Source: Hydrogenophilales bacterium (GTDB lineage Bacteria; Pseudomonadota; Gammaproteobacteria; Burkholderiales; Thiobacillaceae). Taken from it: a DNA stretch of 64,000 nt. The number at the start of each line of letters is the position of its first letter. Positions within the stretch are counted from its first letter, which is position 1. The notes below the pieces were generated by a model. The model had not been told where the DNA came from, did not search any database, and was given only the letters and a program-made list of their open reading frames with translations. Below, one piece after another: positions 1 through 64,000 of the stretch. The translations under genes and the position numbers were made by a program. Where the stretch lies: contig JAHFRD010000004.1 of NCBI GenBank assembly GCA_023258975.1, forward strand, positions 186,001 through 250,000, in the 5' to 3' direction.

Positions 1-396
<396 letters not shown>

Positions 397-402
397 GGGG
401 AG

Positions 403-545
403 CCGGGGATCATCATCACCGCAGGGCCGAACGGCGCGGGCGGGGCGGATCATGCTGGAGCAGATCGCCGAGCCTATCCGCCGACGGACAGGTTTCGCGT
501 TCGAAACCGCCCGATACGGTAGCGCCAGAAACTGCCCGGCGTGAT
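403..545 (+). pseudogene. Decayed zeta-toxin-like P-loop kinase remnant
   Basis: Just after uvrA, one frame from 406 reads GIIITAGPNGAG, the P-loop opening typical of zeta-toxin/UNAG-kinase-like small ATPases. In another frame, 449-543 reads GRIMLEQIAEPIRR then FAFETARYG, matching the later family motif (LExIAEL...FAFETTLSG). The Walker lysine is lost at the frame change and the residues between the two motifs are missing, so this is a remnant shortened by deletion and frameshift. It ends at a TGA at 542-544. The assignment rests on memory of family motifs. Confidence 0.45.
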
Positions 546-554
546 CGGCGCGCG

Positions 555-935
555 CTACTCCTTCATCACGAACGTGCTCTTGCCCAGCGACGAGCGGTCG
601 CCGTTGTCGCGGCGGATCGTGAAATATTCGACGCTCCACTGGCCGTAACGGCTTTTGAAGCTGGGGATGATGATCGACCCGGCGCCCGATCCGCCCGCCC
701 AGATGCCGAACGGGCCTTGATCGAACTTCTCTCCGCTTGGCGCGGTCACGGTGTAGCCGTACATGAAGGTGTTTCGCGTCTGGTCGTCCTTGCCGATCGG
801 CGCCCAGCATCCGAACGGGTATTGGGTCGATCCGGAAAACGCGCCGACGCGTTCGAGAGCCGACGCCGAGAACTCCTTCTGTTGTGACTTGACGTTGATG
901 TTGCCGTTGTCGTTACGGAATTCTCCGCACTTCAC
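555..935 (-). CDS. Second domain of a tandem-domain secreted protein (or separate signal-less paralogue)
   Basis: An unrecognised 126-residue protein beginning at GTG 933-935, whose GTG overlaps the TGA of the upstream gene (GTGA). It aligns along its whole length with the mature part of the upstream protein: shared FGCWxxIGxDxQ, PSGxxxxxGPxGIxAGGxG and GxWSVE. It has no signal peptide and no visible Shine-Dalgarno sequence. Its frame is open upstream through a run of seven A residues, so it may be made as the C-terminal half of a -1 frameshift product or of a formerly single gene. Function unknown; probably periplasmic or secreted if fused. Confidence 0.6.
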   Translation of the reverse strand: MKCGEFRNDNGNINVKSQQKEFSASALERVGAFSGSTQYPFGCWAPIGKDDQTRNTFMYGYTVTAPSGEKFDQGPFGIWAGGSGAGSIIIPSFKSRYGQWSVEYFTIRRDNGDRSSLGKSTFVMKE

Positions 936-1423
936 CTTGTCGTCGCCACGATAGGGCTGGGCGATTTGTTTTTTTCGGCGGGTTTGTCGGCCATCTCGAA
1001 TGAAATGCTTCCGATCGACTGTTTTGCGAAATTCCCCCGGTCGACCAGGAGAAATTCCACCGACCAGCGGCCAATCGGCTGCTTGTCGAGCGCGGCCTGG
1101 ATGAAGGCGCTGCCAAAGCCGCCGGCCTGGATGCCGTAAGGCCCCATTTCGCGAGTCGCCCCCGAGGGGTTGGTAAACCGGTAGGAGTACATCTTGCCGC
1201 CGCGAAGTTGCTGATCCTGGCCGATATTGATCCAGCAGCCGAACGCGATGTCCCGGCCAAGGAAGCCACCTTTCGCCTCAATGTCCTTCATGGTGAAGCC
1301 ATTGGCCGACTCGATGACGCCGACATGGCCGGAGTCTTCCTTGAACAGCCCGCATTGCGGCGCGGAACCGGCCTGGGAGGACGCGGAAAAAATTCCGAGT
1401 AACACCAATGTTGCGGTTTTCAT
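932..1423 (-). CDS. Secreted protein with signal peptide, first of two tandem homologous domains
   Basis: A 163-residue protein with an N-terminal signal peptide (MKTATLVLLGIFSASSQAGS) and one copy of a domain repeated in the next gene. Shared features are a Cys near the start of the domain, FGCWINIG, the GPYGIQAGGFG loop and a GRWSVEFLL strand. An SD-like purine stretch precedes the ATG. The last codons cross an A7 tract at 969-975 read as GAA AAA AAC, after which the frame runs only a few residues to its TGA, while the -1 frame continues directly into the second domain. Function not recognised. Confidence 0.65.
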   Translation of the reverse strand: MKTATLVLLGIFSASSQAGSAPQCGLFKEDSGHVGVIESANGFTMKDIEAKGGFLGRDIAFGCWINIGQDQQLRGGKMYSYRFTNPSGATREMGPYGIQAGGFGSAFIQAALDKQPIGRWSVEFLLVDRGNFAKQSIGSISFEMADKPAEKNKSPSPIVATTR

Positions 1424-1508
1424 TGCATATCTCCTTCAAAAAAACCAATCAGTCGGTTCATTTTCCACCGTCGCGCGCCGCGCGCCGCGCGGGGAGAGGA
1501 ACCACGCG

Positions 1509-3752
1509 CTACGCCGGTTCCAGCAACCGTTCAAATTCCTTCACCGGCACCGGTCGGCTGAACAGGTAGCCCTGGTAGGCGTGGCAGCCGTGACCGGCGA
1601 GGAATTCGAGTTGCGCTTCGCTTTCCACGCCTTCGGCGATGACGTTGAGGCCGAGGGTGCGGCCCATGGTGATGATGGTCTGGACGATGGCTGCGTCGTT
1701 GGGGTCGTGGGCGAGGTCGCGTACGAAGGAGCGGTCGATCTTGAGCTGATCCAGCGGCAGGCGCTTGAGGTAGGAGAGCGAGGAGAAGCCGGTGCCGAAA
1801 TCATCCATCGAGAAGCTGATGCCGATGGCCTTGAGGGCCTGCATGCGGGTGATGGTGTCGGCGACGTTGTCGATCACCAGGCTTTCGGTGAGTTCGATCT
1901 TGAGTCGGGAAGGGTCGATGTCGTAGTCGTCGAGCAGCGCTTCCACCTCGGCGACGAAGCCGGGCTGGCGGAATTGGCGCGCGCTGACGTTGACCGCCAG
2001 ATGCAGGTCGCGGGTGGTGGCCTTGCCTGACCAGGTCTTGAGTTGGGCGCAGGCGGTTTGCAGCACCCAGTGGCCGATGGGCAGGATCAGGCCGGTTTCT
2101 TCCGCCAGGGGAATGAATACGTCCGGGGCGATCGATCCGCGCTGCGGGTGTTCCCAGCGCAGCAGCGCCTCGGCGCCGATGATGCGGCGCCGGCTGTCGA
2201 GTTGTGGCTGATAGCACAGGCGCAACTGGCGCCGTTTCAGGGCGCGGCGCAGGTCGGCTTCCAGGGCGCTGCGTTCATCCAGCGCCGCCTGCATGGCGGG
2301 ATCGAAGAAGCGCAGGGTGTTGCGGCCGGCGTTTTTGGCCTGATACAGCGCCAGATCGGCCTGTTTCAGCAGCGATTCGATGCTGTCGTCGTGCCCGTGG
2401 AACAAGGTGATGCCGAAGCTGGCGGTGCAGTGGAATTCTCTGTTGGCGAGATCGTAGGGCAGGGCCAGCGCATGACGCAGTTTTTCGCCGATATGCCGGG
2501 CCTGGACGGCGGCCTCTTCCGCACTTTCGCTCAGGTCTTCCAGAATCAGCACGAATTCGTCGCCGCCCAGACGGGATACCGTGTCGTCCGGGCGCGAAAC
2601 GGTATCGCCCTCACGCAGGGTGGTTTGCAGGCGGCGCGCCACTTCGGTCAGCAACTGGTCGCCCACGGCATGGCCACGGGTGTCGTTGAGCGTCTTGAAG
2701 TTGTCCAGATCGAGAAACAGCACCGCGCCGTGGCGCCGGCTGCGGCAACCACACGCCAGCGCCTGCGCCAGGCGGTCATGCAGCAGGCGGCGGTTGGGGA
2801 GTTGGGTGAGCGGGTCGTAATAGGCGAGGCGGTGGATTTCCGCTTCCGCCTCGCTGTTCTGGGTGATGTCGGAGAAGGTGCCGACGTAATGGGTGATCTC
2901 GCCACCTGGTTTGGCGACGGCGGTGATGGTCAGCCATTCGGCGTAGATCTTGCCGTTGCGGCGCCGGTTCCATATCTCGCCCTGCCAGAAGCCCTTGTCC
3001 CGGATGGCGGCCCACATGCGTTGATAGAAACCGTTATCGTGGCGGCCCGAGCGCAGCAGCGCGGGAGTCTGGCCGATGGCTTCGGCGGCCGCGTAGCCGG
3101 TCAGCCGGGTGAAGGACTGGTTGACGCGGACGATGATGCCGTCGGCATTGGTCACGATCATGCCGGCCTGCGATTCGAAGGCGATGGCGGTGATGCGCAG
3201 GTCTTCCTCGGCCCGCTTGCGTTCAGTGATGTCGTTGATGCTGACCACCACGACGCGTTCGTCGCCCAGTTGCAGCGGGCTCAGGCCGACCTCGACGGGA
3301 AATTCGCCGCCATCGGCGCGCAGGCCGTAGAAGTCTTCCCCGGCCATGCCCATGATGCGGTGTTGCGGCGGCCGTTCCGTGTTGCCTCGGTAATCGCGAT
3401 GCGCGGCGCGAAAACGCTCGGGAATCAGGTCTTCGATGGCAAGCCCCGCCATGTTTCCCCCGGGGTAGCCAAACATCTGTTCCGCGTGGGCGTTGGCCTG
3501 GGTGATGCGCCCATGCCGGTTCATGACCAGGGTGGCGACCGGCGCGGCGCGCAGTATCAGGCGGGCGTTTTCCTCACTTTCCCGTGGGGCGCGCAGGGAG
3601 GTTTCCAGGGCGGCATGGGCCTGGATCAGGGTTTTGTTTTGCGTTTCCAGTGGTTCCAGCCGCGCGTTGGGTTCGCGCGGCAACTCGTGGATCGGGCACG
3701 CGGGTGTTCCCAGCAAATGGCAGGGCGAGCCGGTATCGTGGAGGCCGGCCAT
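1509..3752 (-). CDS. PAS-PAS-GGDEF-EAL cyclic-di-GMP protein
   Basis: A 747-residue signalling protein that probably makes and/or degrades c-di-GMP. After a short coiled N-terminus come two PAS/PAC modules (about residues 60-180 and 185-305), a GGDEF domain (RLGGDEFVLI, so the active-site motif is intact) and an EAL domain. The EAL domain keeps EALLRW, VNVSARQF, ELTES, DDFGTGFSS, KIDRSFV and IAEGVE, the residues needed for phosphodiesterase activity. There is no membrane segment, so it is likely cytosolic. A seven-residue duplication precedes GGDEF and yields two RxxD motifs (REGD and RPDD). It lies downstream of, and on the same strand as, a kinase/ANTAR regulator pair, suggesting a shared pathway. 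Confidence 0.93.
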   Translation of the reverse strand: MAGLHDTGSPCHLLGTPACPIHELPREPNARLEPLETQNKTLIQAHAALETSLRAPRESEENARLILRAAPVATLVMNRHGRITQANAHAEQMFGYPGGNMAGLAIEDLIPERFRAAHRDYRGNTERPPQHRIMGMAGEDFYGLRADGGEFPVEVGLSPLQLGDERVVVVSINDITERKRAEEDLRITAIAFESQAGMIVTNADGIIVRVNQSFTRLTGYAAAEAIGQTPALLRSGRHDNGFYQRMWAAIRDKGFWQGEIWNRRRNGKIYAEWLTITAVAKPGGEITHYVGTFSDITQNSEAEAEIHRLAYYDPLTQLPNRRLLHDRLAQALACGCRSRRHGAVLFLDLDNFKTLNDTRGHAVGDQLLTEVARRLQTTLREGDTVSRPDDTVSRLGGDEFVLILEDLSESAEEAAVQARHIGEKLRHALALPYDLANREFHCTASFGITLFHGHDDSIESLLKQADLALYQAKNAGRNTLRFFDPAMQAALDERSALEADLRRALKRRQLRLCYQPQLDSRRRIIGAEALLRWEHPQRGSIAPDVFIPLAEETGLILPIGHWVLQTACAQLKTWSGKATTRDLHLAVNVSARQFRQPGFVAEVEALLDDYDIDPSRLKIELTESLVIDNVADTITRMQALKAIGISFSMDDFGTGFSSLSYLKRLPLDQLKIDRSFVRDLAHDPNDAAIVQTIITMGRTLGLNVIAEGVESEAQLEFLAGHGCHAYQGYLFSRPVPVKEFERLLEPA

Positions 3753-3973
3753 GTTCTAGCCGGCCTCGCGGGCTGAGGCGATGCGCCCGGCGGTGGTCAA
3801 GTAGCAAACCATCATGTTCCGCTCCCAATCCTCGGTTCGTCCGCGCGCGGCGAATCCGGAATCAATTCAAGCGGGACGGTTTCTTGGGCCCCGGGGTACT
3901 GGTTACAAATTTGGTATGGCGCGAACTTTATCGGCAGCCGCGTGAAAAGGATGAGCTCGGTTGGGGCGTTTTC

Positions 3974-4528
3974 CTACGTTTCCGGGCAGGCGCCGGTTTC
4001 CACGATTTCGCGCGCGATGTCCACAAGCCTGGCCGAGCGGTCGCGCGCATGTTTGCGCAGGCGTTCGAAGGCGGTTTGCTGGTCGAGGTTCCAACCGCGC
4101 ATGGCGATGCCGACCGCCGTGCCGATGTCGCGGTTGCTGTGCAGCGCGGCGCGCAGGCTGTCGAATTCCCGCGAGCGGGCCAGCGCGGCGCGCAGCATGG
4201 GCACGATGCGCGGTACATCGAGTGGTTTGACCAGATAGCCGAGGGCGCCGAGTTTTACCGCCTGTTGCACCAGGTCTTCGTCGTCATGGGCGGTGAAGAA
4301 CAGGAACGGTACCGTCGTTTCGCCGCGCAGGCGCCGCGCCAGTTCCAGTCCGTCGAGGCCGGGCATGCGGATATCGAGCAGGGCCAGGTCGGGTCGTTCG
4401 CTCTGGCACAGCGCCAGCGCGCGCAGTCCGTCGCGCGCCTCGATCACCTCGAAGCCGGCCTCGCGCAAACCTTCGGCCAGGGTGAACAGCACCACGCGGT
4501 CATCGTCGGCGACCATCAGTTTCGCCAT
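3974..4528 (-). CDS. Response regulator with ANTAR RNA-binding output domain
   Basis: A 184-residue AmiR/NasR-type regulator. The receiver domain has the acidic pair (ADDDR), the phospho-acceptor Asp in LLDIRMPGLDG, the conserved Thr/Ala region FFTAHDD, and the Lys in YLVKPLD. The C-terminal stretch (RDIGTAVGIAMRGWNLDQQT... RLVDIAREIV) fits an ANTAR domain, which in known members binds two-hexaloop RNA and prevents transcription termination. ATG at 4528 is chosen because it lies one base after the kinase TGA, with AAAGGAG inside the kinase end; the longer frame to 4606 lies within kinase coding sequence. It is probably phosphorylated by the adjacent kinase. RNA targets are not evident here. 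Confidence 0.9.
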   Translation of the reverse strand: MAKLMVADDDRVVLFTLAEGLREAGFEVIEARDGLRALALCQSERPDLALLDIRMPGLDGLELARRLRGETTVPFLFFTAHDDEDLVQQAVKLGALGYLVKPLDVPRIVPMLRAALARSREFDSLRAALHSNRDIGTAVGIAMRGWNLDQQTAFERLRKHARDRSARLVDIAREIVETGACPET

Positions 4529-4529
4529 G

Positions 4530-5609
4530 TCACGCTCCTTTGCATGAAATCGCCTGCACGACCGGGAACTCCAGGCACAAGTGGGCGGTGAGTTGTTTGG
4601 CCGCATCGCGGGAGAAAGACAGTCGCGCGCCTTGCTCCGGCAACAGGGATTTCACCAGGCGCAGGCCGGTCTTCAGGCCGGTATCGGTTTCCAGGTCGAA
4701 CTCGCCGGTGCCGGCCTGGGTGTTGCGAATAACGACCTGAGCGCGTTCTCCGTCGGCGGCCAGGCTGATTCGTGGCGCGCCGGCCGGTTCCGGGGAATGC
4801 TTGACCGCGTTGAGGATGAGTTCGTTCAGGATCAGGGCGACGGCCACGGCTTCGTCGCGATTGATCTGCACCGGCCGGAACGAGCTGTGTTCGTTTTCGA
4901 TGTGGAGTTCGACCGGCCGCAACGTCTGTTCCCGCACGGTGGTACAGATATGGCTGACGGTATCGCACAGGCGGATCGCCTCGTCCGGATCCGCGCTTTG
5001 CAGCCCGTGCACCACGGCGATGGCATGTACCTGGGTGATGGCCTTGTCCAGATGCGGCGCGAGTTCCATGAAGCCGCCAAGTTCCCGGCGCAGCAGTCCG
5101 GCCACGCTTTGCAGATTGTTCTTGATGCGGTGGTGCACCTCGCGCACCAGGACTTCACGCTGCATTTCCATGTCGGCCAGGCGTTGTCGTTCCAGTTGCT
5201 TGCGCGCGGTGATGTCGAGCGCGACAAAACTCACGCCGCGCGACAGGTCGGCCGGGTCGATCGGCACCGAGGAAAGCAGGATATGGACGCTGGCGCCGTC
5301 CTTTCGCCGCCAGCGGGTCTCGACCACTTCGACGCCGCCTTGCGCAATTCGGGCATATTTCTCGCGGCCGGCAAGGTCATGATCCGCCTCGCCGGGGTAG
5401 AGCAGCCGGGCGGGTTGTCCGATCAATTCTTCGGAGGAATAGCCGGTGAGCGTGGTCATGGCCGGGTTGACCGACTGGATGACACGGTCGATGGTCAAGC
5501 CGATGGCCGCCGGCGATGCCTGCAGGATGCTGCGCATCCGCGCCTCGGCGGGGCAACACTCCGCCAGGTTTTGCGCGCGCCGCTCAATGCCGTTCCAGGG
5601 TTGTGCCAT
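4530..5609 (-). CDS. PAS-domain sensor histidine kinase (HisKA_2 type)
   Basis: A 359-residue soluble kinase with one PAS/PAC module (about residues 22-140, with GYSSEELIG and VALDITARKQ) followed by a HisKA_2 dimerisation/phosphoacceptor region (REVHHRIKNNLQSV) and an HATPase domain (NELILNAVKHS, TGLKTGLRLVKSLL). HisKA_2 kinases often partner with ANTAR or similar regulators, and the next gene encodes one, separated by one base. I prefer ATG 5609 (MAQPWNGIERRA) over the longer frame to 5750, because an AAGG stretch precedes it and the extension would occupy most of the divergent promoter region. The input signal is unknown. Confidence 0.88.
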   Translation of the reverse strand: MAQPWNGIERRAQNLAECCPAEARMRSILQASPAAIGLTIDRVIQSVNPAMTTLTGYSSEELIGQPARLLYPGEADHDLAGREKYARIAQGGVEVVETRWRRKDGASVHILLSSVPIDPADLSRGVSFVALDITARKQLERQRLADMEMQREVLVREVHHRIKNNLQSVAGLLRRELGGFMELAPHLDKAITQVHAIAVVHGLQSADPDEAIRLCDTVSHICTTVREQTLRPVELHIENEHSSFRPVQINRDEAVAVALILNELILNAVKHSPEPAGAPRISLAADGERAQVVIRNTQAGTGEFDLETDTGLKTGLRLVKSLLPEQGARLSFSRDAAKQLTAHLCLEFPVVQAISCKGA

Positions 5610-5828
5610 GCCGCCTTGTTCCAAGGTTGATCTCGAACCGTCCGAAAAAGTACTCGATTCTCCCCGTCGATGCCAGGGGGATTGTTTAAGGGTAGTGGGC
5701 GTGTGAGGCGCAACGCCGGCAGGCTTCGGGTCATCCGGGCTAGAATGCACCGGTTTTTTTGCCGCCGCGATTTTCGCCTCGATGCGAGCCTGCTCACCTC
5801 ACCCATGCCCCGATCCGATTCCAATCCG

Positions 5829-7187
5829 ATGACTTCCACCGAACGCCGCGCCGCCATCTCGCTGGCCGGCATTTTCGGGCTGCGCATGTTGGGCATGTTC
5901 CTGATCCTGCCGGTGTTCGCGCTGTATGCCAAAACCCTGCCGGGCGGCGATGACCACACCCTGATCGGCCTCTCGCTGGGCATGTATGGCCTGACCCAGG
6001 CCATCCTGATGATTCCCTTCGGCATGGCTTCGGATCGCCTCGGGCGCAAGCCGGTCATCATCGTCGGCCTGGTGATCTTTGCCCTGGGCAGCTTTGTCGC
6101 GGCGGGCGCCGACGACCTTTGGGGGGTGATGATCGGCCGCGCCCTGCAAGGCGCCGGCGCCATTTCGGCGGCGGTGACGGCTCTGTTGGCGGATTTGACC
6201 CGCGAGGAAAAACGCACCCAGGCGATGGCCATGATCGGCAGCACCATCGGCCTGGCTTTCGCCGTTTCGCTCGCGGCCGGGCCGGCCTTCTATCACTGGA
6301 TCGGCGTGCCCGGCATGTTCGCCATGACCGGGGGGCTGGCCCTGCTGGCGATTGTCGTGGTCAGGTTCGTGACCCCGAATCCGGGCACCACCGCCTTCCA
6401 CTCGGATGCCGAGGCGAATCCGGCGCGGCTGGGCGACGTCATTCGGAATGTCGAGTTGCTGCGCCTGAACTGGGGCATCTTCAGCCTGCACGCGGCACAG
6501 ATGGCGATGTTCATGGTGGTGCCCTTCGCCCTGGTCGAAGGCGGGTTGGACGCGGCGCATCACTGGCGGGTCTACCTGCCGGTTCTGCTGGCGTCGCTGC
6601 TGCTGCTGGTGCCGGTCATCATCTACAGCGAAAAGCGGGGCGAGATGAAGAAGGTGTTCGTCGCCGCCATCGCCCTCATGTTCATCGCCCAGGTCGGCCT
6701 GGCGTTTTCCATGCATCTGCTCTGGGGCGTGGTGGCGGCGTTGTTCGCCTATTTCCTGGCTTTCAACATCCTCGAAGCCAGCCTGCCCTCGCTGGTCTCC
6801 AAAATCGCCCCGCCCGAGTCCAAGGGGACGGCGATGGGCGTCTACAACACTTCGCAGGCGCTCGGCCTGTTCTTCGGTGGCCTTTTGGGTGGTTGGCTGG
6901 CGCAGCATCACGGTTTCGCGGCCGTGTTCGCCTTCTGCGCCGGGTTGATGGGAGTCTGGCTGATGCTGGCCGCGCGCATGGTGCCACCGCCACGAGTGAA
7001 GACCCAGATGTTCCATATCGGTACGCTCGGCGCCGGAGAGGCACAGCGCCTCGCGGCCAATCTCACGGTGTTCGCCGGCGTGGAAGCGGTGACCGTGTTG
7101 CCGGAGGAGGGCGCCGTGTTGCTCAAAGTCGCGCAAACCGGCTGGGACGAGGAAGGCGTGAAACACTTACTGCAAGGAGGACATTGA
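5829..7187 (+). CDS. yajR: MFS transporter with C-terminal YAM-like domain (YajR type)
   Basis: A 452-residue inner-membrane major facilitator protein. About twelve hydrophobic segments can be seen. The MFS motif between TM2 and TM3 reads GMASDRLGRKP, and LQGAGAISAAVTALLADLT follows later. After the last membrane segment there is a soluble ferredoxin-like tail (about residues 390-452, from TLGAGEAQRLAANL onward), as in E. coli YajR. The substrate is unknown, probably exported. ATG 5829 (MTSTERRAAIS) gives the normal N-terminus; ATG 5805 is possible. It lies immediately upstream of ssb, an arrangement I recall from other betaproteobacteria. Confidence 0.88.
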   Translation: MTSTERRAAISLAGIFGLRMLGMFLILPVFALYAKTLPGGDDHTLIGLSLGMYGLTQAILMIPFGMASDRLGRKPVIIVGLVIFALGSFVAAGADDLWGVMIGRALQGAGAISAAVTALLADLTREEKRTQAMAMIGSTIGLAFAVSLAAGPAFYHWIGVPGMFAMTGGLALLAIVVVRFVTPNPGTTAFHSDAEANPARLGDVIRNVELLRLNWGIFSLHAAQMAMFMVVPFALVEGGLDAAHHWRVYLPVLLASLLLLVPVIIYSEKRGEMKKVFVAAIALMFIAQVGLAFSMHLLWGVVAALFAYFLAFNILEASLPSLVSKIAPPESKGTAMGVYNTSQALGLFFGGLLGGWLAQHHGFAAVFAFCAGLMGVWLMLAARMVPPPRVKTQMFHIGTLGAGEAQRLAANLTVFAGVEAVTVLPEEGAVLLKVAQTGWDEEGVKHLLQGGH

Positions 7188-7673
7188 ATGGCTTCGGTGA
7201 ACAAGGTAATCATCATCGGCAATCTGGGGAAAGACCCCGAGATGCGTTATATGCCCAGCGGCGATGCCATCGCCAACCTGCGCATCGCCACGACCGACAA
7301 GTACAAGGATCGCAACGGCGAGATGCAGGAGGCGACCGAGTGGCATTCGGTGGCGTTCTTCGGCAAGACCGCCGAAATCTGCGGTCAGTACCTGAAGAAA
7401 GGCAGCCAACTCTACGTGGAAGGCAGTCTGCGCACGCGCAAGTGGCAGGACAAGGACGGCAATGACCGTTACACCACCGAGATTCGCGGTGACCGCATGC
7501 AGATGCTGGGCGGCCGGGGCGGTGGCGGCGGTGGCGGCATGGCCGACTACGACGCCCCGCCGATGGAGAGCGCCCCGCGCGCCAAGCCGTCGGGCAGTTC
7601 CGGCGGCGGCGCTTCGGGCGGTTCTTCCTCGGGCGGCGGTTTCGGGGATATGGACGACGACATTCCGTTCTGA
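7188..7673 (+). CDS. ssb: Single-stranded DNA-binding protein
   Basis: A 161-residue SSB that coats single-stranded DNA in replication, recombination and repair. The N-terminal OB fold starts [20 protein letters not shown] and keeps the usual aromatic and basic pattern ([27 protein letters not shown]). A glycine/serine-rich linker from about residue 108 leads to the acidic tip DMDDDIPF, the docking site for partner proteins. The start follows the MFS stop directly, with AAGGAGG just upstream inside the MFS end. A strong hairpin terminator follows. Confidence 0.98.
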
Positions 7674-7701
7674 AATTGGAGCGGGAGAGGTTTTCCGCCG
7701 C

Positions 7702-7737
7702 AAAGCCCGGCCCCTCCCACGGAAGCCGGGCTTTTTT
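7702..7737 (+). terminator. Rho-independent terminator after ssb
   Basis: A ten-base stem, AAAGCCCGGC (7702-7711), pairs with GCCGGGCTTT (7725-7734) across a 13-base loop and runs into a T tract. It lies 29 bases after the ssb stop and separates ssb from fliK. Confidence 0.9.
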
Positions 7738-7773
7738 ACGCAGGATGGCCACGCCCTGGGCCGTCAGATTCAG

Positions 7774-7802
7774 GCATGAAACCTGCCGGGCATGAAACCT
7801 GC
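7774..7802. repeat. Tandem 13-bp direct repeat upstream of fliK
   Basis: GCATGAAACCTGC occurs at 7774-7786 and again at 7790-7802, a 16-base spacing, between the ssb terminator and the fliK start. It could be a regulator-binding pair or a chance duplication; no promoter hexamers are convincing nearby. Confidence 0.6.
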
Positions 7803-7834
7803 TTATAAGCCGTTCGGATGAACCGGAGAAAATC

Positions 7835-8896
7835 ATGGCTGATTTCATGACCGTGCTGGCGGCTTCCCAGAAGCAGACGCTGGGCGGAAAACAGACCAAT
7901 CCGTTGGCTGGGCTGTTGCCGGAGGGTTTGTTTGGTAGCGTGCTGTCGGCGCGACTCGATGCGCCGCTGGATGAGGCGATCACGCTGGCTTTGCCGGTGG
8001 CCGTGGATGCGGGGATAGCTGTTCAGGCCGGTTCGGAGGACAAGAAAGCGCCGCTCGTGACCGCGACGGATACGGGCGCGCCGGTCGAGGCGCAGGCTGT
8101 GCTGTTCCCTTTGGTCGCCGACAGGAGCGGCGGCAAAGATGCCGGCAATGACACCGGCAAGGGAGAGGAGGCCCGCCCGATCATCCCGGCGGGGTTACAG
8201 AGCACGACGCTGGCGGCAAGTTCTGCCGCAGCCAAGGGCATGCCGGGGCAAGAGTTGCCGGTTGCCGGCCGTATGCCGCCGCCCGTTGACGCGGAGATGG
8301 CGGTTCCACAAGGGGTGGCAGGCACCGCCGCCGAGACGCCGTTGCTTGCGGCCGGCGCCGACATGCCGCTTGAAAAGTTGCCGGCGACGGAGTTGACGGG
8401 TGCGAACGCCGCGCGTCAATTGGGCCATGTGGGCCAGTTCGAACAGGGCGTGCGCGCGCCCGAATCCCGCTTGCAGGTGGCGCTGGAAGCCCCGGTGCGC
8501 AGCCAGGCTTTCCCGTCCGAGTTTTCCGAGAAGATTGTCTGGCTGGCCGGGCGCCAATCGCAATGGGCGGATATGTCGCTGAATCCGCCGCAACTGGGCG
8601 CCATCGAGGTGCGCCTGTCGCTTTCCGGTGGAGAAGCGGGGGCGCAGTTCTATTCGCCGCATCCGGCCGTGCGCGACGCCATTGAGGCCGCGCTGCCGAA
8701 GTTGCGGGAATTGATGGCCCAGGCGGGTATCGCCCTGGGCGACGCTCAAGTTCGTGAGGAAGCCTTCGCGCGGCGTGAATCGGGCGGCACGAACCAGAAC
8801 GGCGGCAATGCGGCGAACGGGGAGGCATCTTTTCCGGTCACGCCTCTCGCCGTGAGCACTCGCGCGGGCCTCGGCCTGGTCGATCTCTACGTGTAG
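7835..8896 (+). CDS. fliK: Flagellar hook-length control protein FliK
   Basis: A 353-residue protein in the normal position at the head of the fliL-R run. FliK is exported and acts as a molecular ruler that switches the flagellar export gate from hook to filament substrates. The N-terminal 220 residues are low-complexity, Ala/Pro/Gly-rich. The C-terminal domain (about residues 245-320) has the expected core: WADMSLNPPQLGAIEVRLSL, followed by F(Y)SPHPAVRDAIEAALPKLRE and LMAQAGIALGDAQV. ATG 7835 is preceded by CCGGAGAAAATC. It is on the short side for the family. Confidence 0.88.
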   Translation: MADFMTVLAASQKQTLGGKQTNPLAGLLPEGLFGSVLSARLDAPLDEAITLALPVAVDAGIAVQAGSEDKKAPLVTATDTGAPVEAQAVLFPLVADRSGGKDAGNDTGKGEEARPIIPAGLQSTTLAASSAAAKGMPGQELPVAGRMPPPVDAEMAVPQGVAGTAAETPLLAAGADMPLEKLPATELTGANAARQLGHVGQFEQGVRAPESRLQVALEAPVRSQAFPSEFSEKIVWLAGRQSQWADMSLNPPQLGAIEVRLSLSGGEAGAQFYSPHPAVRDAIEAALPKLRELMAQAGIALGDAQVREEAFARRESGGTNQNGGNAANGEASFPVTPLAVSTRAGLGLVDLYV

Positions 8897-9111
8897 CGCC
8901 CCTTCTCGATCCGGCCCGGACGGCGCCGGATCGCGACTTCGCCGGGCCAATCCCGCCCTTTATTCAAGAAAACGCCCCTTCTTCCGATAAATGCGCGGGA
9001 AGGCGCTTGCCTTCGTACTTGTCGTGTCGTAATAAAGAACTTAAGCTTTTTTCACGAACACGATGATTTTGTGTGATATTTTGTTCGTAATCCAAATTGG
9101 AGAGAGACCTT

Positions 9112-9648
9112 ATGTCCAAGGAAGCCGCCCCGGCCGAAGGCGAAGCGCCCAAGAAAAAGAGCAAGATGCTCATCATCATCATCGCGGTGGTCGCCGTCGT
9201 GCTGATCGGGGGCGGAGCGGGCGCTTATCTGTTGTTGTCCAAACCGGCTTCCGAGAAGAAGGCCAAGGCGGGTCATGGCGATGAGGAAGCTTCCGCCGAT
9301 GACGAGGAAGAAGATGGCGGCGGGCATGATGATGAGCATCCGCCGGTCTATGAAAAGCTGGAAACCTTTACCGTCAACCTGGCCGACCAGGAATCCTACC
9401 TCCAGACCGAGGTGCAGTTGGTGCTGGCGGATTCCAAGGTGCAGGCGAAGGTGAAAACGCGGATGCCCGAGGTGCGCGATGCCCTGATCCGCCTGCTTTC
9501 CAGCAGAACTGCGGAGGAGTTGTCGCAACCCGATGGCAAGGCCAAGCTTGCCCTGGATGTCCAGAAAGCGGTCAATGAGGTACTGGGCATCAAGAAGAAA
9601 TCCAAGGGTGTGAAGAAAGTGCTGTTCGCGGCCTTCATCATCCAGTAA
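9112..9648 (+). CDS. fliL: Flagellar basal body-associated protein FliL
   Basis: A 178-residue single-pass inner-membrane protein that associates with stators around the flagellar motor. It has a lysine-rich cytoplasmic N-terminus, one membrane helix (about residues 20-42, MLIIIIAVVAVVLIGGGAG), an acidic/His-rich linker and a periplasmic FliL domain (YEKLETFTVNLADQESYLQT to the C-terminus). ATG 9112 follows GGAGAGAGACCTT; the longer frame from 9097 adds residues made of the SD itself. The 215-base gap upstream is AT-rich and probably carries the promoter of the fliL-R run. Confidence 0.93.
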   Translation: MSKEAAPAEGEAPKKKSKMLIIIIAVVAVVLIGGGAGAYLLLSKPASEKKAKAGHGDEEASADDEEEDGGGHDDEHPPVYEKLETFTVNLADQESYLQTEVQLVLADSKVQAKVKTRMPEVRDALIRLLSSRTAEELSQPDGKAKLALDVQKAVNEVLGIKKKSKGVKKVLFAAFIIQ

Positions 9649-9673
9649 GGGCGGACGGCCACTCGGGGCGCTC

Positions 9674-10672
9674 ATGGCGGACGACATCCTTTCCCAGGAG
9701 GAAGTGGATGCCCTGCTGCGCGGGGTGACCGGCGAACCCGACGACGCGGAGTCCGAGGAAGGCAACGGCGGTGTCAGGGCTTATGACATCGGCCGCCAGG
9801 AACGCATCGTGCGTGGGCGCATGCCCACGCTGGAAATCATCAACGAGCGCTTCGCGCGCAATTTCCGGGTCGGCCTGTTCAACCTGATCCGCCGCAACGC
9901 GGAAATTTCCGTGGGGCCGGTGACGGTCATCAAATACAGCGAATTCGTGCGCAATCTGGTGGTGCCGACCAACCTGAACATGGTGCACATGAATCCGCTG
10001 CGCGGCACCTCGCTGTTCGTGTTCGACCCGAATCTGGTGTTTCTGGTGGTGGATAACCTGTTCGGCGGTGATGGTCGCTATCACATGCGCGTGGAAGGCC
10101 GCGATTTCACCCCGACCGAGCAGCGCATCATCAGGCGAATGCTGGATGTGGCCTTCGAGGAAATGAAAAAGGCATGGGAAACCATTTTCCCGGTCGATTT
10201 CGAGTTCGTGCGTTCTGAAATGAACACCCAGTTCGCCAACATCGCCACGCCGACCGAAGTGGTCGTGGTCAGCACCTTCAACATCGAACTGGGTTCCGGC
10301 GGCGGCGATTTCCACGTCTGCATGCCCTACAGTATGATCGAGCCGATACGCGACCAACTCTCCAGCACCATGCAGGCCGACCGGGCCGAACTGGACGAGC
10401 GTTGGGTCTCGCAGATGTCTCTTCAGGTGCAGGACGCGGAAGTCGAATTGGTCGCGAATCTCGGCCAGGCACCCGTGACCCTGCGCCAGATTCTCGATCT
10501 CAAGGTGGGCGATGTGATCTCCCTGGATGTCCCGGAAGCGGTGGTGGCGCAAGTCGACGGCGTGCCGCTGTTCCAATGCCGTTATGGCCAGAAGAACGGG
10601 CAATTGGCCCTCAAGGTCGATCGTGTCCTGCAAGGGCAGGATCGCATGGCCTGCGTCGGGAGCAAGCGATGA
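9674..10672 (+). CDS. fliM: Flagellar motor switch protein FliM
   Basis: A 332-residue C-ring protein. The N-terminal LSQEEVDALL peptide is the phospho-CheY docking motif; the middle CheC-like domain follows, including GTSLFVFDPNLVF and NLFGGDG. The C-terminal SpoA-like domain (about residues 255-320) ends the protein. FliM converts CheY-P binding into rotor reversal. It starts 25 bases after fliL and its TGA overlaps the fliN ATG. Confidence 0.97.
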   Translation: MADDILSQEEVDALLRGVTGEPDDAESEEGNGGVRAYDIGRQERIVRGRMPTLEIINERFARNFRVGLFNLIRRNAEISVGPVTVIKYSEFVRNLVVPTNLNMVHMNPLRGTSLFVFDPNLVFLVVDNLFGGDGRYHMRVEGRDFTPTEQRIIRRMLDVAFEEMKKAWETIFPVDFEFVRSEMNTQFANIATPTEVVVVSTFNIELGSGGGDFHVCMPYSMIEPIRDQLSSTMQADRAELDERWVSQMSLQVQDAEVELVANLGQAPVTLRQILDLKVGDVISLDVPEAVVAQVDGVPLFQCRYGQKNGQLALKVDRVLQGQDRMACVGSKR

Positions 10673-11169
10673 GCGAAGACGCGCAGAAACAGGAAGACAT
10701 CTCCGCCGACGACTGGGCGGCCGCCCTGGCCGAGCAGGAGTCCGAGACGCCCGCCGGGGCCACAGCCGACGCGGGCATGGACGATTGGGCCGCCGCCCTG
10801 GCGGAGCAGGATGTCGCCGATAAGGCGGCCGCCGCCACGCCGGAAGCCGCTCCACCCAAAGCGCAGATATTCCAGAGCTTCGATAGCGACAAGGTCGCGC
10901 CCGCCGCCAACAACCTCGATCTGATCCTCGACATTCCGGTTCACCTCACGGTGGAACTGGGCCGCACCAAGATCGCCATCCGCAACCTGCTGCAACTGGC
11001 GCAAGGTTCGGTGGTGGAACTGGACGGCCTGGCCGGCGAGCCGATGGATGTGCTGGTCAACGGCTGCCTGATCGCCCAGGGCGAGGTGGTGGTGGTCAAC
11101 GACAAGTTCGGCATCCGCCTCACCGACATCATCAGCCCGGCCGAGCGCCTGCGTCGGATCAACCGATGA
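10669..11169 (+). CDS. fliN: Flagellar motor switch protein FliN
   Basis: A 166-residue C-ring and export-associated protein. The N-terminal half is acidic and contains two copies of DDWAAALAEQ (about residues 14-23 and 40-49), a duplication seen in other proteobacterial FliN tails. The C-terminal SpoA domain starts near DLILDIPVHLTVELGRTK and ends GIRLTDIISPAERLRRI. ATG 10669 overlaps the fliM stop as ATGA, so the two are translationally coupled. Confidence 0.96.
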   Translation: MSEDAQKQEDISADDWAAALAEQESETPAGATADAGMDDWAAALAEQDVADKAAAATPEAAPPKAQIFQSFDSDKVAPAANNLDLILDIPVHLTVELGRTKIAIRNLLQLAQGSVVELDGLAGEPMDVLVNGCLIAQGEVVVVNDKFGIRLTDIISPAERLRRINR

Positions 11170-11570
11170 GGCGGTTTTCCCCGTTGGCCGCGCTGCTCGC
11201 CAGTCCGGCCTGGGCGGCCGAGCCCCCCCCTCTCTCCACGGGAAGCGCGTTGCTGCAAGGCCTGTTCGGCCTGCTCATCGTGCTCGCGGTGCTGATGGCT
11301 TTTTTCTGGTTCTTGCGCCGCTTTTCTCCAGGCCAGACCGGTGCCCAGGGAGTGGTCAAGGTGGTGGGTGGCGTCATGCTGGGCACACGGGAAAAACTGG
11401 TGGTGGTGGAAGTCGGCGATACCTGGCTGCTGTTGGGGGTGGGTGGGGGGCAGGTGAACACCCTGCACACCCTGCCGCGCCCCGAGGGGGTGAGTGCGCC
11501 CGAGTTGCGCGACCCCCTGTCGGGCTTCTCCGACAAGCTCAAGGAAGTGCTGCGCAGGCGTGAGGGGTGA
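11166..11570 (+). CDS. fliO: Flagellar biosynthesis protein FliO
   Basis: A 134-residue inner-membrane protein that assists FliP assembly in the flagellar type III export gate. A short signal-like N-terminus (RFSPLAALLASPAWAAEP) is followed by one membrane helix (about residues 33-53) and a FliO domain containing VVKVVGGVMLGTREKLVVVEVGD. It overlaps fliN as ATGA. Its last codons and stop lie inside a GTGAGGS heptamer array. Confidence 0.9.
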   Translation: MRRFSPLAALLASPAWAAEPPPLSTGSALLQGLFGLLIVLAVLMAFFWFLRRFSPGQTGAQGVVKVVGGVMLGTREKLVVVEVGDTWLLLGVGGGQVNTLHTLPRPEGVSAPELRDPLSGFSDKLKEVLRRREG

Positions 11571-11590
11571 GGCGTGAGGGGTGAGGCGTG
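11561..11590. repeat. Heptamer array (GTGAGGS)4 at the fliO/fliP junction
   Basis: Four back-to-back seven-base units read GTGAGGG, GTGAGGC, GTGAGGG, GTGAGGC and then GTG. The array covers the last fliO codons and stop. A related array in inverted orientation lies at 36793-36820 before rlmN. Confidence 0.75.
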
Positions 11591-11659
11591 TAGTGCGGGC
11601 TACCAGCCTGCCCGCAGTTGCGATCTGAAGAACGACGCAGGCAAGATGCCGGCGCGACA
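11589..11659. repeat. REP-like pair spanning the fliP start
   Basis: Half one (11589-11616, TGTAGTGCGGGCTACCAGCC onward) and half two (11638-11659, GCAGGCAAGATGCCGGCGCG) are inverted relatives of a palindrome found at five other places in the window (consensus GTAGCGCCGGCNTCC with a GCCGGC partner). Half two contains the ATG used here as the fliP start. Confidence 0.6.
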
Positions 11660-12389
11660 TTTGATCTGCGCCGTGCTGCTGGCCTTCCTGCCCCTGGCCG
11701 CATCGGCCGCCCCCGGAATCCCCGCGTTCACCAGCACACCGGGCGCCGGCGGCGCCACCAATTACACCTTCAGCATCGAAGCGCTGCTGCTGCTGACTTC
11801 GCTGACCTTCCTGCCGGCCGCGCTGTTGATGATGACGTCGTTCACCCGCATCGTCATCGTGCTGTCCCTGCTGCGCCAGGCGATGGGCACCATGCAGGCG
11901 CCGCCCAACCAGGTGGTCGTCGGCCTGTCGCTGTTTCTCACTTTTTTCATCATGGGGCCGGTGTTCGACAAGATGTACGAGACCGGCTGGAAGCCTTATT
12001 CCGATAACCAGATTTCCCTGGTGGAGGCGGCGGATCGCGGCGCCAAGCCGCTCAAGTCCTTCATGCTCAAACAGACGCGCCAGGAAGATCTGGCGCTGTT
12101 CGTGCGCCTGGCGAAAGTGCCGCCCCTGGCCGGCCCGGAAGACACCCCGCTCAAGGTGCTGGTGCCGGCCTTCGTCATCAGCGAGTTGAAAACGGCTTTC
12201 CAGATCGGCTTCATCGTCTTCATTCCCTTCCTCATCATCGACATGGTGGTGGCCAGCGTGTTGATGTCGATGGGCATGATGATGCTCTCGCCCATGCTGG
12301 TATCGCTGCCGTTCAAGATCATGTTGTTCGTGCTGGCCGACGGCTGGGGCTTGCTGATCGCCTCCCTGGTGCAGACCTTCCAGATATGA
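11646..12389 (+). CDS. fliP: Flagellar export gate protein FliP
   Basis: A 247-residue polytopic protein forming the export gate with FliQ and FliR. It has a cleavable signal (HLICAVLLAFLPLAASAAP), then the family core: LLLLTSLTFLPAALLMMTSF, LLRQAMGTMQAPPNQV, VPAFVISELKTAFQIGF and the final VLADGWGLL. I chose ATG 11646 because it gives the expected signal peptide; the frame is open up to 11574 but that stretch is heptamer and REP-like repeat. The start codon itself lies inside a repeat half, and no clear SD is present. It overlaps fliQ as ATGA. Confidence 0.93.
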   Translation: MPARHLICAVLLAFLPLAASAAPGIPAFTSTPGAGGATNYTFSIEALLLLTSLTFLPAALLMMTSFTRIVIVLSLLRQAMGTMQAPPNQVVVGLSLFLTFFIMGPVFDKMYETGWKPYSDNQISLVEAADRGAKPLKSFMLKQTRQEDLALFVRLAKVPPLAGPEDTPLKVLVPAFVISELKTAFQIGFIVFIPFLIIDMVVASVLMSMGMMMLSPMLVSLPFKIMLFVLADGWGLLIASLVQTFQI

Positions 12390-12655
12390 ACCCGGATACC
12401 GTCGTCGCCATCGTCCGCCAGGCTCTCGAAGTGGCCATGCTGGTGGGCGGGCCGCTGTTGCTGGCGGCACTGCTGATGGGTCTGCTGGTGAGCGTGTTTC
12501 AGGCCGCCACGCAGATCAATGAAATGACCCTTTCCTTCATCCCCAAGTTGCTGGTGATGTTCGTGGTGCTGGTGGTGATGGGGCCGTGGATGGTGCAACT
12601 GCTGGTGGACTACGTCGCCCGCCTGTTCGGCAGCATTCCCACCCTGGTGGGTTGA
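12386..12655 (+). CDS. fliQ: Flagellar export gate protein FliQ
   Basis: An 89-residue protein with two membrane hairpin helices (about residues 16-38 and 52-74). Family signatures TVVAIVRQALEVAMLVGGPL and FQAATQINEMTLSFIPK are present. It overlaps fliP by four bases (ATGA) and shares one base with the fliR start (TGATG). Confidence 0.96.
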   Translation: MNPDTVVAIVRQALEVAMLVGGPLLLAALLMGLLVSVFQAATQINEMTLSFIPKLLVMFVVLVVMGPWMVQLLVDYVARLFGSIPTLVG

Positions 12656-13449
12656 TGTTCACCCTGTCCAGCGTTGACCTGAACGCGCTGCTGGTTCTGT
12701 TCTTCTATCCTTTCGCGCGCATTCTCGCCTGGCTGCGGTTCGACCCCTTGCTGGGCAATCGCGCCTTCCCCATGCGCGGCCGGGTGGTGCTGGCTTTCGT
12801 GCTGACCGTGGCCATCGCCCCCGTGCTGCCCGCCGCGCCACGGGTGGCCCTGGTGTCGGGCGAGGGATTGCTGGTGCTGTTGCAGCAAATCGCCATCGGC
12901 GCCGCGCTCGGCTTCACGCTGCGCATCGCGGTCGCCATCGTCGAATTCGTCGGCCACTTCCTGAGCATGCAGATGGGCCTCTCCTTCGCCATGCTGTTCG
13001 ATCCGATCAATGGCGCGCAGACCCCGGTGATCTCGCAATTCCTGGTGCTCACCACCACGCTCATCCTGTTCGCCTTCAACGGTCATCATCTGGTCATCAC
13101 CGCGCTGGCGCAGAGCTTCGTCGATGTGCCGGTCGGCCCCGTCCTTGCCGCGCCGGGTTTCGCCGTCGTGGCGCACTGGGGCGGCGCGATGTTTGCCACC
13201 GGCCTGCATATCGCCCTGCCGGTCACCGCCGCCCTGCTCGCCACCAACCTCACCATCGGCATGATGTCGCGCGCCGCGCCGCAACTGAACATCTTCGCGG
13301 TCGGCTTCCCCCTCACCCTGGGAGTCGGTTTCCTGGTGCTCTACCTGACCCTGGCCTATCTGCCGGCGCAACTCGACCACATCTGGTTGCAGGCGGTGGA
13401 AGCGGGGGTGAGCGCGATGCGCGGAGTGGGCGGGGCGGGTGGGCAATGA
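12655..13449 (+). CDS. fliR: Flagellar export gate protein FliR
   Basis: A 264-residue inner-membrane component of the flagellar type III export gate with about six hydrophobic segments. Typical FliR motifs are visible (GFTLRIAVAIVEFVGHFLSM, QMGLSFAMLFDPINGAQTPV, FNGHHLVITAL). ATG 12655 overlaps the fliQ TGA by one base; the upstream in-frame extension belongs to fliQ in another frame. It ends the flagellar run, and no flhB or flhA follows. Confidence 0.95.
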   Translation: MFTLSSVDLNALLVLFFYPFARILAWLRFDPLLGNRAFPMRGRVVLAFVLTVAIAPVLPAAPRVALVSGEGLLVLLQQIAIGAALGFTLRIAVAIVEFVGHFLSMQMGLSFAMLFDPINGAQTPVISQFLVLTTTLILFAFNGHHLVITALAQSFVDVPVGPVLAAPGFAVVAHWGGAMFATGLHIALPVTAALLATNLTIGMMSRAAPQLNIFAVGFPLTLGVGFLVLYLTLAYLPAQLDHIWLQAVEAGVSAMRGVGGAGGQ

Positions 13450-13964
13450 TCCCCTGGTTCAACATGAATGCCTCCGCCTGGGTGCGACGCTGGGCCGGCC
13501 TGATACCTCCCGGTGGCCGTGTGCTCGACCTCGCTTGCGGCGGCGGCCGCCATGCCGTCCATCTCGCCGGACTCGGGCACGAAGTCGTCGCCATCGACCG
13601 CGATTTGTCGCTTGCGGCGGGGGTTCGCGACACGCCGGGCATCACCTGGCGCCAGGCTGATCTGGAACAGGGTGACTGGCCGTTCCCGGGCGAGGCTTTT
13701 CAGTGCGTGGTCGTCACCAACTACCTGCATCGCCCCCTTTTCGACACGATCATCGCCGCGTTGCGGCCGGAAGGCGTGCTGATCTACGAGACCTTCAGCC
13801 TCGGCCAGGCCAAATACGGCCGCCCACGCAATCCCGCGCACCTGCTGCTGCCCGGCGAATTGCTGGAATTGGCGCGTGGCGGCATGCGGGTCGTCGCCTT
13901 CGAGGATGTCGAGGAACCCGAGCTTCGTCGCTGCGTGCAAAGGCTTTGTGCGGTGAAGTCGTGA
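13446..13964 (+). CDS. Class I SAM-dependent methyltransferase
   Basis: A 172-residue Rossmann methyltransferase. The SAM-binding glycine motif is VLDLACGGGRHAVHLA, the acidic ribose-binding residue is in VVAIDRD, and the post-I region is WRQADLEQ. Its substrate is unknown; it resembles small TehB-like methyltransferases. It starts within the fliR stop (ATGA) and precedes dapA by 42 bases, so it may be co-transcribed with the flagellar run without being functionally related. Confidence 0.85.
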   Translation: MIPWFNMNASAWVRRWAGLIPPGGRVLDLACGGGRHAVHLAGLGHEVVAIDRDLSLAAGVRDTPGITWRQADLEQGDWPFPGEAFQCVVVTNYLHRPLFDTIIAALRPEGVLIYETFSLGQAKYGRPRNPAHLLLPGELLELARGGMRVVAFEDVEEPELRRCVQRLCAVKS

Positions 13965-14006
13965 GTTTCGGCTAAAATCGCCGTTTTTCCCGATTCCCCA
14001 ACAGCC

Positions 14007-14882
14007 ATGTTCACCGGCAGTCTCGTCGCACTCGTTACTCCCATGCTGCCCGATGGTGGCCTGGATATGCCCCGTTTCCGGGCGCTCATCGACTGGCATG
14101 TCGAGCAGGGCACGGATGGTTTGGTCATCGTCGGCACCACGGGCGAATCGCCCACGGTGGATGCCGAGGAACATTGCCTGCTGATCCGTGCCGCCGTGGA
14201 ACAGGCCGCCGGCCGCGTCCCGGTGATCGCCGGCACCGGCGCCAATTCCACCCGCGAAGCCATCGAACTGACCCGTTGCGCCAAACAGGCCGGCGCGGCG
14301 GCGGGGTTGTCCGTGGCGCCCTATTACAACAAGCCGACCCAGGAAGGCCTGTTCCAGCATTTCAAGGCCATCGCCGAATCGAGCGATCTGCCGCTGATCC
14401 TCTACAACGTGCCCGGCCGCACCGTCTCCGATATCAGCAACGAGACCGCCCTGCGTCTGGCCGCCGTGCCTGGTGTGATCGGCATCAAGGACGCCACCGG
14501 CAACATCGAGCGCGGTTCCGATCTGATCCAGCGCGCTCCGGCCTCGTTTGCCGTCTACAGCGGTGATGACGCCAGCGGCATGGTGCTGATGCTGCTGGGC
14601 GGCAAGGGCGTCATTTCGGTGACGTCCAACGTGGCGCCGCGTCTGATGCACGAAATGTCCGTGGCCGCGATGGCGGGTAACCTCGCGCGCGCCCGCGAGA
14701 TCAACTTCCGTTTGCTCGCGCTGCACCAGAAATTGTTCGTGGAAGCCAACCCCATTCCCGTGAAGTGGGCGTTGGCCGAAATGGGGCGTATCGATCTCGG
14801 TATCCGCCTGCCCCTCGTCCCCCTGTCCGCGCCGTATCACGACACGTTGCGCGGCGCCCTGAAGGAAGCCGGTTCCCTGTGA
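14007..14882 (+). CDS. dapA: 4-hydroxy-tetrahydrodipicolinate synthase
   Basis: DapA condenses pyruvate with aspartate semialdehyde in lysine and meso-diaminopimelate synthesis. The 291-residue TIM-barrel protein shows GTTGESPTV (substrate loop), [10 protein letters not shown] (catalytic Tyr region), YNVPGRT, and the Schiff-base Lys161 in IGIKDATGN. The start follows CCCAACAGCC; a likely -10 element (TAAAAT) lies about 30 bases upstream. bamC follows after 11 bases, the usual dapA-bamC pairing. Confidence 0.97.
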
Positions 14883-14893
14883 GGTTCCCCGTC

Positions 14894-16024
14894 ATGCGTA
14901 ATACCGCCGTTCTTGTTGCCCTGGCTCTCGCCGCCAGCGGCTGTTCCGTGTTTGAAGGCAAGAAGATCGACTACAAGTCGCAAGGCAGCCTGCCGCCGCT
15001 GGAGGCGCCGCCGGATCTGGTGATGCCCGGCGGCGACAATCGTTTCGCCGTGCCGGACATCAATCCGACCGGCAGCGCCACCTTCTCCGCTTATGACCGC
15101 GAGCGCGCTGGCAAGCCCAAGAGCGCCGGCGAGCAGACCCTGTTGCCCAAGGTCGAAAAGGCCAGCATCGAGCGCGCCGGCACCCAACGCTGGCTGGTGG
15201 TACAGGCGCCGGCCGCCGAGGTATGGCCGGTGGTCAAGGACTTCTGGCAGGAAATGGGCTTTCTCATCACCCTGGAAAAGCCGGATGCCGGCGTGATGGA
15301 AACCGACTGGGCGGAAAACCGCGCCAAGATTCCCCAGGAAGGCATCCGCAAGTGGTTGGGCAAGGCGCTGGACAGCTTCTATTCCACCGCCGAGCGCGAC
15401 AAGTTCCGTACCCGCCTGGAACCGGCCGGCGACGCCAAGGGCACGGAAATCTACGTCAGCCATCGCGGCATGGTCGAGGTGTTCGAGGGCACCCAGTCCG
15501 GCGCCGATCAGGGCCAGGGCCGCACCATGTGGCAGCCGCGCCCGAGCGATCCTGAACTGGAAGCGGAAATGCTGCGCCGCCTGATGGTGCGTTTCGGTGT
15601 CGAGGAGTCGCGCGCCCAGTCGCTGTTGGCCGAAAAAGCCGCGCCGCCGCGCGCCACCTTGAGCAAGTCTCCGGATGGCCAGGCCAGCCTGGCCTTGCCG
15701 GAAGCCTTCGACCGCGCCTGGCGCCGTGTCGGCCTGGCGCTGGATCGCATCGGCTTCGCCGTGGAAGATCGCGACCGCGCCGGCGGGATCTATTACGTGC
15801 GCTACGCCGACCCGGAGGCCAACACGAAGAAGGAAAAGGGTTTCCTGTCCAAGCTGGCGTTCTGGAGCAGCGACGACAGCAAGGCCAAGGCATTGAAGTA
15901 TCAGGTGAAATTGACGGGTCCGGGTGAAACCACCCACATCGGCGTGTTCATGGAAGACGGCAAGCCGGCCAATAATGAAACCGGCACGCGCATCGCCAGC
16001 CTGCTTTACGAGCAGTTGAAGTAG
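14894..16024 (+). CDS. bamC: Outer membrane assembly lipoprotein BamC
   Basis: A 376-residue lipoprotein of the BAM complex that inserts beta-barrels into the outer membrane. It has a signal peptide and lipobox (LALAASGC, Cys17). The unstructured N-terminal stretch that contacts BamD contains PPLEAPPDLVMPGGDNRF, and two helix-grip domains follow (about residues 100-220 and 265-375). ATG 14894 is chosen as it places the lipobox correctly. It overlaps the next gene by one base. Confidence 0.92.
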   Translation: MRNTAVLVALALAASGCSVFEGKKIDYKSQGSLPPLEAPPDLVMPGGDNRFAVPDINPTGSATFSAYDRERAGKPKSAGEQTLLPKVEKASIERAGTQRWLVVQAPAAEVWPVVKDFWQEMGFLITLEKPDAGVMETDWAENRAKIPQEGIRKWLGKALDSFYSTAERDKFRTRLEPAGDAKGTEIYVSHRGMVEVFEGTQSGADQGQGRTMWQPRPSDPELEAEMLRRLMVRFGVEESRAQSLLAEKAAPPRATLSKSPDGQASLALPEAFDRAWRRVGLALDRIGFAVEDRDRAGGIYYVRYADPEANTKKEKGFLSKLAFWSSDDSKAKALKYQVKLTGPGETTHIGVFMEDGKPANNETGTRIASLLYEQLK

Positions 16025-16797
16025 TGGCTGGTTTTCGCTTCGCCAGCCTGGGCAGTGGCAGCAAAGGCAATGCCTGGGTGGTGCAAGCCGGTCGCACCAC
16101 GGTACTGGTGGATTGTGGTTTCGGCCCGCGTGAAGCCGCGCGGCGCCTGGCCCGCCTGGGATTGCTGGCGGAAAACCTGGATGCCATCCTGGTGACCCAC
16201 GAACATGGCGATCATGGTCGTGGGGTGGCCAAACTGGCGGCCGCCGCGCGTTGCCCGGTGTGGTTCAGCCACGGCTGCCACGCCATGCTGGAGGCTGCGG
16301 GCGATGCGCCCGTCGCGGCGCGCATTCTGGATGGGTTTGAACCTTTCGCGCTGGGCGATCTGCGCGTGACCCCCTACCCAGTGCCGCACGACGCGCGCGA
16401 GCCGATCCATTTCGCCTTCTCCGATGGCGCCCGCCGTTTCGGCCTGCTTACCGACGCCGGCCATGTGACGCCGCATATCGAAGCGGTGTTGAGCGATTGC
16501 GACGCCCTGGCGCTGGAGTGCAACCACGACGCGGACATGCTGCGGGCGGGAACGTATCCGGAGGTGCTGAAGCGGCGCATTCTCGGGCCGTATGGCCATC
16601 TCGACAACGCGGCGGCGGCGGCTTTGCTGGTGCGCATCGGGGGCGCGCGGCTCACCCATGTGGTGGCGGCGCACCTCTCGGAACACAACAACACCCCCGA
16701 GTTGGCCCGTGCCGCCCTGGCCGGGGCTCTTGGCTGCGAAGATGCCTGGGTCGGCGTGGCCGACCAGGAAACGGGACTGGACTGGCGGGAAATCTGA
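16024..16797 (+). CDS. MBL-fold metal-dependent hydrolase (YycJ/WalJ-like)
   Basis: A 257-residue metallo-beta-lactamase-fold protein. The metal-binding motif is THEHGDHGRG; further ligands are likely in the YPVPHDAREPI, LTDAGH and LECNHD segments. The start FASLGSGSKGNAWVVQ is typical of the YycJ/WalJ group of nuclease-like hydrolases. It begins with GTG 16024 overlapping the bamC TAG and ends overlapping the next start (TGATG). The substrate is not known from sequence. Confidence 0.85.
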   Translation: MAGFRFASLGSGSKGNAWVVQAGRTTVLVDCGFGPREAARRLARLGLLAENLDAILVTHEHGDHGRGVAKLAAAARCPVWFSHGCHAMLEAAGDAPVAARILDGFEPFALGDLRVTPYPVPHDAREPIHFAFSDGARRFGLLTDAGHVTPHIEAVLSDCDALALECNHDADMLRAGTYPEVLKRRILGPYGHLDNAAAAALLVRIGGARLTHVVAAHLSEHNNTPELARAALAGALGCEDAWVGVADQETGLDWREI

Positions 16798-18143
16798 TGG
16801 AAGTGGGTGAGAACACAGCAGCGGCATTGGAAGCCGCGACGACCTTCGAGGAACTGGGCCTCGCGCCGGAGATTCTTCGGGCACTTGGCGACATGGGCTA
16901 CAGCATCCCCACGCCGATCCAGAAACAGGCCATCCCCCTGGTGCTGGCCGGGCGCGATCTGATGGCGCAGGCGCAGACCGGCACCGGCAAGACCGCCGCG
17001 TTCGCGCTGCCGCTGTTGCAGAAGATGATTCCCCACGCCAACGGCAGCGCCTCGCCGGCGCGCCACCCGGTGCGCGCTCTGGTGCTCACGCCGACGCGGG
17101 AACTGGCGATCCAGGTTCACGACAGCGTGGTGGCCTACAACAAGAACCTGCCGCTGCGCAGCACCGTGGTGTTCGGCGGTGTCGACATGAAGGGACAGGA
17201 GGCCGACCTGCGCGGTGGAGTGGAAATCCTGGTGGCCACGCCGGGCCGTCTGCTCGATCACGCCGGCAACAAGGTGGCGCAGCTCTCGCAGGTGCAGTTC
17301 CTGGTGCTGGATGAAGCCGACCGCATGCTGGACATGGGGTTCCTGCCGGATCTGAAGCGCATCCTCAACCTGCTGCCGACGCAACGCCAGACCCTGTTGT
17401 TCTCCGCCACGTTCGACGACAGCATCGTCGGCCTCGCCAGGAGCTTCCTGCGGAACCCCTTGAAAGTCGAAGTCGCCCGCCGCAATACCGCCGCCGAACT
17501 GGTGGAGCAGGTGGTGCACAAGGTGCGCGAGGACGACAAGATGGATGCCCTGTTGCAGGTCATCAAGGCGCGCGGAATCAGCCAGGCCCTGGTGTTCACG
17601 CGCACCAAGATCGCCGCCGACAAACTCGGCCGCCGCCTGCAGAAACGCGGCGTGCAGACCGGCATCATCCACGGCGACAAGGCCCAGGTGGAGCGTCTGG
17701 CCGCGCTCGACGGCTTCAAACAGGGCAAGGTGCAACTGCTGGTGGCCACCGACATCGCCGCGCGCGGCATCGACATCGTCGAATTGCCCTGCGTGTTCAA
17801 TTTCGAACTGCCCTATGCGGCGGAAGACTATGTCCACCGTATCGGCCGCACCGGCCGCGCGGGTTCCTCCGGCCTCGCCATATCCCTGGTGTCGAACGAG
17901 GAAGAGCGGCTGCTGGTGGCCATCCGTAAATTCATCAATCGCGATCTGGACGAGGCCCCCCTGCCGGAAATCGAACGACCGCGCCCGGCCGCCGCAGCGA
18001 TGCCGGCGGCCCTGGTCGAGCAGCCCGATGCCGCGCAGCCGGACGACGCGGCGCGGCCGCGCATGGGACGGCTGCGCCGCGAACCGGTCTGCGCCCTGCT
18101 GCTGCCGCCGATCAAACCTGCCCAGGCCAATCAACCCGCATGA
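16797..18143 (+). CDS. rhlE: DEAD-box RNA helicase, RhlE type
   Basis: A 448-residue ATP-dependent RNA helicase acting in ribosome assembly or RNA turnover. Motifs are in order: Q motif (TPIQKQAIP), Walker A (AQTGTGKTAA, about residue 58), PTRELAIQ, TPGR, DEAD, SAT, TDIAARGID and HRIGRTGR. A short basic/Pro-Ala tail follows the second RecA domain. ATG 16797 overlaps the preceding stop; the frame is open further upstream only as a shadow of that gene. The protein ends overlapping the DUF3301 start. Confidence 0.94.
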   Translation: MEVGENTAAALEAATTFEELGLAPEILRALGDMGYSIPTPIQKQAIPLVLAGRDLMAQAQTGTGKTAAFALPLLQKMIPHANGSASPARHPVRALVLTPTRELAIQVHDSVVAYNKNLPLRSTVVFGGVDMKGQEADLRGGVEILVATPGRLLDHAGNKVAQLSQVQFLVLDEADRMLDMGFLPDLKRILNLLPTQRQTLLFSATFDDSIVGLARSFLRNPLKVEVARRNTAAELVEQVVHKVREDDKMDALLQVIKARGISQALVFTRTKIAADKLGRRLQKRGVQTGIIHGDKAQVERLAALDGFKQGKVQLLVATDIAARGIDIVELPCVFNFELPYAAEDYVHRIGRTGRAGSSGLAISLVSNEEERLLVAIRKFINRDLDEAPLPEIERPRPAAAAMPAALVEQPDAAQPDDAARPRMGRLRREPVCALLLPPIKPAQANQPA

Positions 18144-18466
18144 GCCCGGAAGGGTTGCTGCTGCTTCTGCTGGCCGCGCTGATGTGGTTCTGGTGGGACA
18201 GCCTGCAAAAACGCGAAATCGCGCTCGCGGCGGCGCGCCTGGCGTGTGAGCGCGCCGGAGTGCAATTTCTCGATGCCAGCGTGGCGCTGCGCAAGCTCAG
18301 GCTGCGTCGCGATTCGGAACAACGCGCCCGCTTGCATCGGGAATACGCCTTCGAATACTCCACCGAGGGCGACGACCGCCAACCCGGCTGGATCTGGCTC
18401 CTGGGCGCGCGGGTAGTCGATGTCACCCTGGTGGAACGGAACAACGTGGTGCCGTTCCGCTCCTGA
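18140..18466 (+). CDS. DUF3301-family small membrane protein
   Basis: A 108-residue protein with an N-terminal membrane helix (about residues 3-20, SPEGLLLLLLAALMWFWWD) and a basic soluble domain ending in DVTLVERNNVVPFRS. I recognise the pattern as DUF3301, whose function is unknown. It overlaps rhlE as ATGA. Confidence 0.8.
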   Translation: MSPEGLLLLLLAALMWFWWDSLQKREIALAAARLACERAGVQFLDASVALRKLRLRRDSEQRARLHREYAFEYSTEGDDRQPGWIWLLGARVVDVTLVERNNVVPFRS

Positions 18467-18484
18467 GCATGCGCAAGGCAACAA

Positions 18485-18503
18485 GCCGGCGGGATGCCGG
18501 CGC
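18485..18503. repeat. REP-like palindrome, single half
   Basis: GCCGGCGGGATGCCGGCGC lies in the gap between DUF3301 and modB and matches the half-element seen upstream of purA (63654-63678). Confidence 0.6.
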
Positions 18504-18560
18504 AACCGGCAAGGCGCCCTCGGTTCCAGGCGGCTTGCATTGACCGCAGTGCCCGTCGGC

Positions 18561-18577
18561 ATACAACATGCTTGTAT
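18561..18577. promoter_or_regulatory. Palindromic operator candidate upstream of modB
   Basis: ATACAA-CATGC-TTGTAT is a perfect six-base inverted repeat with a five-base centre, 28 bases before the modB start. It does not match the ModE consensus that I recall, but its position fits a repressor or activator site for modBC. Confidence 0.4.
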
Positions 18578-18604
18578 TCCGAGCCGCCACCCACTTGCCA
18601 CCGC

Positions 18605-19276
18605 ATGTCTCCTTCCGATCTGGGCGCCATCTGGCTGACCCTTAAACTCGCCTGCGTCACCACCGCGCTGCTGCTGCTCATCGGTACACCCATCGCCTGG
18701 TGGCTGGCGCGCAGCGATTCCTTCTGGAAAGGGCCGGTAGGCGCCGTGGTGGCGTTGCCCATCGTGCTGCCGCCGACGGTGATCGGCTTCTATCTTCTGG
18801 TGGCGATGGGGCCGAACGGCCCGGTCGGCCAGTTCACCCAGGCGCTTGGACTGGGCGTGCTGCCGTTCACCTTTGCCGGCCTGGTGGTGGCCTCGGTGTT
18901 CTACTCGCTGCCCTTCGTGGTGCAGCCGCTGCAAAACGCCTTCGAGGCCATCGGCGAGCGGCCGCTGGAAGTGGCGGCCACCTTGCGGGCCTCGCCGCTG
19001 GATGCTTTTTTCAGCGTGGCGTTGCCGCTCGCCCGGCCCGGCTACCTCACCGCCACGGTGTTGGGATTTGCGCATACTGTCGGGGAATTCGGCGTGGTGC
19101 TGATGATCGGCGGCAACATTCCCGACGAGACGCGGGTGGTTTCGGTGCAGATCTACGACCACGTCGAGGCGATGGACTATGCCCAGGCGCACTGGCTGGC
19201 GGCCGGCATGCTGGTGTTTTCCTTTCTCGTGCTGCTGGCGCTGTATACCCTCAACCCGAGCGGGCGGCGTCGATGA
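18605..19276 (+). CDS. modB: Molybdate ABC transporter permease
   Basis: A 223-residue inner-membrane permease with about five membrane segments. Family signatures are [15 protein letters not shown] and the cytoplasmic loop that couples to the ATPase, [22 protein letters not shown], then [23 protein letters not shown] 18605 is taken as start. No modA (periplasmic molybdate binder) is adjacent, which is unusual. It overlaps modC as ATGA. Confidence 0.93.
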
Positions 19277-20385
19277 GCGCGGGGTCGATGAGCGGTATCC
19301 GCGCCCGTTTCAAGCTGGATTACCCGGGGTTTTCCCTGGACGTGGATCTGCACCTGCCGGGAGTCGGCGTGACCACCCTGTTCGGCCATTCCGGCTCTGG
19401 CAAGACCACGCTGCTGCGCTGTGTCGCGGGCTTGCGGCACGTGGCCGGCGGCGAACTGGTGGTGAATGGCGAGGTCTGGCAGGACGCCGACACTTGTCTG
19501 CCCCCGCATCGACGCTCGATCGGTTACGTGTTCCAGGAAGCCAGCCTGTTTCCGCATCTCGATATCCGCCGCAATCTCGAATACGGCCTCAAACGGGTAC
19601 CGGAGGCGCGGCGTCGGGTGGGGCTGGAACACGCCATCGAACTGCTCGGTATCGGCCATCTGCTCAAGCGCAAACCGGATAGCCTGTCCGGCGGCGAGCG
19701 GCAGCGCGTGGGCATTGCCCGCGCCCTGGTGGTGAGCCCGGATATTCTCCTGATGGATGAGCCCCTGGCGGCGCTCGATCTGGCGCGCAAGCAGGAAATC
19801 CTGCCCTACCTGGAGCGCCTGCACGACGACCTGGAAATCCCCGTGCTCTATGTCAGCCATGCGCCGGACGAGGTCGCGCGCCTGGCCGACCATCTGGTCG
19901 TGCTGGAGCGGGGCAAGGTGGTGGCCAGCGGTGGCCTTACCGAAACCCTGGCGCGCCTGGACCTGCCCATCCGCCTGGGCGAGGATGCCGGCGTGGTGCT
20001 CGATGGCGAAGTCGCGGAAATTGATGCCGACTGGCATCTCGCGCGTGTCCGGGTCGGGTTGCCGGAGAGCCATCCGGGCGGCCCGGTCAACTTGTGGGTA
20101 CGCGACAGCGGGCATCCCGTCGGCCACCGCGCGCGGGTGCGCATCCTGGCGCGCGATGTCAGCGTGGCGCTGGACCGCCATGACGACTCCAGCATCCTCA
20201 ACACCCTGTCCGCCACCGTGGTGGAAGTGGCCGAAGACAGCCACCCCGCGCTTTCCCTGGTGCGCATGGATGTTGCCGGCGCGCCGCTGGTGGCCCGCCT
20301 CACCCGGCGCTCCGTCAGCGGCCTCGGCCTGCTCCCCGGCAAGCTGGTCTGGGCGCAGATCAAGGCGGTTGCGTTGATCGGTTGA
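19273..20385 (+). CDS. modC: Molybdate ABC transporter ATP-binding protein
   Basis: A 370-residue ATPase that powers molybdate import with ModB. It contains Walker A ([12 protein letters not shown]), Q-loop ([12 protein letters not shown]), signature ([15 protein letters not shown]), Walker B ([11 protein letters not shown]) and H-loop (YVSHAPDEV). The C-terminal TOBE/Mop domain (about residues 300-370, [20 protein letters not shown]) can bind oxyanion. ATG 19273 overlaps modB; ATG 19288 is an alternative. Confidence 0.94.
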
Positions 20386-20512
20386 ACCGCCTCATCGAGA
20401 AATTGTGCGGTTGCAGCAAACGGGGTACGCTCACGCCCACTTTCTCAAGGCACGCCACCCACGGGCCTGCCCGGCGGTTATCCCCAAACTCACCCTCCCC
20501 ACAGGATTCATC

Positions 20513-21373
20513 ATGAGCGACATCGAGTTCGAGCAAGGCGTCAACGAGGCCATCGAGGCCGTCGTACAGGCTTCCACGCGCATCACGCCGGAGAGCACCG
20601 CCGAGGTGCGCCAGATCGTGCTGCGCATCCATGAGCCGGCCATCTATTTTCTGGAAGGCCAGAGCATCGGCGTACTGGTGCCGGGGCCGCATCCCTTCGG
20701 CAACAAGAACCATCACCGCTACTACACCATCGCCAATGCCAAGGGCGACGACAGCGGCGTCGAACTGGAACTGCTGGTGCGCCGTTGCTCCTATATCGAC
20801 GAAGTTTCCGGCGAGGAATACCCCGGCATCGCCTCGAACCACCTGTGCAACGCGCGGGAGGGCGACAAGCTCACCCTGACCGGCCCCTATCGCAGCCCGT
20901 TCCGCATTCCCGCCGACAAGAACAGCAACCTGTTGATGCTCGGCACCGGCACCGGCATCGCGCCGTTCCGCGCCTTCATGCGTCGCATCTACGACGAGCG
21001 GCGGGACTGGAGCGGCAAGGTTCGGCTCTATTACGGGGCGCGCGGCGGTACCGACATGCTCTACATGAACGATCTCAACAACGATCTGGCCAACTACTAC
21101 GACCAGAAAACCTTCCAGGCCATCCAGGCACTCGGCAAGGGCGTACTCGGCGATGAGGCCGACGCCTTGCGCGGCGGCGTGGAACAACACGCCGCCGAAG
21201 TCTGGGATCTGGTCTGTTCGCCCCATACCCATGTGTACCTGGCCGGCATGAAGAAGGCCGCCGACGAATTCGACGCCAGCATGGTCAAACTGGCGGGGTC
21301 GGCGGAACAGTGGCAAGAGATCAAGCAGGGCCTGATCGAAGACCGCCGCTGGTCCGAACTGACCTACATCTGA
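20513..21373 (+). CDS. Ferredoxin-NADP(+) reductase-like flavoprotein
   Basis: A 286-residue FAD/NAD(P)-binding oxidoreductase of the FNR family. FAD contacts are in YFLEGQSIGVLVPG and HHRYYTIAN; the pyridine-nucleotide domain has MLGTGTGIAPFRAFMR, LYYGAR and, near the C-terminus, THVYLAGMKK. It probably passes electrons between NADPH and ferredoxin/flavodoxin. The start ATG 20513 lies eight bases after an AGGA-type SD. It stands alone, 127 bases after modC. The redox partner is unknown. Confidence 0.85.
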   Translation: MSDIEFEQGVNEAIEAVVQASTRITPESTAEVRQIVLRIHEPAIYFLEGQSIGVLVPGPHPFGNKNHHRYYTIANAKGDDSGVELELLVRRCSYIDEVSGEEYPGIASNHLCNAREGDKLTLTGPYRSPFRIPADKNSNLLMLGTGTGIAPFRAFMRRIYDERRDWSGKVRLYYGARGGTDMLYMNDLNNDLANYYDQKTFQAIQALGKGVLGDEADALRGGVEQHAAEVWDLVCSPHTHVYLAGMKKAADEFDASMVKLAGSAEQWQEIKQGLIEDRRWSELTYI

Positions 21374-21450
21374 AAGGAACCCGGACACGCGCCCTTGTAG
21401 CACCGGGGAGGCGATCCGGGCTCATGTTTCGAGCCGGAGGCACAACTGAC

Positions 21451-22068
21451 ATGACGCTACCGCCGCTGACCGCCGAAGAAGCCCGCGTTCTCGGGGTGTT
21501 GATCGAGAAATCGAAAACCACGCCGGACGCCTATCCGCTGACGGTGAACAGCCTTACCGCCGGTTGCAACCAGAAGACTTCGCGCGATCCGGTGATGAAC
21601 CTCGCGGAAGCCGAGGTTCAGGCGACGCTGGAAGAACTGCGCGGCCGCACCCTGATCCTGGAGAGCTATGGCGCTTCCGGGCGGGTGCTGCGCTACGCCC
21701 ACAACTTCGGCAAGGTCTACGGCCTGCCGGGTGCCGCCGTCGATCTGCTCGCCGTGCTCATGTTGCGCGGCGCGCAGACCGCCAGCGAACTGCGCGCCAA
21801 CTGCGAACGCCTGCACCACTTCGCGGATGCGTCGGCGGTGGAAGGCTATCTGGACGAACTGGCGAGCCGGGAAGCCGGCGCCCTGGCGCGGAAACTGCCG
21901 CGCCAGCCGGGCGCGCGGGAACCGCGCTGGATCCATTTGATGTGTGGCGAACCCCTGGAAATTCCCGCCGCCGCACCCATCGCCGCGAGCGGCCTGGAAG
22001 CGCGCGTCGCCCGCCTGGAACAGGAAGTGGCGGAACTGCGCGCTTTGCTGGCCGAATTGGCGGGGTAA
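21451..22068 (+). CDS. yceH: YceH / DUF480 family protein
   Basis: A 205-residue UPF0502 protein with a tandem winged-helix layout. The N-terminus (LTAEEARVLGVLIEKSKTTP) and NSLTAGCNQKTSRDPVM are signatures of the family. Heptad-like residues at the C-terminus (ARVARLEQEVAELRALLAEL) suggest a short coiled coil. ATG 21451 is chosen, with GGAGG 10-14 bases upstream. Molecular function is not established. Confidence 0.9.
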   Translation: MTLPPLTAEEARVLGVLIEKSKTTPDAYPLTVNSLTAGCNQKTSRDPVMNLAEAEVQATLEELRGRTLILESYGASGRVLRYAHNFGKVYGLPGAAVDLLAVLMLRGAQTASELRANCERLHHFADASAVEGYLDELASREAGALARKLPRQPGAREPRWIHLMCGEPLEIPAAAPIAASGLEARVARLEQEVAELRALLAELAG

Positions 22069-22110
22069 TCGGCCCACAGGCGCAAATTGCGTCGAAGCAA
22101 TGGGTTGCTC

Positions 22111-22140
22111 CTGTAGCGCCGGCTTCCAGTTGCCGGCGCT
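22111..22140. repeat. REP-like palindrome between yceH and msrB
   Basis: Starts CTGTAGCGCCGGCTTCCAG and ends TGCCGGCGCT; the two GCCGGC arms can form a hairpin. It lies between the convergent yceH and msrB genes and has no T tract. Confidence 0.7.
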
Positions 22141-22152
22141 GCCACGGCAGGT

Positions 22153-22605
22153 TCATGTTCCCGAGCGTGTCGCGCCGCCCCTGAACACCAGCGAAACCGA
22201 GTTCAGGCAATAGCGCCGTCCGGTCGGCGCCGGGCCGTCGTCGAAGACGTGGCCGAGGTGGCCGTCACAGCGGGCGCAGCGGATTTCCACGCGGATCATG
22301 CCGTGGCCACCGTCGCGGACCTCGCGAATGTGGGCCGGGTCATAAGGCTGGGTGAAGCTGGGCCAGCCGGTGCCGGAGTCGAATTTGGCCTCGGCGCGGA
22401 ACAGCGGCAGTTCGCACAGGCGGCAGTGGTAGACCCCTTCCTCCTTGTGGTTCAGCAGGCCGCCGCAGAACGGCGGCTCCGTACCCTGGTTCAGGATGAC
22501 GCGGCGCTCCTCCCCGGTCAGGCGGGCGGCGAGCGCGGCTTTTTCCTCGGGGCTGGGCGGCGTCAGGTCGTGGCCGGATGCGGAGTGTTCGGGCGCATGG
22601 TTCAT
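22153..22605 (-). CDS. msrB: Peptide methionine-R-sulfoxide reductase
   Basis: A 150-residue MsrB that repairs methionine-R-sulfoxide in proteins. It has two zinc-binding Cys pairs (CRLCELPLF and CARCDGHLGHVFDDG), FDSGTGWPSF in the active site and the catalytic Cys in RYCLNSVSLVF. ATG 22605 (MNHAPEHSASG) is chosen; the longer frame reads into the neighbouring gene. It follows the methyltransferase on the same strand by 13 bases. Confidence 0.95.
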   Translation of the reverse strand: MNHAPEHSASGHDLTPPSPEEKAALAARLTGEERRVILNQGTEPPFCGGLLNHKEEGVYHCRLCELPLFRAEAKFDSGTGWPSFTQPYDPAHIREVRDGGHGMIRVEIRCARCDGHLGHVFDDGPAPTGRRYCLNSVSLVFRGGATRSGT

Positions 22606-22618
22606 GGCAATCTCCCGT

Positions 22619-23236
22619 TCAGCGCTTGCGCGCCACCATGAGAAACACCGGGTAGGCGCGGGCTCCCCCGTCGGCGGTGTCCTTGACGATCTCGAACACC
22701 GTGTCGAAACGGAGGTCGCCAAAGCCGGCGGCCTCGGCCAGTTGCCGCAACGCGTCGCGCGTGAAGCCGTGGTGCACATCCACCTCGATGCCGTGGAAGG
22801 AGCCGTCCTCCTGATCCAGGTCGGCCACGCAGAGCCAGCCGCCGGGATTCAGAAGGGCCTGGAAGGTGGCGAGGATGCCGGCGGTATCCGGGATGTGGTG
22901 CAGCACCATCGAGGTGTAAATCAGGTCGTAGCGATCCTCGGGCGCGTCCACGCGGGTCAGATCGAACTGCCGCGCGGCCATATTGCTCACGCCAAGCGCC
23001 GCGATCTTTTCGCGCAGCACTTCCAGCATGCCGGCGGAACTGTCCTTGAGGGTGATGTGGCCGAGCGAGTCTTTCAGCGGAAAGCTCAACATGCCGGTGC
23101 CGCAGCCGTAATCCAGGGCGCGCATGTTCGTGTTCAGGGGGATGGCCGCCTGGATGGCGGCGGCGATCCTGTCGGCGCGTTCCTGGAAAACCGGATTGCC
23201 GTCCCAGAGGCGGGCCTTGCTGTCGAAGTCGATCAT
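22619..23236 (-). CDS. SAM-dependent methyltransferase
   Basis: A 205-residue class I methyltransferase. SAM-binding motif I is ALDYGCGTGMLSFPL, with an acidic residue after the second strand (KDSSAGML) and a YDLIYTSMVLHHIPD post-motif typical of UbiE/Methyltransf_11-like enzymes. The C-terminal strand ends AYPVFLMVARKR. Substrate unknown. It is divergent from hoxF, with about 160 bases of shared upstream region. Confidence 0.85.
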   Translation of the reverse strand: MIDFDSKARLWDGNPVFQERADRIAAAIQAAIPLNTNMRALDYGCGTGMLSFPLKDSLGHITLKDSSAGMLEVLREKIAALGVSNMAARQFDLTRVDAPEDRYDLIYTSMVLHHIPDTAGILATFQALLNPGGWLCVADLDQEDGSFHGIEVDVHHGFTRDALRQLAEAAGFGDLRFDTVFEIVKDTADGGARAYPVFLMVARKR

Positions 23237-23397
23237 GGCGGGGGATGGAGTGTCTTGGGGCGGCCGATTATCGACCCGTGGAAGGCTTGATGTAACCCGC
23301 GCGCCGCCGTAATGCGCTAGGCTGCACCCTGTTTTGTGGACGACGCCGGGTGGCCGAGGGGCTGTCGGGTGTTCCCGTCCCGAACCACGGAGGGAAC

Positions 23398-25215
23398 ATG
23401 ATTCACGAATTGCAATCCATCCTGGCGCGGCACCACGGCGATCCGACGCATCTCCTGCAAGTCTTGCGCGAAGTGCAGGACGCGCTTACCTGGATCTCCC
23501 CGGAAAGCATCGACTACGTGGCCGATGAACTGGGCCTGCCGCGCGCGCGGGTGGAGGGGGTGGCCGGGTTCTACAGCTTTCTCCACAGCGACGCGCCCTG
23601 CCGCTACCGTCTGCTGTTCTCCGACAACATCACCGACCGCATGCTGGGCAACCAGGAGTTGCTGACTTACCTGTGCGAGAAATTGTGGGTGGAACGCGGC
23701 CATAGGTCGGAAGACGGCCTGGTCAGCGTCGATACCACCTCCTGCACCGGCATGTGCGATCAAGGCCCGGCCTTGCTGGTGAATGGCTGGGCGATTCCGC
23801 GCCTGAGCCGTGAACGCCTCGACCGGATCGCCGAGTTGATCCTTGCCCAGACCCCGGTCGAGCGGTGGCCGCGCGAACTGTTCGCGGTGGAGGACAACAT
23901 CCGCCGCGCCGACATCCTGCTGGACAACCCGATGCAGCCGGGAGATTCCCTGCGCGCGGTGCTCGCGGACGGGCGCGAAGCCACCCTGGAAGAGATCCGC
24001 CGGTCGAACCTGCGCGGGCGCGGCGGCGCGGGTTTCGCCACCGCCCTGAAATGGGAGGCCTGCCGCGACGCGCCCGGAGATGGCGCAAATACACAACGCT
24101 ACGTGGTGTGCAACGCCGACGAGGGCGAGCCGGGCACCTTCAAGGATCGTGTCCTCCTCACCACCCAGGCCGATCTGTTGTTCGAGGGCATGACGGTGTG
24201 CGCCTATGTGGTCGGCGCGAGTGGTGGAAAAACACGCGGCTTCCTCTACCTGCGCGGCGAATACCGTTATCTGCTGGAACCACTGAACGAAGTCCTGGCG
24301 CGACGTCGCGCCGCCAATGTGCTGGGCCGCGACATCCTCGGCCACACCGGTTTCGACTTCGACATCGAAATCCACCTGGGCGCCGGCGCCTATGTCTGCG
24401 GCGAGGAATCGGCGTTGATCGAATCGCTGGAAGGCAAGCGCGGCATCCCGCGCAACCGGCCACCTTTCCCGGTCACCCACGGCTATCTGCAACGCCCGAC
24501 CACGGTGAACAATGTCGAGACCTTCTGCGCTGCCGCCCTGGTCACGGCCGGCGGTGCCGAGTGGTACCGGAGCGTCGGCACCGCGAAATCGGCCGGCAGC
24601 AAGGTGTTGTCGGTATCCGGCGATTGCGCGCGCCCCGGCATCTACGAATACCCGTTCGGCGTTACGGTGCGCCAGGTGCTGGAGGATTGCGGCGCCGATC
24701 CCGGCAACGGCGGCACCCTGGCGGTGCAGATCAGCGGCCCTTCCGGCGTCTGCATCGCCGCCGACGAGTTCGACCGCCGCATCGCCTTCGAGGATATCGC
24801 CACCGCCGGCGCCTTCATGGTGTTCGACGCCTCGCGCGACATGTTCGAGGTGGCGCGCAATTTCGCCCACTTCTTCGCCCACGAGAGTTGCGGCTTCTGC
24901 ACTCCCTGCCGGGTCGGCACCGCCATGTTGCGGAGCACGATGGACAAGATCGCGGAGGGCCACGGCACGCTGTACGACCTGGCCGAAATCGAGAAACTCG
25001 ACCGCGTGCTCAACCAGTCGGCGCACTGCGGGCTTGGCCATAGCGCCTGCAATCCCACCCTGGACACGATGAAGCGTTTTCGCCCGACCTACGAACGGCG
25101 CCTGAAATCCCAGGATTTCGAACCCGCCTTCGACCTCGACGGCGCGCTCGCCGCCGCCCGCCGCATGACCGGCCGCGACGATGCCGGCGCCCACCTGAGC
25201 ACAGAGGAAGCATGA
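23398..25215 (+). CDS. hoxF: NAD-reducing hydrogenase diaphorase subunit HoxF
   Basis: A 605-residue diaphorase subunit that passes electrons from hydrogen oxidation to NAD+. The N-terminal NuoE-like domain (about residues 1-150) keeps only one Cys pair (CTGMC, near 116-120); the first pair of NuoE is absent at FSDNITDRMLG. The NuoF-like part carries the NADH/FMN loops GRGGAGFATALKW and DEGEPGTFKDR, then EESALIESLEGKRG, and a [4Fe-4S] motif SCGFCTPCRVG with a later Cys in GHSACNP. The ATG follows GGAGGGAAC. First gene of the hox run. Confidence 0.95.
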   Translation: MIHELQSILARHHGDPTHLLQVLREVQDALTWISPESIDYVADELGLPRARVEGVAGFYSFLHSDAPCRYRLLFSDNITDRMLGNQELLTYLCEKLWVERGHRSEDGLVSVDTTSCTGMCDQGPALLVNGWAIPRLSRERLDRIAELILAQTPVERWPRELFAVEDNIRRADILLDNPMQPGDSLRAVLADGREATLEEIRRSNLRGRGGAGFATALKWEACRDAPGDGANTQRYVVCNADEGEPGTFKDRVLLTTQADLLFEGMTVCAYVVGASGGKTRGFLYLRGEYRYLLEPLNEVLARRRAANVLGRDILGHTGFDFDIEIHLGAGAYVCGEESALIESLEGKRGIPRNRPPFPVTHGYLQRPTTVNNVETFCAAALVTAGGAEWYRSVGTAKSAGSKVLSVSGDCARPGIYEYPFGVTVRQVLEDCGADPGNGGTLAVQISGPSGVCIAADEFDRRIAFEDIATAGAFMVFDASRDMFEVARNFAHFFAHESCGFCTPCRVGTAMLRSTMDKIAEGHGTLYDLAEIEKLDRVLNQSAHCGLGHSACNPTLDTMKRFRPTYERRLKSQDFEPAFDLDGALAAARRMTGRDDAGAHLSTEEA

Positions 25216-25245
25216 AACCGGCAGACATTTACGTATGGAGTTCCC

Positions 25246-25998
25246 ATGACTGACACCTTCCTGCTCGACGGCGAGGACGTCGCTTTCGCCCCCGGCCAGA
25301 GTGTCCTGCAGGCGGCCTTGAGCGCCGGCCGCTACATTCCACACTTGTGTTATCACCCGGAATTCAAGCCGCACGGCAGTTGCAAGGTGTGCACGGTGAA
25401 GGCCAATGGACGCACGGCCGCTTCCTGTACCCTGCCGGCCCAGGCCGGGCTGAACGTGGAGAGCGAGACCGGGGAAATGAACGATCTGCGCCGCACACTG
25501 GTGCAGATGCTGTTCGCCGAGGGCAACCACTTCTGCCCCTCCTGCGAGAAGAGCGGAAACTGCGCGCTACAGGCCCTGGGCGCCGACCTCGGCGTGATGA
25601 CAGCGGGGTTCCGCCACTTCTATCCGGATCGCCCGGTGGATGCCTCGCACCCGGATTTCCTGCTCGATTTCAACCGCTGCATCCTGTGTGAACTATGCGT
25701 TCGCGCCTCCTGCGAGGTGGATGAAAAATGCGTGTTCGCCCTGTCCGGGCGCGGCATCGACAAGCATCTGGTGGTCAACGCCGCCTCCGGCAGGCTTGCC
25801 GACACCAACATCGCCCTCTCCGACAAGGCCGCCACGGTCTGCCCGGTGGGCGTCATCATCCAGAAACGGGTCGGCTTCTCGGTGCCCATCGGCCAGCGCC
25901 GTTACGACCAGCGCCCGATCCGCGCCCAGGCGCTCGACGACGCCCCACGCCAAGCCGCCGCCAGCGGCGGTTGCGCCGCCTGCGAGGGAACCGCATGA
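25246..25998 (+). CDS. hoxU: NAD-reducing hydrogenase subunit HoxU
   Basis: A 250-residue electron-transfer subunit homologous to the N-terminus of NuoG. It has a ferredoxin-like [2Fe-2S] site (LCYHPEFKPHGSCKVC plus a later Cys in SCTLP), the His-Cys3 motif (HFCPSCEKSGNC) and Cys clusters for a further [4Fe-4S] centre (CILCELCVRASCE and VCPVG). It connects HoxF to the HoxYH hydrogenase module. ATG 25246 lies 30 bases after hoxF. Confidence 0.95.
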   Translation: MTDTFLLDGEDVAFAPGQSVLQAALSAGRYIPHLCYHPEFKPHGSCKVCTVKANGRTAASCTLPAQAGLNVESETGEMNDLRRTLVQMLFAEGNHFCPSCEKSGNCALQALGADLGVMTAGFRHFYPDRPVDASHPDFLLDFNRCILCELCVRASCEVDEKCVFALSGRGIDKHLVVNAASGRLADTNIALSDKAATVCPVGVIIQKRVGFSVPIGQRRYDQRPIRAQALDDAPRQAAASGGCAACEGTA

Positions 25999-26534
25999 GC
26001 CAGAAACTGAAGGTCGCCACCACCTCCCTGGCCGGCTGCTTCGGCTGCCACATGTCCCTCCTGGACATCGACGAACGCCTGTTCACCCTGCTCGAACTCG
26101 TCGAATTCGACCGCTCGCCGCTGACCGACATCAAGCACTGCGGCCCCTGCGATGTCGGCCTCGTGGAAGGCGGCCTGTGCAACGCGGAAAACGTCCACGT
26201 GCTGCGTGAGTTCAGGAAGAACTGCAAGATTCTGGTCGCCGTGGGCGCCTGCGCGGTCACCGGCGGCCTGCCCGCGCAACGCAACCACCTGAGCCTGGCC
26301 GACTGCCTGCAAGAGGTCTACGTCACCGAAATCAGCCTGGAGCACGGCGGTATTCCCAACGACCCGGAACTGCCCCTGCCCCTGGATAAGGTGCACCCAC
26401 TGCACGAAGTGGTGAAAGTGGATTATTTCCTGCCCGGCTGCCCGCCCTCGGCCGACACCCTCTGGAAATTCCTCACCGACCTCCTGGCCGGACGCACCCC
26501 CACTCTGGGGCCGGAACTGATCCGCTACGACTGA
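25995..26534 (+). CDS. hoxY: NAD-reducing hydrogenase small subunit HoxY
   Basis: A 179-residue small subunit carrying the proximal [4Fe-4S] cluster. Expected Cys positions are visible (AGCFGCHMSLLD, VGACAVTGG, PGCPPSAD), so it looks complete. It overlaps hoxU as ATGA. In known soluble hydrogenases hoxH, the Ni-Fe catalytic subunit, follows directly; here the next sequence is degenerate hsdM and IS material, so the operon lacks its catalytic partner at this place. Confidence 0.95.
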   Translation: MSQKLKVATTSLAGCFGCHMSLLDIDERLFTLLELVEFDRSPLTDIKHCGPCDVGLVEGGLCNAENVHVLREFRKNCKILVAVGACAVTGGLPAQRNHLSLADCLQEVYVTEISLEHGGIPNDPELPLPLDKVHPLHEVVKVDYFLPGCPPSADTLWKFLTDLLAGRTPTLGPELIRYD

Positions 26535-26582
26535 ACGGCCGCAACTTCCGCCCGAACTCGTTGCGGTAGAGCAACCCGGCCA

Positions 26583-27092
26583 GGAACGGCGACTACGCCT
26601 TCCCGCCGCACATCCTCACCAGCCTGAAAACCACCGGCAAGGGTGCGGTCTCCACCCTCACGGCGTGCTGTTCCGGGGCGGCGCGGAGGCCGTCATCCGC
26701 AAGGCCATCGTCCGGCACGGCCTTCATCAAGGGCATCATCGGCCTGCCCGCCAACCTGTTCTACGTCGCCGGCATTCCCGCCTGCATCCTGGTGCTGGAC
26801 ATGGAGGGCGCGGCCGGGCGCAAGGGCGTGTTCATGGGCGGGGAGGCCAGCAAGGGCTACATCAAGGACGGCAACAAGAACCGCCTGCGGGCGCAGGACA
26901 TTCACAAGATCGTCGATACCTTCAATCGCCAGGTGGAAATCGCTCAACACGTCCGGCTGGTGCTGTTGGCCGAGATCGAGGCCAACGACTTCAACCTCAA
27001 CCTGCCGCGCCACATCGACTCAAGCTCTGCCGAGGATTTGCAGGACATCGACGCGCACCTGAAAGGCGGCATCCCCAACCGCGACATCGACA
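26583..27092 (+). pseudogene. Degenerate hsdM (type I restriction-modification methylase) fragment
   Basis: Pieces of a type I N6-adenine methylase in several frames: GDYAF, HILTSLKTTGKGAV (from 26585), then GVLFRGGAEAVIRKAIVRHG (about 26663-26722), then FIKGIIGLPANLFYVAGIP, ASKGYIKDGNKNRLRAQDIH and LAEIEANDFNLNLPRHIDS up to GGIPNRDID near 27092. The order matches the C-terminal half of HsdM, but there are at least two frame changes and the catalytic NPPF region is missing. The frame then passes directly into transposase sequence. Confidence 0.85.
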
Positions 27093-27470
27093 AGGAGTTT
27101 ACCGACCGCCTGTTCGGCCCCAAGGGTCGCCAACAGGTAGGGGGGGTATGAGTTCGACCAATTGTGCGAAGCGTTCGCCATCGGGCACCGCCTGACCAAG
27201 CCCGGAACACCGCAAACCAACGGCATGGTGGAACGCTTCAACGGCCGTATCGGTGACACACTGAAAACCCATCACTTCGTCTCAGACCAGAATATGGAGG
27301 AAACCTTGCTTCGCTACGCCATCCTGTACAACCATCAGCTATCCCCGTCGGCTTTGGGTAGCAAAGCCCCGATCCAGGCCATGAAGGATGGTTCATATCC
27401 AACCCCGAATTGTTCTATCGGAAACCATATGATCGTCCGGGATGTGACAAATAGCCGCTTAGGTCATTGA
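27093..27470 (+). pseudogene. IS481-type transposase C-terminal fragment
   Basis: KEFTDRLFGPKGRQQVGG (from 27093) followed, after a frame change in a G7 run (27140-27146), by EFDQLCEAF, HRLTKPGTPQTNGMVERFNG and YNHQLSPSALGSKAPIQAMK. This is the end of the DDE integrase core and C-terminus of an IS481-like transposase. The first two catalytic acids are missing; the Glu in MVERFNGR remains. No convincing terminal inverted repeats were found. The element is inactive. Confidence 0.85.
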
Positions 27471-27780
27471 ATGTATAGTGAAATGGCGATGTCTACGTAA
27501 TAACGGAGTTTCCTTATGAAAACCTGCGCTTTCAGTCTCTCGGCCGCAGATCCGGGCACCTCCATTCCGATCCTGGATTTTCATGAACTTGCGCGACGCA
27601 TACCGGAATATGGCACCCACGGTAGGAGCGCCGCTCGCGGCGCGATGCGCCGGCGGGCGCAAAGGTGGGGTGTGTGGCCCTGGTGAGGGTGCCTCCCTTC
27701 GCCCCCGCCAAGGCGGTCGCGCCGTTTGCATCGCCTCCGCTGGGCGGCCATGTTGTGTTTCACGTCAAGTTCGCTATCGG
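27471..27780. other. Intergenic scar between the IS fragment and the cytochrome b gene
   Basis: About 310 bases. It holds a possible small ORF (27516-27686) and a 16-base palindrome GCGCCGCTCGCGGCGC inside the sequence GTAGGAGCG...CGCGATG (27622-27646), similar to a dispersed repeat I know from other proteobacteria. Nothing else is recognisable. Confidence 0.5.
27516..27686 (+). CDS. Possible 56-residue small ORF
   Basis: Begins ATGAAAACCTGCGC with GGAG eight bases upstream. The first 33 residues look protein-like (MKTCAFSLSAADP, then IPILDFHELARRIPEYG), but the rest runs through a GC-rich palindromic repeat and ends in an Arg/Trp-rich tail. Probably the 5' end of a lost gene continued into repeat sequence. 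No family recognised. Confidence 0.2.
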   Translation: MKTCAFSLSAADPGTSIPILDFHELARRIPEYGTHGRSAARGAMRRRAQRWGVWPW

Positions 27781-28404
27781 ATGGCGCCGATGAGATTGGA
27801 GCGGGAAAAGGTCTATGACCCGATTCTCAGAGGGGTTCATGTCTGGAACGCGCTGGTCATCGTTCTGTTGCTCCTCGGGGGGCGTGCCGGGGGGTGGCTG
27901 GGCTATACGCCGGAGGCGGCCGCCCTTCGGTATTTTCATGTGTTGGTCGGCTATGGCCTGGTGCTGGGGCTGGTGGCTCGCATTACCTGGGGTCTGGTCG
28001 GCCCCGCACCTGCCCGTTTCTCCGGTTTGTGGCAACCGCGCGCGTGGTGGCGGATGGCGCGGACTCGCGAGTTTTTCCCCACTCCCGCCGATTGGGGCCA
28101 CCAGGCGGCATCGGCGGCCGTATATCTGCTGCTTTACCTGCTGTTGCTGGGCATGGTGGTGACCGGGTTGGCATTGGCCGCCATCAATCAGGGCAGTGGT
28201 CCGCTCTATCTCTGGCTGGGCCATGACGTCACCCTCAAGCACTTGTTTCGCGAGCCGCATGAGGCGATGGAATACGCCGTGCTGGCCTTGGTGGTTGTGC
28301 ACATCGCCACGTTGATCCTGCATGAAGTTCGTCATGGGGTGCCATTGGCGCAGGCGATGGTGAGCGGGTTTCAGTACCGCAAGGTGGAGGAGGAAGAAGA
28401 ATGA
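27781..28404 (+). CDS. Cytochrome b561-type membrane protein (hydrogenase/DHC-associated)
   Basis: A 207-residue diheme b-type cytochrome with four membrane helices. Histidines suited to haem ligation lie in GVHVWNALV, YFHVLVGYG, EYAVLALVVVHIATLILHE and the GHDVTLKHL region. The family covers HupC-like hydrogenase cytochromes and cytochrome b561 partners of diheme cytochrome c. The next gene encodes such a cytochrome, so they probably form a membrane electron-transfer pair. ATG 27781 or 27790; an acidic tail (KVEEEEE) closes the protein. Confidence 0.85.
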   Translation: MAPMRLEREKVYDPILRGVHVWNALVIVLLLLGGRAGGWLGYTPEAAALRYFHVLVGYGLVLGLVARITWGLVGPAPARFSGLWQPRAWWRMARTREFFPTPADWGHQAASAAVYLLLYLLLLGMVVTGLALAAINQGSGPLYLWLGHDVTLKHLFREPHEAMEYAVLALVVVHIATLILHEVRHGVPLAQAMVSGFQYRKVEEEEE

Positions 28405-28425
28405 GCCTGAGCGCGGTGCGGTGAC

Positions 28426-28947
28426 ATGCAAAACGGGATCACCTGGAAAGGCCTGGCTATTTTTTGTGCCTCGGTGGGGTTGGCCGGTTTGTGGATATCC
28501 AACACACCCAGGGACGACGATGCCTTGTTTCCCCTGCCACGCGGCAGGACCTTGGTGAATGAATGCGGTGGTTGCCATGTCGTTTACGCTCCCGGCCTGC
28601 TGCCCGCGCGTTCCTGGCGCAAGATGCTGGCGGAGCTCGATAACCATTTCGGTGAGGATGCCAGCGTGCAGGAACCGGCGCGCCTGGCGTTGCTAAAGGA
28701 TCTGGAGGATATGGCCGCCGACGGCGCGTTCGCCGATATGCGCATGCGCCGTCTCGCCGCTTCCGTGCCGGTCAATACCGCTCCGCAACACATCACGGAA
28801 ACCGCTTTCTTCAAATTCATGCACGATGAAGTACCCATGAGTTTCTGGCGGCGTAAAGCCATCGGCGCCCCGGCCAATTGTGTTGCCTGCCATCCTCGCG
28901 CCAACGAGGGGCGTTACGGGGAACGTGAAGTGCGGATTCCACAGTAG
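28426..28947 (+). CDS. Membrane-anchored diheme cytochrome c (DHC family)
   Basis: A 173-residue protein with an N-terminal membrane anchor or signal (WKGLAIFCASVGLAGLWIS) and two c-type haem motifs, CGGCH (residues 47-51) and CVACH near the C-terminus. The spacing and helical middle resemble the DHC family that pairs with cytochrome b561. It starts 21 bases after the b-type cytochrome. The donor or acceptor is unknown. Confidence 0.85.
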   Translation: MQNGITWKGLAIFCASVGLAGLWISNTPRDDDALFPLPRGRTLVNECGGCHVVYAPGLLPARSWRKMLAELDNHFGEDASVQEPARLALLKDLEDMAADGAFADMRMRRLAASVPVNTAPQHITETAFFKFMHDEVPMSFWRRKAIGAPANCVACHPRANEGRYGEREVRIPQ

Positions 28948-29094
28948 GCTCATAGGCGACGAATTCCACTGAACACCGGTTGCCAGCCCGTTTAGCCTGA
29001 TCGTCCATCAAAGGCGAGGCCGGACGCCCGCGCTACAGTGCCATTGGCACAGCATTACGGTAATTCAGCACCACCCCGCCGTACTGCGAAAGGC

Positions 29095-29127
29095 GAAAAA
29101 ATGCCGGCTCAGGAGCCGGCATTTTGT
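29095..29127. terminator. Bidirectional terminator downstream of the PEP-CTERM gene
   Basis: ATGCCGGCTC (29101-29110) and GAGCCGGCAT (29113-29122) pair perfectly around a tight loop, flanked by A5 on one side and T4 on the other. It lies about 20 bases past the stop of the minus-strand gene. Confidence 0.85.
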
Positions 29128-29146
29128 TGGGGCGTGTCCGCTGCGC

Positions 29147-29983
29147 TTACGCCGAGGGTTTGTTCCGGCGTAACGCGATCAGGCCCAACATGCCTAACGG
29201 CAGCAGAACGAGCGTGCCCGGTTCAGGGACTTGATGGGTTGCCGTGGCATCCACCCAGATACTGTCGTTGGCGCAGTTTTCAGTCCAATGCACGCGGAAA
29301 TTGGCGCCGTTGGCCCAGTCCGCGCCGAACGAGGACAGGGGAACGGCCACTTCATAGAAGTAATGCAGATCGCCGGGCCAGACGCCGTAGTTGTTCTGGC
29401 CGACCGTGGTGTAAGCCACCGCGCCGGTTCCGCGATCCGTGCCGCTCAGGATGGAAGTCGGGTGGGCGGGATCCGCCAGGGCTCGATTGGCGGCCGTGTT
29501 GGGATCGTAATAGCCGGTCCAGGCGCCATTGCTCTTCCAGACGCCCAATGCCCAGTTGACGTTGGAATAGACGTGGCCCGCCGTGGTCGTGGCGCTGCCG
29601 AGCAATTCGATGCCGTAGTCAAAACTACCATTAATGCCAAAATCAATGGCGACATCCCCGGCACCATAACTATTTCCGGTCGGATTGTTGGGGGTCAGCG
29701 GGTTATGGCCGGTGGCGATGGCGATATAGAGGGTGCTGGCATTCCAGGCCACATACATCGCTTCCGCGTCATAAGCCTGGCCGCCGTAGCCGGGACTGAG
29801 GTAGCTGTCGTGCTGATCTTCGGTTTTGTAGGCAAACGCGCTGCTGTCGGGGGTCCAGCCCGTGGCATTGCCGTTGCGCTGCACACCCCAGTCGCTCAGA
29901 TTGCCGTCAATCACAAATGCCTGGGCGCTGCCAGCGCTGAGCAAGGTGGCGAGGGCCAGGGCACGGAATAGGGTGTTGCTCAT
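29147..29983 (-). CDS. PEP-CTERM sorting-domain exported protein
   Basis: A 278-residue exported protein: signal peptide (about residues 1-22, ending SAGSAQA), a beta-rich body beginning FVIDGNLSDWGV, which resembles DOMON/CBM9-like 'SDW' domains, and a C-terminal sorting signal of VPEPGT, a hydrophobic helix and LRRNK. PEP-CTERM proteins are processed by exosortase and associated with exopolysaccharide. ATG 29983 follows GGAGAG. A sigma-54-type promoter lies just upstream. The ligand is unknown. Confidence 0.9.
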   Translation of the reverse strand: MSNTLFRALALATLLSAGSAQAFVIDGNLSDWGVQRNGNATGWTPDSSAFAYKTEDQHDSYLSPGYGGQAYDAEAMYVAWNASTLYIAIATGHNPLTPNNPTGNSYGAGDVAIDFGINGSFDYGIELLGSATTTAGHVYSNVNWALGVWKSNGAWTGYYDPNTAANRALADPAHPTSILSGTDRGTGAVAYTTVGQNNYGVWPGDLHYFYEVAVPLSSFGADWANGANFRVHWTENCANDSIWVDATATHQVPEPGTLVLLPLGMLGLIALRRNKPSA

Positions 29984-30014
29984 GCTGCTCTCCAGTGGGG
30001 TGTCTGGGTAGCAT

Positions 30015-30032
30015 TAAGCACTTACCGTGCCA
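30015..30032 (-). promoter_or_regulatory. Sigma-54 (RpoN) -24/-12 promoter of the PEP-CTERM gene
   Basis: On the minus strand TGGCACGGTAAGTGCTTA matches the consensus TGGCACG-N4-TTGC with GG and GC at the right 10-base spacing. The gene start is about 32 bases downstream, and a GGAG SD follows the expected start point. An AT-rich stretch lies upstream. Confidence 0.7.
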
Positions 30033-30381
30033 TATGTATACTTATAATATAATCAGTGAGATACGGTGTTTGTAAGGATTATTTCGGTGGCGGTTGATGG
30101 GATAAACGGCATAACTGTCGAAAACAAGTCTATTTGATAAAAGCGATTGATTGGCCTTGGCTAGTCGATTGGCTGCTCGCCATCCTTTGGAAGGCCTCCA
30201 TGAATATCGACCGTGTGAGCCGGTGTAAGCGCTTTGATTTATTTCTGTGTGCCCGCCGGCGCGTTCGGTTGCCGGATTTTTTCATGGATCGGATTGAGCT
30301 TGTCGAAAGCTCGTCCACCCATCGACCACGCGATCTGGCTGAATTTCATCATGCCAATCGAGTCGGCATGATCGACGGGCG
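30033..30381. other. Intergenic region between two divergently placed minus-strand transcription units
   Basis: About 350 bases. It begins AT-rich next to the sigma-54 site; further on, GAGCTT-GTCG-AAAGCTC (about 30296-30312) forms a short palindrome like a common dispersed repeat. A 62-codon minus-strand frame at 30130-30318 looks spurious. No gene is supported. Confidence 0.5.
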
Positions 30382-30412
30382 AAAAAAAACCGGCCCGAAG
30401 GCCGGTTTTTTT
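30382..30412. terminator. Rho-independent terminator after the small lipoprotein gene
   Basis: ACCGGCC-CGAA-GGCCGGT with eight A residues on one side and seven T residues on the other: a strong bidirectional hairpin 16 bases after the lipoprotein stop (minus strand). Confidence 0.92.
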
Positions 30413-30427
30413 GCTTTTCGCGCCGAA

Positions 30428-30646
30428 TTACTTGGCGGGAGCAGCGGGAGCAGCGGGAGCAGCAGCATCGGCGGGCGCGGCAGCGGCGGGAGCGGCGGCG
30501 TCAGCGGGAGCGGCGGGCATGGGAGCGGCAACTTCAGGAACCGGGGCGGGAGCGGGAGCGGCGGCTTCCGGAGCGGGAGCTTCTTTCTTGCCACAGGCGG
30601 TCAGGGAAAAGGCGAGCAGGGCGGCGAGCAGGACGGAATATTTCAT
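30428..30646 (-). CDS. Small Ala/Pro-rich lipoprotein
   Basis: A 72-residue precursor with signal peptide and lipobox (LLAFSLTAC, Cys18), then GKKEAPAPE and a repetitive Ala/Pro/Asp tail with near-repeats of PADAAAPAA. It has its own strong terminator. No domain is recognisable; it may be a flexible envelope tether or spacer. Confidence 0.75.
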   Translation of the reverse strand: MKYSVLLAALLAFSLTACGKKEAPAPEAAAPAPAPVPEVAAPMPAAPADAAAPAAAAPADAAAPAAPAAPAK

Positions 30647-30819
30647 TTGGATTTCCTAATAAACAAAGTTGATCAACGGTGTATTCAATCAGCCGGGTGG
30701 TTTTCGCCACCGACCGATCGCGCGAATTCTAGCAAAAAAAAACGATGCCGCCAGAGGAGCAAAGGGATAAGGGCCGGAATGTTCATGAATATTTTTTATG
30801 CGCTCGACGCTCGCCTCGT

Positions 30820-31956
30820 TTACTGGGCCGTGCCCGGCAGCAGGTAACCCGAGATGTACCACTCATGCAATATCGGCAACAGGGATTCCGTGGGCGTCGT
30901 GGGTGGCAGGCGGCGCCGGTCGGCCAGGCTTCGCAGGATGGCGAGGATTTCCGGCGGCGCCTCCACTCGTTCGCCGTTCATATAGAAGAGGGAGCCACGA
31001 AACAGGAGTTGGCTGCGCGGGTCGAGACGCACTCCCTGCTTGGCCGCCAGTTTGCTGAAAGACGCGGGTTTAAGAGGAGGGTGTGGTGGATCGAAGAAGA
31101 TGTGTGACTTGGGTTCGGAGAGGTAGCGGCCCAGGAAGTCTTCCACCGCGTTCTTGTCCCAGCGAACCGCTTTCAACATGGCCGCCACCTGGTTCAGCAT
31201 CGTGTCCGGGATCTCGGCGGGGTGGCGCGGGCGCTTCAGGTCGGGATCGCTGTATAGCCCCGTCGGGCTCAGATGGTCATGCAGGTAGTTGAGGAAGTTG
31301 CCGACCATATCCGCTGCGGTCGGTACCCGGAAACCCACCGACCAGGTCATGCAGGCGGTGAGCGCCACGCCGTTATGGGCATATTGCGGGGGCAGGTAGA
31401 GCATGTCGCCGGGATCCAGTTCCCAGGATTGATCCGGCTGGAAGCGTTTGAGGATGCGCAGCGGCGCGTCATCCATCACTTCGAGATCGTCCTGGGCGCT
31501 GATCTCCCAGCGCCGACGCCCCTGGCCCTGAATCAGGAACACGTCGTAGGAGTCGAAATGCGGGCCGACCCCACCCCCGGGCGGGGCGAAGCTGACCATC
31601 AGGTCATCCAGTCGCGCGAGTGGAATGAAATCGAAGGCATGCAGCAGGGCGTCTCCATCCGGGAGAAAGTGATTCACCCCGGAAACCAGCAGACTCCAGT
31701 TTTTTTTCGGCAAACCGGCGAGGTCGTCCGCCTCGAACGGGCCGTGGTCGAGCAGGCACTGGCCGCGCATGAATCGCACCAGGCGGCTTTCCGCGTCGTC
31801 ACGCATGGCCAATTCGGACAGGCGGCCGCGATCCAGCCAGTCGCCGAAGCCCGGCAACGCCTGGCGCACCAGCAGCGGTTTTTTCTGCCAGTATTCGGCC
31901 AGGAAGACTTCCGGGGTGATGCCACCCAGCAAGCACCGCAAAGAAAAATCCGCCAT
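30820..31956 (-). CDS. roxA: 50S ribosomal protein uL16 arginine 3-hydroxylase (RoxA/YcfD-like)
   Basis: A 378-residue 2-oxoglutarate/Fe(II) oxygenase of the JmjC-cupin family. The metal triad appears as HFD in GPHFDSYDVFLIQG and a later His in YLPPQYAHNGVA; a winged-helix C-terminal region follows. Known members hydroxylate an Arg of ribosomal protein uL16. ATG 31956 (MADFSLRCLLGG) matches the family N-terminus; ATG 32004 would add 16 residues. Neither has a clear SD. Confidence 0.85.
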   Translation of the reverse strand: MADFSLRCLLGGITPEVFLAEYWQKKPLLVRQALPGFGDWLDRGRLSELAMRDDAESRLVRFMRGQCLLDHGPFEADDLAGLPKKNWSLLVSGVNHFLPDGDALLHAFDFIPLARLDDLMVSFAPPGGGVGPHFDSYDVFLIQGQGRRRWEISAQDDLEVMDDAPLRILKRFQPDQSWELDPGDMLYLPPQYAHNGVALTACMTWSVGFRVPTAADMVGNFLNYLHDHLSPTGLYSDPDLKRPRHPAEIPDTMLNQVAAMLKAVRWDKNAVEDFLGRYLSEPKSHIFFDPPHPPLKPASFSKLAAKQGVRLDPRSQLLFRGSLFYMNGERVEAPPEILAILRSLADRRRLPPTTPTESLLPILHEWYISGYLLPGTAQ

Positions 31957-32003
31957 TGAGAAAGTGGCAACCGGCGCGGAACGGGGGCTGTGAAATTTAC
32001 CCA

Positions 32004-32009
32004 TATAAT
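32004..32009 (+). promoter_or_regulatory. Perfect -10 box (TATAAT) upstream of the peroxiredoxin gene
   Basis: TATAAT lies 31 bases before the peroxiredoxin start, leaving a leader of about 20-25 bases. No good -35 hexamer is visible at 16-18 bases upstream, so it may depend on an activator. Confidence 0.4.
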
Positions 32010-32039
32010 ACTTTCGGCCTATTTCGAGGAGTCCAAGTG

Positions 32040-32513
32040 ATGCTGAACGAAGGTGCGGGTGTTGGCGATAAAGCCCCCGACTTTGAATTGCCCGATGCGG
32101 ATATGACCATCGCCAAGATGGCGGATTACCAGGGCAAGCCGCTCGTGCTGTTCTTTTACGTGCGGGATGATACGCCCGGCTGTACCACCGAAGCGATCGA
32201 GTTCAGCGACCGTGAATCCCGCTTCGCGCGCCTTGGCTGCGCGGTTCTCGGGATTTCGCGCGACGATTGCATTCGCCACGGCGCTTTCCGTGAAAAGCAT
32301 GGCATTACGGTGCCCTTGCTGGCCGACAAGGAGGGCATCGCCTGCAAGGCATATGGCGTCCTGGTTACGCGCGAGGTGGACGGGGTGCAGCGTGAAGGTG
32401 TGAACCGTTCCACTTTCATCATCGACGCGGCGGGGGTGATCCGCCATGCTCTCCACGGCGTTGTCCCCAAGGGGCACGCGGAGGAAATTCTCAATCTCGT
32501 CAAGGAGTTATGA
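32040..32513 (+). CDS. bcp: Thioredoxin-dependent peroxiredoxin (Bcp/PrxQ type)
   Basis: A 157-residue peroxiredoxin that reduces peroxides. The N-terminus GDKAPDFELPDAD and the peroxidatic Cys in DDTPGCTTEA are clear; where many PrxQ proteins have a second Cys five residues on, this one has Ala-Ile. Further Cys residues (ARLGCAVLG, DDCIRHG, IACKAYG) could act in resolution. ATG 32040 follows GAGGAG; an in-frame GTG lies immediately before. It is followed by the SlyD-like gene after one base. Confidence 0.9.
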   Translation: MLNEGAGVGDKAPDFELPDADMTIAKMADYQGKPLVLFFYVRDDTPGCTTEAIEFSDRESRFARLGCAVLGISRDDCIRHGAFREKHGITVPLLADKEGIACKAYGVLVTREVDGVQREGVNRSTFIIDAAGVIRHALHGVVPKGHAEEILNLVKEL

Positions 32514-32514
32514 A

Positions 32515-33000
32515 GTGAAAATCGGCAAGGATACGGCGGTCACCCTGACCTACCAGCTCACCACGCTTTCCGGAGAACTGCTGGAAGAGGCGACTCTGGA
32601 GTCGCCCGCCACCTATCTGCATGGCGGCTATGACGGCATCTTCCCCAAGGTGGAGGCGTCGCTGGAAGGCAAGGCCACGGGCGACGAGCTCGATGTGGTG
32701 CTGGAGCCGGACGACGCCTTCGGCGAGTACGACGCCGAACTGGTGCGTGTGGAACCGGTGCATCTGTTCCCCAAGGACATTGAAATCGGCATGCAGTTGG
32801 AAGGGGCCAGCGAGGGCGGCGAGCATGTCATGCTCTACACCGTGACCGATGTGGCCGAAGGCCAGGTGGTGGTGGACGGCAATCATCCCTTGTCCGGGCA
32901 GAGCCTCAGGCTGCAATGCCAGGTGAGGGAAGTTCGCGCCGCCCTGCCCGAGGAAGTGGAACACGGCCATGTGCATGGCGCGCACGGGCACCACCACTGA
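32515..33000 (+). CDS. slyD: FKBP-type peptidyl-prolyl isomerase, SlyD-like
   Basis: A 161-residue isomerase/chaperone. It has an FKBP half (KIGKDTAVTLTYQL), the insert-in-flap region (FPKVEASLEGKATGDELDV, EPDDAFGEYD) and a His-rich tail (HGHVHGAHGHHH) typical of SlyD metal-binding ends. GTG 32515 is used, with AAGGAG seven bases upstream inside the preceding gene. Confidence 0.92.
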   Translation: MKIGKDTAVTLTYQLTTLSGELLEEATLESPATYLHGGYDGIFPKVEASLEGKATGDELDVVLEPDDAFGEYDAELVRVEPVHLFPKDIEIGMQLEGASEGGEHVMLYTVTDVAEGQVVVDGNHPLSGQSLRLQCQVREVRAALPEEVEHGHVHGAHGHHH

Positions 33001-33061
33001 TCGACAGTCAACCGGGCGGCTCCAGTAAAATGGGCGCCCTTTTTTTCAGGCTCAACACTCC

Positions 33062-34027
33062 ATGAAAGTCACTTTTCTCGACTTCGAGCAGCCAGTGGCC
33101 GAACTCGAAGCCAAGATCGAGGAGCTCTCCGAGGTACAGGGCGATTCGTCGCTGGACCTCTCCGAGGAGATCGGCCGCCTGCGCAAGAAAAGCTCGGCGC
33201 TGACCAAACAGATCTACGGCAAGCTCAACGCCTGGCAGGTCTCGCAGGTCGCGCGCCATCCGCAGCGCCCCTACACCCTGGACTACATCCAGGCCCTGTT
33301 CACCGAGTTCGAGGAACTGCATGGCGACCGCGCCTATGCCGACGACCCCGCCATAGTCGGTGGCGTCGCCCGCTTCGAAGGCGAACCGGTGATGGTGATC
33401 GGGCATCAGAAAGGCCGCGATGTGAAAGAACGGCAATACCGCAATTTCGGCATGCCGCGCCCGGAGGGCTACCGCAAGGCATTGCGTTTGATGCGCCTGG
33501 CCGAGAAGTTCCATCTGCCGGTGCTCACCTTCATCGACACACCCGGCGCCTATCCCGGCATCGGCGCCGAGGAGCGCGGCCAGTCCGAGGCCATCGCCCG
33601 CAATCTATATGTGATGTCCGAACTCAAGACGCCGGTGATCTGTACCGTGATCGGCGAAGGCGGCTCCGGTGGCGCGCTGGCGATTGGAATCGGCGACGCG
33701 GTGATGATGATGCAATACGCCACCTACTCCGTGATTTCCCCGGAAGGCTGCGCCTCCATTCTCTGGAAGAGCGCCGACAAGGCCGCCCTGGCGGCGGAAT
33801 CCCTCGGTATCACGGCGCCGCGCCTGAAGAGCCTGGGCCTGATCGACCGCATCATCAACGAACCCCTCGGGGGCGCTCACCGCGACCCCGAGGCGGCGAT
33901 CGAATCCATGCGCGCCAGCCTTTCCGAAGTCCTGCGTGAAGTTGGCGAGCGCCCACGCAACGCGCTGCTCAACGACCGCTACGCCCGCCTCATGGGCTAC
34001 GGCAAGTTCAAGGAAGCGCGGGCCTAG
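33062..34027 (+). CDS. accA: Acetyl-CoA carboxylase carboxyltransferase subunit alpha
   Basis: A 321-residue subunit of acetyl-CoA carboxylase, first step of fatty-acid synthesis. It begins with the helical N-terminus ([18 protein letters not shown]) and keeps [34 protein letters not shown] and [15 protein letters not shown] of the crotonase-like active site. Its promoter may be TAAAAT at 33026-33031. It is followed by a structured repeat and then tilS. Confidence 0.97.
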
Positions 34028-34034
34028 GATGAAA

Positions 34035-34110
34035 CAGCCCCCTTACTCGCTACGCTCGTTTCCCCCCGAGGGGGAGGTCAGTTCCTTCGGAACGGCCGTG
34101 CGGAACTGAC
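34035..34110. repeat. Structured dispersed repeat (element B), intergenic copy
   Basis: Read on the minus strand: a GTCAGTTCC...GGAACTGAC hairpin around a GGCCG core, then CCCCCTCGGGGGG and an AGCGTAGCGAG arm ending GGGGGC. The same architecture occurs at 35712-35793 and 55855-55937 inside genes, and half of it at 38693-38736. Confidence 0.75.
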
Positions 34111-34177
34111 ATGATGGCGCCGGCATCCGGTGGCCTGTCGGGCTGACGGCTGGCGCGCCACGGGGGGACGCCGGGAA

Positions 34178-35482
34178 GTGTTCTTGCAAGCTCATGTCGC
34201 CGCCTTCCTCCGCAGGCATCCTCCCGGCCGGCGGCTGAACATCGGTTTCTCGGGGGGGCTGGACTCCACGGTTCTTCTCCACCTGCTCGCCGGCCTGCGC
34301 GGCGAGTTCGGTTTCCACCTGGCCGCCGTGCACGTGCATCACGGACTTTCCCCGTTGGCCGATGCCTGGGTGGAACATTGCCGCCGGCAATGCGCCGAGT
34401 TGGAAGTTTCCTTACGGGTCGCGCATGTCGCGGTGAGCCGCGCCGGGCAGGGCCTCGAAGCCGCCGCGCGGGAAGCGCGCTACCGGGTGTTCGCCGGGCT
34501 GGAGGGCGATGCCCTGGCGCTGGCGCACCAGCGCGACGACCAGGCGGAAACCGTGCTGCTGCAACTGCTGCGCGGCGCCGGCATGAAGGGCCTGGCGGCC
34601 ATGCCGGAGGAGCGCGAACTCGGCTCCCTCAGGCTGTTGCGTCCGTTGCTCGATGTACCGCGCGCCGAGATCATGGCGTATGCCCGCGCGCGGGGATTGT
34701 CCTGGGTGGACGATGCAAGCAATGCCGATACCGCCTTGCGCCGCAACGCCACCCGCCACCTATTGATGCCGCTCCTGGAAAACCTGTTTCCGGGCGCGGC
34801 CAACACCCTGGCGCGGGCGGCGGCGCAATTCGCCGAGTGCGCCGACCTGCTCGATGCCCTGGCGCGCCAGGATGATCCGGACATCGCAACCGCCGAAGGG
34901 CTGGCGCTGGCGCGGCTGGCGGAACTCGACGCGGCGCGCGCGGGCAACCTGCTGCGCCACTACCTGCAATTGCGCGGCGTTCCCCTGCGCCGCGAACGCC
35001 TGCGTGAAGCCCTGGCGCAGATACTGGAGGCGCGCGCGGACGCGCAACCCGTGGTCGACTTCGGCGCCGCCTCGCTACGGCGTTTCCAGGGGCGCGTCGC
35101 GCTGGTGAAGAACGCCCCGGCGCCGCTCGCCCAGGCCTGGCATTGGCGCGGTGAAGCGGAACTGGACCTGGGGGCGGCCGGCGGCTTGAGCTTCACGCCG
35201 GTCAAGGGACGGGGCGTACGCTTGCCGGGCCAGGCGGTGGTGCGGCTGAGAACCGGCGGCGAGAAGCTTCGGCCGGCTACGGATAAGGAGGGGCGGCGAC
35301 CGGCGCGTACCCTGAAAAACCTGTTGCGCGAAGCCGAGGTGCCGCCCTGGTTGCGCGAGCGTCTGCCACTGATCTACGTGGAGGATCGCCTCGCCTGGGC
35401 GGCGGAAATCGGCGCGGACGCAGCGTTTCAGGCCGGCCCCGATGCGGCCGGTTGGCTCATTTCGTGGCGAAAGCCGGAGTAA
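34178..35482 (+). CDS. tilS: tRNA(Ile)-lysidine synthase
   Basis: TilS modifies C34 of the tRNA(Ile) CAU anticodon to lysidine. The 434-residue protein has the PP-loop SGGLDSTVLLHLL near its N-terminus, the HVHHGLSPLAD and HQRDDQAETVLLQLLRG motifs, and the C-terminal tRNA-binding region (GGEKLRPATDKEGRR, LREAEVPPWLRERLPLIY). The start is uncertain: GTG 34178 fits the family; the frame is open to GTG 34130. Its 3' end overlaps the convergent SPOR gene by 26 bases. Confidence 0.93.
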   Translation: MFLQAHVAAFLRRHPPGRRLNIGFSGGLDSTVLLHLLAGLRGEFGFHLAAVHVHHGLSPLADAWVEHCRRQCAELEVSLRVAHVAVSRAGQGLEAAAREARYRVFAGLEGDALALAHQRDDQAETVLLQLLRGAGMKGLAAMPEERELGSLRLLRPLLDVPRAEIMAYARARGLSWVDDASNADTALRRNATRHLLMPLLENLFPGAANTLARAAAQFAECADLLDALARQDDPDIATAEGLALARLAELDAARAGNLLRHYLQLRGVPLRRERLREALAQILEARADAQPVVDFGAASLRRFQGRVALVKNAPAPLAQAWHWRGEAELDLGAAGGLSFTPVKGRGVRLPGQAVVRLRTGGEKLRPATDKEGRRPARTLKNLLREAEVPPWLRERLPLIYVEDRLAWAAEIGADAAFQAGPDAAGWLISWRKPE

Positions 35483-36188
35483 CCAGGGCCTGCATTCCCA
35501 TCTTGCGCATTTCCGCCTGGGCCTTTTCCGCCTCCTCGCGGTTGGCGAACGGCCCCAGGTGCACGCGCGTTTCCATGTGGGCGCGGATGCCCTGCTTGTT
35601 CAGCTTGCTGACCAGTTCGCGGGCGCGTTCCGGATTGCTGAATACCGCCAGTTGCACCACGAAACGCTCGCCCAGGGGGGCGGCTTGCGTGGCGGCAGGC
35701 CGAGTCGGCACCGCTCCCGACTCGGAAAAGGCGCTCGCGCCGCCTCCCGAGGGGGCCAGGCCATTCCTGGGTTGGCCCGGCGAGTGGCTGGAGAGCGCAG
35801 CGCGCGGGATGGCGGCGGGAGCGCCCAAGATTTTCGGCGCATTGCTGACCTTGGGTGGCGGTGGCGGTTCCGGCGTTGTCGGCGGCTTTGCCGTGGCGGC
35901 CGGCGGTGGTTCGCCCCGTTCCTGGGTTGAAGCTTCCTTGGCGGCGGGCGCGGGTTCCTCCCCGGCGGTTCGAGGTGGCGCGATTTCCTGTGGGGGCGCG
36001 GTAACGATGGGGGAGGGCGGAGCCACCGAAACGGGCTTTTCCGGCTTCCTGGCGCCCTGATCGAGCCACCAAAGTCCGCCCAGCGCGGCTACCGTCACCA
36101 GGCCGGCCACCGTCAGGCGCATCAGCGCCCTGCGCCGCACATCCTCGTTCTCCGTCAAGCCTCCGACCGGGCCGTTTTCCACCGCCAT
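35457..36188 (-). CDS. SPOR-domain envelope protein
   Basis: A 243-residue protein: a cytoplasmic start, one membrane helix (about residues 24-42), a long Pro/Ala-rich linker and a C-terminal SPOR domain (about residues 174-240, [20 protein letters not shown], then [16 protein letters not shown]). SPOR domains bind denuded peptidoglycan at division sites. Residues 132-160 are encoded by a dispersed repeat and share SSHSxGxPxNxLAPxGGG with the FN3 protein at 55.3 kb. Confidence 0.9.
35712..35793. repeat. Element B copy inside the SPOR gene
   Basis: On the minus strand it runs from CTCCAGCCACTCGCCGGGCC to TCGGGAGCGG. It aligns base by base with 55855-55937, stays in frame and is read in the same frame as that copy. 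Confidence 0.8.
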
Positions 36189-36334
36189 TGCATCCTCCTC
36201 GCCGTGCCCCGGGGTGGCGCACCGCCTTTATTTTAGGGGGGTTTCATGGTAACTTCCGCGCGCTTTTTTCGCGTATTTTCAAAGCTTTCCCCTCTCCTTC
36301 AATAAACCTTCCCTTGTATCCGGAGTACCGCAAC

Positions 36335-36763
36335 ATGGCTGTTGAACGCACCCTGTCCATCATCAAACCCGACGCCGTCGCCAAGAATGTCATCGGCAAG
36401 ATCTATTCCCGTTTCGAGAGCAATGGCCTCAAGGTCATCGCCGCTCGCATGGCCTGGTTGTCCGCGCAGGAAGCCGGCGGTTTTTATGCCGTGCACAAGG
36501 AGCGTCCCTTTTACAAGGATCTGGTTGCTTTCATGACCTCCGGCCCGGTGATGATCCAGGTGCTGGAAGGCGACGACGCCATCGCCAAGAACCGTGAACT
36601 GATGGGCGCCACCGACCCCAAGAAAGCGGAAGCCGGCACCATCCGCGCCGACTTCGCCGACAGCATCGACGCCAACGCCGTGCATGGCTCCGACGGCCCC
36701 GACACCGCGAAAGTGGAAGTGGCCTATTTTTTCCCGGAATTGAACGTCTACTCCGGACGCTGA
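36335..36763 (+). CDS. ndk: Nucleoside diphosphate kinase
   Basis: A 142-residue kinase that balances (d)NTP pools. It begins [18 protein letters not shown], and the catalytic His lies in [15 protein letters not shown]. Full family length. ATG 36335 with CGGAG upstream. It is in the same frame as rlmN downstream. Confidence 0.98.
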
Positions 36764-36792
36764 TCCGAGGGGGCTGGCGCGGGAAACGCGCT

Positions 36793-36820
36793 TCACCCCT
36801 CACACCCGACGCCTCACCCC
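36793..36820. repeat. Heptamer array ending exactly at the rlmN start
   Basis: Four seven-base units: TCACCCC, TCACACC, CGACGCC, TCACCCC. The reverse complement (GGGGTGA units) is the same family as the array at 11561-11590. The last base of the array abuts the TTG start codon of rlmN. Confidence 0.75.
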
Positions 36821-37909
36821 TTGCAAAACCTGCTCGATCTCGACCTGCCCGGACTCGTCGCTTTCTTTGAAAGCCTCGGCGAGAAGCCGTTTCGCGCCCG
36901 TCAGGTAATGCACTGGCTGCACCAGTACGGTGCCGACGACTTCGGTCAGATGACCGATCTGGCCAAATCGTTGCGCGCCAGGTTGCCCGAGGTGGCCGAA
37001 ATTCGGCCACCGCTGCTGCACCAGGAGCAGGTGTCGGACGACGGCACGCGCAAATGGCTGCTGGAAGTCGGCCCGCTGAACCGGGTCGAGACGGTGTTCA
37101 TCCCGGAAGCCGAGCGCGGCACCCTGTGCGTCTCCACCCAGGTGGGCTGCGCGCTGGAATGCGCCTTCTGTTCGACCGGGCGGCAGGGCTTCAACCGCAA
37201 CCTGTCGGTGGCGGAAATCATCGGCCAGCTCTGGTGGGCCAACAAGGCGATGGGGCGCGACCCGAAAGGGGATCGTGTCATTTCCAACGTCGTGTTGATG
37301 GGCATGGGCGAGCCCCTGCTCAACTACGACAACACCGTGACCGCCGTGTCCCTGATGCTTGACGACCATGCCTATGGCCTGTCGAAGCGGCGCGTCACCA
37401 TCTCCACCTCCGGCATCGTGCCGGCGATGGATCGGCTGCGCGAGCGGATGCCGGTGGCCCTGGCGGTGTCGCTGCACGCGCCTAACGATGCGCTACGCGA
37501 CCAGTTGGTGCCGATCAACCGCAAATACCCCCTGAAGGAGCTGATGCCCGCCTGCCAGCGCTATGTTCAGGATGGTCCGCGCGACTTCATCACCTTCGAA
37601 TACGTCATGCTCGACGGCATCAATGACCGCCCCGAGCATGCCGAGCAGTTGCTGCATCTCACCCGCGACGTGAACTGCAAGTTCAATCTGATTCCCTTCA
37701 ATCCATTCCCCAACGCCGGCTTCCGCCGCTCGCCATCCGAGACGGTGCGCCGTTTCGCCAGCCAGCTCATGGGCGGCGGCAAGATCGCCACCACACGCAA
37801 GACGCGCGGCGACGATATCGACGCGGCTTGCGGCCAGTTGGCCGGCCAGGTCGAGGACAAGTCGCGGCGCGTGGCTTCCCGCATCGAGAAATTCATGGGG
37901 ATGGCATGA
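36821..37909 (+). CDS. rlmN: Dual-specificity 23S rRNA/tRNA adenine-C2 methyltransferase
   Basis: A 362-residue radical-SAM enzyme that methylates A2503 of 23S rRNA and A37 of some tRNAs. The N-terminal domain ([19 protein letters not shown]) precedes the radical-SAM motif CALECAFC (about residue 109) with [13 protein letters not shown]; the mechanistic Cys is in [10 protein letters not shown] near the C-terminus. TTG 36821 is the only plausible start: the frame runs back to the ndk stop without another start codon. No SD is visible. It overlaps pilF as ATGA. Confidence 0.95.
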
Positions 37910-38691
37910 AACGCGTCGCGCTCTTGCTGCTGTTCGGGCTCGCCGGCTGCGTGGCGCAGCCAACCACCACCACCGGCGGCCCGGAGGCGCGTTCCTCCAG
38001 CGTCGGCGATGTCGGCGCCCAGGTGCATACCGAATTGGCCGCCAACTATTTCCTGCGCGCGCAGCACGCCGTGGCCCTGCAGGAACTGGCGGAAGCGATC
38101 AAGTCCGATTCCGGCTACGCGCCGGCCTACAACATGCTCGGCCTGGTGCATGGCGAACTGCGCGAGGATCAACGCGCGGAAGAGGATTTCCGCCGCGCCA
38201 TCGCGCTTTCGCCGCAGTTCTCCGAGGCACACAACAACTTCGGTTCGTTCCTTTGCCAGCGCAAGCGCATGAAGGAAGCGCGCGAGCATTACGAAACGGC
38301 GCTGGCCAACCCGCTCTACGCCTCGCCCGAGAAGGCTCTCAGCAATGCCGGGGCGTGCAGCCTGGAACAGGGCGACCTGGCGGCGGCGGAAATGTATTTC
38401 CTGCGCGCCATCCGGCGCGCGCCGAATCATGCCTCCGCCCAGTTGGGCATGGCTGAAGTCCACTTTCGCCAGGGCCGCTGGCTGGCTGCGCGCGCGGTGT
38501 TGCGGCAGCTCACCGAACAGGCCGAAGTCAGCCCGCAGGCGCTCTGGCTGGGGGTGCGCGTCGAGCGCCGCCTGGGGGATCGCGAGGCGGAAGCCAACTA
38601 TGGCGCCCAGTTGCGTCGGCGCTACCCAGAATCCATGCAAACCCAATGGCTGATTACCAGCCAATTCGAGCAGATGGGGAGTCTGTTATGA
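37906..38691 (+). CDS. pilF: Type IV pilus assembly lipoprotein PilF/PilW (TPR)
   Basis: A 261-residue outer-membrane lipoprotein needed for PilQ secretin assembly. Lipobox LFGLAGC (Cys15), then about six TPR repeats ([40 protein letters not shown], and so on). The rlmN-pilF-rodZ-ispG-hisS order is conserved among proteobacteria. Overlaps rodZ as ATGA. Confidence 0.93.
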
Positions 38692-39614
38692 GTGCCCCCG
38701 AAAAATCCGCTTCGCGGCTTTCTCCCCCCGAGGGCGCGGTATCGCCGGTTTTTCACCCGGGGTTCGGTGAGAAGCTCAGGCTCGCGCGTGAAGCGCTTGG
38801 GCTGACGCCCGCTGAAGTGGCCGCCAAGCTCAAACTCGGCGCCCGCCAGATCGAAGCGCTGGAAGCGGAAGATCTGGCGCACCTGCCGGGTGATGTGTTC
38901 ACGCGCGGTTTTGTCCGCAATTACGCGCGCCTGGTGCGAATCGACCCGGAGCAACTGATCGTGCCGGTGGACATCAACGCCGCCGTCGCGGAAACCATTA
39001 CCGCGCCCAGTGAAGGTGTGATCTTCTCCTCGCCCGGCTTGCGCCGCTGGGTGCTGTTGCCCATGTTGGCGCTGGGTTTCTTCGTGGTATTGGTGGCCGT
39101 GCTGTATTACTGGCTGCGCCAGGGTGAGAACGCGCTGCTCGGCGCGCCGGTCGCGCCACCGACCGTATTGGTCCCCGCCGCGCCGCCCGCGCCGATTCCC
39201 GTCGCCCCGCCAGCGCTTCCTCCGGCCGCCGCGCCGGAACCCGCGATGCCCGCCGAAGTCGGCCCCGGCGCCACGCCCGCATCCACGCCTGTGCCTCCAT
39301 CGGCGCCGGCTCCCGCCGCGCAGCCGGCGCCACCCGTGCCCACGCAGCCCGCGAGCCAGGCGGCGCCCGCCGCCGGCAAGAACCACACCTTGCGTTTCGT
39401 CCCGGGTCTGGATGCCTGGATTCAAGTGGTGGACGGCCAGGGCAAGCGTTATTCCAAACTGGTGCGCGCCGGTAGCGCCGAGACCTTTGACGGCGAGGCG
39501 CCGTTCAGGCTGGTGGTGGGCGAAGCGGCGCAGGTGAAACTGAGCTACGACGGCCATCACATCGACCTCACCCCCTTCATCGGGCAGAAGGTTGCCCGCT
39601 TGACTTTGGAATGA
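38688..39614 (+). CDS. rodZ: RodZ-like HTH transmembrane protein
   Basis: A 308-residue cell-shape protein. A helix-turn-helix domain (about residues 27-95, [20 protein letters not shown] and [14 protein letters not shown]) is followed by one membrane helix (about 121-143), a Pro/Ala linker and a C-terminal DUF4115 beta domain ([19 protein letters not shown]). The first dozen or so codons ([16 protein letters not shown]) come from half of a dispersed repeat, so the N-terminal tail is not family-like. ATG 38688 overlaps the pilF stop. Confidence 0.9.
38693..38736. repeat. Element B half-copy at the 5' end of rodZ
   Basis: On the minus strand CGCCCTCGGGGGGAGAAAG and then GCGAAGCGGATTTTTC match the CCCCCTCGGGGGG-AAACGAGCG half of the copy at 34035-34110. 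Read on the plus strand it codes for the start of RodZ. Confidence 0.6.
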
Positions 39615-40843
39615 CCATGCGCCAGACAATCGTGCGCCGCCCCACGCGGCGCGTCATGGTGGGCCACGTGGCGGTAGGTGGCGGCGCGCCGGTGGTGGTG
39701 CAGTCCATGACCAATACCGACACCGCCGATGTCGCCGCCAGCGTTGCTCAGGTTCACGAACTCTGGCGGGCGGGTTCCGAAGTGGTGCGCCTCACCGTCA
39801 ACACCGAGGAGGCCGCGCGCGGCATCGTCGCCATCCGTGAAAAACTCGACGCGATGGGCTGCGACGTGCCGCTGGTCGGCGATTTCCATTTCAACGGCCA
39901 CCGCCTGGTCAAGGCTGTGCCCGAATGCGTGCCGGCGCTCGCCAAGTTGCGCATCAACCCCGGCAACGTCGGGCGCGGTTCCAGGAAGGAAGAACAGTTC
40001 GCCACCCTGGTGGAAGCCGCCGCGCGTCACGGCAAGGCCGTGCGGATCGGTGTCAACTGGGGCAGCCTGGATCAGGAATTGCTGGCGCGCATGATGGACG
40101 GGAACGCGCAACGCGCCGAACCGCACGATCCGGAACAGGTAATGCGCGACGCGCTCATCGTCTCCGCTCTGGAATCCGCCGCCCGCGCCGAAGCCCTGGG
40201 CCTGCCGGGCGACCGCATCATCCTGTCGTGCAAGCTGTCCGGCGTGCAGGATCTGATCCAGGTCTACCGTGACCTCGCCAGCCGCTGCGATTACGCCCTG
40301 CACCTGGGCCTCACCGAAGCCGGCATGGGCAGCAAGGGCATCGTCGCCTCCACGGCCGCGCTCGCCATCCTGCTGCAGGAAGGCATCGGCGACACCATCC
40401 GCGTCTCGCTGACGCCGCAACCGGGCGAATCGCGCACCACCGAAGTCCAGGTGGCCCAGGAAATCCTGCAAACCATCGGCCTGCGTTCCTTCACCCCCCT
40501 GGTCACCGCCTGCCCCGGCTGCGGCCGCACCACCAGCACGGTGTTTCAGGAACTGGCGCAAAAAATCCAGAATTGGCTGCGTAGCCAGATGCGGGTCTGG
40601 CGCGGCCGCTATCCCGGCGTCGAGACCATGAACGTGGCGGTGATGGGGTGCGTGGTCAACGGCCCCGGCGAGAGCAAGCACGCCAACGTCGGCATCAGCC
40701 TGCCCGGCACCGGCGAAGTACCGGTGGCCCCGGTCTACGTTGACGGCGAAAAGACCGTCACCCTCAAGGGCGAGCGCATCGCCGAGGAGTTTCAGGCCAT
40801 CGTCGAAGATTATGTGAAACGAACTTATGGAGGCGCTGAGTAG
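39611..40843 (+). CDS. ispG: 4-hydroxy-3-methylbut-2-enyl-diphosphate synthase (flavodoxin)
   Basis: A 410-residue [4Fe-4S] enzyme of the MEP isoprenoid pathway. It starts with the TIM-barrel ([14 protein letters not shown]) and ends with the cluster domain ([12 protein letters not shown], then [18 protein letters not shown]). Slightly longer than the E. coli enzyme. ATG 39611 overlaps rodZ as ATGA; ATG 39617 is possible. The stop lies inside a heptamer array. Confidence 0.97.
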
Positions 40844-40908
40844 CAAGTCGCGAGTCGCAAGTCGCAACCCGACCTTGCCGCTCGCCGCTGGCCACTCGCC
40901 ACTTGCCC
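40839..40908. repeat. Ten-unit heptamer array between ispG and hisS
   Basis: Seven-base units AGTAGCA, AGTCGCG, AGTCGCA, AGTCGCA, ACCCGAC, CTTGCCG, CTCGCCG, CTGGCCA, CTCGCCA, CTTGCCC. The left four and right five are roughly inverted in sense. The array contains the ispG stop and ends four bases before the hisS ATG. Confidence 0.8.
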
Positions 40909-40912
40909 ACTG

Positions 40913-42175
40913 ATGAGCAACCACCTCCGTGCCGTGCGCGGCATGAACGACCTCCTGCCCGCGGATTCGCCGCTTTGGCAGTTTTTTGAGTCCACCCTGC
41001 GCGGCTGGCTGAAATCCTATGGCTATCGTGAATTGCGCACACCCATCCTGGAACACACCGGGCTGTTCAAGCGTGCCATCGGCGAGGTGACGGACATCGT
41101 CGAGAAGGAGATGTACACCTTTGTCGACGAACTCAACGGCGAGAGCATGACCCTGCGCCCGGAGGGCACCGCTTCCTGCGTGCGCGCGGCCATCGAACAC
41201 AACCTCCTGTTCGACGGCGGCAAGCGGCTCTGGTACGCCGGCCCCATGTTCCGCCACGAACGGCCGCAGAAAGGACGCTATCGCCAGTTCCACCAGTTCG
41301 GCATCGAAGCCCTGGGCTTCGCCGGGCCGGATCTGGACATCGAACACCTGCTGATGACCGCGCGCCTGTGGAAGTTGTTGGGGCTTTCCGACTGCATTCA
41401 CCTGGAAATCAACTCCCTGGGCGGCGCCGAATCGCGCGCCCGGCATCGGGAAAAGCTCATCGTCTATTTCCAGGCGCATGAAAGCGAACTGGACGAAGAC
41501 GCGAAACGCCGCCTGCACAGTAACCCGCTACGTATTCTCGACACCAAGAATCCGGCCATGCAGGCGTTGGTGGAAGCCGCGCCCAAGCTGATGGACGAAC
41601 TCGATGAAGCGGCGCTGGCGCATTTCGCGGCGGTGCGGCGGGGGCTCGACGACGCCGGCATCGGCTACAAGATCAACTCGCGCCTGGTGCGCGGCCTCGA
41701 TTACTACAACTACACGGTGTTCGAGTGGGTCACCGACCGCCTCGGCGCCCAGGGCACGGTCTGCGCCGGCGGCCGCTACGACGGTCTGGTGCAACAACTC
41801 GGCGGCAAGGCGGCGCCGGCCTGCGGCTATGCGATGGGCGTGGAACGCCTGTTGGCGCTGCTGCTCGATGCCGGAGTGGCGCCCCCCGCCGACGCGCCGG
41901 ATATCTACCTCGTCAACGTTGGCGAGGCGGCCAGCCGTTTCGCGCCGCAAGCCGGCGAAGCCTTGCGCGACGCCGGTTTCGCCGTGGTGCTGCATGGCGG
42001 TGGCGGCAGTTTCAAATCACAAATGAAAAAGGCCGATGCCAGCGGCGCCCGTTACGCCATGATTATCGGCGACGACGAGGCCGTGGCCGGCGAAGTGACG
42101 ATCAAGCCCCTGCGTGGGGAAGGTGAACAACAGCGCGTCGCCCTGGCGGCGGCGGCGGATCTCTTGAAAGGGTAA
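40913..42175 (+). CDS. hisS: Histidyl-tRNA synthetase
   Basis: A 420-residue class II synthetase. Class II motif 2 is visible ([20 protein letters not shown]), as are the histidine-binding loop [13 protein letters not shown] and motif 3 ([14 protein letters not shown]); a C-terminal anticodon-binding domain follows. ATG 40913 directly follows the heptamer array, with no obvious SD. Confidence 0.97.
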
Positions 42176-42178
42176 ACA

Positions 42179-42808
42179 ATGGCATTCGATCTGGAAGAAC
42201 AGGAACAAATCGACGAGTTCAAGGTGTGGTGGAAACTGCACGGCATGAAGGTCATTCTGGGCGTGACCGCTTTTCTGGTGATCGTCGGTGGCTGGCGCGC
42301 CTGGGAAACCTGGCGGCGCAACCAGGCGGCCGAAGCCTCCATGCTGTTCGACACGGCGATCCAGGCTGCGACGATGAACGACCTGAAAGCCACCAAGGAC
42401 GTCACCGCGCGGATCATGGAAAACCAGTCGCGCGGCGCCTACGCCACGCCCGCCGCCTGGCTGGCCGGCCGCGTCAACCACGAGAGCGGCGACTTGAAAA
42501 GCGCGCGCGCCCAATACGAATATGCCCTGGAGCACGCCCGCGACGATGGCCTCAAGCAACTCGCGCGCATGCGCCTGGCCGGCATCCGCTTCGAGGAAAA
42601 GGACTTCCCCGGCGCCCTGGCTCTCCTGAACGAAACCTTCTCGCCCGCTTTCCAGGGCCTGGCCGCACAACTCAAGGGCGACGTCCTGATCGAACAGGGC
42701 AAGACCGGGGAAGCGCGCGCCGCCTACAAGCTGGCGCTGGAAAAGCTCGACGACAAGAGTTCCCTGAAACCCCTGCTGGAAATCCGCCTGGATGCCCTGG
42801 GAGGCTGA
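42179..42808 (+). CDS. yfgM: YfgM-like tetratricopeptide membrane protein
   Basis: A 209-residue protein with a cytoplasmic N-terminus (FDLEEQEQIDEFKVWWKLHG), one membrane helix (about residues 20-40) and a periplasmic TPR-like domain. It is thought to assist Sec-dependent periplasmic proteins with PpiD. Position between hisS and bamB is the conserved one. ATG three bases after the hisS stop. Confidence 0.9.
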   Translation: MAFDLEEQEQIDEFKVWWKLHGMKVILGVTAFLVIVGGWRAWETWRRNQAAEASMLFDTAIQAATMNDLKATKDVTARIMENQSRGAYATPAAWLAGRVNHESGDLKSARAQYEYALEHARDDGLKQLARMRLAGIRFEEKDFPGALALLNETFSPAFQGLAAQLKGDVLIEQGKTGEARAAYKLALEKLDDKSSLKPLLEIRLDALGG

Positions 42809-42809
42809 T

Positions 42810-43961
42810 GTGCTGAAACGTGCTCTTCTGCTCGCCACGCTTGCCGCCAGCCTGTCCGGCTGCTCCTGGTTCAGTGGCTGGTTCGGCCCCGACCAGCCCG
42901 CCGCCAAACCGGCCGAACTGAGCGAATTCAAGGCCAGCGCCAGCCTGGCGCGGCAGTGGGACGCCAACGTCGGCGCCGCCGGGCCTTACGATTTCTCCCC
43001 CGCCACGGATGGACAGGCGATCTACGCCGCCGGCCGTGAAGGCAAGCTGGTCAAGCTGGACATCGCCAGCGGCCGCGAACTCTGGCGCGTCGAAGCCGGC
43101 CAGCCGCTCTCCGCCGGTGTCGGCTTCGGCGAAGGCCTGGTGCTGGTGGGCACGCCCAAGGGCGAGCTGATCGCCTACAAGGCCGCCGACGGCGGTGTCG
43201 CCTGGAAAGCCCGGCTCTCCGGGGAAATCCTGGTGCCGCCGGTGGCGGGGGGCGGCGTCGTCGCCGCCCGCGGAAACGACGGCAAGATCGCCCTGTTCGA
43301 GGCCAGGGATGGCAAGCAGCGCTGGGTCAACAACCGCGCGCTGCCCACCCTCACCCTGCGTGAGCAGGGGCATCTGGCGCTCTCCGACAAGGCGCTGTTC
43401 GTGGGCAATGCCGGCGGCAAGTTGAGCGCCCTTTCGCTGCTCAACGGCGCCCCGCTGTGGGAGGCCAACATTGCCCTGCCGCGCGGCGTCACCGAACTGG
43501 AACGCATCGCCGACGTGGTCGGCCCGCTGGCGCTGGACGACCATCTGGTATGCGCCGCCGCCTACCAGGGGCGCGTGGCCTGTCTCGACCGCGTGACCGG
43601 CAACGCCGTCTGGACGCGCGAACTCTCCTCCCTGCGCGGCGTCGACATGGATGCCCGCTACGTCTTCGCCAGCGACGCCCACGGCGCCCTGCTTGCCTAC
43701 GAGCGCTCGCGCGGCGGCAACTCCTGGAAGCAGGAGAAACTGCGCGACCGCCGCCTCTCCAGCCCGGTCGCCGTGGCCGAGCGCTATGTCGCGGTGGGGG
43801 ACTACCAGGGCCATATTCATCTCATCAACGCCGAAGACGGCGCCTTCGCCGCCCGCGCGCCCACGGACGGCAGCCCCATCAACGGCGTCATGATCCCGCT
43901 CAAGTCCGGCCTGGTGGTGCAGACGGCGAACGGCGGGGTGATGGCGTTCAAGATTCAGTAG
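42810..43961 (+). CDS. bamB: Outer membrane assembly lipoprotein BamB
   Basis: A 383-residue eight-bladed beta-propeller lipoprotein of the BAM complex. Lipobox LAASLSGC (Cys18). Repeated PQQ-like blades such as GKLVKLDIASGRELWRVEAG and GRVACLDRVTGNAVWTREL are clear. GTG 42810 is chosen because it places the signal peptide at the N-terminus. The der gene usually follows closely; here a toxin-antitoxin pair intervenes. Confidence 0.95.
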   Translation: MLKRALLLATLAASLSGCSWFSGWFGPDQPAAKPAELSEFKASASLARQWDANVGAAGPYDFSPATDGQAIYAAGREGKLVKLDIASGRELWRVEAGQPLSAGVGFGEGLVLVGTPKGELIAYKAADGGVAWKARLSGEILVPPVAGGGVVAARGNDGKIALFEARDGKQRWVNNRALPTLTLREQGHLALSDKALFVGNAGGKLSALSLLNGAPLWEANIALPRGVTELERIADVVGPLALDDHLVCAAAYQGRVACLDRVTGNAVWTRELSSLRGVDMDARYVFASDAHGALLAYERSRGGNSWKQEKLRDRRLSSPVAVAERYVAVGDYQGHIHLINAEDGAFAARAPTDGSPINGVMIPLKSGLVVQTANGGVMAFKIQ

Positions 43962-44081
43962 GCCGGGCCAGGCGCGGAAGTTCGCGCCGTAACCCGGCGG
44001 CGCGGTGAGTTGAATCCGTGCGTTGCCATATACGGCGCATCCGGGTGATACTTTAGTGTCACCAGCATCAGGAGTCCGATC

Positions 44082-44363
44082 ATGGCCACCACCACCACCC
44101 TGAAACTCCCGGATCCTCTTAAGGCCCGTATCGCCAGCGCCGCCGGATACGCAGGGAAAACATCCCACGCCTTCATGCTCGAAGCCCTGCAGGCGCAAAC
44201 CGAGTTGGCGGAAAGGCGGCGTGAATTCGTCGATGCCGCGCTAAAGGCCAGGGAAGAAGTGGCTCAATACGGCCTGGTCTATGACGCCGATGAAGTGTTC
44301 AGCTACATCCAGGCCCTATCGCAGGGAAAAGAGGCTGAACGCCCCGCGCCGATCAAGTTGTAA
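44082..44363 (+). CDS. Ribbon-helix-helix antitoxin (ParD/CopG-like)
   Basis: A 93-residue protein with an N-terminal RHH motif (TTTLKLPDPLKARIASAAGY) and a C-terminal helical part (RREFVDAALKAREEVAQYGL) suited to binding the toxin. It precedes a RelE/ParE-like toxin by two bases, the classical order. Such antitoxins repress their own operon. ATG 44082 has CAGGAGTC upstream. Confidence 0.88.
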   Translation: MATTTTLKLPDPLKARIASAAGYAGKTSHAFMLEALQAQTELAERRREFVDAALKAREEVAQYGLVYDADEVFSYIQALSQGKEAERPAPIKL

Positions 44364-44365
44364 CC

Positions 44366-44662
44366 ATGACGCAACTGGTTTTTTCACCGCGAGCCCTGTT
44401 GGATATGGAACGTTTGGCTGTTTTCCTTCGCGACGGCGATGCCGATGCGGCGCGAGAAACCGTGCCCACGCTGATGCGTGGCTTGGCCATTCTGAAGGAG
44501 CATCCCTTGATGGGACGCAAGGTGGAAGCTGGATTGCGGGAACTGGTCATCGCGCGTGGCAAGTCGGGTTATGTGGCGCTCTACGATTTCGATGTGGCGA
44601 AGGACTCGGCTATCGTTCAGGCGATCCGGCATCAACGCGAACACGGCTACGTCCATGAGTAA
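44366..44662 (+). CDS. RelE/ParE-family toxin
   Basis: A 98-residue toxin with the family pattern LVFSPRALLDMERLAVFL, HPLMGRKVEAGLRELVIARG and a C-terminal VQAIRHQREHGY. ParE-like members poison gyrase and RelE-like members cleave mRNA; sequence alone does not decide, but RELVI and IRHQRE resemble ParE. It forms a module with the preceding RHH antitoxin. Confidence 0.88.
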   Translation: MTQLVFSPRALLDMERLAVFLRDGDADAARETVPTLMRGLAILKEHPLMGRKVEAGLRELVIARGKSGYVALYDFDVAKDSAIVQAIRHQREHGYVHE

Positions 44663-44691
44663 GCAGCCGTTTTTTCTTCAGGAGACGAGAC

Positions 44692-44904
44692 ATGCTTCGC
44701 GCTGTCGAAATAAGCAACTTCCGCAGCTTCGCCGATCTGAGGAGGATGCCTTCGCCGAAGCGGTACGCCCCACCGAGGGCGAAATGCGGATGGAATCCCT
44801 CCCGCGCTCCGTCTATCCCCGCCCCGGTGCGCGGGATCGCGCCTTTAATCTCAATGCACCCGGATTCGCGCCTTTGCGCGAGTTTCTCGGGGCGATTTAA
44901 GTGA
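44692..44904 (+). pseudogene. Truncated AAA-type ATPase start (RecF/ABC-like)
   Basis: The ORF begins MLRAVEISNFRSFADLRR, the usual opening of AAA15/RecF-like ATPases, with a good SD (CAGGAGACGAGAC). The next expected element, a Walker A motif, is missing and the remaining 50 residues are Pro/Arg/Ser-rich and not protein-like. In another frame the region reads [18 protein letters not shown]. It looks like a gene beginning left after deletion. Confidence 0.4.
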
Positions 44905-44908
44905 AATC

Positions 44909-46315
44909 ATGAAACCTACCGTTGTCCTGGTCGGCCGGCCCAATGTCGGCAAATCCACGTTGTTCAATCGTCTGACCAAGACGCGTGACGCGCTCGTCCA
45001 CGATCTTCCCGGCCTCACCCGCGACCGCCATTACGGCCACGGCCGTAGCGGTTCCAAACCGTTTTTGGTGGTGGATACCGGCGGCTTCGAGCCGGTGGTG
45101 GAATCCGGCATTCTCGCCGAGATGGCCAAGCAGACCATGCAGGCGGTGGCGGAAGGCGATGTGGTCGTCTTTCTGGTCGATGGCCGCGCCGGCGTCACGC
45201 CACAGGACATGATCATCGCCGAGAAGCTGCGCCGCAGCGGGCGGCCGGTGTTCCTGGCGGTGAACAAGACCGAGGGCATGAACCGTGGCGTGGTCAGCGC
45301 CGAATTCTTCGAACTCGGCCTGGGCAGCCCGGTGCCGATTTCCAGCGCCCACGGCGAGGGGGTGCGCGAACTGGTGGATCTTGCGCTGGAATCGTTCGAA
45401 GTCGAGGCGGAGGAGGGCGAGGCTGGCAACGGCGGCCATCCCAAGATCGCCATCATCGGCCGCCCCAACGTCGGCAAATCCACCCTGGTGAACACCTTCG
45501 TCGGTGAAGAGCGCGTCATCGCCTTCGACCAGCCCGGCACCACGCGCGATTCCATCTATGTCGACTTCGAACGCGCCGGCAAGCCCTATACCCTGATCGA
45601 CACCGCCGGCGTGCGGCGCAAGGGGCGGGTGACCGAGGCCATCGAAAAATTTTCGGTCATCAAGACCCTGCAAGCCATCGAGGACGCCAATGTGGTGGTT
45701 CTGGTGCTCGACGCCCAGCAGGAAATCTCCGATCAGGACGCCCACCTCGCCGGCTTCGTCCTGGAGGCCGGGCGCGCCCTGGTGGTGGCGGTGAACAAAT
45801 GGGACGGCATGGATGGCTACGCGCGCGACCAGATCAAGCGTGAACTCACCCGGAAGCTGGAGTTCCTTGCCTTCGCCCGCTTCCACTTCATCTCCGCCCT
45901 GCGCGGCGATGGCGTCGGGGCCGTGCTGAAATCGGTCGATGAGGCCTATGCGGCGGCGATGGCCAAGTTGCCGACGCCACGTCTGACCCGCGTCCTGCAG
46001 GACGCCGTCACCCAGCAACAACCCGGCCGTTCCGGCCTGTTCCGGCCCAAGCCCAAGTACGCCCACCAGGGCGGCAGCAACCCGCCGATCATCATCATCC
46101 ACGGCAACCATCTGGAAGGCATCACCGACAGCTACAAGCGCTACCTGGAAAACACCTTCCGCACCGTGTTCAATCTGCAAGGCACGCCGCTCAGGGTGGA
46201 CTTCAAATCCGGCCACAATCCGTTCGAGGCGCGCAAGCCCAAACCCATCACCCCGCGCCAGGAGCGCACGGCGGAACGCGCCGCCAGACGGCGCAAGAAG
46301 ACGTTCGGGAAATGA
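44909..46315 (+). CDS. der: Ribosome biogenesis GTPase Der (EngA)
   Basis: A 468-residue tandem GTPase essential for 50S assembly. Two [10 protein letters not shown]1 motifs (about residues 9 and 185), paired G3 motifs (VDTGGF and IDTAGV), G4 motifs (NKTEG and NKWDG), and a KH-like C-terminal domain ([18 protein letters not shown]) are visible. A basic tail follows. It begins 27 bases after the TA-remnant frame. Confidence 0.97.
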
Positions 46316-46414
46316 GCGGCGGGCGGGATGGGCGCGCCGCGATCCCGCTTCGGGTTTGAAGATGCCGATGTCCGGTATATGCTTGCTCCAGTCTTGTCCC
46401 CACTCTTCTTCCTC

Positions 46415-48451
46415 ATGAAATCCCTCCTGTTCTTCGCCGTCGCCCTGTTCGCCACGGCCGCTTCGGCGGCGGACTGGACGCCCGAGTTGTTGCCGCCGGA
46501 ACAGGGTCTGCGCGGGCCGCTGGCGCCGGTGCAATTTCTGTTGCCCGAGTTGCCGGCGGAAACGCTGGAGAAGCTGGCGCTGGAACTGGACAACTTCGAT
46601 GTGACGGCTTACGTGAGCAGCGCCGACGGCCGCCGCGCCATCTTCACGCCGCCGCAGCCGATCAGCCAGGGCAGGCACGACTTGCGTCTGGTCGAGTATC
46701 GGGCCGGCGGTCAGATGGTGGAACGCGGCCGCTGGACTCTGGAGATCCGCGCCGGCGCGGGGCATCGCGAGGCCAGCCTGAACGGCAATCTGGTGTTCAA
46801 CCTGACCCGCCGCCTGGACTCGAACCATCTCGCGGCGGGAACGGCGGGGCCGAATCAGGCCGATGGCGCCTTGAGCCTGCGCGGCGCCCTGGCCGACGCC
46901 GACTGGAAGGTGACCGGCGCCGCCGATCTCCTGGGCAACAGCCAGCATGCCCAACTGCCGCGCAAGGATGGCCCGATCGACCTGGCGACCTTCCTGCTGA
47001 CGGCGGAAACAGGCCCGGTGGTGGCGCGGGTCGGCCATCACGCGGTGGGGCCGGACAGTCTGGCGATGCAGGGATTCAGCCGGCGCGGAGCGTCGGTGGG
47101 GGTCAAATCCGCAGATGGCGCCGCCGCCGTGACCGCGTTCGCGTTGAATACCGGTAACGTGGTCGGCTTCCAGGAAGGGCTGGCGGTGGGCGACGCGGAC
47201 AAGCGCACCGTCGGCGTCGTGGCCAGCGTGAAGCCACTGGCCGGGCGCGACCTCAATGTCTGGGGCACCTGGGTTTCCGGGGCCGGCCAGGATCAGACCG
47301 GCGCCAGCGGCTCCGGCGTGGCCGGCGATGCCGCGCACAGCAAGGGCCGGGCGGCGGCGCTGTCCGGTTACGGCACGTTTCTCGACAACCGCATGCAAGT
47401 GCGCGCGGAAACGGCGCGCAGCCATTTCGACGCGGATGGACCGGGCACGGATACCAACGGCGACGGGGTGATCGACCACAACGAGCCCTATCGTGACGGC
47501 GGCAGCCAGCTCCTGATGCTCAACTGGAGCCCGTGGGACAAGCTGGAAGCGGCAGGCCGCCCCGCCGCGCTGAGTTTCGGCCTGGAACGGCGCCATGTCG
47601 GCACCTGGTTCCGCAGCCCGGCCGCCCCCGGCGCCGCGCGTGATACTGATCTGTGGAAGGGCGGGATGCATTTCGATTGGGCCGGGGTGCACGGTGACGC
47701 CAGTCTGGCGCGCGCCACCGACAACGTCGATGACCAGCCCGATGTGGCGCGTTCGCGTTCCCTGCAAAGCAACCTCAGCATGGGCTGGTATCCCGAATAC
47801 GCGCGCGCCGCCGATGGCCGTCCAGCGATTCCCTGGTATGGACAACCCTATCTCGGCCTGGCCCTGGGGCATACCGATCTCGACGTGATCAACGGCACCG
47901 GCGCGTTGTCCGCCGGGCCATTGCGCCGCACCGACAGCCTCACCTTGAGCGCCACCTTCAGCGGCGGCGCCTGGTCCTGGGGCGTCAGCCAGACTCTGGG
48001 CAGGGACGAGGATCGCCGCCAGACGGCGCCCGATCTTTCGCTTTCCAGCACGCAGGTGTTCGCTTCGCTGCAAGTGGGCGAGCGCCTGACCCTGGGGCCG
48101 ACCGTGAGTCATTCCGTGACGCGCGAAAGCGACGCGCCGGCCGGCGTGACCGCCAAGGATCGGAAAACCCTGACCGCCGGCCTGTATGCCTCATACACCC
48201 TGAGCGAGACTTTGAACCTGGGCGGCGGTTACACCCTGAGCGACGACGAGACTTCCGACGGCAGCAGCCAGCGCCGCGCCCAGGATCTCAACGCCCGTCT
48301 ATCCTGGATAGTGGCGCCGCCGAAGGAACGCCGTCCCGGCCTGACCCTGATGCTGGACGGCAGCCGGCATGACGAATCGGGCAGCAGTGCCGGCGCCGAC
48401 AACTGGCAGGTATTCCTGCGCGCCGTGATCGGTCTGCCGTTCGCACTTTGA
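46415..48451 (+). CDS. Exported protein with beta-barrel-like C-terminal half
   Basis: A 678-residue protein with a signal peptide (MKSLLFFAVALFATAASAAD). The first 120 residues look like an Ig-type domain (VTAYVSSADGRRAIF, RWTLEIRAG); from there the sequence has alternating hydrophobic/polar strands, ending ...QVFLRAVIGLPFAL, with a terminal aromatic-poor but strand-like end. An EF-hand-like loop, DTNGDGVIDHNE, is near residue 350. I do not recognise the family; an outer-membrane barrel is inferred. ATG 46415 gives the best signal peptide; no SD is evident. Confidence 0.7.
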   Translation: MKSLLFFAVALFATAASAADWTPELLPPEQGLRGPLAPVQFLLPELPAETLEKLALELDNFDVTAYVSSADGRRAIFTPPQPISQGRHDLRLVEYRAGGQMVERGRWTLEIRAGAGHREASLNGNLVFNLTRRLDSNHLAAGTAGPNQADGALSLRGALADADWKVTGAADLLGNSQHAQLPRKDGPIDLATFLLTAETGPVVARVGHHAVGPDSLAMQGFSRRGASVGVKSADGAAAVTAFALNTGNVVGFQEGLAVGDADKRTVGVVASVKPLAGRDLNVWGTWVSGAGQDQTGASGSGVAGDAAHSKGRAAALSGYGTFLDNRMQVRAETARSHFDADGPGTDTNGDGVIDHNEPYRDGGSQLLMLNWSPWDKLEAAGRPAALSFGLERRHVGTWFRSPAAPGAARDTDLWKGGMHFDWAGVHGDASLARATDNVDDQPDVARSRSLQSNLSMGWYPEYARAADGRPAIPWYGQPYLGLALGHTDLDVINGTGALSAGPLRRTDSLTLSATFSGGAWSWGVSQTLGRDEDRRQTAPDLSLSSTQVFASLQVGERLTLGPTVSHSVTRESDAPAGVTAKDRKTLTAGLYASYTLSETLNLGGGYTLSDDETSDGSSQRRAQDLNARLSWIVAPPKERRPGLTLMLDGSRHDESGSSAGADNWQVFLRAVIGLPFAL

Positions 48452-48478
48452 TTCAGACGTTTTGAGATGGAGTCAACG

Positions 48479-49645
48479 ATGAAGCGGGTTCTGATTGCCT
48501 TCGCCATTCTTCTGTCGCTGGCGGCGACCGGCGCACACGCGGCCATCGACGCGCTTGGTTCATCCGTTACGCCGGCCACGGTCTATGTCGCGTCCGATCA
48601 TGCGGGGGTGTTTACCGTGACCTGGCGGGTGCGAACCACCAGCGGCCCCAATGTATCTTCCAGTCAGGGTCAATTCCTGACGGGTGGCCGCGCGGGAGGA
48701 ACGCTGCTCGGCAGCGTGCCACTGGCGTTGAGCCAGGCCGCCGCCGCCGGGGCCACGGCCCTGATTACGGAAAGCGTGAATGTTCCGCTGGCGGTGATCC
48801 GGAAGGCGCTTGGCCTTGGCACGGGTGAAATCGTGTATCGCCGCTCCTATCGCGATGTCGGGGATGCGGTAATTCCGTTCGATGTTCGCGTCGTCATCAC
48901 CGGCGCCCAGGCCGCCGGCCTGAGCGCCACGCGCCAGTCCATCGCCTTCGACGACAACACCCCGGCGCGCATCGTCGCGCCCCGGCAACTGTTGAGCGCC
49001 TGGAGCGAAATCACCCTGTCCGGTACCGGCCTGGTGGAAGGCGTCTGGGAAATCGCCGAGCCGCCCTCGACCTCCGGGCAGGCGGTGTTCCATACCCTGC
49101 AAGTGGTGCGCCGCTTCGCCCAGAGCGACGCACCGTTGCGCCTGGACAGCCCGTCATTGCCCACCGCCGCGCCCGGCTTGTATCTGCTGCGCCTGCGCCT
49201 GACTCAGCCCTTGCCCGGCTTCGATTCCCCGGAGATCCGCTATTTCGTCGCCCAGCCCGGGGCCGCGCCGGTCGCGCGCGAGTTGCGGGTGCTTACGCCC
49301 GGCCCCGGCGCCTTGCTGGAGGATTCCACCCGCTTCGCCTGGGCGCCGCTGGAAGGCGTGCGATCCTGGCTGCTGTTGCTGCACGAGCGCCCGGCCGGGC
49401 TGGGCGGCAATCTGCCGGAACTGGGCGCAGCGCCGTTGCCCGATGCCGCCGAGTTCGCGCAGTTGGCGAAGTCCCCACCAGCAGCCGGCCTCGTGGTTCC
49501 CGGCAGCCAGACCGGCGCCAGTCTCTCCGTCGTGGCGCGTGCCCACCTGAAACCCGGCGCATCCTACCTCTGGCGGGTGCTGGGCCTGGGTGAGGATGGC
49601 GTGGTACTCGGTGAAAGTGCCTGGCGGGTGATTCGGGTTCCTTGA
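48479..49645 (+). CDS. Secreted Ig/FN3-like protein of unknown function
   Basis: A 388-residue exported protein: signal peptide (MKRVLIAFAILLSLAATGAH), an N-terminal beta region with VTPATVYVASDHAGVFTV, a middle region with EITLSGTGLVEGVWEI and a C-terminal FN3-like part (RFAWAPLEGVRSWLLLLHE ... YLWRVLGLGEDG). GGAG eight bases before ATG 48479 supports this start over 48467. It follows the barrel-like gene by 27 bases and probably shares its transcript. Unrecognised family. Confidence 0.7.
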   Translation: MKRVLIAFAILLSLAATGAHAAIDALGSSVTPATVYVASDHAGVFTVTWRVRTTSGPNVSSSQGQFLTGGRAGGTLLGSVPLALSQAAAAGATALITESVNVPLAVIRKALGLGTGEIVYRRSYRDVGDAVIPFDVRVVITGAQAAGLSATRQSIAFDDNTPARIVAPRQLLSAWSEITLSGTGLVEGVWEIAEPPSTSGQAVFHTLQVVRRFAQSDAPLRLDSPSLPTAAPGLYLLRLRLTQPLPGFDSPEIRYFVAQPGAAPVARELRVLTPGPGALLEDSTRFAWAPLEGVRSWLLLLHERPAGLGGNLPELGAAPLPDAAEFAQLAKSPPAAGLVVPGSQTGASLSVVARAHLKPGASYLWRVLGLGEDGVVLGESAWRVIRVP

Positions 49646-49683
49646 TGGCCAGCGATCATGCCGAAGCGATGCCGTTCCCGTTC

Positions 49684-49743
49684 CTGTAGCGCCGGCTTCC
49701 GGCCGGCCATTCCCAAGACGCCGGCTGGAAGCCAGCGCTACGG
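49684..49743. repeat. REP-like inverted pair (BIME-like)
   Basis: CTGTAGCGCCGGCTTCCGG with GCCGGC, a 12-base spacer, then GCCGGCTGGAAGCCAGCGCT ending ACGG: two inverted copies of the same palindrome between the 388-residue and 1830-residue protein genes. Confidence 0.8.
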
Positions 49744-49780
49744 GGGTGTGCGCACGTCCTTTTCCGCAAGGAGATAAAGC

Positions 49781-52700
49781 ATGCCGCGAGCAACGATGGC
49801 CTGGATACGGTTCTTTCCGGATTCGCGCCGCTTGTGTTGTCTGGCCTTGCTGTTGGCACCGTTTTTTGCTCAGGCGTCCAGCCCCTTCGCGGGCGACATG
49901 ACGGATGGCGGCGCCTCGGATGCCGTCGCCGCGCCGGCGTCGAAGCGGGGTGGATTTTCGCCAGCCACCGACAGGGTGATCGTTCCGGCCGCCTCGGATG
50001 GCCTGAGCGCGCCCGCCACGCGCGCGCCCGGCGCGCTCAAGCCGTTGCAGCCGCCCACCCTGATGGCGCCGCGTGTGCTGGGCATGTATCCCAACGAACT
50101 GGCGCAGGGCACCAGCTATAGCGTCACCCTGTCCGGTGAGAACCTGAACCCGACCCTGAAGCCCGATTTCGGAGCCGGCATTCTGGTGAAGGGCGCGCCG
50201 CAGCTTCTTTACGGCGGCAAGCTGAAGGTATCCATCGACGTGCTGCCGTTCGCACTGCCGGGCAAGCGCAATCTGGGGATCGCCGCCCCCTTCGGCGCGG
50301 CGGTGGAGCAGATCGTGGAGTTCCAGGTGGTCCAGCAGGCGCCCAAGGCCGCGCCGCCGAAGGCCACCCTGGTGAAGCTGCCGGAAGCCGATCTGGACAA
50401 GGTATTCAAGGGAAAAATCGTGCTCGACGCCCCGCCCTGGTGCAAACAGATCGCCAGCCAGGCGCCGCCCAAGGGGCCGGACGGCAAGCCGCTGGGACAG
50501 CCGACACCGATCTACCAGGAGCTGCATCCCACCCTGGACGACAGCCTGTTGTTCCTCTGGCACGAACAGAACAAGGGCCTGGCCGAGCGTTTCGAGATTC
50601 GCTTCCATATTCATGACAAGTTGCTGGCGAAACGCGACATGGCGGTGCCCACCGGTTCCGGCTGGGGTTCGATTCCGCATTACCGGCCGGATGCCGCCCT
50701 GATCGGCGAACTGTTCCAGGCGCTGAAGCTGCCGGCGCAGACCGGGCAAGCCGGCGCTGGAAAATATTCCCTGGACGCGGCCAAGGCCAAGCTGGCGGCG
50801 GGTGTGTCGGGTAGCGCCGAGGGTGGACTCGGGCCAGCCCAGGCCAAGGCCGACATTACCTGGGAAGTGGCCGGATTTCGGGAGTACGCCAAGAGCGGCG
50901 TGGCCAAGAGCGCGCTGGCCGATCTTCCCGACGCGCCGCCGGTTCGCCTGGCGGCGGGGTTCGCGCCGAAAGCGAATCCCGCGTCAGACGCCCCCCCGGC
51001 GCAGGCGGCTTACAGCCAGTACGCCAAGCCGGAACTGGTCGACGTCGAGGTGGAGCTCTCCGAGCGTTGGCCGCTTTATCTGCCCGATGCACCCACCGGC
51101 CTGGGCTGTCCTTCCGCCGTATCGGGCGGGCTTTCCGTGCACAACCTCGACTCCGCCACCCAGAACGGCAAATTGGCCGGTGCTTCCGGTTTCACCTACG
51201 ACCGCTTCCGCATCCAGGGCCAGCTCAATCTGGGCACAAGCCCCTACGCCGCCCATGTGGACAAGACCCAGACCAGCACCCCGGATACGCAGACCACGGT
51301 TTCCACCGGCTTCGGCGGCAGCGTGACTCTGGGTTCGCCGTCGCAGGTGCTGTTCACTACCTGGCGCTTCGACAACGTGTTCGTGGACTGGGGCGACGGC
51401 ACCCAGGAGCCCCTGGCCGCCATGCTCGGCGGGGACGCCGGCGACTATGATCGCGGTGACGCGGTGAACCTGGACAATTCCGCCATCCAGTACGTCCATG
51501 TCTATGCCGGCCCCGGCCAGTACATCGTGCGTCTGTTCCAGTTGGGCGAAGATGACATCCAGGGGGGCGGCCAGCAGGTGGCGGCGCAATCCGCCGATCT
51601 CGGCAATCCGGGCGCTTTCAGCCTCTACAACGCCGCCCTGAATCTGGCGGGTGGCAGCCAGGTCCAGGCGGCTCAGGCGGAGGCGAAATACGGGCAGGCA
51701 GTGGCCAAGCGCGCCTACATGCTGTTTTGCCAGCCGCTTTCCATCCAGCACCGTAGCGACCCCGCCGCCAACGGCCCGCTCAAACTGGTGGACATCGCGG
51801 TCGAGGGCGTGGCCACCGGTAACGAAGTGCCCAAGGCCGGCGCCGTGAAGGCCGGAAAAATCGTCGCCAAGCCACAATCGAAGGGCGTCGCGAACGTCGG
51901 TGGCGGTGGTGGCGTGGTTTCGTTCGCCAAGCAGGATACCGGCGCGTTGACGCTGGAGAAGGCCAAGCTGAATTTCAATGCCCTGGCCATGCTCGGCGGC
52001 ATGCCGGCCTACTCGACCTGCGACTACCAGCTCACTCCCTACGGCTTGCTGCATTACACCGGCCAGGGCGAGGTGCGCACGCGCTGGTATGTGGACGGCA
52101 TGGCCTTGCCGGCCGACGCGCCGCGCCCGGTGGGGCCGTCTCAGGCGCGCCCGGATTCCATGTTGAAGAACCCTCCCAATACCTGGGGGCCGCCGTTGGT
52201 GAGCGGGATCAACCTGCCGGCGCAAAGCCCGGTCGGCCTGGAAAAACTCGGTGTGCATGAATTGCGCGTGGAAGCCGAGGCCCTGCCCGACAGCGTGCAT
52301 CTGTTCGGCATGGTCGCGGCGGCGCTGGGCGGTGATGCGGGCGCCCAGGCGGGCTTGTCGAATGCCGCGAAAATGGGCGCCCTGCCGAAGCTGGGGGTGC
52401 TGGCGGGGCCCAAGGTGCCTGTCCAGGGCAAACCCGGCGGCGGGCCGGGGCCGGTGCTGAACCTGATGTTCAACCGGGGCTTCGATGACACGGCACCACT
52501 GAAACTGGCGGCGGCCGGCAAGAATTACGATTACGCGCCGGCCAAGACGGTCAGCGACCTGCCCAAGGTGGACACCACGCCGCTGGCGAAGAATCCCCCG
52601 GTCTGGGCGGTGTCGGAACCGCAGCCGTACCTGGTGGTCGGCAGCGATCCCGCGCAGCCCTGCACTTTCGACTTTCCGGTGGCGGATGGCTTGTTCAAGG

Positions 52701-55273
52701 TGGTCGGCCTGCAAGCGCCCGGCGGCAAGCCCAAGGTGACGCGCCAGGGCGATCGTTTCAGCGGCCAGGGCGATCTGCTGGTGCCGATTCCCGGCGGCGG
52801 CAAGCAGAAGGCGCCGTTCACCTTCTCCAACTGGAAAGTGGCGGAGGATGGCGTCGCCGTGCTGGAAGGCGAGTTCAGCATCACCGATCCCGGCCTGCCG
52901 GAACTGCAGATGCCCGCCGTGAAAGGCCGTTTCACCCGCCTCGACGGCGTCGCCGGCAAGCAGGTGGAGGCCTGGCTGGACGCGCGCCTGACCAATGCCG
53001 CCTTGGTGGAATCGGCCTCCGCCAGCCAGGTGCCGCGCTGGAAGGGCGTCAAGGCCACGCTGTCTCCGGAGGGCGACTGGTATGCCTCCGGTCTGGCGAT
53101 GCCGGAATTCCTGGTCTACGACAGCGGCTTCCGGATCAAGCCGCAGGCCGTGACGCTCGACCTTTCCGCCAAGCAGGGTGGCGCGCCGGCCAGCCAGTGC
53201 AATGGCGCTGGCAATGCCTGGCGTGGCGTCGCCCTGGGCAAGTCCGACCTGCTGTTCTTCAATTTCGACCTGCCCGGCCCGGCGCCGAAAGCCTCGGTGT
53301 CCGACTGGGGCATCGATGCCGATGGTCTCTGCGGCAAGGCCGCCAGCGGCGCGGAAAGCCATGACTGGCTACGCGGCAAGATCGGCTGGAAAGGCGTCGA
53401 GGCGCAAGCCTGGAACGGCATCTTCAAGGCCACCTACGACGACCTCTGGGTCTACGTGCCCTGGCTCGACAGCAAACTGAGCGGCGCTGGCGATCCGGTG
53501 CTCCTGGCCGGCAAGGGCCAGGCGCAGGGTGGCATCAGCCTGGTGCTCAAGGGGCAGCCGAAAACGCTCAAGCACGGCCCGGTGACGCTGCGGGTCGACA
53601 ACCTGGCGTTCACCAAGACCCCGCTCGGCTCCGGCGCCAATCCCCCCTCGCTGCCCGCCGCCAGCGCCGATGCCTGTTTCGACTTCCAGGGGGAATCCCA
53701 GGTGTTCGCCAAGGACGTGTGTGTTTCCGGCCTCCATTTCGCCCTCGATGGCCGCGCCTACTTCGCCGGCGCTTCCAGCAAATCGGTCAGCCTGGCCGGC
53801 AAGAGCGGCAAGCTGGCGCAGGGCACGGTCAGCCTGAAGGAGGTGAACATCGGCGCCGGCGGCGGTGGCGGCCAGCGTTTGGGCTTCGATTTCCTCGCCG
53901 ACCTGAAGATTTCCCAGGCACTGCCCGCCGTGCCGGTGCCGGTGTCGTATCAGGTGAAGGAGCCCGCCACCAATCAGTACACCGGCAGCGGCCCTTATAC
54001 CGGCAGCTTCGAGGTGAAATTCGCTTCGCCCCTGGTGAAGGCCACGATCAAGCCCGTCTATGCCGGGCCCAAGGACGGCACCAGTGTCGCTTCCAATCCG
54101 GTGCTGCTGGCGCTGGCCGATCTCGGCTACGCCAGCGATGCTCCGCTCATGGTCGCCCTGGGTGGCGGCGACACGATCGTGTTCAAGGGCGATGTCGATC
54201 TCACCCAGTTCCAGGCGCCGGTGCCGCTGCATGGCGTGTTCCTGCTGGGTTACCACGGCGACACCGATTTCTGGGCGACCAAGTTCACCTGGTCCCTGCC
54301 CTCCGGCGTCGTGCTGGTACCCGGTGTGTTGAGCCTGTACGAATTCGGCGGTGGCCTCGGTTACCACGTCACCCGCGATTCCCTGGTCGGAGGCAGCCTC
54401 GACTTTGTCGAATTCAGTGCCGCCTCAGTTCCGGTGCTGAACGCCAGCGCGCGCGTCGGCACGGTCGATACCGGCTTCATCTTCTCGGCGCGCGGCGATC
54501 TGAACATCAAGCCGGGCGGCGGCGATGCCGGCGTGGACATGGTGTTCACCGCCTGGCTGCTGACCAACGATCACGGCGGCGGCGGGCCGATTTCGGGAAC
54601 CCTGGGCTACGGCGGCGGCGCGTTCACCGGCACGATGGGCGGCAAGTGGGGGCCGCCGGGCCTGGCCGACCGCATCTATGTGGAAGCCGATCCCACCGCC
54701 ATCGGTTTCTCCGTCGGCGGCGGCGACTGGTATTTCAAGGCCGGCAGCAAGGCCAATCCGATCACCGGCTACTTCTTCGTCGCCAGCGGCCAGGCCTGGT
54801 TCGATCTCAACAGTTCCGGCGGCCTGCATGTCGGCGCCAAGGCCCATGCCCGCTTCCCGGACATCCAGTGCGATGGCGGCACCTGCGCCTATGTCGACGG
54901 TGAAGTGGGCGTGGAAAGCGGTGTGCAACTCAGCCCGATCCAGATCGACGCGAAGGGCGGCGCCCAGGTCACCGCCAAGGGGTGTCTGGCCGGGGCGTGC
55001 GCGTCACTCAACGAATCCGTCAGCGTTTACGCGGCGGCGCCCAATCCGCTCAAGCTCGGCTTCGGCTACAGCCTGAGCGCCTGCCCCGTCGGCAAGCTCA
55101 ATGTCAGCCTGCAAGTGCTGCCCGGCGTCGATCCCGGCATCAGCGCCGACCTGTGCTCCTTCGGCGAGATCGGCGGCGCCATCGCTTCCGGAGTTTCCGA
55201 CGCCTGGGACGCGGCCACCGGTGCCGCCGAGGATGCCTACGATGCCGTCACTTCCTGCTTCGGACTCTGCTGA
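49781..55273 (+). CDS. Giant secreted protein, 1830 residues, IPT- and PKD-like domains
   Basis: One uninterrupted frame with AAGGAG nine bases before the ATG. It has a signal peptide (about residues 1-32), then an IPT/TIG-like domain near residues 100-185 (LGMYPNELAQGTSYSVTLSG). A PKD-like motif (VFVDWGDGTQEPL) lies near residue 540. Long beta-rich, Gly-rich stretches follow to near residue 1780. Cys are few. The C-terminus has an amphipathic helix (SDAWDAATGAAEDAYDA) and ends CFGLC. No known catalytic motif is visible. It is probably an extracellular or surface-attached structural protein. The family is not recognised. Confidence 0.8.
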   Translation: MPRATMAWIRFFPDSRRLCCLALLLAPFFAQASSPFAGDMTDGGASDAVAAPASKRGGFSPATDRVIVPAASDGLSAPATRAPGALKPLQPPTLMAPRVLGMYPNELAQGTSYSVTLSGENLNPTLKPDFGAGILVKGAPQLLYGGKLKVSIDVLPFALPGKRNLGIAAPFGAAVEQIVEFQVVQQAPKAAPPKATLVKLPEADLDKVFKGKIVLDAPPWCKQIASQAPPKGPDGKPLGQPTPIYQELHPTLDDSLLFLWHEQNKGLAERFEIRFHIHDKLLAKRDMAVPTGSGWGSIPHYRPDAALIGELFQALKLPAQTGQAGAGKYSLDAAKAKLAAGVSGSAEGGLGPAQAKADITWEVAGFREYAKSGVAKSALADLPDAPPVRLAAGFAPKANPASDAPPAQAAYSQYAKPELVDVEVELSERWPLYLPDAPTGLGCPSAVSGGLSVHNLDSATQNGKLAGASGFTYDRFRIQGQLNLGTSPYAAHVDKTQTSTPDTQTTVSTGFGGSVTLGSPSQVLFTTWRFDNVFVDWGDGTQEPLAAMLGGDAGDYDRGDAVNLDNSAIQYVHVYAGPGQYIVRLFQLGEDDIQGGGQQVAAQSADLGNPGAFSLYNAALNLAGGSQVQAAQAEAKYGQAVAKRAYMLFCQPLSIQHRSDPAANGPLKLVDIAVEGVATGNEVPKAGAVKAGKIVAKPQSKGVANVGGGGGVVSFAKQDTGALTLEKAKLNFNALAMLGGMPAYSTCDYQLTPYGLLHYTGQGEVRTRWYVDGMALPADAPRPVGPSQARPDSMLKNPPNTWGPPLVSGINLPAQSPVGLEKLGVHELRVEAEALPDSVHLFGMVAAALGGDAGAQAGLSNAAKMGALPKLGVLAGPKVPVQGKPGGGPGPVLNLMFNRGFDDTAPLKLAAAGKNYDYAPAKTVSDLPKVDTTPLAKNPPVWAVSEPQPYLVVGSDPAQPCTFDFPVADGLFKVVGLQAPGGKPKVTRQGDRFSGQGDLLVPIPGGGKQKAPFTFSNWKVAEDGVAVLEGEFSITDPGLPELQMPAVKGRFTRLDGVAGKQVEAWLDARLTNAALVESASASQVPRWKGVKATLSPEGDWYASGLAMPEFLVYDSGFRIKPQAVTLDLSAKQGGAPASQCNGAGNAWRGVALGKSDLLFFNFDLPGPAPKASVSDWGIDADGLCGKAASGAESHDWLRGKIGWKGVEAQAWNGIFKATYDDLWVYVPWLDSKLSGAGDPVLLAGKGQAQGGISLVLKGQPKTLKHGPVTLRVDNLAFTKTPLGSGANPPSLPAASADACFDFQGESQVFAKDVCVSGLHFALDGRAYFAGASSKSVSLAGKSGKLAQGTVSLKEVNIGAGGGGGQRLGFDFLADLKISQALPAVPVPVSYQVKEPATNQYTGSGPYTGSFEVKFASPLVKATIKPVYAGPKDGTSVASNPVLLALADLGYASDAPLMVALGGGDTIVFKGDVDLTQFQAPVPLHGVFLLGYHGDTDFWATKFTWSLPSGVVLVPGVLSLYEFGGGLGYHVTRDSLVGGSLDFVEFSAASVPVLNASARVGTVDTGFIFSARGDLNIKPGGGDAGVDMVFTAWLLTNDHGGGGPISGTLGYGGGAFTGTMGGKWGPPGLADRIYVEADPTAIGFSVGGGDWYFKAGSKANPITGYFFVASGQAWFDLNSSGGLHVGAKAHARFPDIQCDGGTCAYVDGEVGVESGVQLSPIQIDAKGGAQVTAKGCLAGACASLNESVSVYAAAPNPLKLGFGYSLSACPVGKLNVSLQVLPGVDPGISADLCSFGEIGGAIASGVSDAWDAATGAAEDAYDAVTSCFGLC

Positions 55274-55275
55274 CC

Positions 55276-57243
55276 ATGCGCCGCCTGCTCCCGCTCCTCC
55301 TTCTGCTCTGCCCTCTGCTGGCGTTTGCCGCCGCGCCCACAGCCAGGCCCGGCGACAAGGTCGTCACTCGCGTCTGGTCCGCCGGCGACGGCCAGGGCGG
55401 TGTTCGCCTGCTCTGGTTCGTGCCGCCGCAACGTTGGGGCCACGGCTGGCGGGTCGAGGACGATAGCGGCCGCGTCCTCGCCCGGCGCATCGTTCCCGCC
55501 ACGGATTTCGACGCGGGCAAGCAGGGCGGCGCCATCGTGCTCGGGATGAAGGCCATGTCGGATTGGGATTTCGCGCGTTCCGCCGGCCTCGCGGTCGAAC
55601 TCCAGGATTTGCCGCCGCGCCGTACCGGCTTCGTCCTGCGCCGCCTGGACGCGCGCGGCGAGCCCGACGGCGCCTGGCTCAAGACCACGCCCATCGACCT
55701 GGCGAGCGCCGCGCCGCCGCCACGCCCGCCCAAGGATTTGAGTGCCGAGGCCACGGCGGCGGGCGTCAAGTTGTACTGGCGGCCCAATCCCGGCCTCATG
55801 CCGCTCCTGGCCTATACGGTGGCGCGCGACGATGGCCGCGCCGGCACGCAGCTCTCAAGTCATTCGTCGGGCCGCCCCAAGAATGACTTGGCCCCCACGG
55901 GGGGCGGCTCGGACGCTTTTGCCGAGCTGGGGGCACAGCTGACCCGGCAACCCGTGGTGCTGGGCAACGATTGGGCGGCGGCGGGCGCCGCGTTCATCGA
56001 CCTCCAGGCGCCGACGGAAACCGAGGTCGTCTATCAGGTGCGCGGCATCGACCTCCTGGGCCGGGTATCGGCGCCGGTCGTGGCGCGCGTGTTCGTGCCC
56101 GATTTCACCGCGCTGAACCCGCCGCGCGGGCTCCAGGCGGATTCCGTCAAGACCCCGGTGCGGCTGCGCTGGCTGGCCAACGCCAGCGTGAATACCCAAG
56201 GCTATCTGGTGGAACGCGCTTTCCAGACCGCCGGCCCCTGGGAAGTGTTGAACCCGAGAGGCGGCCGACCGACCGAATACACAGACCGCGAAGCCCAGCC
56301 CGGTTCCACCCTGTTCTACCGCCTGCGCGCCATCGACCCGCGCGGCGACGTCGGCGAACCGGGCCTGCCGCTGCCGGTGAACGCGCGCGGCGAACCGCCC
56401 GCCGCGCCCCGGGGACTCGCCGCCGAAGTCGGCAACAGCCGGGTACGTTTGGTCTGGCGGGCGGCGGCCGGCGCCGCCGCCTACCATGTCGAACGCCGCG
56501 CCGGCGAGGCGAGCGCCTGGAGCCGCCTCACCACCACGCCCACCCCGGAAACCCGCTACGACGACGTCTACGGCGGCAGCCCCGGTGGCCGTTTCGAATA
56601 CCGCGTCTACGCGGTCGCCCCGGACGAACAGACCGGTGAAGCGAGCGCGGCTCTGAGCGTGGCCCTGCCCGACACCGTGCCGCCGCCGCCGCCGCAGGTC
56701 ACCGCCACTTCCGGCGAGAACGGCCGCGTCCGCCTCGCCTTCCGCGCCGCCGCGCCGGCCGAGGACACGGTCGCCGTGCTGGTGCTGCGTGGCGCCGACG
56801 CCGAAGACCCCGGCCTGGTGATCGGCGACCCGGTTCCCGTGGCGCGGGGTGAATTCATCGACACCTGGGTCGATGCCGGAAAAAACTACGTCTACCGTCT
56901 GGTCGCGCTGGACGCCGCCGGCAATCGCGGCGACCCCGGCCCGGCGGTGAAAGTGCGCGTCGGAGCGCCGCCGCTGGGTGTGCCGGAGCGGCCCGAGGCG
57001 CGCTATCTGGCGGAACCCTTCCCGCATGTGAAACTGACCTTCACCGCCCCGCCCCGAGGTCTCGCCGTCCTGGTCGAGGCGGGTGAGGGCGACCGCTGGC
57101 GCTCCGCCGCCGGCCCGGTGGCGGGCAATGAGGCGATCGACCTCGCGCCGCGCCGTGGCGCCGGTCGCTACCGGCTGCGCTATCAATCGGCCAACGGCGG
57201 CGTCAGCGAGGCTTCGGCGGAAGTGGGCGTCCACATTCCCTGA
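55276..57243 (+). CDS. Secreted multi-FN3-domain protein with in-frame repeat insertion
   Basis: A 655-residue exported protein: signal peptide (MRRLLPLLLLLCPLLAFA), an N-terminal beta region, then about four fibronectin-III-like domains (for example PPRGLQADSVKTPVRLRWL and PPAAPRGLAAEVGNSRVRLV). Residues about 194-221 are encoded by element B and read SSHSSGRPKNDLAP then TGGGSDAFAELGA, interrupting an FN3 strand-loop region. ATG 55276 lies two bases after the giant gene's stop. Likely an extracellular partner of the giant protein; no enzymatic motif seen. Confidence 0.8.
   Translation: MRRLLPLLLLLCPLLAFAAAPTARPGDKVVTRVWSAGDGQGGVRLLWFVPPQRWGHGWRVEDDSGRVLARRIVPATDFDAGKQGGAIVLGMKAMSDWDFARSAGLAVELQDLPPRRTGFVLRRLDARGEPDGAWLKTTPIDLASAAPPPRPPKDLSAEATAAGVKLYWRPNPGLMPLLAYTVARDDGRAGTQLSSHSSGRPKNDLAPTGGGSDAFAELGAQLTRQPVVLGNDWAAAGAAFIDLQAPTETEVVYQVRGIDLLGRVSAPVVARVFVPDFTALNPPRGLQADSVKTPVRLRWLANASVNTQGYLVERAFQTAGPWEVLNPRGGRPTEYTDREAQPGSTLFYRLRAIDPRGDVGEPGLPLPVNARGEPPAAPRGLAAEVGNSRVRLVWRAAAGAAAYHVERRAGEASAWSRLTTTPTPETRYDDVYGGSPGGRFEYRVYAVAPDEQTGEASAALSVALPDTVPPPPPQVTATSGENGRVRLAFRAAAPAEDTVAVLVLRGADAEDPGLVIGDPVPVARGEFIDTWVDAGKNYVYRLVALDAAGNRGDPGPAVKVRVGAPPLGVPERPEARYLAEPFPHVKLTFTAPPRGLAVLVEAGEGDRWRSAAGPVAGNEAIDLAPRRGAGRYRLRYQSANGGVSEASAEVGVHIP
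55855..55937. repeat. Element B copy inside the FN3 gene
   Basis: AAGTCATTCGTCGGGCCG through GAATGACTTGGCCCCCACGG to GCCGAGCTGGGGGCAC. The GTCATTC/GAATGAC hairpin is followed by the CCCCC-ACGG-GGGG palindrome. It aligns with the SPOR-gene copy in the same frame. Confidence 0.85.
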
Positions 57244-57250
57244 TCTCCCT

Positions 57251-57282
57251 TGTAGCGCCGGCATCCTTGCCGGCGTCTTTTT
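57251..57282 (+). terminator. REP-like palindrome acting as terminator after the FN3 gene
   Basis: TGTAGCGCCGGC-ATCCTT-GCCGGCG followed by TCTTTTT: the CGCCGGC arms (57256-57262 and 57269-57275) form a hairpin with a T tract, eight bases after the stop. The sequence is also a member of the REP-like family. Confidence 0.8.
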
Positions 57283-57378
57283 ATCCCGCCGCGCTTTGCC
57301 CAACCTACGACGCACTGTTGCCGGCTATGATCGCGGACATCCGCATCCCGTTTCCAACAGGTTTTCTTGAGGTATCCC

Positions 57379-58542
57379 ATGCTTTCCGGCCCCAGAGAGA
57401 TCGTCACCCCCTTCCGCCAGATTCCCCTCGATGTTCCCGAGGGGATGAAGGCGAACGAGTTTTTCAACAGCACCGAGAACCTCAACGATCTGGTTCACAA
57501 CAATGGCCTGTTGCAGAACCCGGAAGGACTGTTGCTCTATCGCAAGGCGCTGGGCCACAGCAACGAATTCGACACCTCGATCATCTACAACACCTCGCAA
57601 TCCATTCTCGATCCGCTTGGGCGCCCGGTGCGCCGCACCCAGGTTCCGGAGCCGGTGAAGAACGTCTGGAACCGGATGAACCAGGTGATCGTCGAGTACA
57701 TGCTGGAGCGGTATCCCGACCCGGACGAGACTCTGGTGCTGGCCGGGGAGGCGAGCCTGGACGCGACCTGGCCGCTGACTTCGCCGGGGGTGCCGAGCAT
57801 CCGCATGCTGCATAACCACTTCATCGTGTTCAACAAGGCCGAGTTGCGCGCAGCGCCCATCGCCGACGCCAGCAACCCCAACCTCACCGACGGTGGCCAA
57901 CATTCGCTGTTCCAGGCGCATATGCGCGATGTCTACCAGGCGTTTTTCGATGGACTCGATCTGCAAATCCTGCGTCCGTGCCAGTCCGGCTCCTGCCGCA
58001 TCGCGCTGACCGGCTATCCGCAAGGGCTGCCCAGCTGGGAAGTGGCCGGCGGGGTCGAGTCGCTGAAGGAAGTTCGTTTCTGGAAGGAATACGACACCAT
58101 CCTGAAAGGCTTCATCGACTTCTATCGCGCCTTCTTCGGCCAGGTGTCCACCCGCAACGCGCCACTGCCGCGCGACATCTATTTTCCGGAACTGGTGGAG
58201 GCGAAGTTGCAGTTCAACAACGATTTGTTGAAGACCGCGAAGATGGTGCGCGACCGCTGCATCCGGGACGCCAAGTACGCCAACTCGATTCGCTGGCAAC
58301 CGGCCTTCAAGCAACTCATCTACCGCAATGACGCCGGCAAGCTGATCGTCACCATCAGCCAGAATTCCATCGGCAACGCCATCACCGAACTGCTCGGCGT
58401 GGTGGTCAAACGCGTTCCGGACGCCGACGCCTACGGCCGCGCCGAGCCGGCCCTGATCGAAAAACTGCTGGAAGTGCGCCGCCGCCTGGTGGAATCCGAC
58501 CTGGGGGGAGGCATCGCCACCCCGCATTGGGGCGCGGCATAG
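57379..58542 (+). CDS. Unknown protein with HNHF motif
   Basis: A 387-residue protein without signal peptide or membrane segment. Notable features are SIRMLHNHFIVFNKAEL (about residue 155), which recalls but does not match the HIT motif, PCQSGSCRIALTGYPQ, and a helical C-terminal half (KEYDTILKGFIDFYRAFFG). ATG 57379 is preceded by a GAGG stretch; an in-frame TTG lies at 57367. It is the last gene before hfq and is separated from the secreted cluster by a terminator, so it may be independent. Function unknown. Confidence 0.75.
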   Translation: MLSGPREIVTPFRQIPLDVPEGMKANEFFNSTENLNDLVHNNGLLQNPEGLLLYRKALGHSNEFDTSIIYNTSQSILDPLGRPVRRTQVPEPVKNVWNRMNQVIVEYMLERYPDPDETLVLAGEASLDATWPLTSPGVPSIRMLHNHFIVFNKAELRAAPIADASNPNLTDGGQHSLFQAHMRDVYQAFFDGLDLQILRPCQSGSCRIALTGYPQGLPSWEVAGGVESLKEVRFWKEYDTILKGFIDFYRAFFGQVSTRNAPLPRDIYFPELVEAKLQFNNDLLKTAKMVRDRCIRDAKYANSIRWQPAFKQLIYRNDAGKLIVTISQNSIGNAITELLGVVVKRVPDADAYGRAEPALIEKLLEVRRRLVESDLGGGIATPHWGAA

Positions 58543-58633
58543 GCATGGAACCCCTGGCCCGCTTCGCGCGTCGCCGCTGACCGGCGGGAGGTGTCGGACG
58601 CGCGCGACGCCCCTCCTCAGCACCCGCCCGCAC

Positions 58634-58647
58634 TTGAATTAAATCAA
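58634..58647. promoter_or_regulatory. FNR/Anr-type box upstream of hfq
   Basis: TTGAATTAAATCAA matches TTGA-N6-TCAA. It overlaps a possible -35 (TTGAAT, 58634-58639) that is 17 bases from AATAAA (58657-58662). The hfq start is 83 bases downstream. Binding and promoter activity are inferred. Confidence 0.45.
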
Positions 58648-58729
58648 GGCCACGGAAATAAAACCCGATAAAATCCGCGCCCTCGATTCGAGTTACCTGC
58701 GTCACCCTCATTTATATAAAGGAATTTTC

Positions 58730-58987
58730 ATGAGCAAAGGGCAGCAATTACAAGACCCGTTCCTCAACGCGCTGCGTCAGGAACAGGTTCAGGTTTCGGT
58801 CTACCTGGTCAACGGCATCAAGCTCCAGGGTGTCATCGAAAGTTTCGATCCCTACGTGGTGTTGCTGAAAAACGCCGTCACCCAGATGGTCTACAAGCAC
58901 GCCATTTCCACCGTGGTTCCCGCTCGCCCGATCTCCGTGCAGCGCGCCAGCCCCGCTGCGGGCTTGGGTGCCAACGACGCCGACTGA
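58730..58987 (+). CDS. hfq: RNA chaperone Hfq
   Basis: An 85-residue Sm-like hexameric protein that pairs small RNAs with mRNAs. It begins [20 protein letters not shown]; Sm1 contains [20 protein letters not shown] and Sm2 contains [11 protein letters not shown], with the YKH core intact. SD AAAGGA lies seven bases before the ATG. First gene of the hfq-hflX-hflK-hflC run. Confidence 0.98.
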
Positions 58988-58990
58988 TCG

Positions 58991-60169
58991 GTGTTCGAGC
59001 GTCCCGAACATGGGCAGGCGGTCGTCCTGGCCTCCCTGGATTTCGGTAATCCGGATTACTCCGAAAGTCTCAATGAACTCACGCTGCTTGCCACCAGCGC
59101 CGGCCTGAATGTGGTCGGCCTGGTCGAGGGCAAGCGAAGCCGGCCCGATCCGGCGCTGTTCGCCGGCTCCGGCAAGGCGGATGAAATCGGCGATGCCGCG
59201 CGTGCCGCCGACGCCTCCCTGGTCATCTTCAACCACGAACTCTCCCCGGTACAGGAACGCAACCTGGAACGGCGCCTGCAATGCCGGGTGCTGGATCGAA
59301 CCGCGCTGATCCTGGAAATCTTCGCCCTGCGCGCACGCAGCAACGAAGGCAAGCTGCAGGTGGAACTGGCGCAGTTGCGCCATTACTCGACCCGCCTGGT
59401 GCGCGGCTGGACTCACCTGGAACGCCAGAAGGGTGGTATCGGCATGCGTGGCGGCCCCGGTGAAAGCCAGTTGGAACTCGACCGCCGCATGATCCTCACC
59501 AAAATCAAGGGCATCGAGGGCCGCTTGGAGAAACTGGTGAAAAGCCGCGCGGTGCAGCGCCGCAGCCGGCAACGTGGCGGCGTGCTCTCGGTCTCCCTGG
59601 TGGGTTACACCAACGCCGGCAAATCGACGCTGTTCAATACCCTCACCCATGCCGGCGCCTATGCGGCCGACCAGTTGTTCGCCACCCTGGATACCACCTC
59701 GCGCAAGCTGTGGCTGCCGGATGCGGGGCAGCAAATCGTCGTGTCGGACACGGTCGGCTTCATCACCCGCCTGCCGCATACCCTGGTTTCCGCCTTCCAC
59801 GCCACCCTGGAAGAAACCATCCACGCCGATCTGTTGCTGCATGTGGTCGATTCCGCAAGCCCCAACCGCGAGCGCCAGATCACGGAAGTGGAAAAGGTAC
59901 TGACGGAAATCGGCGCGGAACGCGTGGCGCGGATCGAGGTCATGAACAAGCTCGATCTCACCGGCGCCGCGCCTCAGGTGGCGCGAAACGAGTATGGTAA
60001 GATCGCCGCCGTTTGGCTTTCCGCCAGGACGGGTGAGGGAGTGGATCTGCTCCGTGGCGTCCTCGCGGAGTTTGCCCGTGATCATCAACATGAAACCCGA
60101 GTGCTCGCGGCCCAAGATGCCGAACTTTCTCAAAGCTATGTGGAAACCAATCTCGATGGCCTGGAATGA
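58991..60169 (+). CDS. hflX: GTPase HflX
   Basis: A 392-residue ribosome-associated GTPase that splits stalled ribosomes. The N-terminal HflX domain contains FAGSGKADEIGDAAR, a helical linker follows (GGIGMRGGPGESQLELDRR), then the G domain with G1 GYTNAGKSTLFNTL (about residue 206), G3 DTVGF and G4 NKLDL. Start GTG 58991, three bases after hfq. Its 3' end overlaps hflK by 14 bases. Confidence 0.96.
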   Translation: MFERPEHGQAVVLASLDFGNPDYSESLNELTLLATSAGLNVVGLVEGKRSRPDPALFAGSGKADEIGDAARAADASLVIFNHELSPVQERNLERRLQCRVLDRTALILEIFALRARSNEGKLQVELAQLRHYSTRLVRGWTHLERQKGGIGMRGGPGESQLELDRRMILTKIKGIEGRLEKLVKSRAVQRRSRQRGGVLSVSLVGYTNAGKSTLFNTLTHAGAYAADQLFATLDTTSRKLWLPDAGQQIVVSDTVGFITRLPHTLVSAFHATLEETIHADLLLHVVDSASPNRERQITEVEKVLTEIGAERVARIEVMNKLDLTGAAPQVARNEYGKIAAVWLSARTGEGVDLLRGVLAEFARDHQHETRVLAAQDAELSQSYVETNLDGLE

Positions 60170-61379
60170 CCCGCAATGGGGTAGTGGCGGCGGCAACAAA
60201 AACGCCGGTGGCCCGCCGGATCTCGATGAACTCTGGAAAAACTTCAATCGCCGCCTGAACGAACTGTTCGGCAAGAAGGGCGGTGGTTCCGGCGATGAGC
60301 CGCCGCGCATCGGCGGTGGGCGCGATTTCAACATCCCCGGCGGCGCCGGCCTGCTGATCGGCCTGGCCGCTCTGGTCTGGCTGGCATCCGGCTTCTACAT
60401 CATTGATACCGGCGAACGCGGCGTGGTGCTGCGTTTCGGAAAATATCTCGAAACCACTCAGCCCGGGCCGCGCTGGCACCTGCCCGCGCCGCTGGAGAGC
60501 GTGGAGACGGTCAATGTCGAGCAGGTGCGCACCGTCGAGGTGGGCTACCAGCACAACATGAAAGCCAAGGTGCTGTCCGAGGCGCTGATGCTGACCGACG
60601 ACGAGAACATCGTCGATCTCCAGTTCTCCGTGCAATACTTGCTGAAAGACCCGGAAGACTACCTGTTCGCCAACCGTTCTCCGGATGACGCGGTGAAGCA
60701 GGTGGCCGAGACCGCCATGCGCGAGATCGTCGGCAAGAGCAAGATGGACTACGTGCTCTACGAAGGCCGCGCCGACATCGCCGCGCGCGCCACCAAGCTG
60801 ATGCAGGAAATCCTTGATCGTTACAAGACCGGCATCACGGTCAGCAAGCTGAACATGCAGAACGCGCAGCCGCCGGAACAGGTGCAGGCCGCTTTCGATG
60901 ACGCGGTGAAGGCCGGCCAGGATCTGGAGCGCTTCAAGAACGAGGGCCAGTCCTACGCCAACGACGTGATTCCCAAGGCGCACGGTGTCGCCGCCCGCCT
61001 GACCGAGGAAGCGCAAGGTTACAAGCAGCGCGTGGTGGCGCAGGCCGAAGGTGAAGCTTCCCGCTTCAAGCAGGTGCTGGTCGAGTATGCCAAGGCGCCG
61101 CAGGTCACCCGTGAACGTCTTTATCAGGACACCATGCAACAGATTCTTTCCAGTACGACCAAGGTTCTGGTGGACGACAAGCAGGGCGGCAATCTGCTCT
61201 ATCTGCCGCTGGACAAGCTCATGAACATGACCCAAAGCGGCCAGCCGGCGGCGGTGGCCAACCCGCCCCAGATCGAAATCGTGCCGCAACGCCAAGCCGC
61301 CGCGCCGCCCACCCGCGGGGAAGACCTGGTTCGCTCGCGCGATGCCTTCCGTGGACGTGATCGGGAGGCCCGGCCATGA
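60156..61379 (+). CDS. hflK: Protease modulator HflK
   Basis: A 407-residue SPFH/band-7 membrane protein which with HflC surrounds and modulates FtsH. Gly-rich N-terminus (MAWNDPQWGSGGGNKN), one membrane helix (about residues 62-82), a band-7 domain (FYIIDTGERGVVLRFGKYLE) and coiled-coil helices. ATG 60156 lies inside the hflX end and gives the family-typical N-terminus. Overlaps hflC as ATGA. Confidence 0.96.
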   Translation: MAWNDPQWGSGGGNKNAGGPPDLDELWKNFNRRLNELFGKKGGGSGDEPPRIGGGRDFNIPGGAGLLIGLAALVWLASGFYIIDTGERGVVLRFGKYLETTQPGPRWHLPAPLESVETVNVEQVRTVEVGYQHNMKAKVLSEALMLTDDENIVDLQFSVQYLLKDPEDYLFANRSPDDAVKQVAETAMREIVGKSKMDYVLYEGRADIAARATKLMQEILDRYKTGITVSKLNMQNAQPPEQVQAAFDDAVKAGQDLERFKNEGQSYANDVIPKAHGVAARLTEEAQGYKQRVVAQAEGEASRFKQVLVEYAKAPQVTRERLYQDTMQQILSSTTKVLVDDKQGGNLLYLPLDKLMNMTQSGQPAAVANPPQIEIVPQRQAAAPPTRGEDLVRSRDAFRGRDREARP

Positions 61380-62263
61380 AAAATCATGCCGTGATCGTGG
61401 TCGGGCTGGTCGTCGGCCTGTTCGTCCTGTCCTTGTCGATGTTCACCGTGGATCAGCGCCAGGCGGCGATGGTGTTCCAGTTGGGTGAAGTGGTCGACAT
61501 CAAGAAACTGCCCGGCCTTTACCTCAAGCTTCCGCTGGTGCAGAACATCCGTTATTTCGAGACCCGCATCCTGACCCTGGACGCCGTCGAGCCGGAGCGT
61601 TTCATCACCTCCGAGAAGAAGAACGTGCTGGTGGATTACTACGTCAAGTGGCGCATCAAGGACGTCGAGAAGTTTTATGTCAGCTTCGGCGGCGACGAAC
61701 GGCGCGGCGTCAATCGCCTGTCGCAGACCGTCAATGACGGCATGCGCGCCGAATTCGGCAAACGCACCGTGCATGACGTGGTGTCCGGTCAGCGCGACGA
61801 CGTGATGGAAACCCTGCGCAAATCGGCGGACGCGGACGCGCGCCGTTTCGGCGTCGAGGTGCTCGATGTGCGAATCAAACGCGTCGATCTACCCACGGAA
61901 GTCAGCGAGTCGGTCTACCGCCGTATGGAAGCCGAACGCAAGAGGGTCGCCAACGAACTGCGTTCCACCGGTTCCGCCGAGGCGGAAAAGATCCGCGCCG
62001 ATGCCGACAAGCAGCGCGAAGTGATCATCGCCCAGGCCTACCGCGACGCGCAGCGGGTCAAGGGCGAGGGCGATGGTCGCGCCGCCGCGATCTACGGCGA
62101 GGCATTCGGCAAAAATGCCGAGTTCTATGCCTTCTATCGCAGCATGGAAGCCTACAAACAGAGTTTCTCCGGCAAGAACGACGTGATGGTGCTGCAACCC
62201 AATTCCGAGTTCTTCCGTTACATGAAGTCGCCCGGGGGTGGCAATCCTCGTAGCGGCAAGTAA
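61376..62263 (+). CDS. hflC: Protease modulator HflC
   Basis: A 295-residue SPFH membrane protein, partner of HflK. One N-terminal membrane helix (about residues 4-24), then FTVDQRQAAMVFQLGEVVDI and a coiled coil rich in Ala/Glu/Lys (MEAERKRVANELRSTGSAEA). Full length. Confidence 0.96.
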   Translation: MKNHAVIVVGLVVGLFVLSLSMFTVDQRQAAMVFQLGEVVDIKKLPGLYLKLPLVQNIRYFETRILTLDAVEPERFITSEKKNVLVDYYVKWRIKDVEKFYVSFGGDERRGVNRLSQTVNDGMRAEFGKRTVHDVVSGQRDDVMETLRKSADADARRFGVEVLDVRIKRVDLPTEVSESVYRRMEAERKRVANELRSTGSAEAEKIRADADKQREVIIAQAYRDAQRVKGEGDGRAAAIYGEAFGKNAEFYAFYRSMEAYKQSFSGKNDVMVLQPNSEFFRYMKSPGGGNPRSGK

Positions 62264-62278
62264 CCAGGGTGGCATGGC

Positions 62279-62470
62279 GTGAGTCTGGGCGACGTATGGC
62301 TACCCGCGCTCGCGCTCATGCTGGTCATGGAGGGGGTATTGCCCTTCCTGGCTCCCGCCGCCTGGCGTGAAACCTTCTCCCGAATGATCCAGTTCAACGA
62401 CGGCCAGGTGCGCTTCATGGGCCTGATTTCCATGCTCGCCGGCCTTGCACTCCTGTTTCTGACCCAATGA
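62279..62470 (+). CDS. DUF2065 small membrane protein
   Basis: A 63-residue protein with two hydrophobic helices (WLPALALMLVMEGVLPFL, and MGLISMLAGLALLFL). DUF2065 members commonly lie between hflC and hisZ or purA. GTG 62279 is the start; it overlaps hisZ as ATGA. Function unknown. Confidence 0.85.
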   Translation: MSLGDVWLPALALMLVMEGVLPFLAPAAWRETFSRMIQFNDGQVRFMGLISMLAGLALLFLTQ

Positions 62471-63618
62471 CCCAAGCCTGGCTCCTGCCTGAATTCGTCG
62501 AAGACATCCTGCCGCCCCACGCTCGACAGGGAGAGGCGTTGCGCCGCCGCCTGCTCGATCTGTTCGACGGCTACGGCTACGACCTGGTCGTGCCGCCGCT
62601 GGTGGAATATCTCGATTCCCTGCTCACCGGCGCGGCGCGCGATCTCGACCTGAAAACCTTCAAGGTGGTGGATGGCCTCTCCGGCCGCATGTTGGGTGTG
62701 CGCGCCGACATGACGCCGCAAGCCGCCCGCATCGACGCCCACCTGATTAACCACGAAGGCGCCACCCGCCTGTGCTACGCCGGCCCGGTGCTGCGCACCA
62801 AACCCGCCGGTCTGGCCTGCCGCGAACCGTTGCAGGTGGGCGCCGAGTTGTTCGGCCATGCCGGCATCGAAGCCGATCTGGAAATTCAGGAACTCCTGCT
62901 CGCCGCGCTGGATTGCGCCGGTGTGCCGGACGCGCGTCTGAGCCTTGGGCATGCCGGCCTGTTCCGCGCCCTGGCCGAGGGCGCCGGCTTGAATGAAGAA
63001 CGCGCCGGCGCGATGTTCGCCGCCCTGCGCGGCAAGGATGTGCCGGAAGTGGAAGCCATGAGCGCCGATCTCGCCGCGCCCTGGCGTGATGCCTTTAACC
63101 GACTGCCCGGCCTCTATGGCGGCGCCGAGGCACTGGCCGAAGCCCGCGCCGTATTGCCCGACCAGCCCGCCATTCGCCAGGCGCTGGATCAGCTCGACCG
63201 CCTGTTCGCGGCCGGCAACGCCCAGGGCCGCGCCAGTATCGCGGTCGATCTCTCCGATCTGCGCGGCGACGGCTACCACAACGGCGCCACCTTCGCCGCC
63301 TATGCCGGCGGCCAGGCGCGCGCGGTGGCCCTGGGCGGCCGCTACGACGGCGCCGGCGGCGTGTTCGGCCGCGCCCGTCCGGCCACCGGCTTCTCCCTGG
63401 ATCTGCGCCAGATTCTCGATTGCCTGGCCGAACCCACACCGCGCGGCGGCATCCTGGCGCCCTGTGGCGACGACCCCGGCTTGCGTGGAAAAATCGCCGA
63501 ATTGCGCGCCGCCGGCGAACGGGTCGTGGTCGAATTGCCCGGACAGGAAGCGCATCGCGCGGAATCGGGCTGTGACCGGAAACTGGTCAAATCGGAACAA
63601 ATCTGGATCGTTCAATAA
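62467..63618 (+). CDS. hisZ: ATP phosphoribosyltransferase regulatory subunit HisZ
   Basis: A 383-residue HisS paralogue without synthetase function that activates the short-form HisG in histidine synthesis. It starts MTQAWLLPEFVEDILPPHAR; KTFKVVDGLSGRMLGVRADM and GGRYDGAGGVFGRARPATGF are diagnostic. Its presence implies a short HisG elsewhere. Confidence 0.95.
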   Translation: MTQAWLLPEFVEDILPPHARQGEALRRRLLDLFDGYGYDLVVPPLVEYLDSLLTGAARDLDLKTFKVVDGLSGRMLGVRADMTPQAARIDAHLINHEGATRLCYAGPVLRTKPAGLACREPLQVGAELFGHAGIEADLEIQELLLAALDCAGVPDARLSLGHAGLFRALAEGAGLNEERAGAMFAALRGKDVPEVEAMSADLAAPWRDAFNRLPGLYGGAEALAEARAVLPDQPAIRQALDQLDRLFAAGNAQGRASIAVDLSDLRGDGYHNGATFAAYAGGQARAVALGGRYDGAGGVFGRARPATGFSLDLRQILDCLAEPTPRGGILAPCGDDPGLRGKIAELRAAGERVVVELPGQEAHRAESGCDRKLVKSEQIWIVQ

Positions 63619-63621
63619 GTG

Positions 63622-64000
<379 letters not shown>

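Follow-up and report, generated by a model that had tools for sequence, protein, structure and literature searches.

A palindromic repeat family placed in frame within genes and at gene junctions in a Thiobacillaceae-like genus

We describe a family of palindromic repeats that lie in frame inside unrelated protein genes and, in a second form, between codirectional genes, where they usually encode a mini-ORF of 25-29 codons. We consider it likely that these are non-autonomous mobile palindromic elements found across Burkholderiales and expanded in a Thiobacillaceae-like genus, and that the family persists because its insertions remain translatable. In-frame palindromic repeats as such are already known, whereas the published literature searched gave no instance of the mini-cistron form.

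The analysis started from a 64,000-nucleotide stretch of a Hydrogenophilales bacterium (hereafter, the window). A sequence-only reading had placed a structured repeat at three sites, and the covariance model R1, our search profile for the palindromic repeat, finds all three full copies (Table 1), including the accA-tilS copy, which lay outside its training set. Over the 3.63-Mb genome R1 gives 57 matches at E ≤ 1 (17 of the genome matches are in the training set, and 150 of 2198 first-look candidates were scored), so further copies exist. No R1 match at E ≤ 0.01 occurred in 974,512 bases of control sequence (50 of 80 named loci, all around accA). Within the genus, 20 of 23 genomes carry the repeat at E ≤ 0.001, and within the family 42 of 117 do. 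Some copies are arranged as tandem arrays. Related copies are not independent of one another.

The element is about 80-90 bp long and runs from stem 1, with a CGGGCCGnCCC loop, through CCCCC-nC-GGGGGG to an arm ending in GGGGG. Pairing holds in 90.2% of the 642 cells of stem 1 and its inner stem, with 198 two-sided changes versus 69.7 in shuffles (0/500), a strong covariation; the SPOR-gene copy taken singly folds no better than shuffled sequence. The element may move as folded DNA, acted on by some enzyme. A target-derived stem 1, with the 5' strand copying the target, was first suggested by MurD and was rejected: other copies in MurD, MurE and MurF share a TGCCCGnC stem whatever the target, so stem 1 marks subfamilies instead. 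Likewise, CAGCT at the FN3-like site was considered as a target duplication, but the right end CAGCTAAC is found again in other copies, so CAGCT is probably element sequence.

Table 1. Copies of the repeat and associated features in the window (positions within the window)
Feature	Position	Strand	Description	R1 score (bits)
Junction-type copy, accA/tilS	34037..34113	-	Hairpin 1 (GTCAGTTCC/GGAACTGAC), CCCCCTCGGGGGG, GAGC arm	48.9
Mini-ORF, strand opposite the element	34029..34109	+	MKQPPYSLRSFPPEGEVSSFGTAVRN*; ATG one base past accA TAG	
In-gene copy, SPOR-domain gene (35457-36188, -)	35712..35793	-	27-residue peptide	74.2
Truncated junction copy (probable), 5' end of rodZ (38688-39614)	38693..38736	+	19-letter peptide	
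In-gene copy, FN3-like gene (55276-57243, +)	55854..55935	+	Peptide SSHSSGRPKNDLAPTGGGSDAFAELGA	92.8

The SPOR and FN3-like copies share orientation and phase, as the sequence-only reading had stated, and orthologues without the insertion exist for both. The SPOR insert sits within a Pro-rich linker, and six congeners and L189 have SPOR orthologues that lack it; the FN3-like insert (29 residues, 87 bp) is absent from G020 and G011. The label "FN3" finds no support in Pfam, which gives no family at E ≤ 0.001 for this protein. Its AlphaFold model, predicted for the protein alone, was left unused because a mean pLDDT of 39.5 is too poor to place the insert.

The claim of insertion into two unrelated exported proteins is well supported as to in-frame placement in unrelated proteins, by the further copies, the congeners' empty sites and the inserts in conserved enzymes, but proved too narrow, since copies also lie in frame within AcnA, MurD, PheS, a DapC-like aminotransferase, BtuD, BtuF, CutA1 and others, some of them inside conserved domains, and one copy joins murE and murF. 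When CutA1, MurD, PheS, AcnA, BtuD and the aminotransferase are compared with solved chains, the alignment shows a gap at the insert. In MurD the insert adds 27 residues that are absent from aligned congeners; the window's genome (G000) has a single match to MurD, and the MurDs of G017, G005 and G011 carry other copies at different positions. We infer that the element moved during the history of the genus, because sites are empty at SPOR, FN3-like and MurD while three congener MurDs hold copies elsewhere. Shared flank k-mers are barely longer for own than for swapped flanks (2.94 versus 2.70), a weak signal with no clear target duplication.

In the G000 genome, called genes overlap 19 of 55 copies, 14 of which are interior. 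Most frames of the in-gene copies are stop-free, their length mostly keeps the frame, and their peptides are Pro/Gly/Ser-rich and disorder-prone. Frame use is biased: among 34 in-gene fam1 copies, 22 and 7 use the leading frame of each strand and the other frames are used by 4, 1 and 0, although the frame used by none is open in 96% of copies. On each strand the dominant frame is the most disorder-prone one. Frame-keeping lengths were found in 36 of 37 in-gene versus 15 of 21 intergenic copies (p 0.007), a test with some circularity, since the gene caller requires an open frame. Such inserts are probably translated, and would be read as disorder-prone peptides tolerable in surface loops, where we expect them to be located; they appear to be tolerated rather than beneficial.

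Two other accounts of the in-gene copies fare poorly. Post-transcriptional removal or skipping of the copies, by ribosome bypass or RNA excision, so that proteins are made without the insert, would suit the hairpin structure and the insertions within conserved domains; the frames nevertheless remain open and peptide character biases which frame is used, neither of which skipping would require, and we regard this as very improbable. Linkers of low complexity, either ancestral or convergent, might be proposed as the origin of the shared peptides in place of DNA insertion; this is hardly credible, for although the SPOR-gene copy does sit in a Pro-rich linker, intergenic copies have the same DNA architecture, which recurs on both strands, frame use is not confined to a single frame, and the empty sites in congeners already contradict it.

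The second form has a distinct geometry. The sequence-only reading missed it: at accA-tilS a mini-ORF lies on the gene strand, starting one base past the accA stop. The mini-ORF's ATG often abuts the upstream stop and its own stop often abuts the next start. In the G000 genome, 24 junction copies fall into 16 runs, of which 11 are coupled upstream, 11 downstream and 7 at both ends (one of the seven has a broken chain); five lack upstream coupling and five lack downstream coupling, the window's accA-tilS copy being among the latter. The TGA of its mini-ORF is followed by C and an ATG, but the called tilS start lies 68 bases further on. Two of the 16 runs have a divergent gene called upstream. 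Of 70 element-free spacers, 8 have a bridging ORF with both ends coupled, versus 7 of 16 runs (Fisher p 0.006); junction coupling is enriched at element runs, yet not unique to them.

This form also occurs in Burkholderia, Paraburkholderia, Variovorax and Azoarcus. On plasmids, all 13 records place it between codirectional genes and in the same orientation, with coupling upstream in 11, downstream in 10 and at both ends in 8; one copy is frame-broken. A peptide search of plasmids and phages and a DNA search of phages gave no match. The claim that a half-copy forms the 5' end of rodZ finds partial support: aligned locally with a copy from a congener it scores 42, whereas the best of 2000 dinucleotide shuffles reaches 34, while its R1 score of 4.8 bits (E 0.16 over 501 bases) is not significant. 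The gene upstream of rodZ (37906-38691) overlaps the rodZ ATG by 4 bases.

Under our preferred reading, junction copies would bring their own ATG and stop, placed so as often to keep the stop-start coupling of their neighbours, and coupling may carry ribosomes through the mini-ORF. Once its stop is lost, a junction copy would become an N-terminal extension, as in SdhE in Paraburkholderia and probably RodZ in the G000 genome. More tentatively, we suggest a class of mobile DNA adapted to translated sequence, in which the junction form acts as a mini-cistron able to transpose into stop-start junctions with its own coupled start and stop. Loss of that stop would yield an N-terminal extension, while a sister form would enter essential enzymes as a disordered loop. 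Such an insertion would leave the downstream gene unsilenced because it carries its own coupled start and stop, which suggests that mobile DNA may spread between neighbouring genes by inserting without polar effect. A repeat could become protein in stages: mini-cistron, N-terminal extension, internal insert and gene fusion. Because empty and filled sites for the same conserved enzymes occur within one genus, the cost of insertion is directly measurable.

Movement could alternatively be owed to RAYT (Y1 HUH) transposases, which move REPs; the element would then count as a composite REP whose single-stranded hairpins are mobilised in trans. The hairpin covariation and tandem arrays agree with this, and Y1_Tnp and copy numbers correlate across 23 genomes (Spearman 0.48, p 0.02; each count is an "at least" value). 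However, near the foot of stem 1 in 115 copies GTAG occurs in none and CGTC in 8 (reverse complements CTAC in 1 and GACG in 4). Around the four Y1_Tnp genes, matches within about 3 kb are at chance level only, except that one of these genes has the AcnA copy at a distance of about 3 kb. G021 and G010 hold 19 and 17 copies yet no Y1_Tnp match, and G014 and G003 hold 4 and 2 Y1_Tnp matches yet no copies. A RAYT linked to the element, looked for around Y1_Tnp genes and across genomes, was not found, and we judge this route rather unlikely.

Also unlikely, and slightly more so, is a host-selected RNA device (an attenuator, RNase site or coupling regulator) spread between gene neighbours by its usefulness, the in-gene copies being accidental. 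The uniform orientation on plasmids speaks for it, as do codirectional flanks at all 9 intergenic copies in a set of 13 loci inspected from beyond the G000 genome and an sdhB-sdhE copy common to three Paraburkholderia records and also in B. multivorans. Against it, Rfam 15 gives no family at gathering score in the window, presence per junction is patchy (by inspection, accA-tilS holds a copy only in G000 among 22 genomes with a readable junction), and the host genes give an impression of no functional theme. At 15 further loci Rfam yields two matches with E ≤ 1; V_AS9 passes its own cut-off but lies outside the element, and P11 covers one copy but falls far short of its own cut-off.

Among known systems, repeats inside genes of Thauera, a betaproteobacterium, make such insertion less new to that group than had been claimed. 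PMC3733652 already reports intragenic REP-coded stretches there, and short GTAG/CGTC palindromes within coding regions of known genes in O. terrae, R. conorii and others; our element resembles these in lying inside coding regions, but has no GTAG, no consistent CGTC, three segments over its 80-90 bp and no linked RAYT. Rickettsial RPEs are described in PMC10969869 and PMC2229807 as palindromes, some 100-150 bp long, that occur between genes and also in frame within conserved ones; Wolbachia protein-coding palindromic repeats are cited there. The element shares with both an in-frame palindrome inside protein genes, and the proposed RPE-like behaviour fits; identity as an RPE does not follow, the two being compared by description rather than by sequence. 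It differs in host group and is shorter, with a covarying stem 1 and a junction mini-ORF with coupled ends, and whereas RPEs have terminal inverted repeats (12 bp in a table of PMC2229807), its ends are no more complementary than shuffled ones (3.6 versus 4.0).

Bacterial MITEs with ORFs (Coxiella QMITE1/2, enterobacterial RU/ERIC, the neisserial 107-bp element), as presented in PMC5896051 and PMC2229807, are small and non-autonomous and can add in-frame peptides. The element lacks their terminal inverted repeats and any clear target duplication, but, as expected of a mobile element, close relatives have both filled and empty sites at MurD, SPOR and FN3-like. Finally, overlapping stop-start gene pairs with translational coupling (described in PMC6728339) have the ATGA and stop+1 spacing seen at the ends of element junctions; here, however, the coupled cistron is itself the repeated element.

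The covariance model R1, which describes the ~80-bp palindromic element, recovers all three full copies at the positions given by the sequence-only reading, and the SPOR and FN3-like copies have the same orientation and codon phase, as that reading had stated. R1 was trained on 17 copies from G000, the genome holding the window, including the SPOR and FN3-like copies and leaving out the accA-tilS copy. The half-copy proposed for rodZ holds up in part: its R1 score is not significant, and its local alignment with a congener copy scores above all 2000 dinucleotide shuffles. Further copies exist, as a genome-wide search with the model gave at least 57 matches at E ≤ 1 in G000 (150 of 2198 first-look candidates scored), or 55 copies once two split matches are merged. 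As a background control, no R1 match at E ≤ 0.01 was found in 974,512 bases from 50 of 80 loci of named relatives, all around accA. By AccA, the nearest named relatives include Thiobacillaceae and Parasulfuritortus records, and the very closest is an unclassified betaproteobacterium; the host can accordingly be described as Thiobacillaceae-like.

Full copies of the element in the window
Copy	Position	Strand	Model
accA-tilS	34037-34113	-	R1
SPOR	35712-35793	-	R1
FN3-like	55854-55935	+	R1

Across 57 aligned copies (53 distinct), 90.2% of 642 cells in stem 1 and the inner stem are paired, two-sided changes occur in 12 of the 13 pairs, and shifting the partner by 1-3 columns drops pairing to 23-48%. 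Both-side changes occupy 198 cells, a total reached by 0 of 500 shuffles (69.7, sd 6.7). This number overstates independence because the alignment was fitted to the tested structure and the copies are related, but the effect is large. Single-stranded DNA folding z-scores are -4.4 for the FN3-like copy, -1.9 for the accA-tilS copy and -0.3 for the SPOR copy; some copies have therefore decayed.

Insertion had been described for two exported proteins. Both cases stand, and the range is wider: 19 of the 55 copies overlap a called gene (one, C32, being a weak match at E 0.5), 14 of them in the interior and 4 at an end. The interior copies lie in AcnA, the murE-murF junction, MurD, PheS (a partial copy), a DapC-like aminotransferase, an APH-family kinase, BtuF, BtuD, a hybrid histidine kinase, CutA1, an RND transporter, a UbiH-like FAD monooxygenase, and the SPOR and FN3-like proteins; the terminal ones lie at the N-terminus of FliI and the C-termini of MurF, an MMPL protein and one protein with no Pfam match. 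Pfam backs the host protein families, while the names DapC, BtuF, BtuD, UbiH and FliI are putative, going beyond family support to our reading of the sequences. A Pfam domain holds or is split by 9 of the 14 interior copies, and in 6 of 6 proteins aligned to solved chains the insert falls in a gap: the flanks fall on abutting or overlapping chain residues in MurD (409/432), CutA1 (49/79), the aminotransferase (125/151) and BtuD (173/197), and the gap lies within a single alignment in PheS and AcnA. The FN3-like gene (window 55276-57243) matches no Pfam family at E ≤ 0.001. Two in-gene copies (L099:3021-3126 and L106:2966-3071) have a further repeat (about TACCGAAGGGTAGGGGCTTTATCAG) lodged between the palindrome and the arm.

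Frame use was tallied for copies of subfamily fam1 of length 82 or 79 in both G000 and congeners (51 copies, 34 in genes), with E+ and E- denoting the element's two strands. Genes read E+ fr2 in 22 copies, E- fr2 in 7, E+ fr0 in 4 and E- fr1 in 1; E+ fr1 is never used though open in 96% of fam1 copies, and E- fr0, also unused, has stops in 84%. E+ fr2 (0.297) and E- fr2 (0.371) have the highest mean disorder propensity on their own strands; in hydrophilicity E+ fr2 tops its strand and E- fr2 does not. Frame-compatible lengths are found in 36/37 copies in genes versus 15/21 between genes (Fisher p 0.007), a test that is partly circular because gene calling passes over frames that are broken.

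The orthologue comparison proposed by the sequence-only reading yields insert-free sites for MurD, SPOR and the FN3-like protein. In MurD, 27 residues of G000 are missing at the same place in the congeners aligned; a genus from a different family carries additional, unrelated residues at this position. G000 gave a single MurD match in a search of 41 genomes, so the interrupted murD is probably its only MurD gene. Opposite-orientation copies sit elsewhere in MurD of G017, G005 and G011, those of G017 and G005 also matched by R1. The SPOR insert is missing in 6 congeners and at locus L189; the FN3-like gene occurs in 3 of 23 genomes of the genus, G000 included, and the other two (G020, G011) lack the insert. 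By inspection, the accA-tilS copy is found in G000 only among 22 genomes with a readable junction, G017 having a different palindromic repeat there. At murE-murF (L105:1577-4585), G000 has one open frame of 1002 codons fused through the element, with a purine-rich stretch and GTG retained upstream of murF; the two are separate overlapping genes in the 9 congeners (of 10 congener loci examined) that yielded both. A sample of 60 loci, 10 around murE-murF and 50 picked from the best-scoring R1 matches and hence biased to strong copies (one locus, from G050, is of another genus), holds 60 R1 copies at E ≤ 0.001, 42 of which overlap a called gene, at least three of these (L326, L337, L321) merely a short doubtful one. 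Judged by flanking peptides, one insertion is common to G006 and G020, one to G020 and G018, and the UbiH copy to G000 and G020; an insert can thus persist through speciation.

The MurD proteins of G013, G014, G004, G007, G005 and G012 also contain repeat-like peptides of other kinds that look unrelated (AESLAALPLYESGVP, SQEGRR..AAE and PHPNPPPGGEG; one in tandem in G014), so MurD seems to gather inserts of several types. In G018, G020 and G006 the TilS match is interrupted near query residues 295-316, where another insert may lie.

G000 has four Y1_Tnp (Y1 transposase) genes, and no copy lies beside them in unfiltered R1 matches, save the AcnA copy, which is some 3 kb away from one of them. 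Over 23 genomes, the number of copies tends to rise with the number of Y1_Tnp matches (Spearman 0.48, p 0.02). There are exceptions in both directions: 19 copies in G021 and 17 in G010 without any Y1_Tnp match, and 4 Y1_Tnp matches in G014 and 2 in G003 without any copy. No terminal inverted repeat was seen in the copies, and the flank repeat signal around them is weak.

Between genes, the element takes another form. In G000, 24 copies, grouped in 16 runs, are located outside called genes, with the next gene opposite the element's strand in 24/24 and a divergent gene called upstream in 2 of the runs. The strand opposite the element encodes a mini-ORF (M-K/N-x-P-P/H-x-x-x-R-S-F/L/P-P-P-E/G-G...) of 26-28 codons in intact copies, running on to 52-55 codons in some decayed ones. 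Counting spacings of -4 to +1 as coupled, its ATG is coupled to the stop of the upstream gene in 11/16 runs, its final stop to the start of the downstream gene in 11/16, and both ends in 7/16, one with a broken chain. For comparison, 70 element-free spacers of 50-260 nt were taken from the stretches that hold these runs: an ORF bridges the spacer with coupling at each end in 8 of them (Fisher p 0.006 versus 7/16), and in 26 a start codon sits at the stop of the upstream gene (p 0.027 versus 11/16). The accA-tilS mini-ORF starts one base past the accA stop, and tilS is called 68 bases beyond its end, which leaves the copy coupled at its accA end alone. Beside another copy, L044:1665-1764 matches the Rfam family V_AS9 (Vibrio antisense RNA) just over the cut-off (51.9 vs 50 bits).

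In-frame palindromic insertion is common to this element and several known systems, so the kind of element is already known: published studies establish such repeats for Rickettsia and cite them for Wolbachia (PMC10969869, PMC2229807), report them as REPs in several species including Thauera (PMC3733652), and describe QMITEs as sometimes in-frame as well (PMC5896051). In the open-licence literature, which omits most subscription journals, we found no account of this family, of its covarying stem, of its abundance within one genus or, above all, of the coupled mini-cistron form.

R1 matches at E ≤ 0.001 occur in at least 20/23 genomes of the genus and at least 42/117 of the family (10/12 genera), with 39 candidates per genome scored, and at E ≤ 1e-5 in at least 42/399 genomes of the order (27/159 genera; 11 candidates per genome). 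At 13 loci inspected outside G000, 9 copies are intergenic, each of them flanked by codirectional genes, and the other 4 run into the end of a gene. A query from subfamily fam3 found 13 plasmid records (Burkholderia 5, Paraburkholderia 4, Variovorax 3, Azoarcus 1), with 13/13 copies between codirectional genes, coupled upstream in 11, downstream in 10 and at both ends in 8, gene ends in the 8 records without annotation in the stretch coming from our own gene calling; 4 of the 13 sit at the shared sdhB-sdhE junction and cannot be counted as independent, that of B. multivorans being recognised by similarity only. Two Paraburkholderia plasmid copies are fused in frame to SdhE, one so annotated, and one copy of the set is frame-broken. 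By inspection, some diverged copies combine a shifted start with a compensating indel (MKQPPYSLRS vs MNSPHAHIRS, MINPHAPYRS and MKNPHAHIRS), a pattern that fits selection on the mini-ORF.
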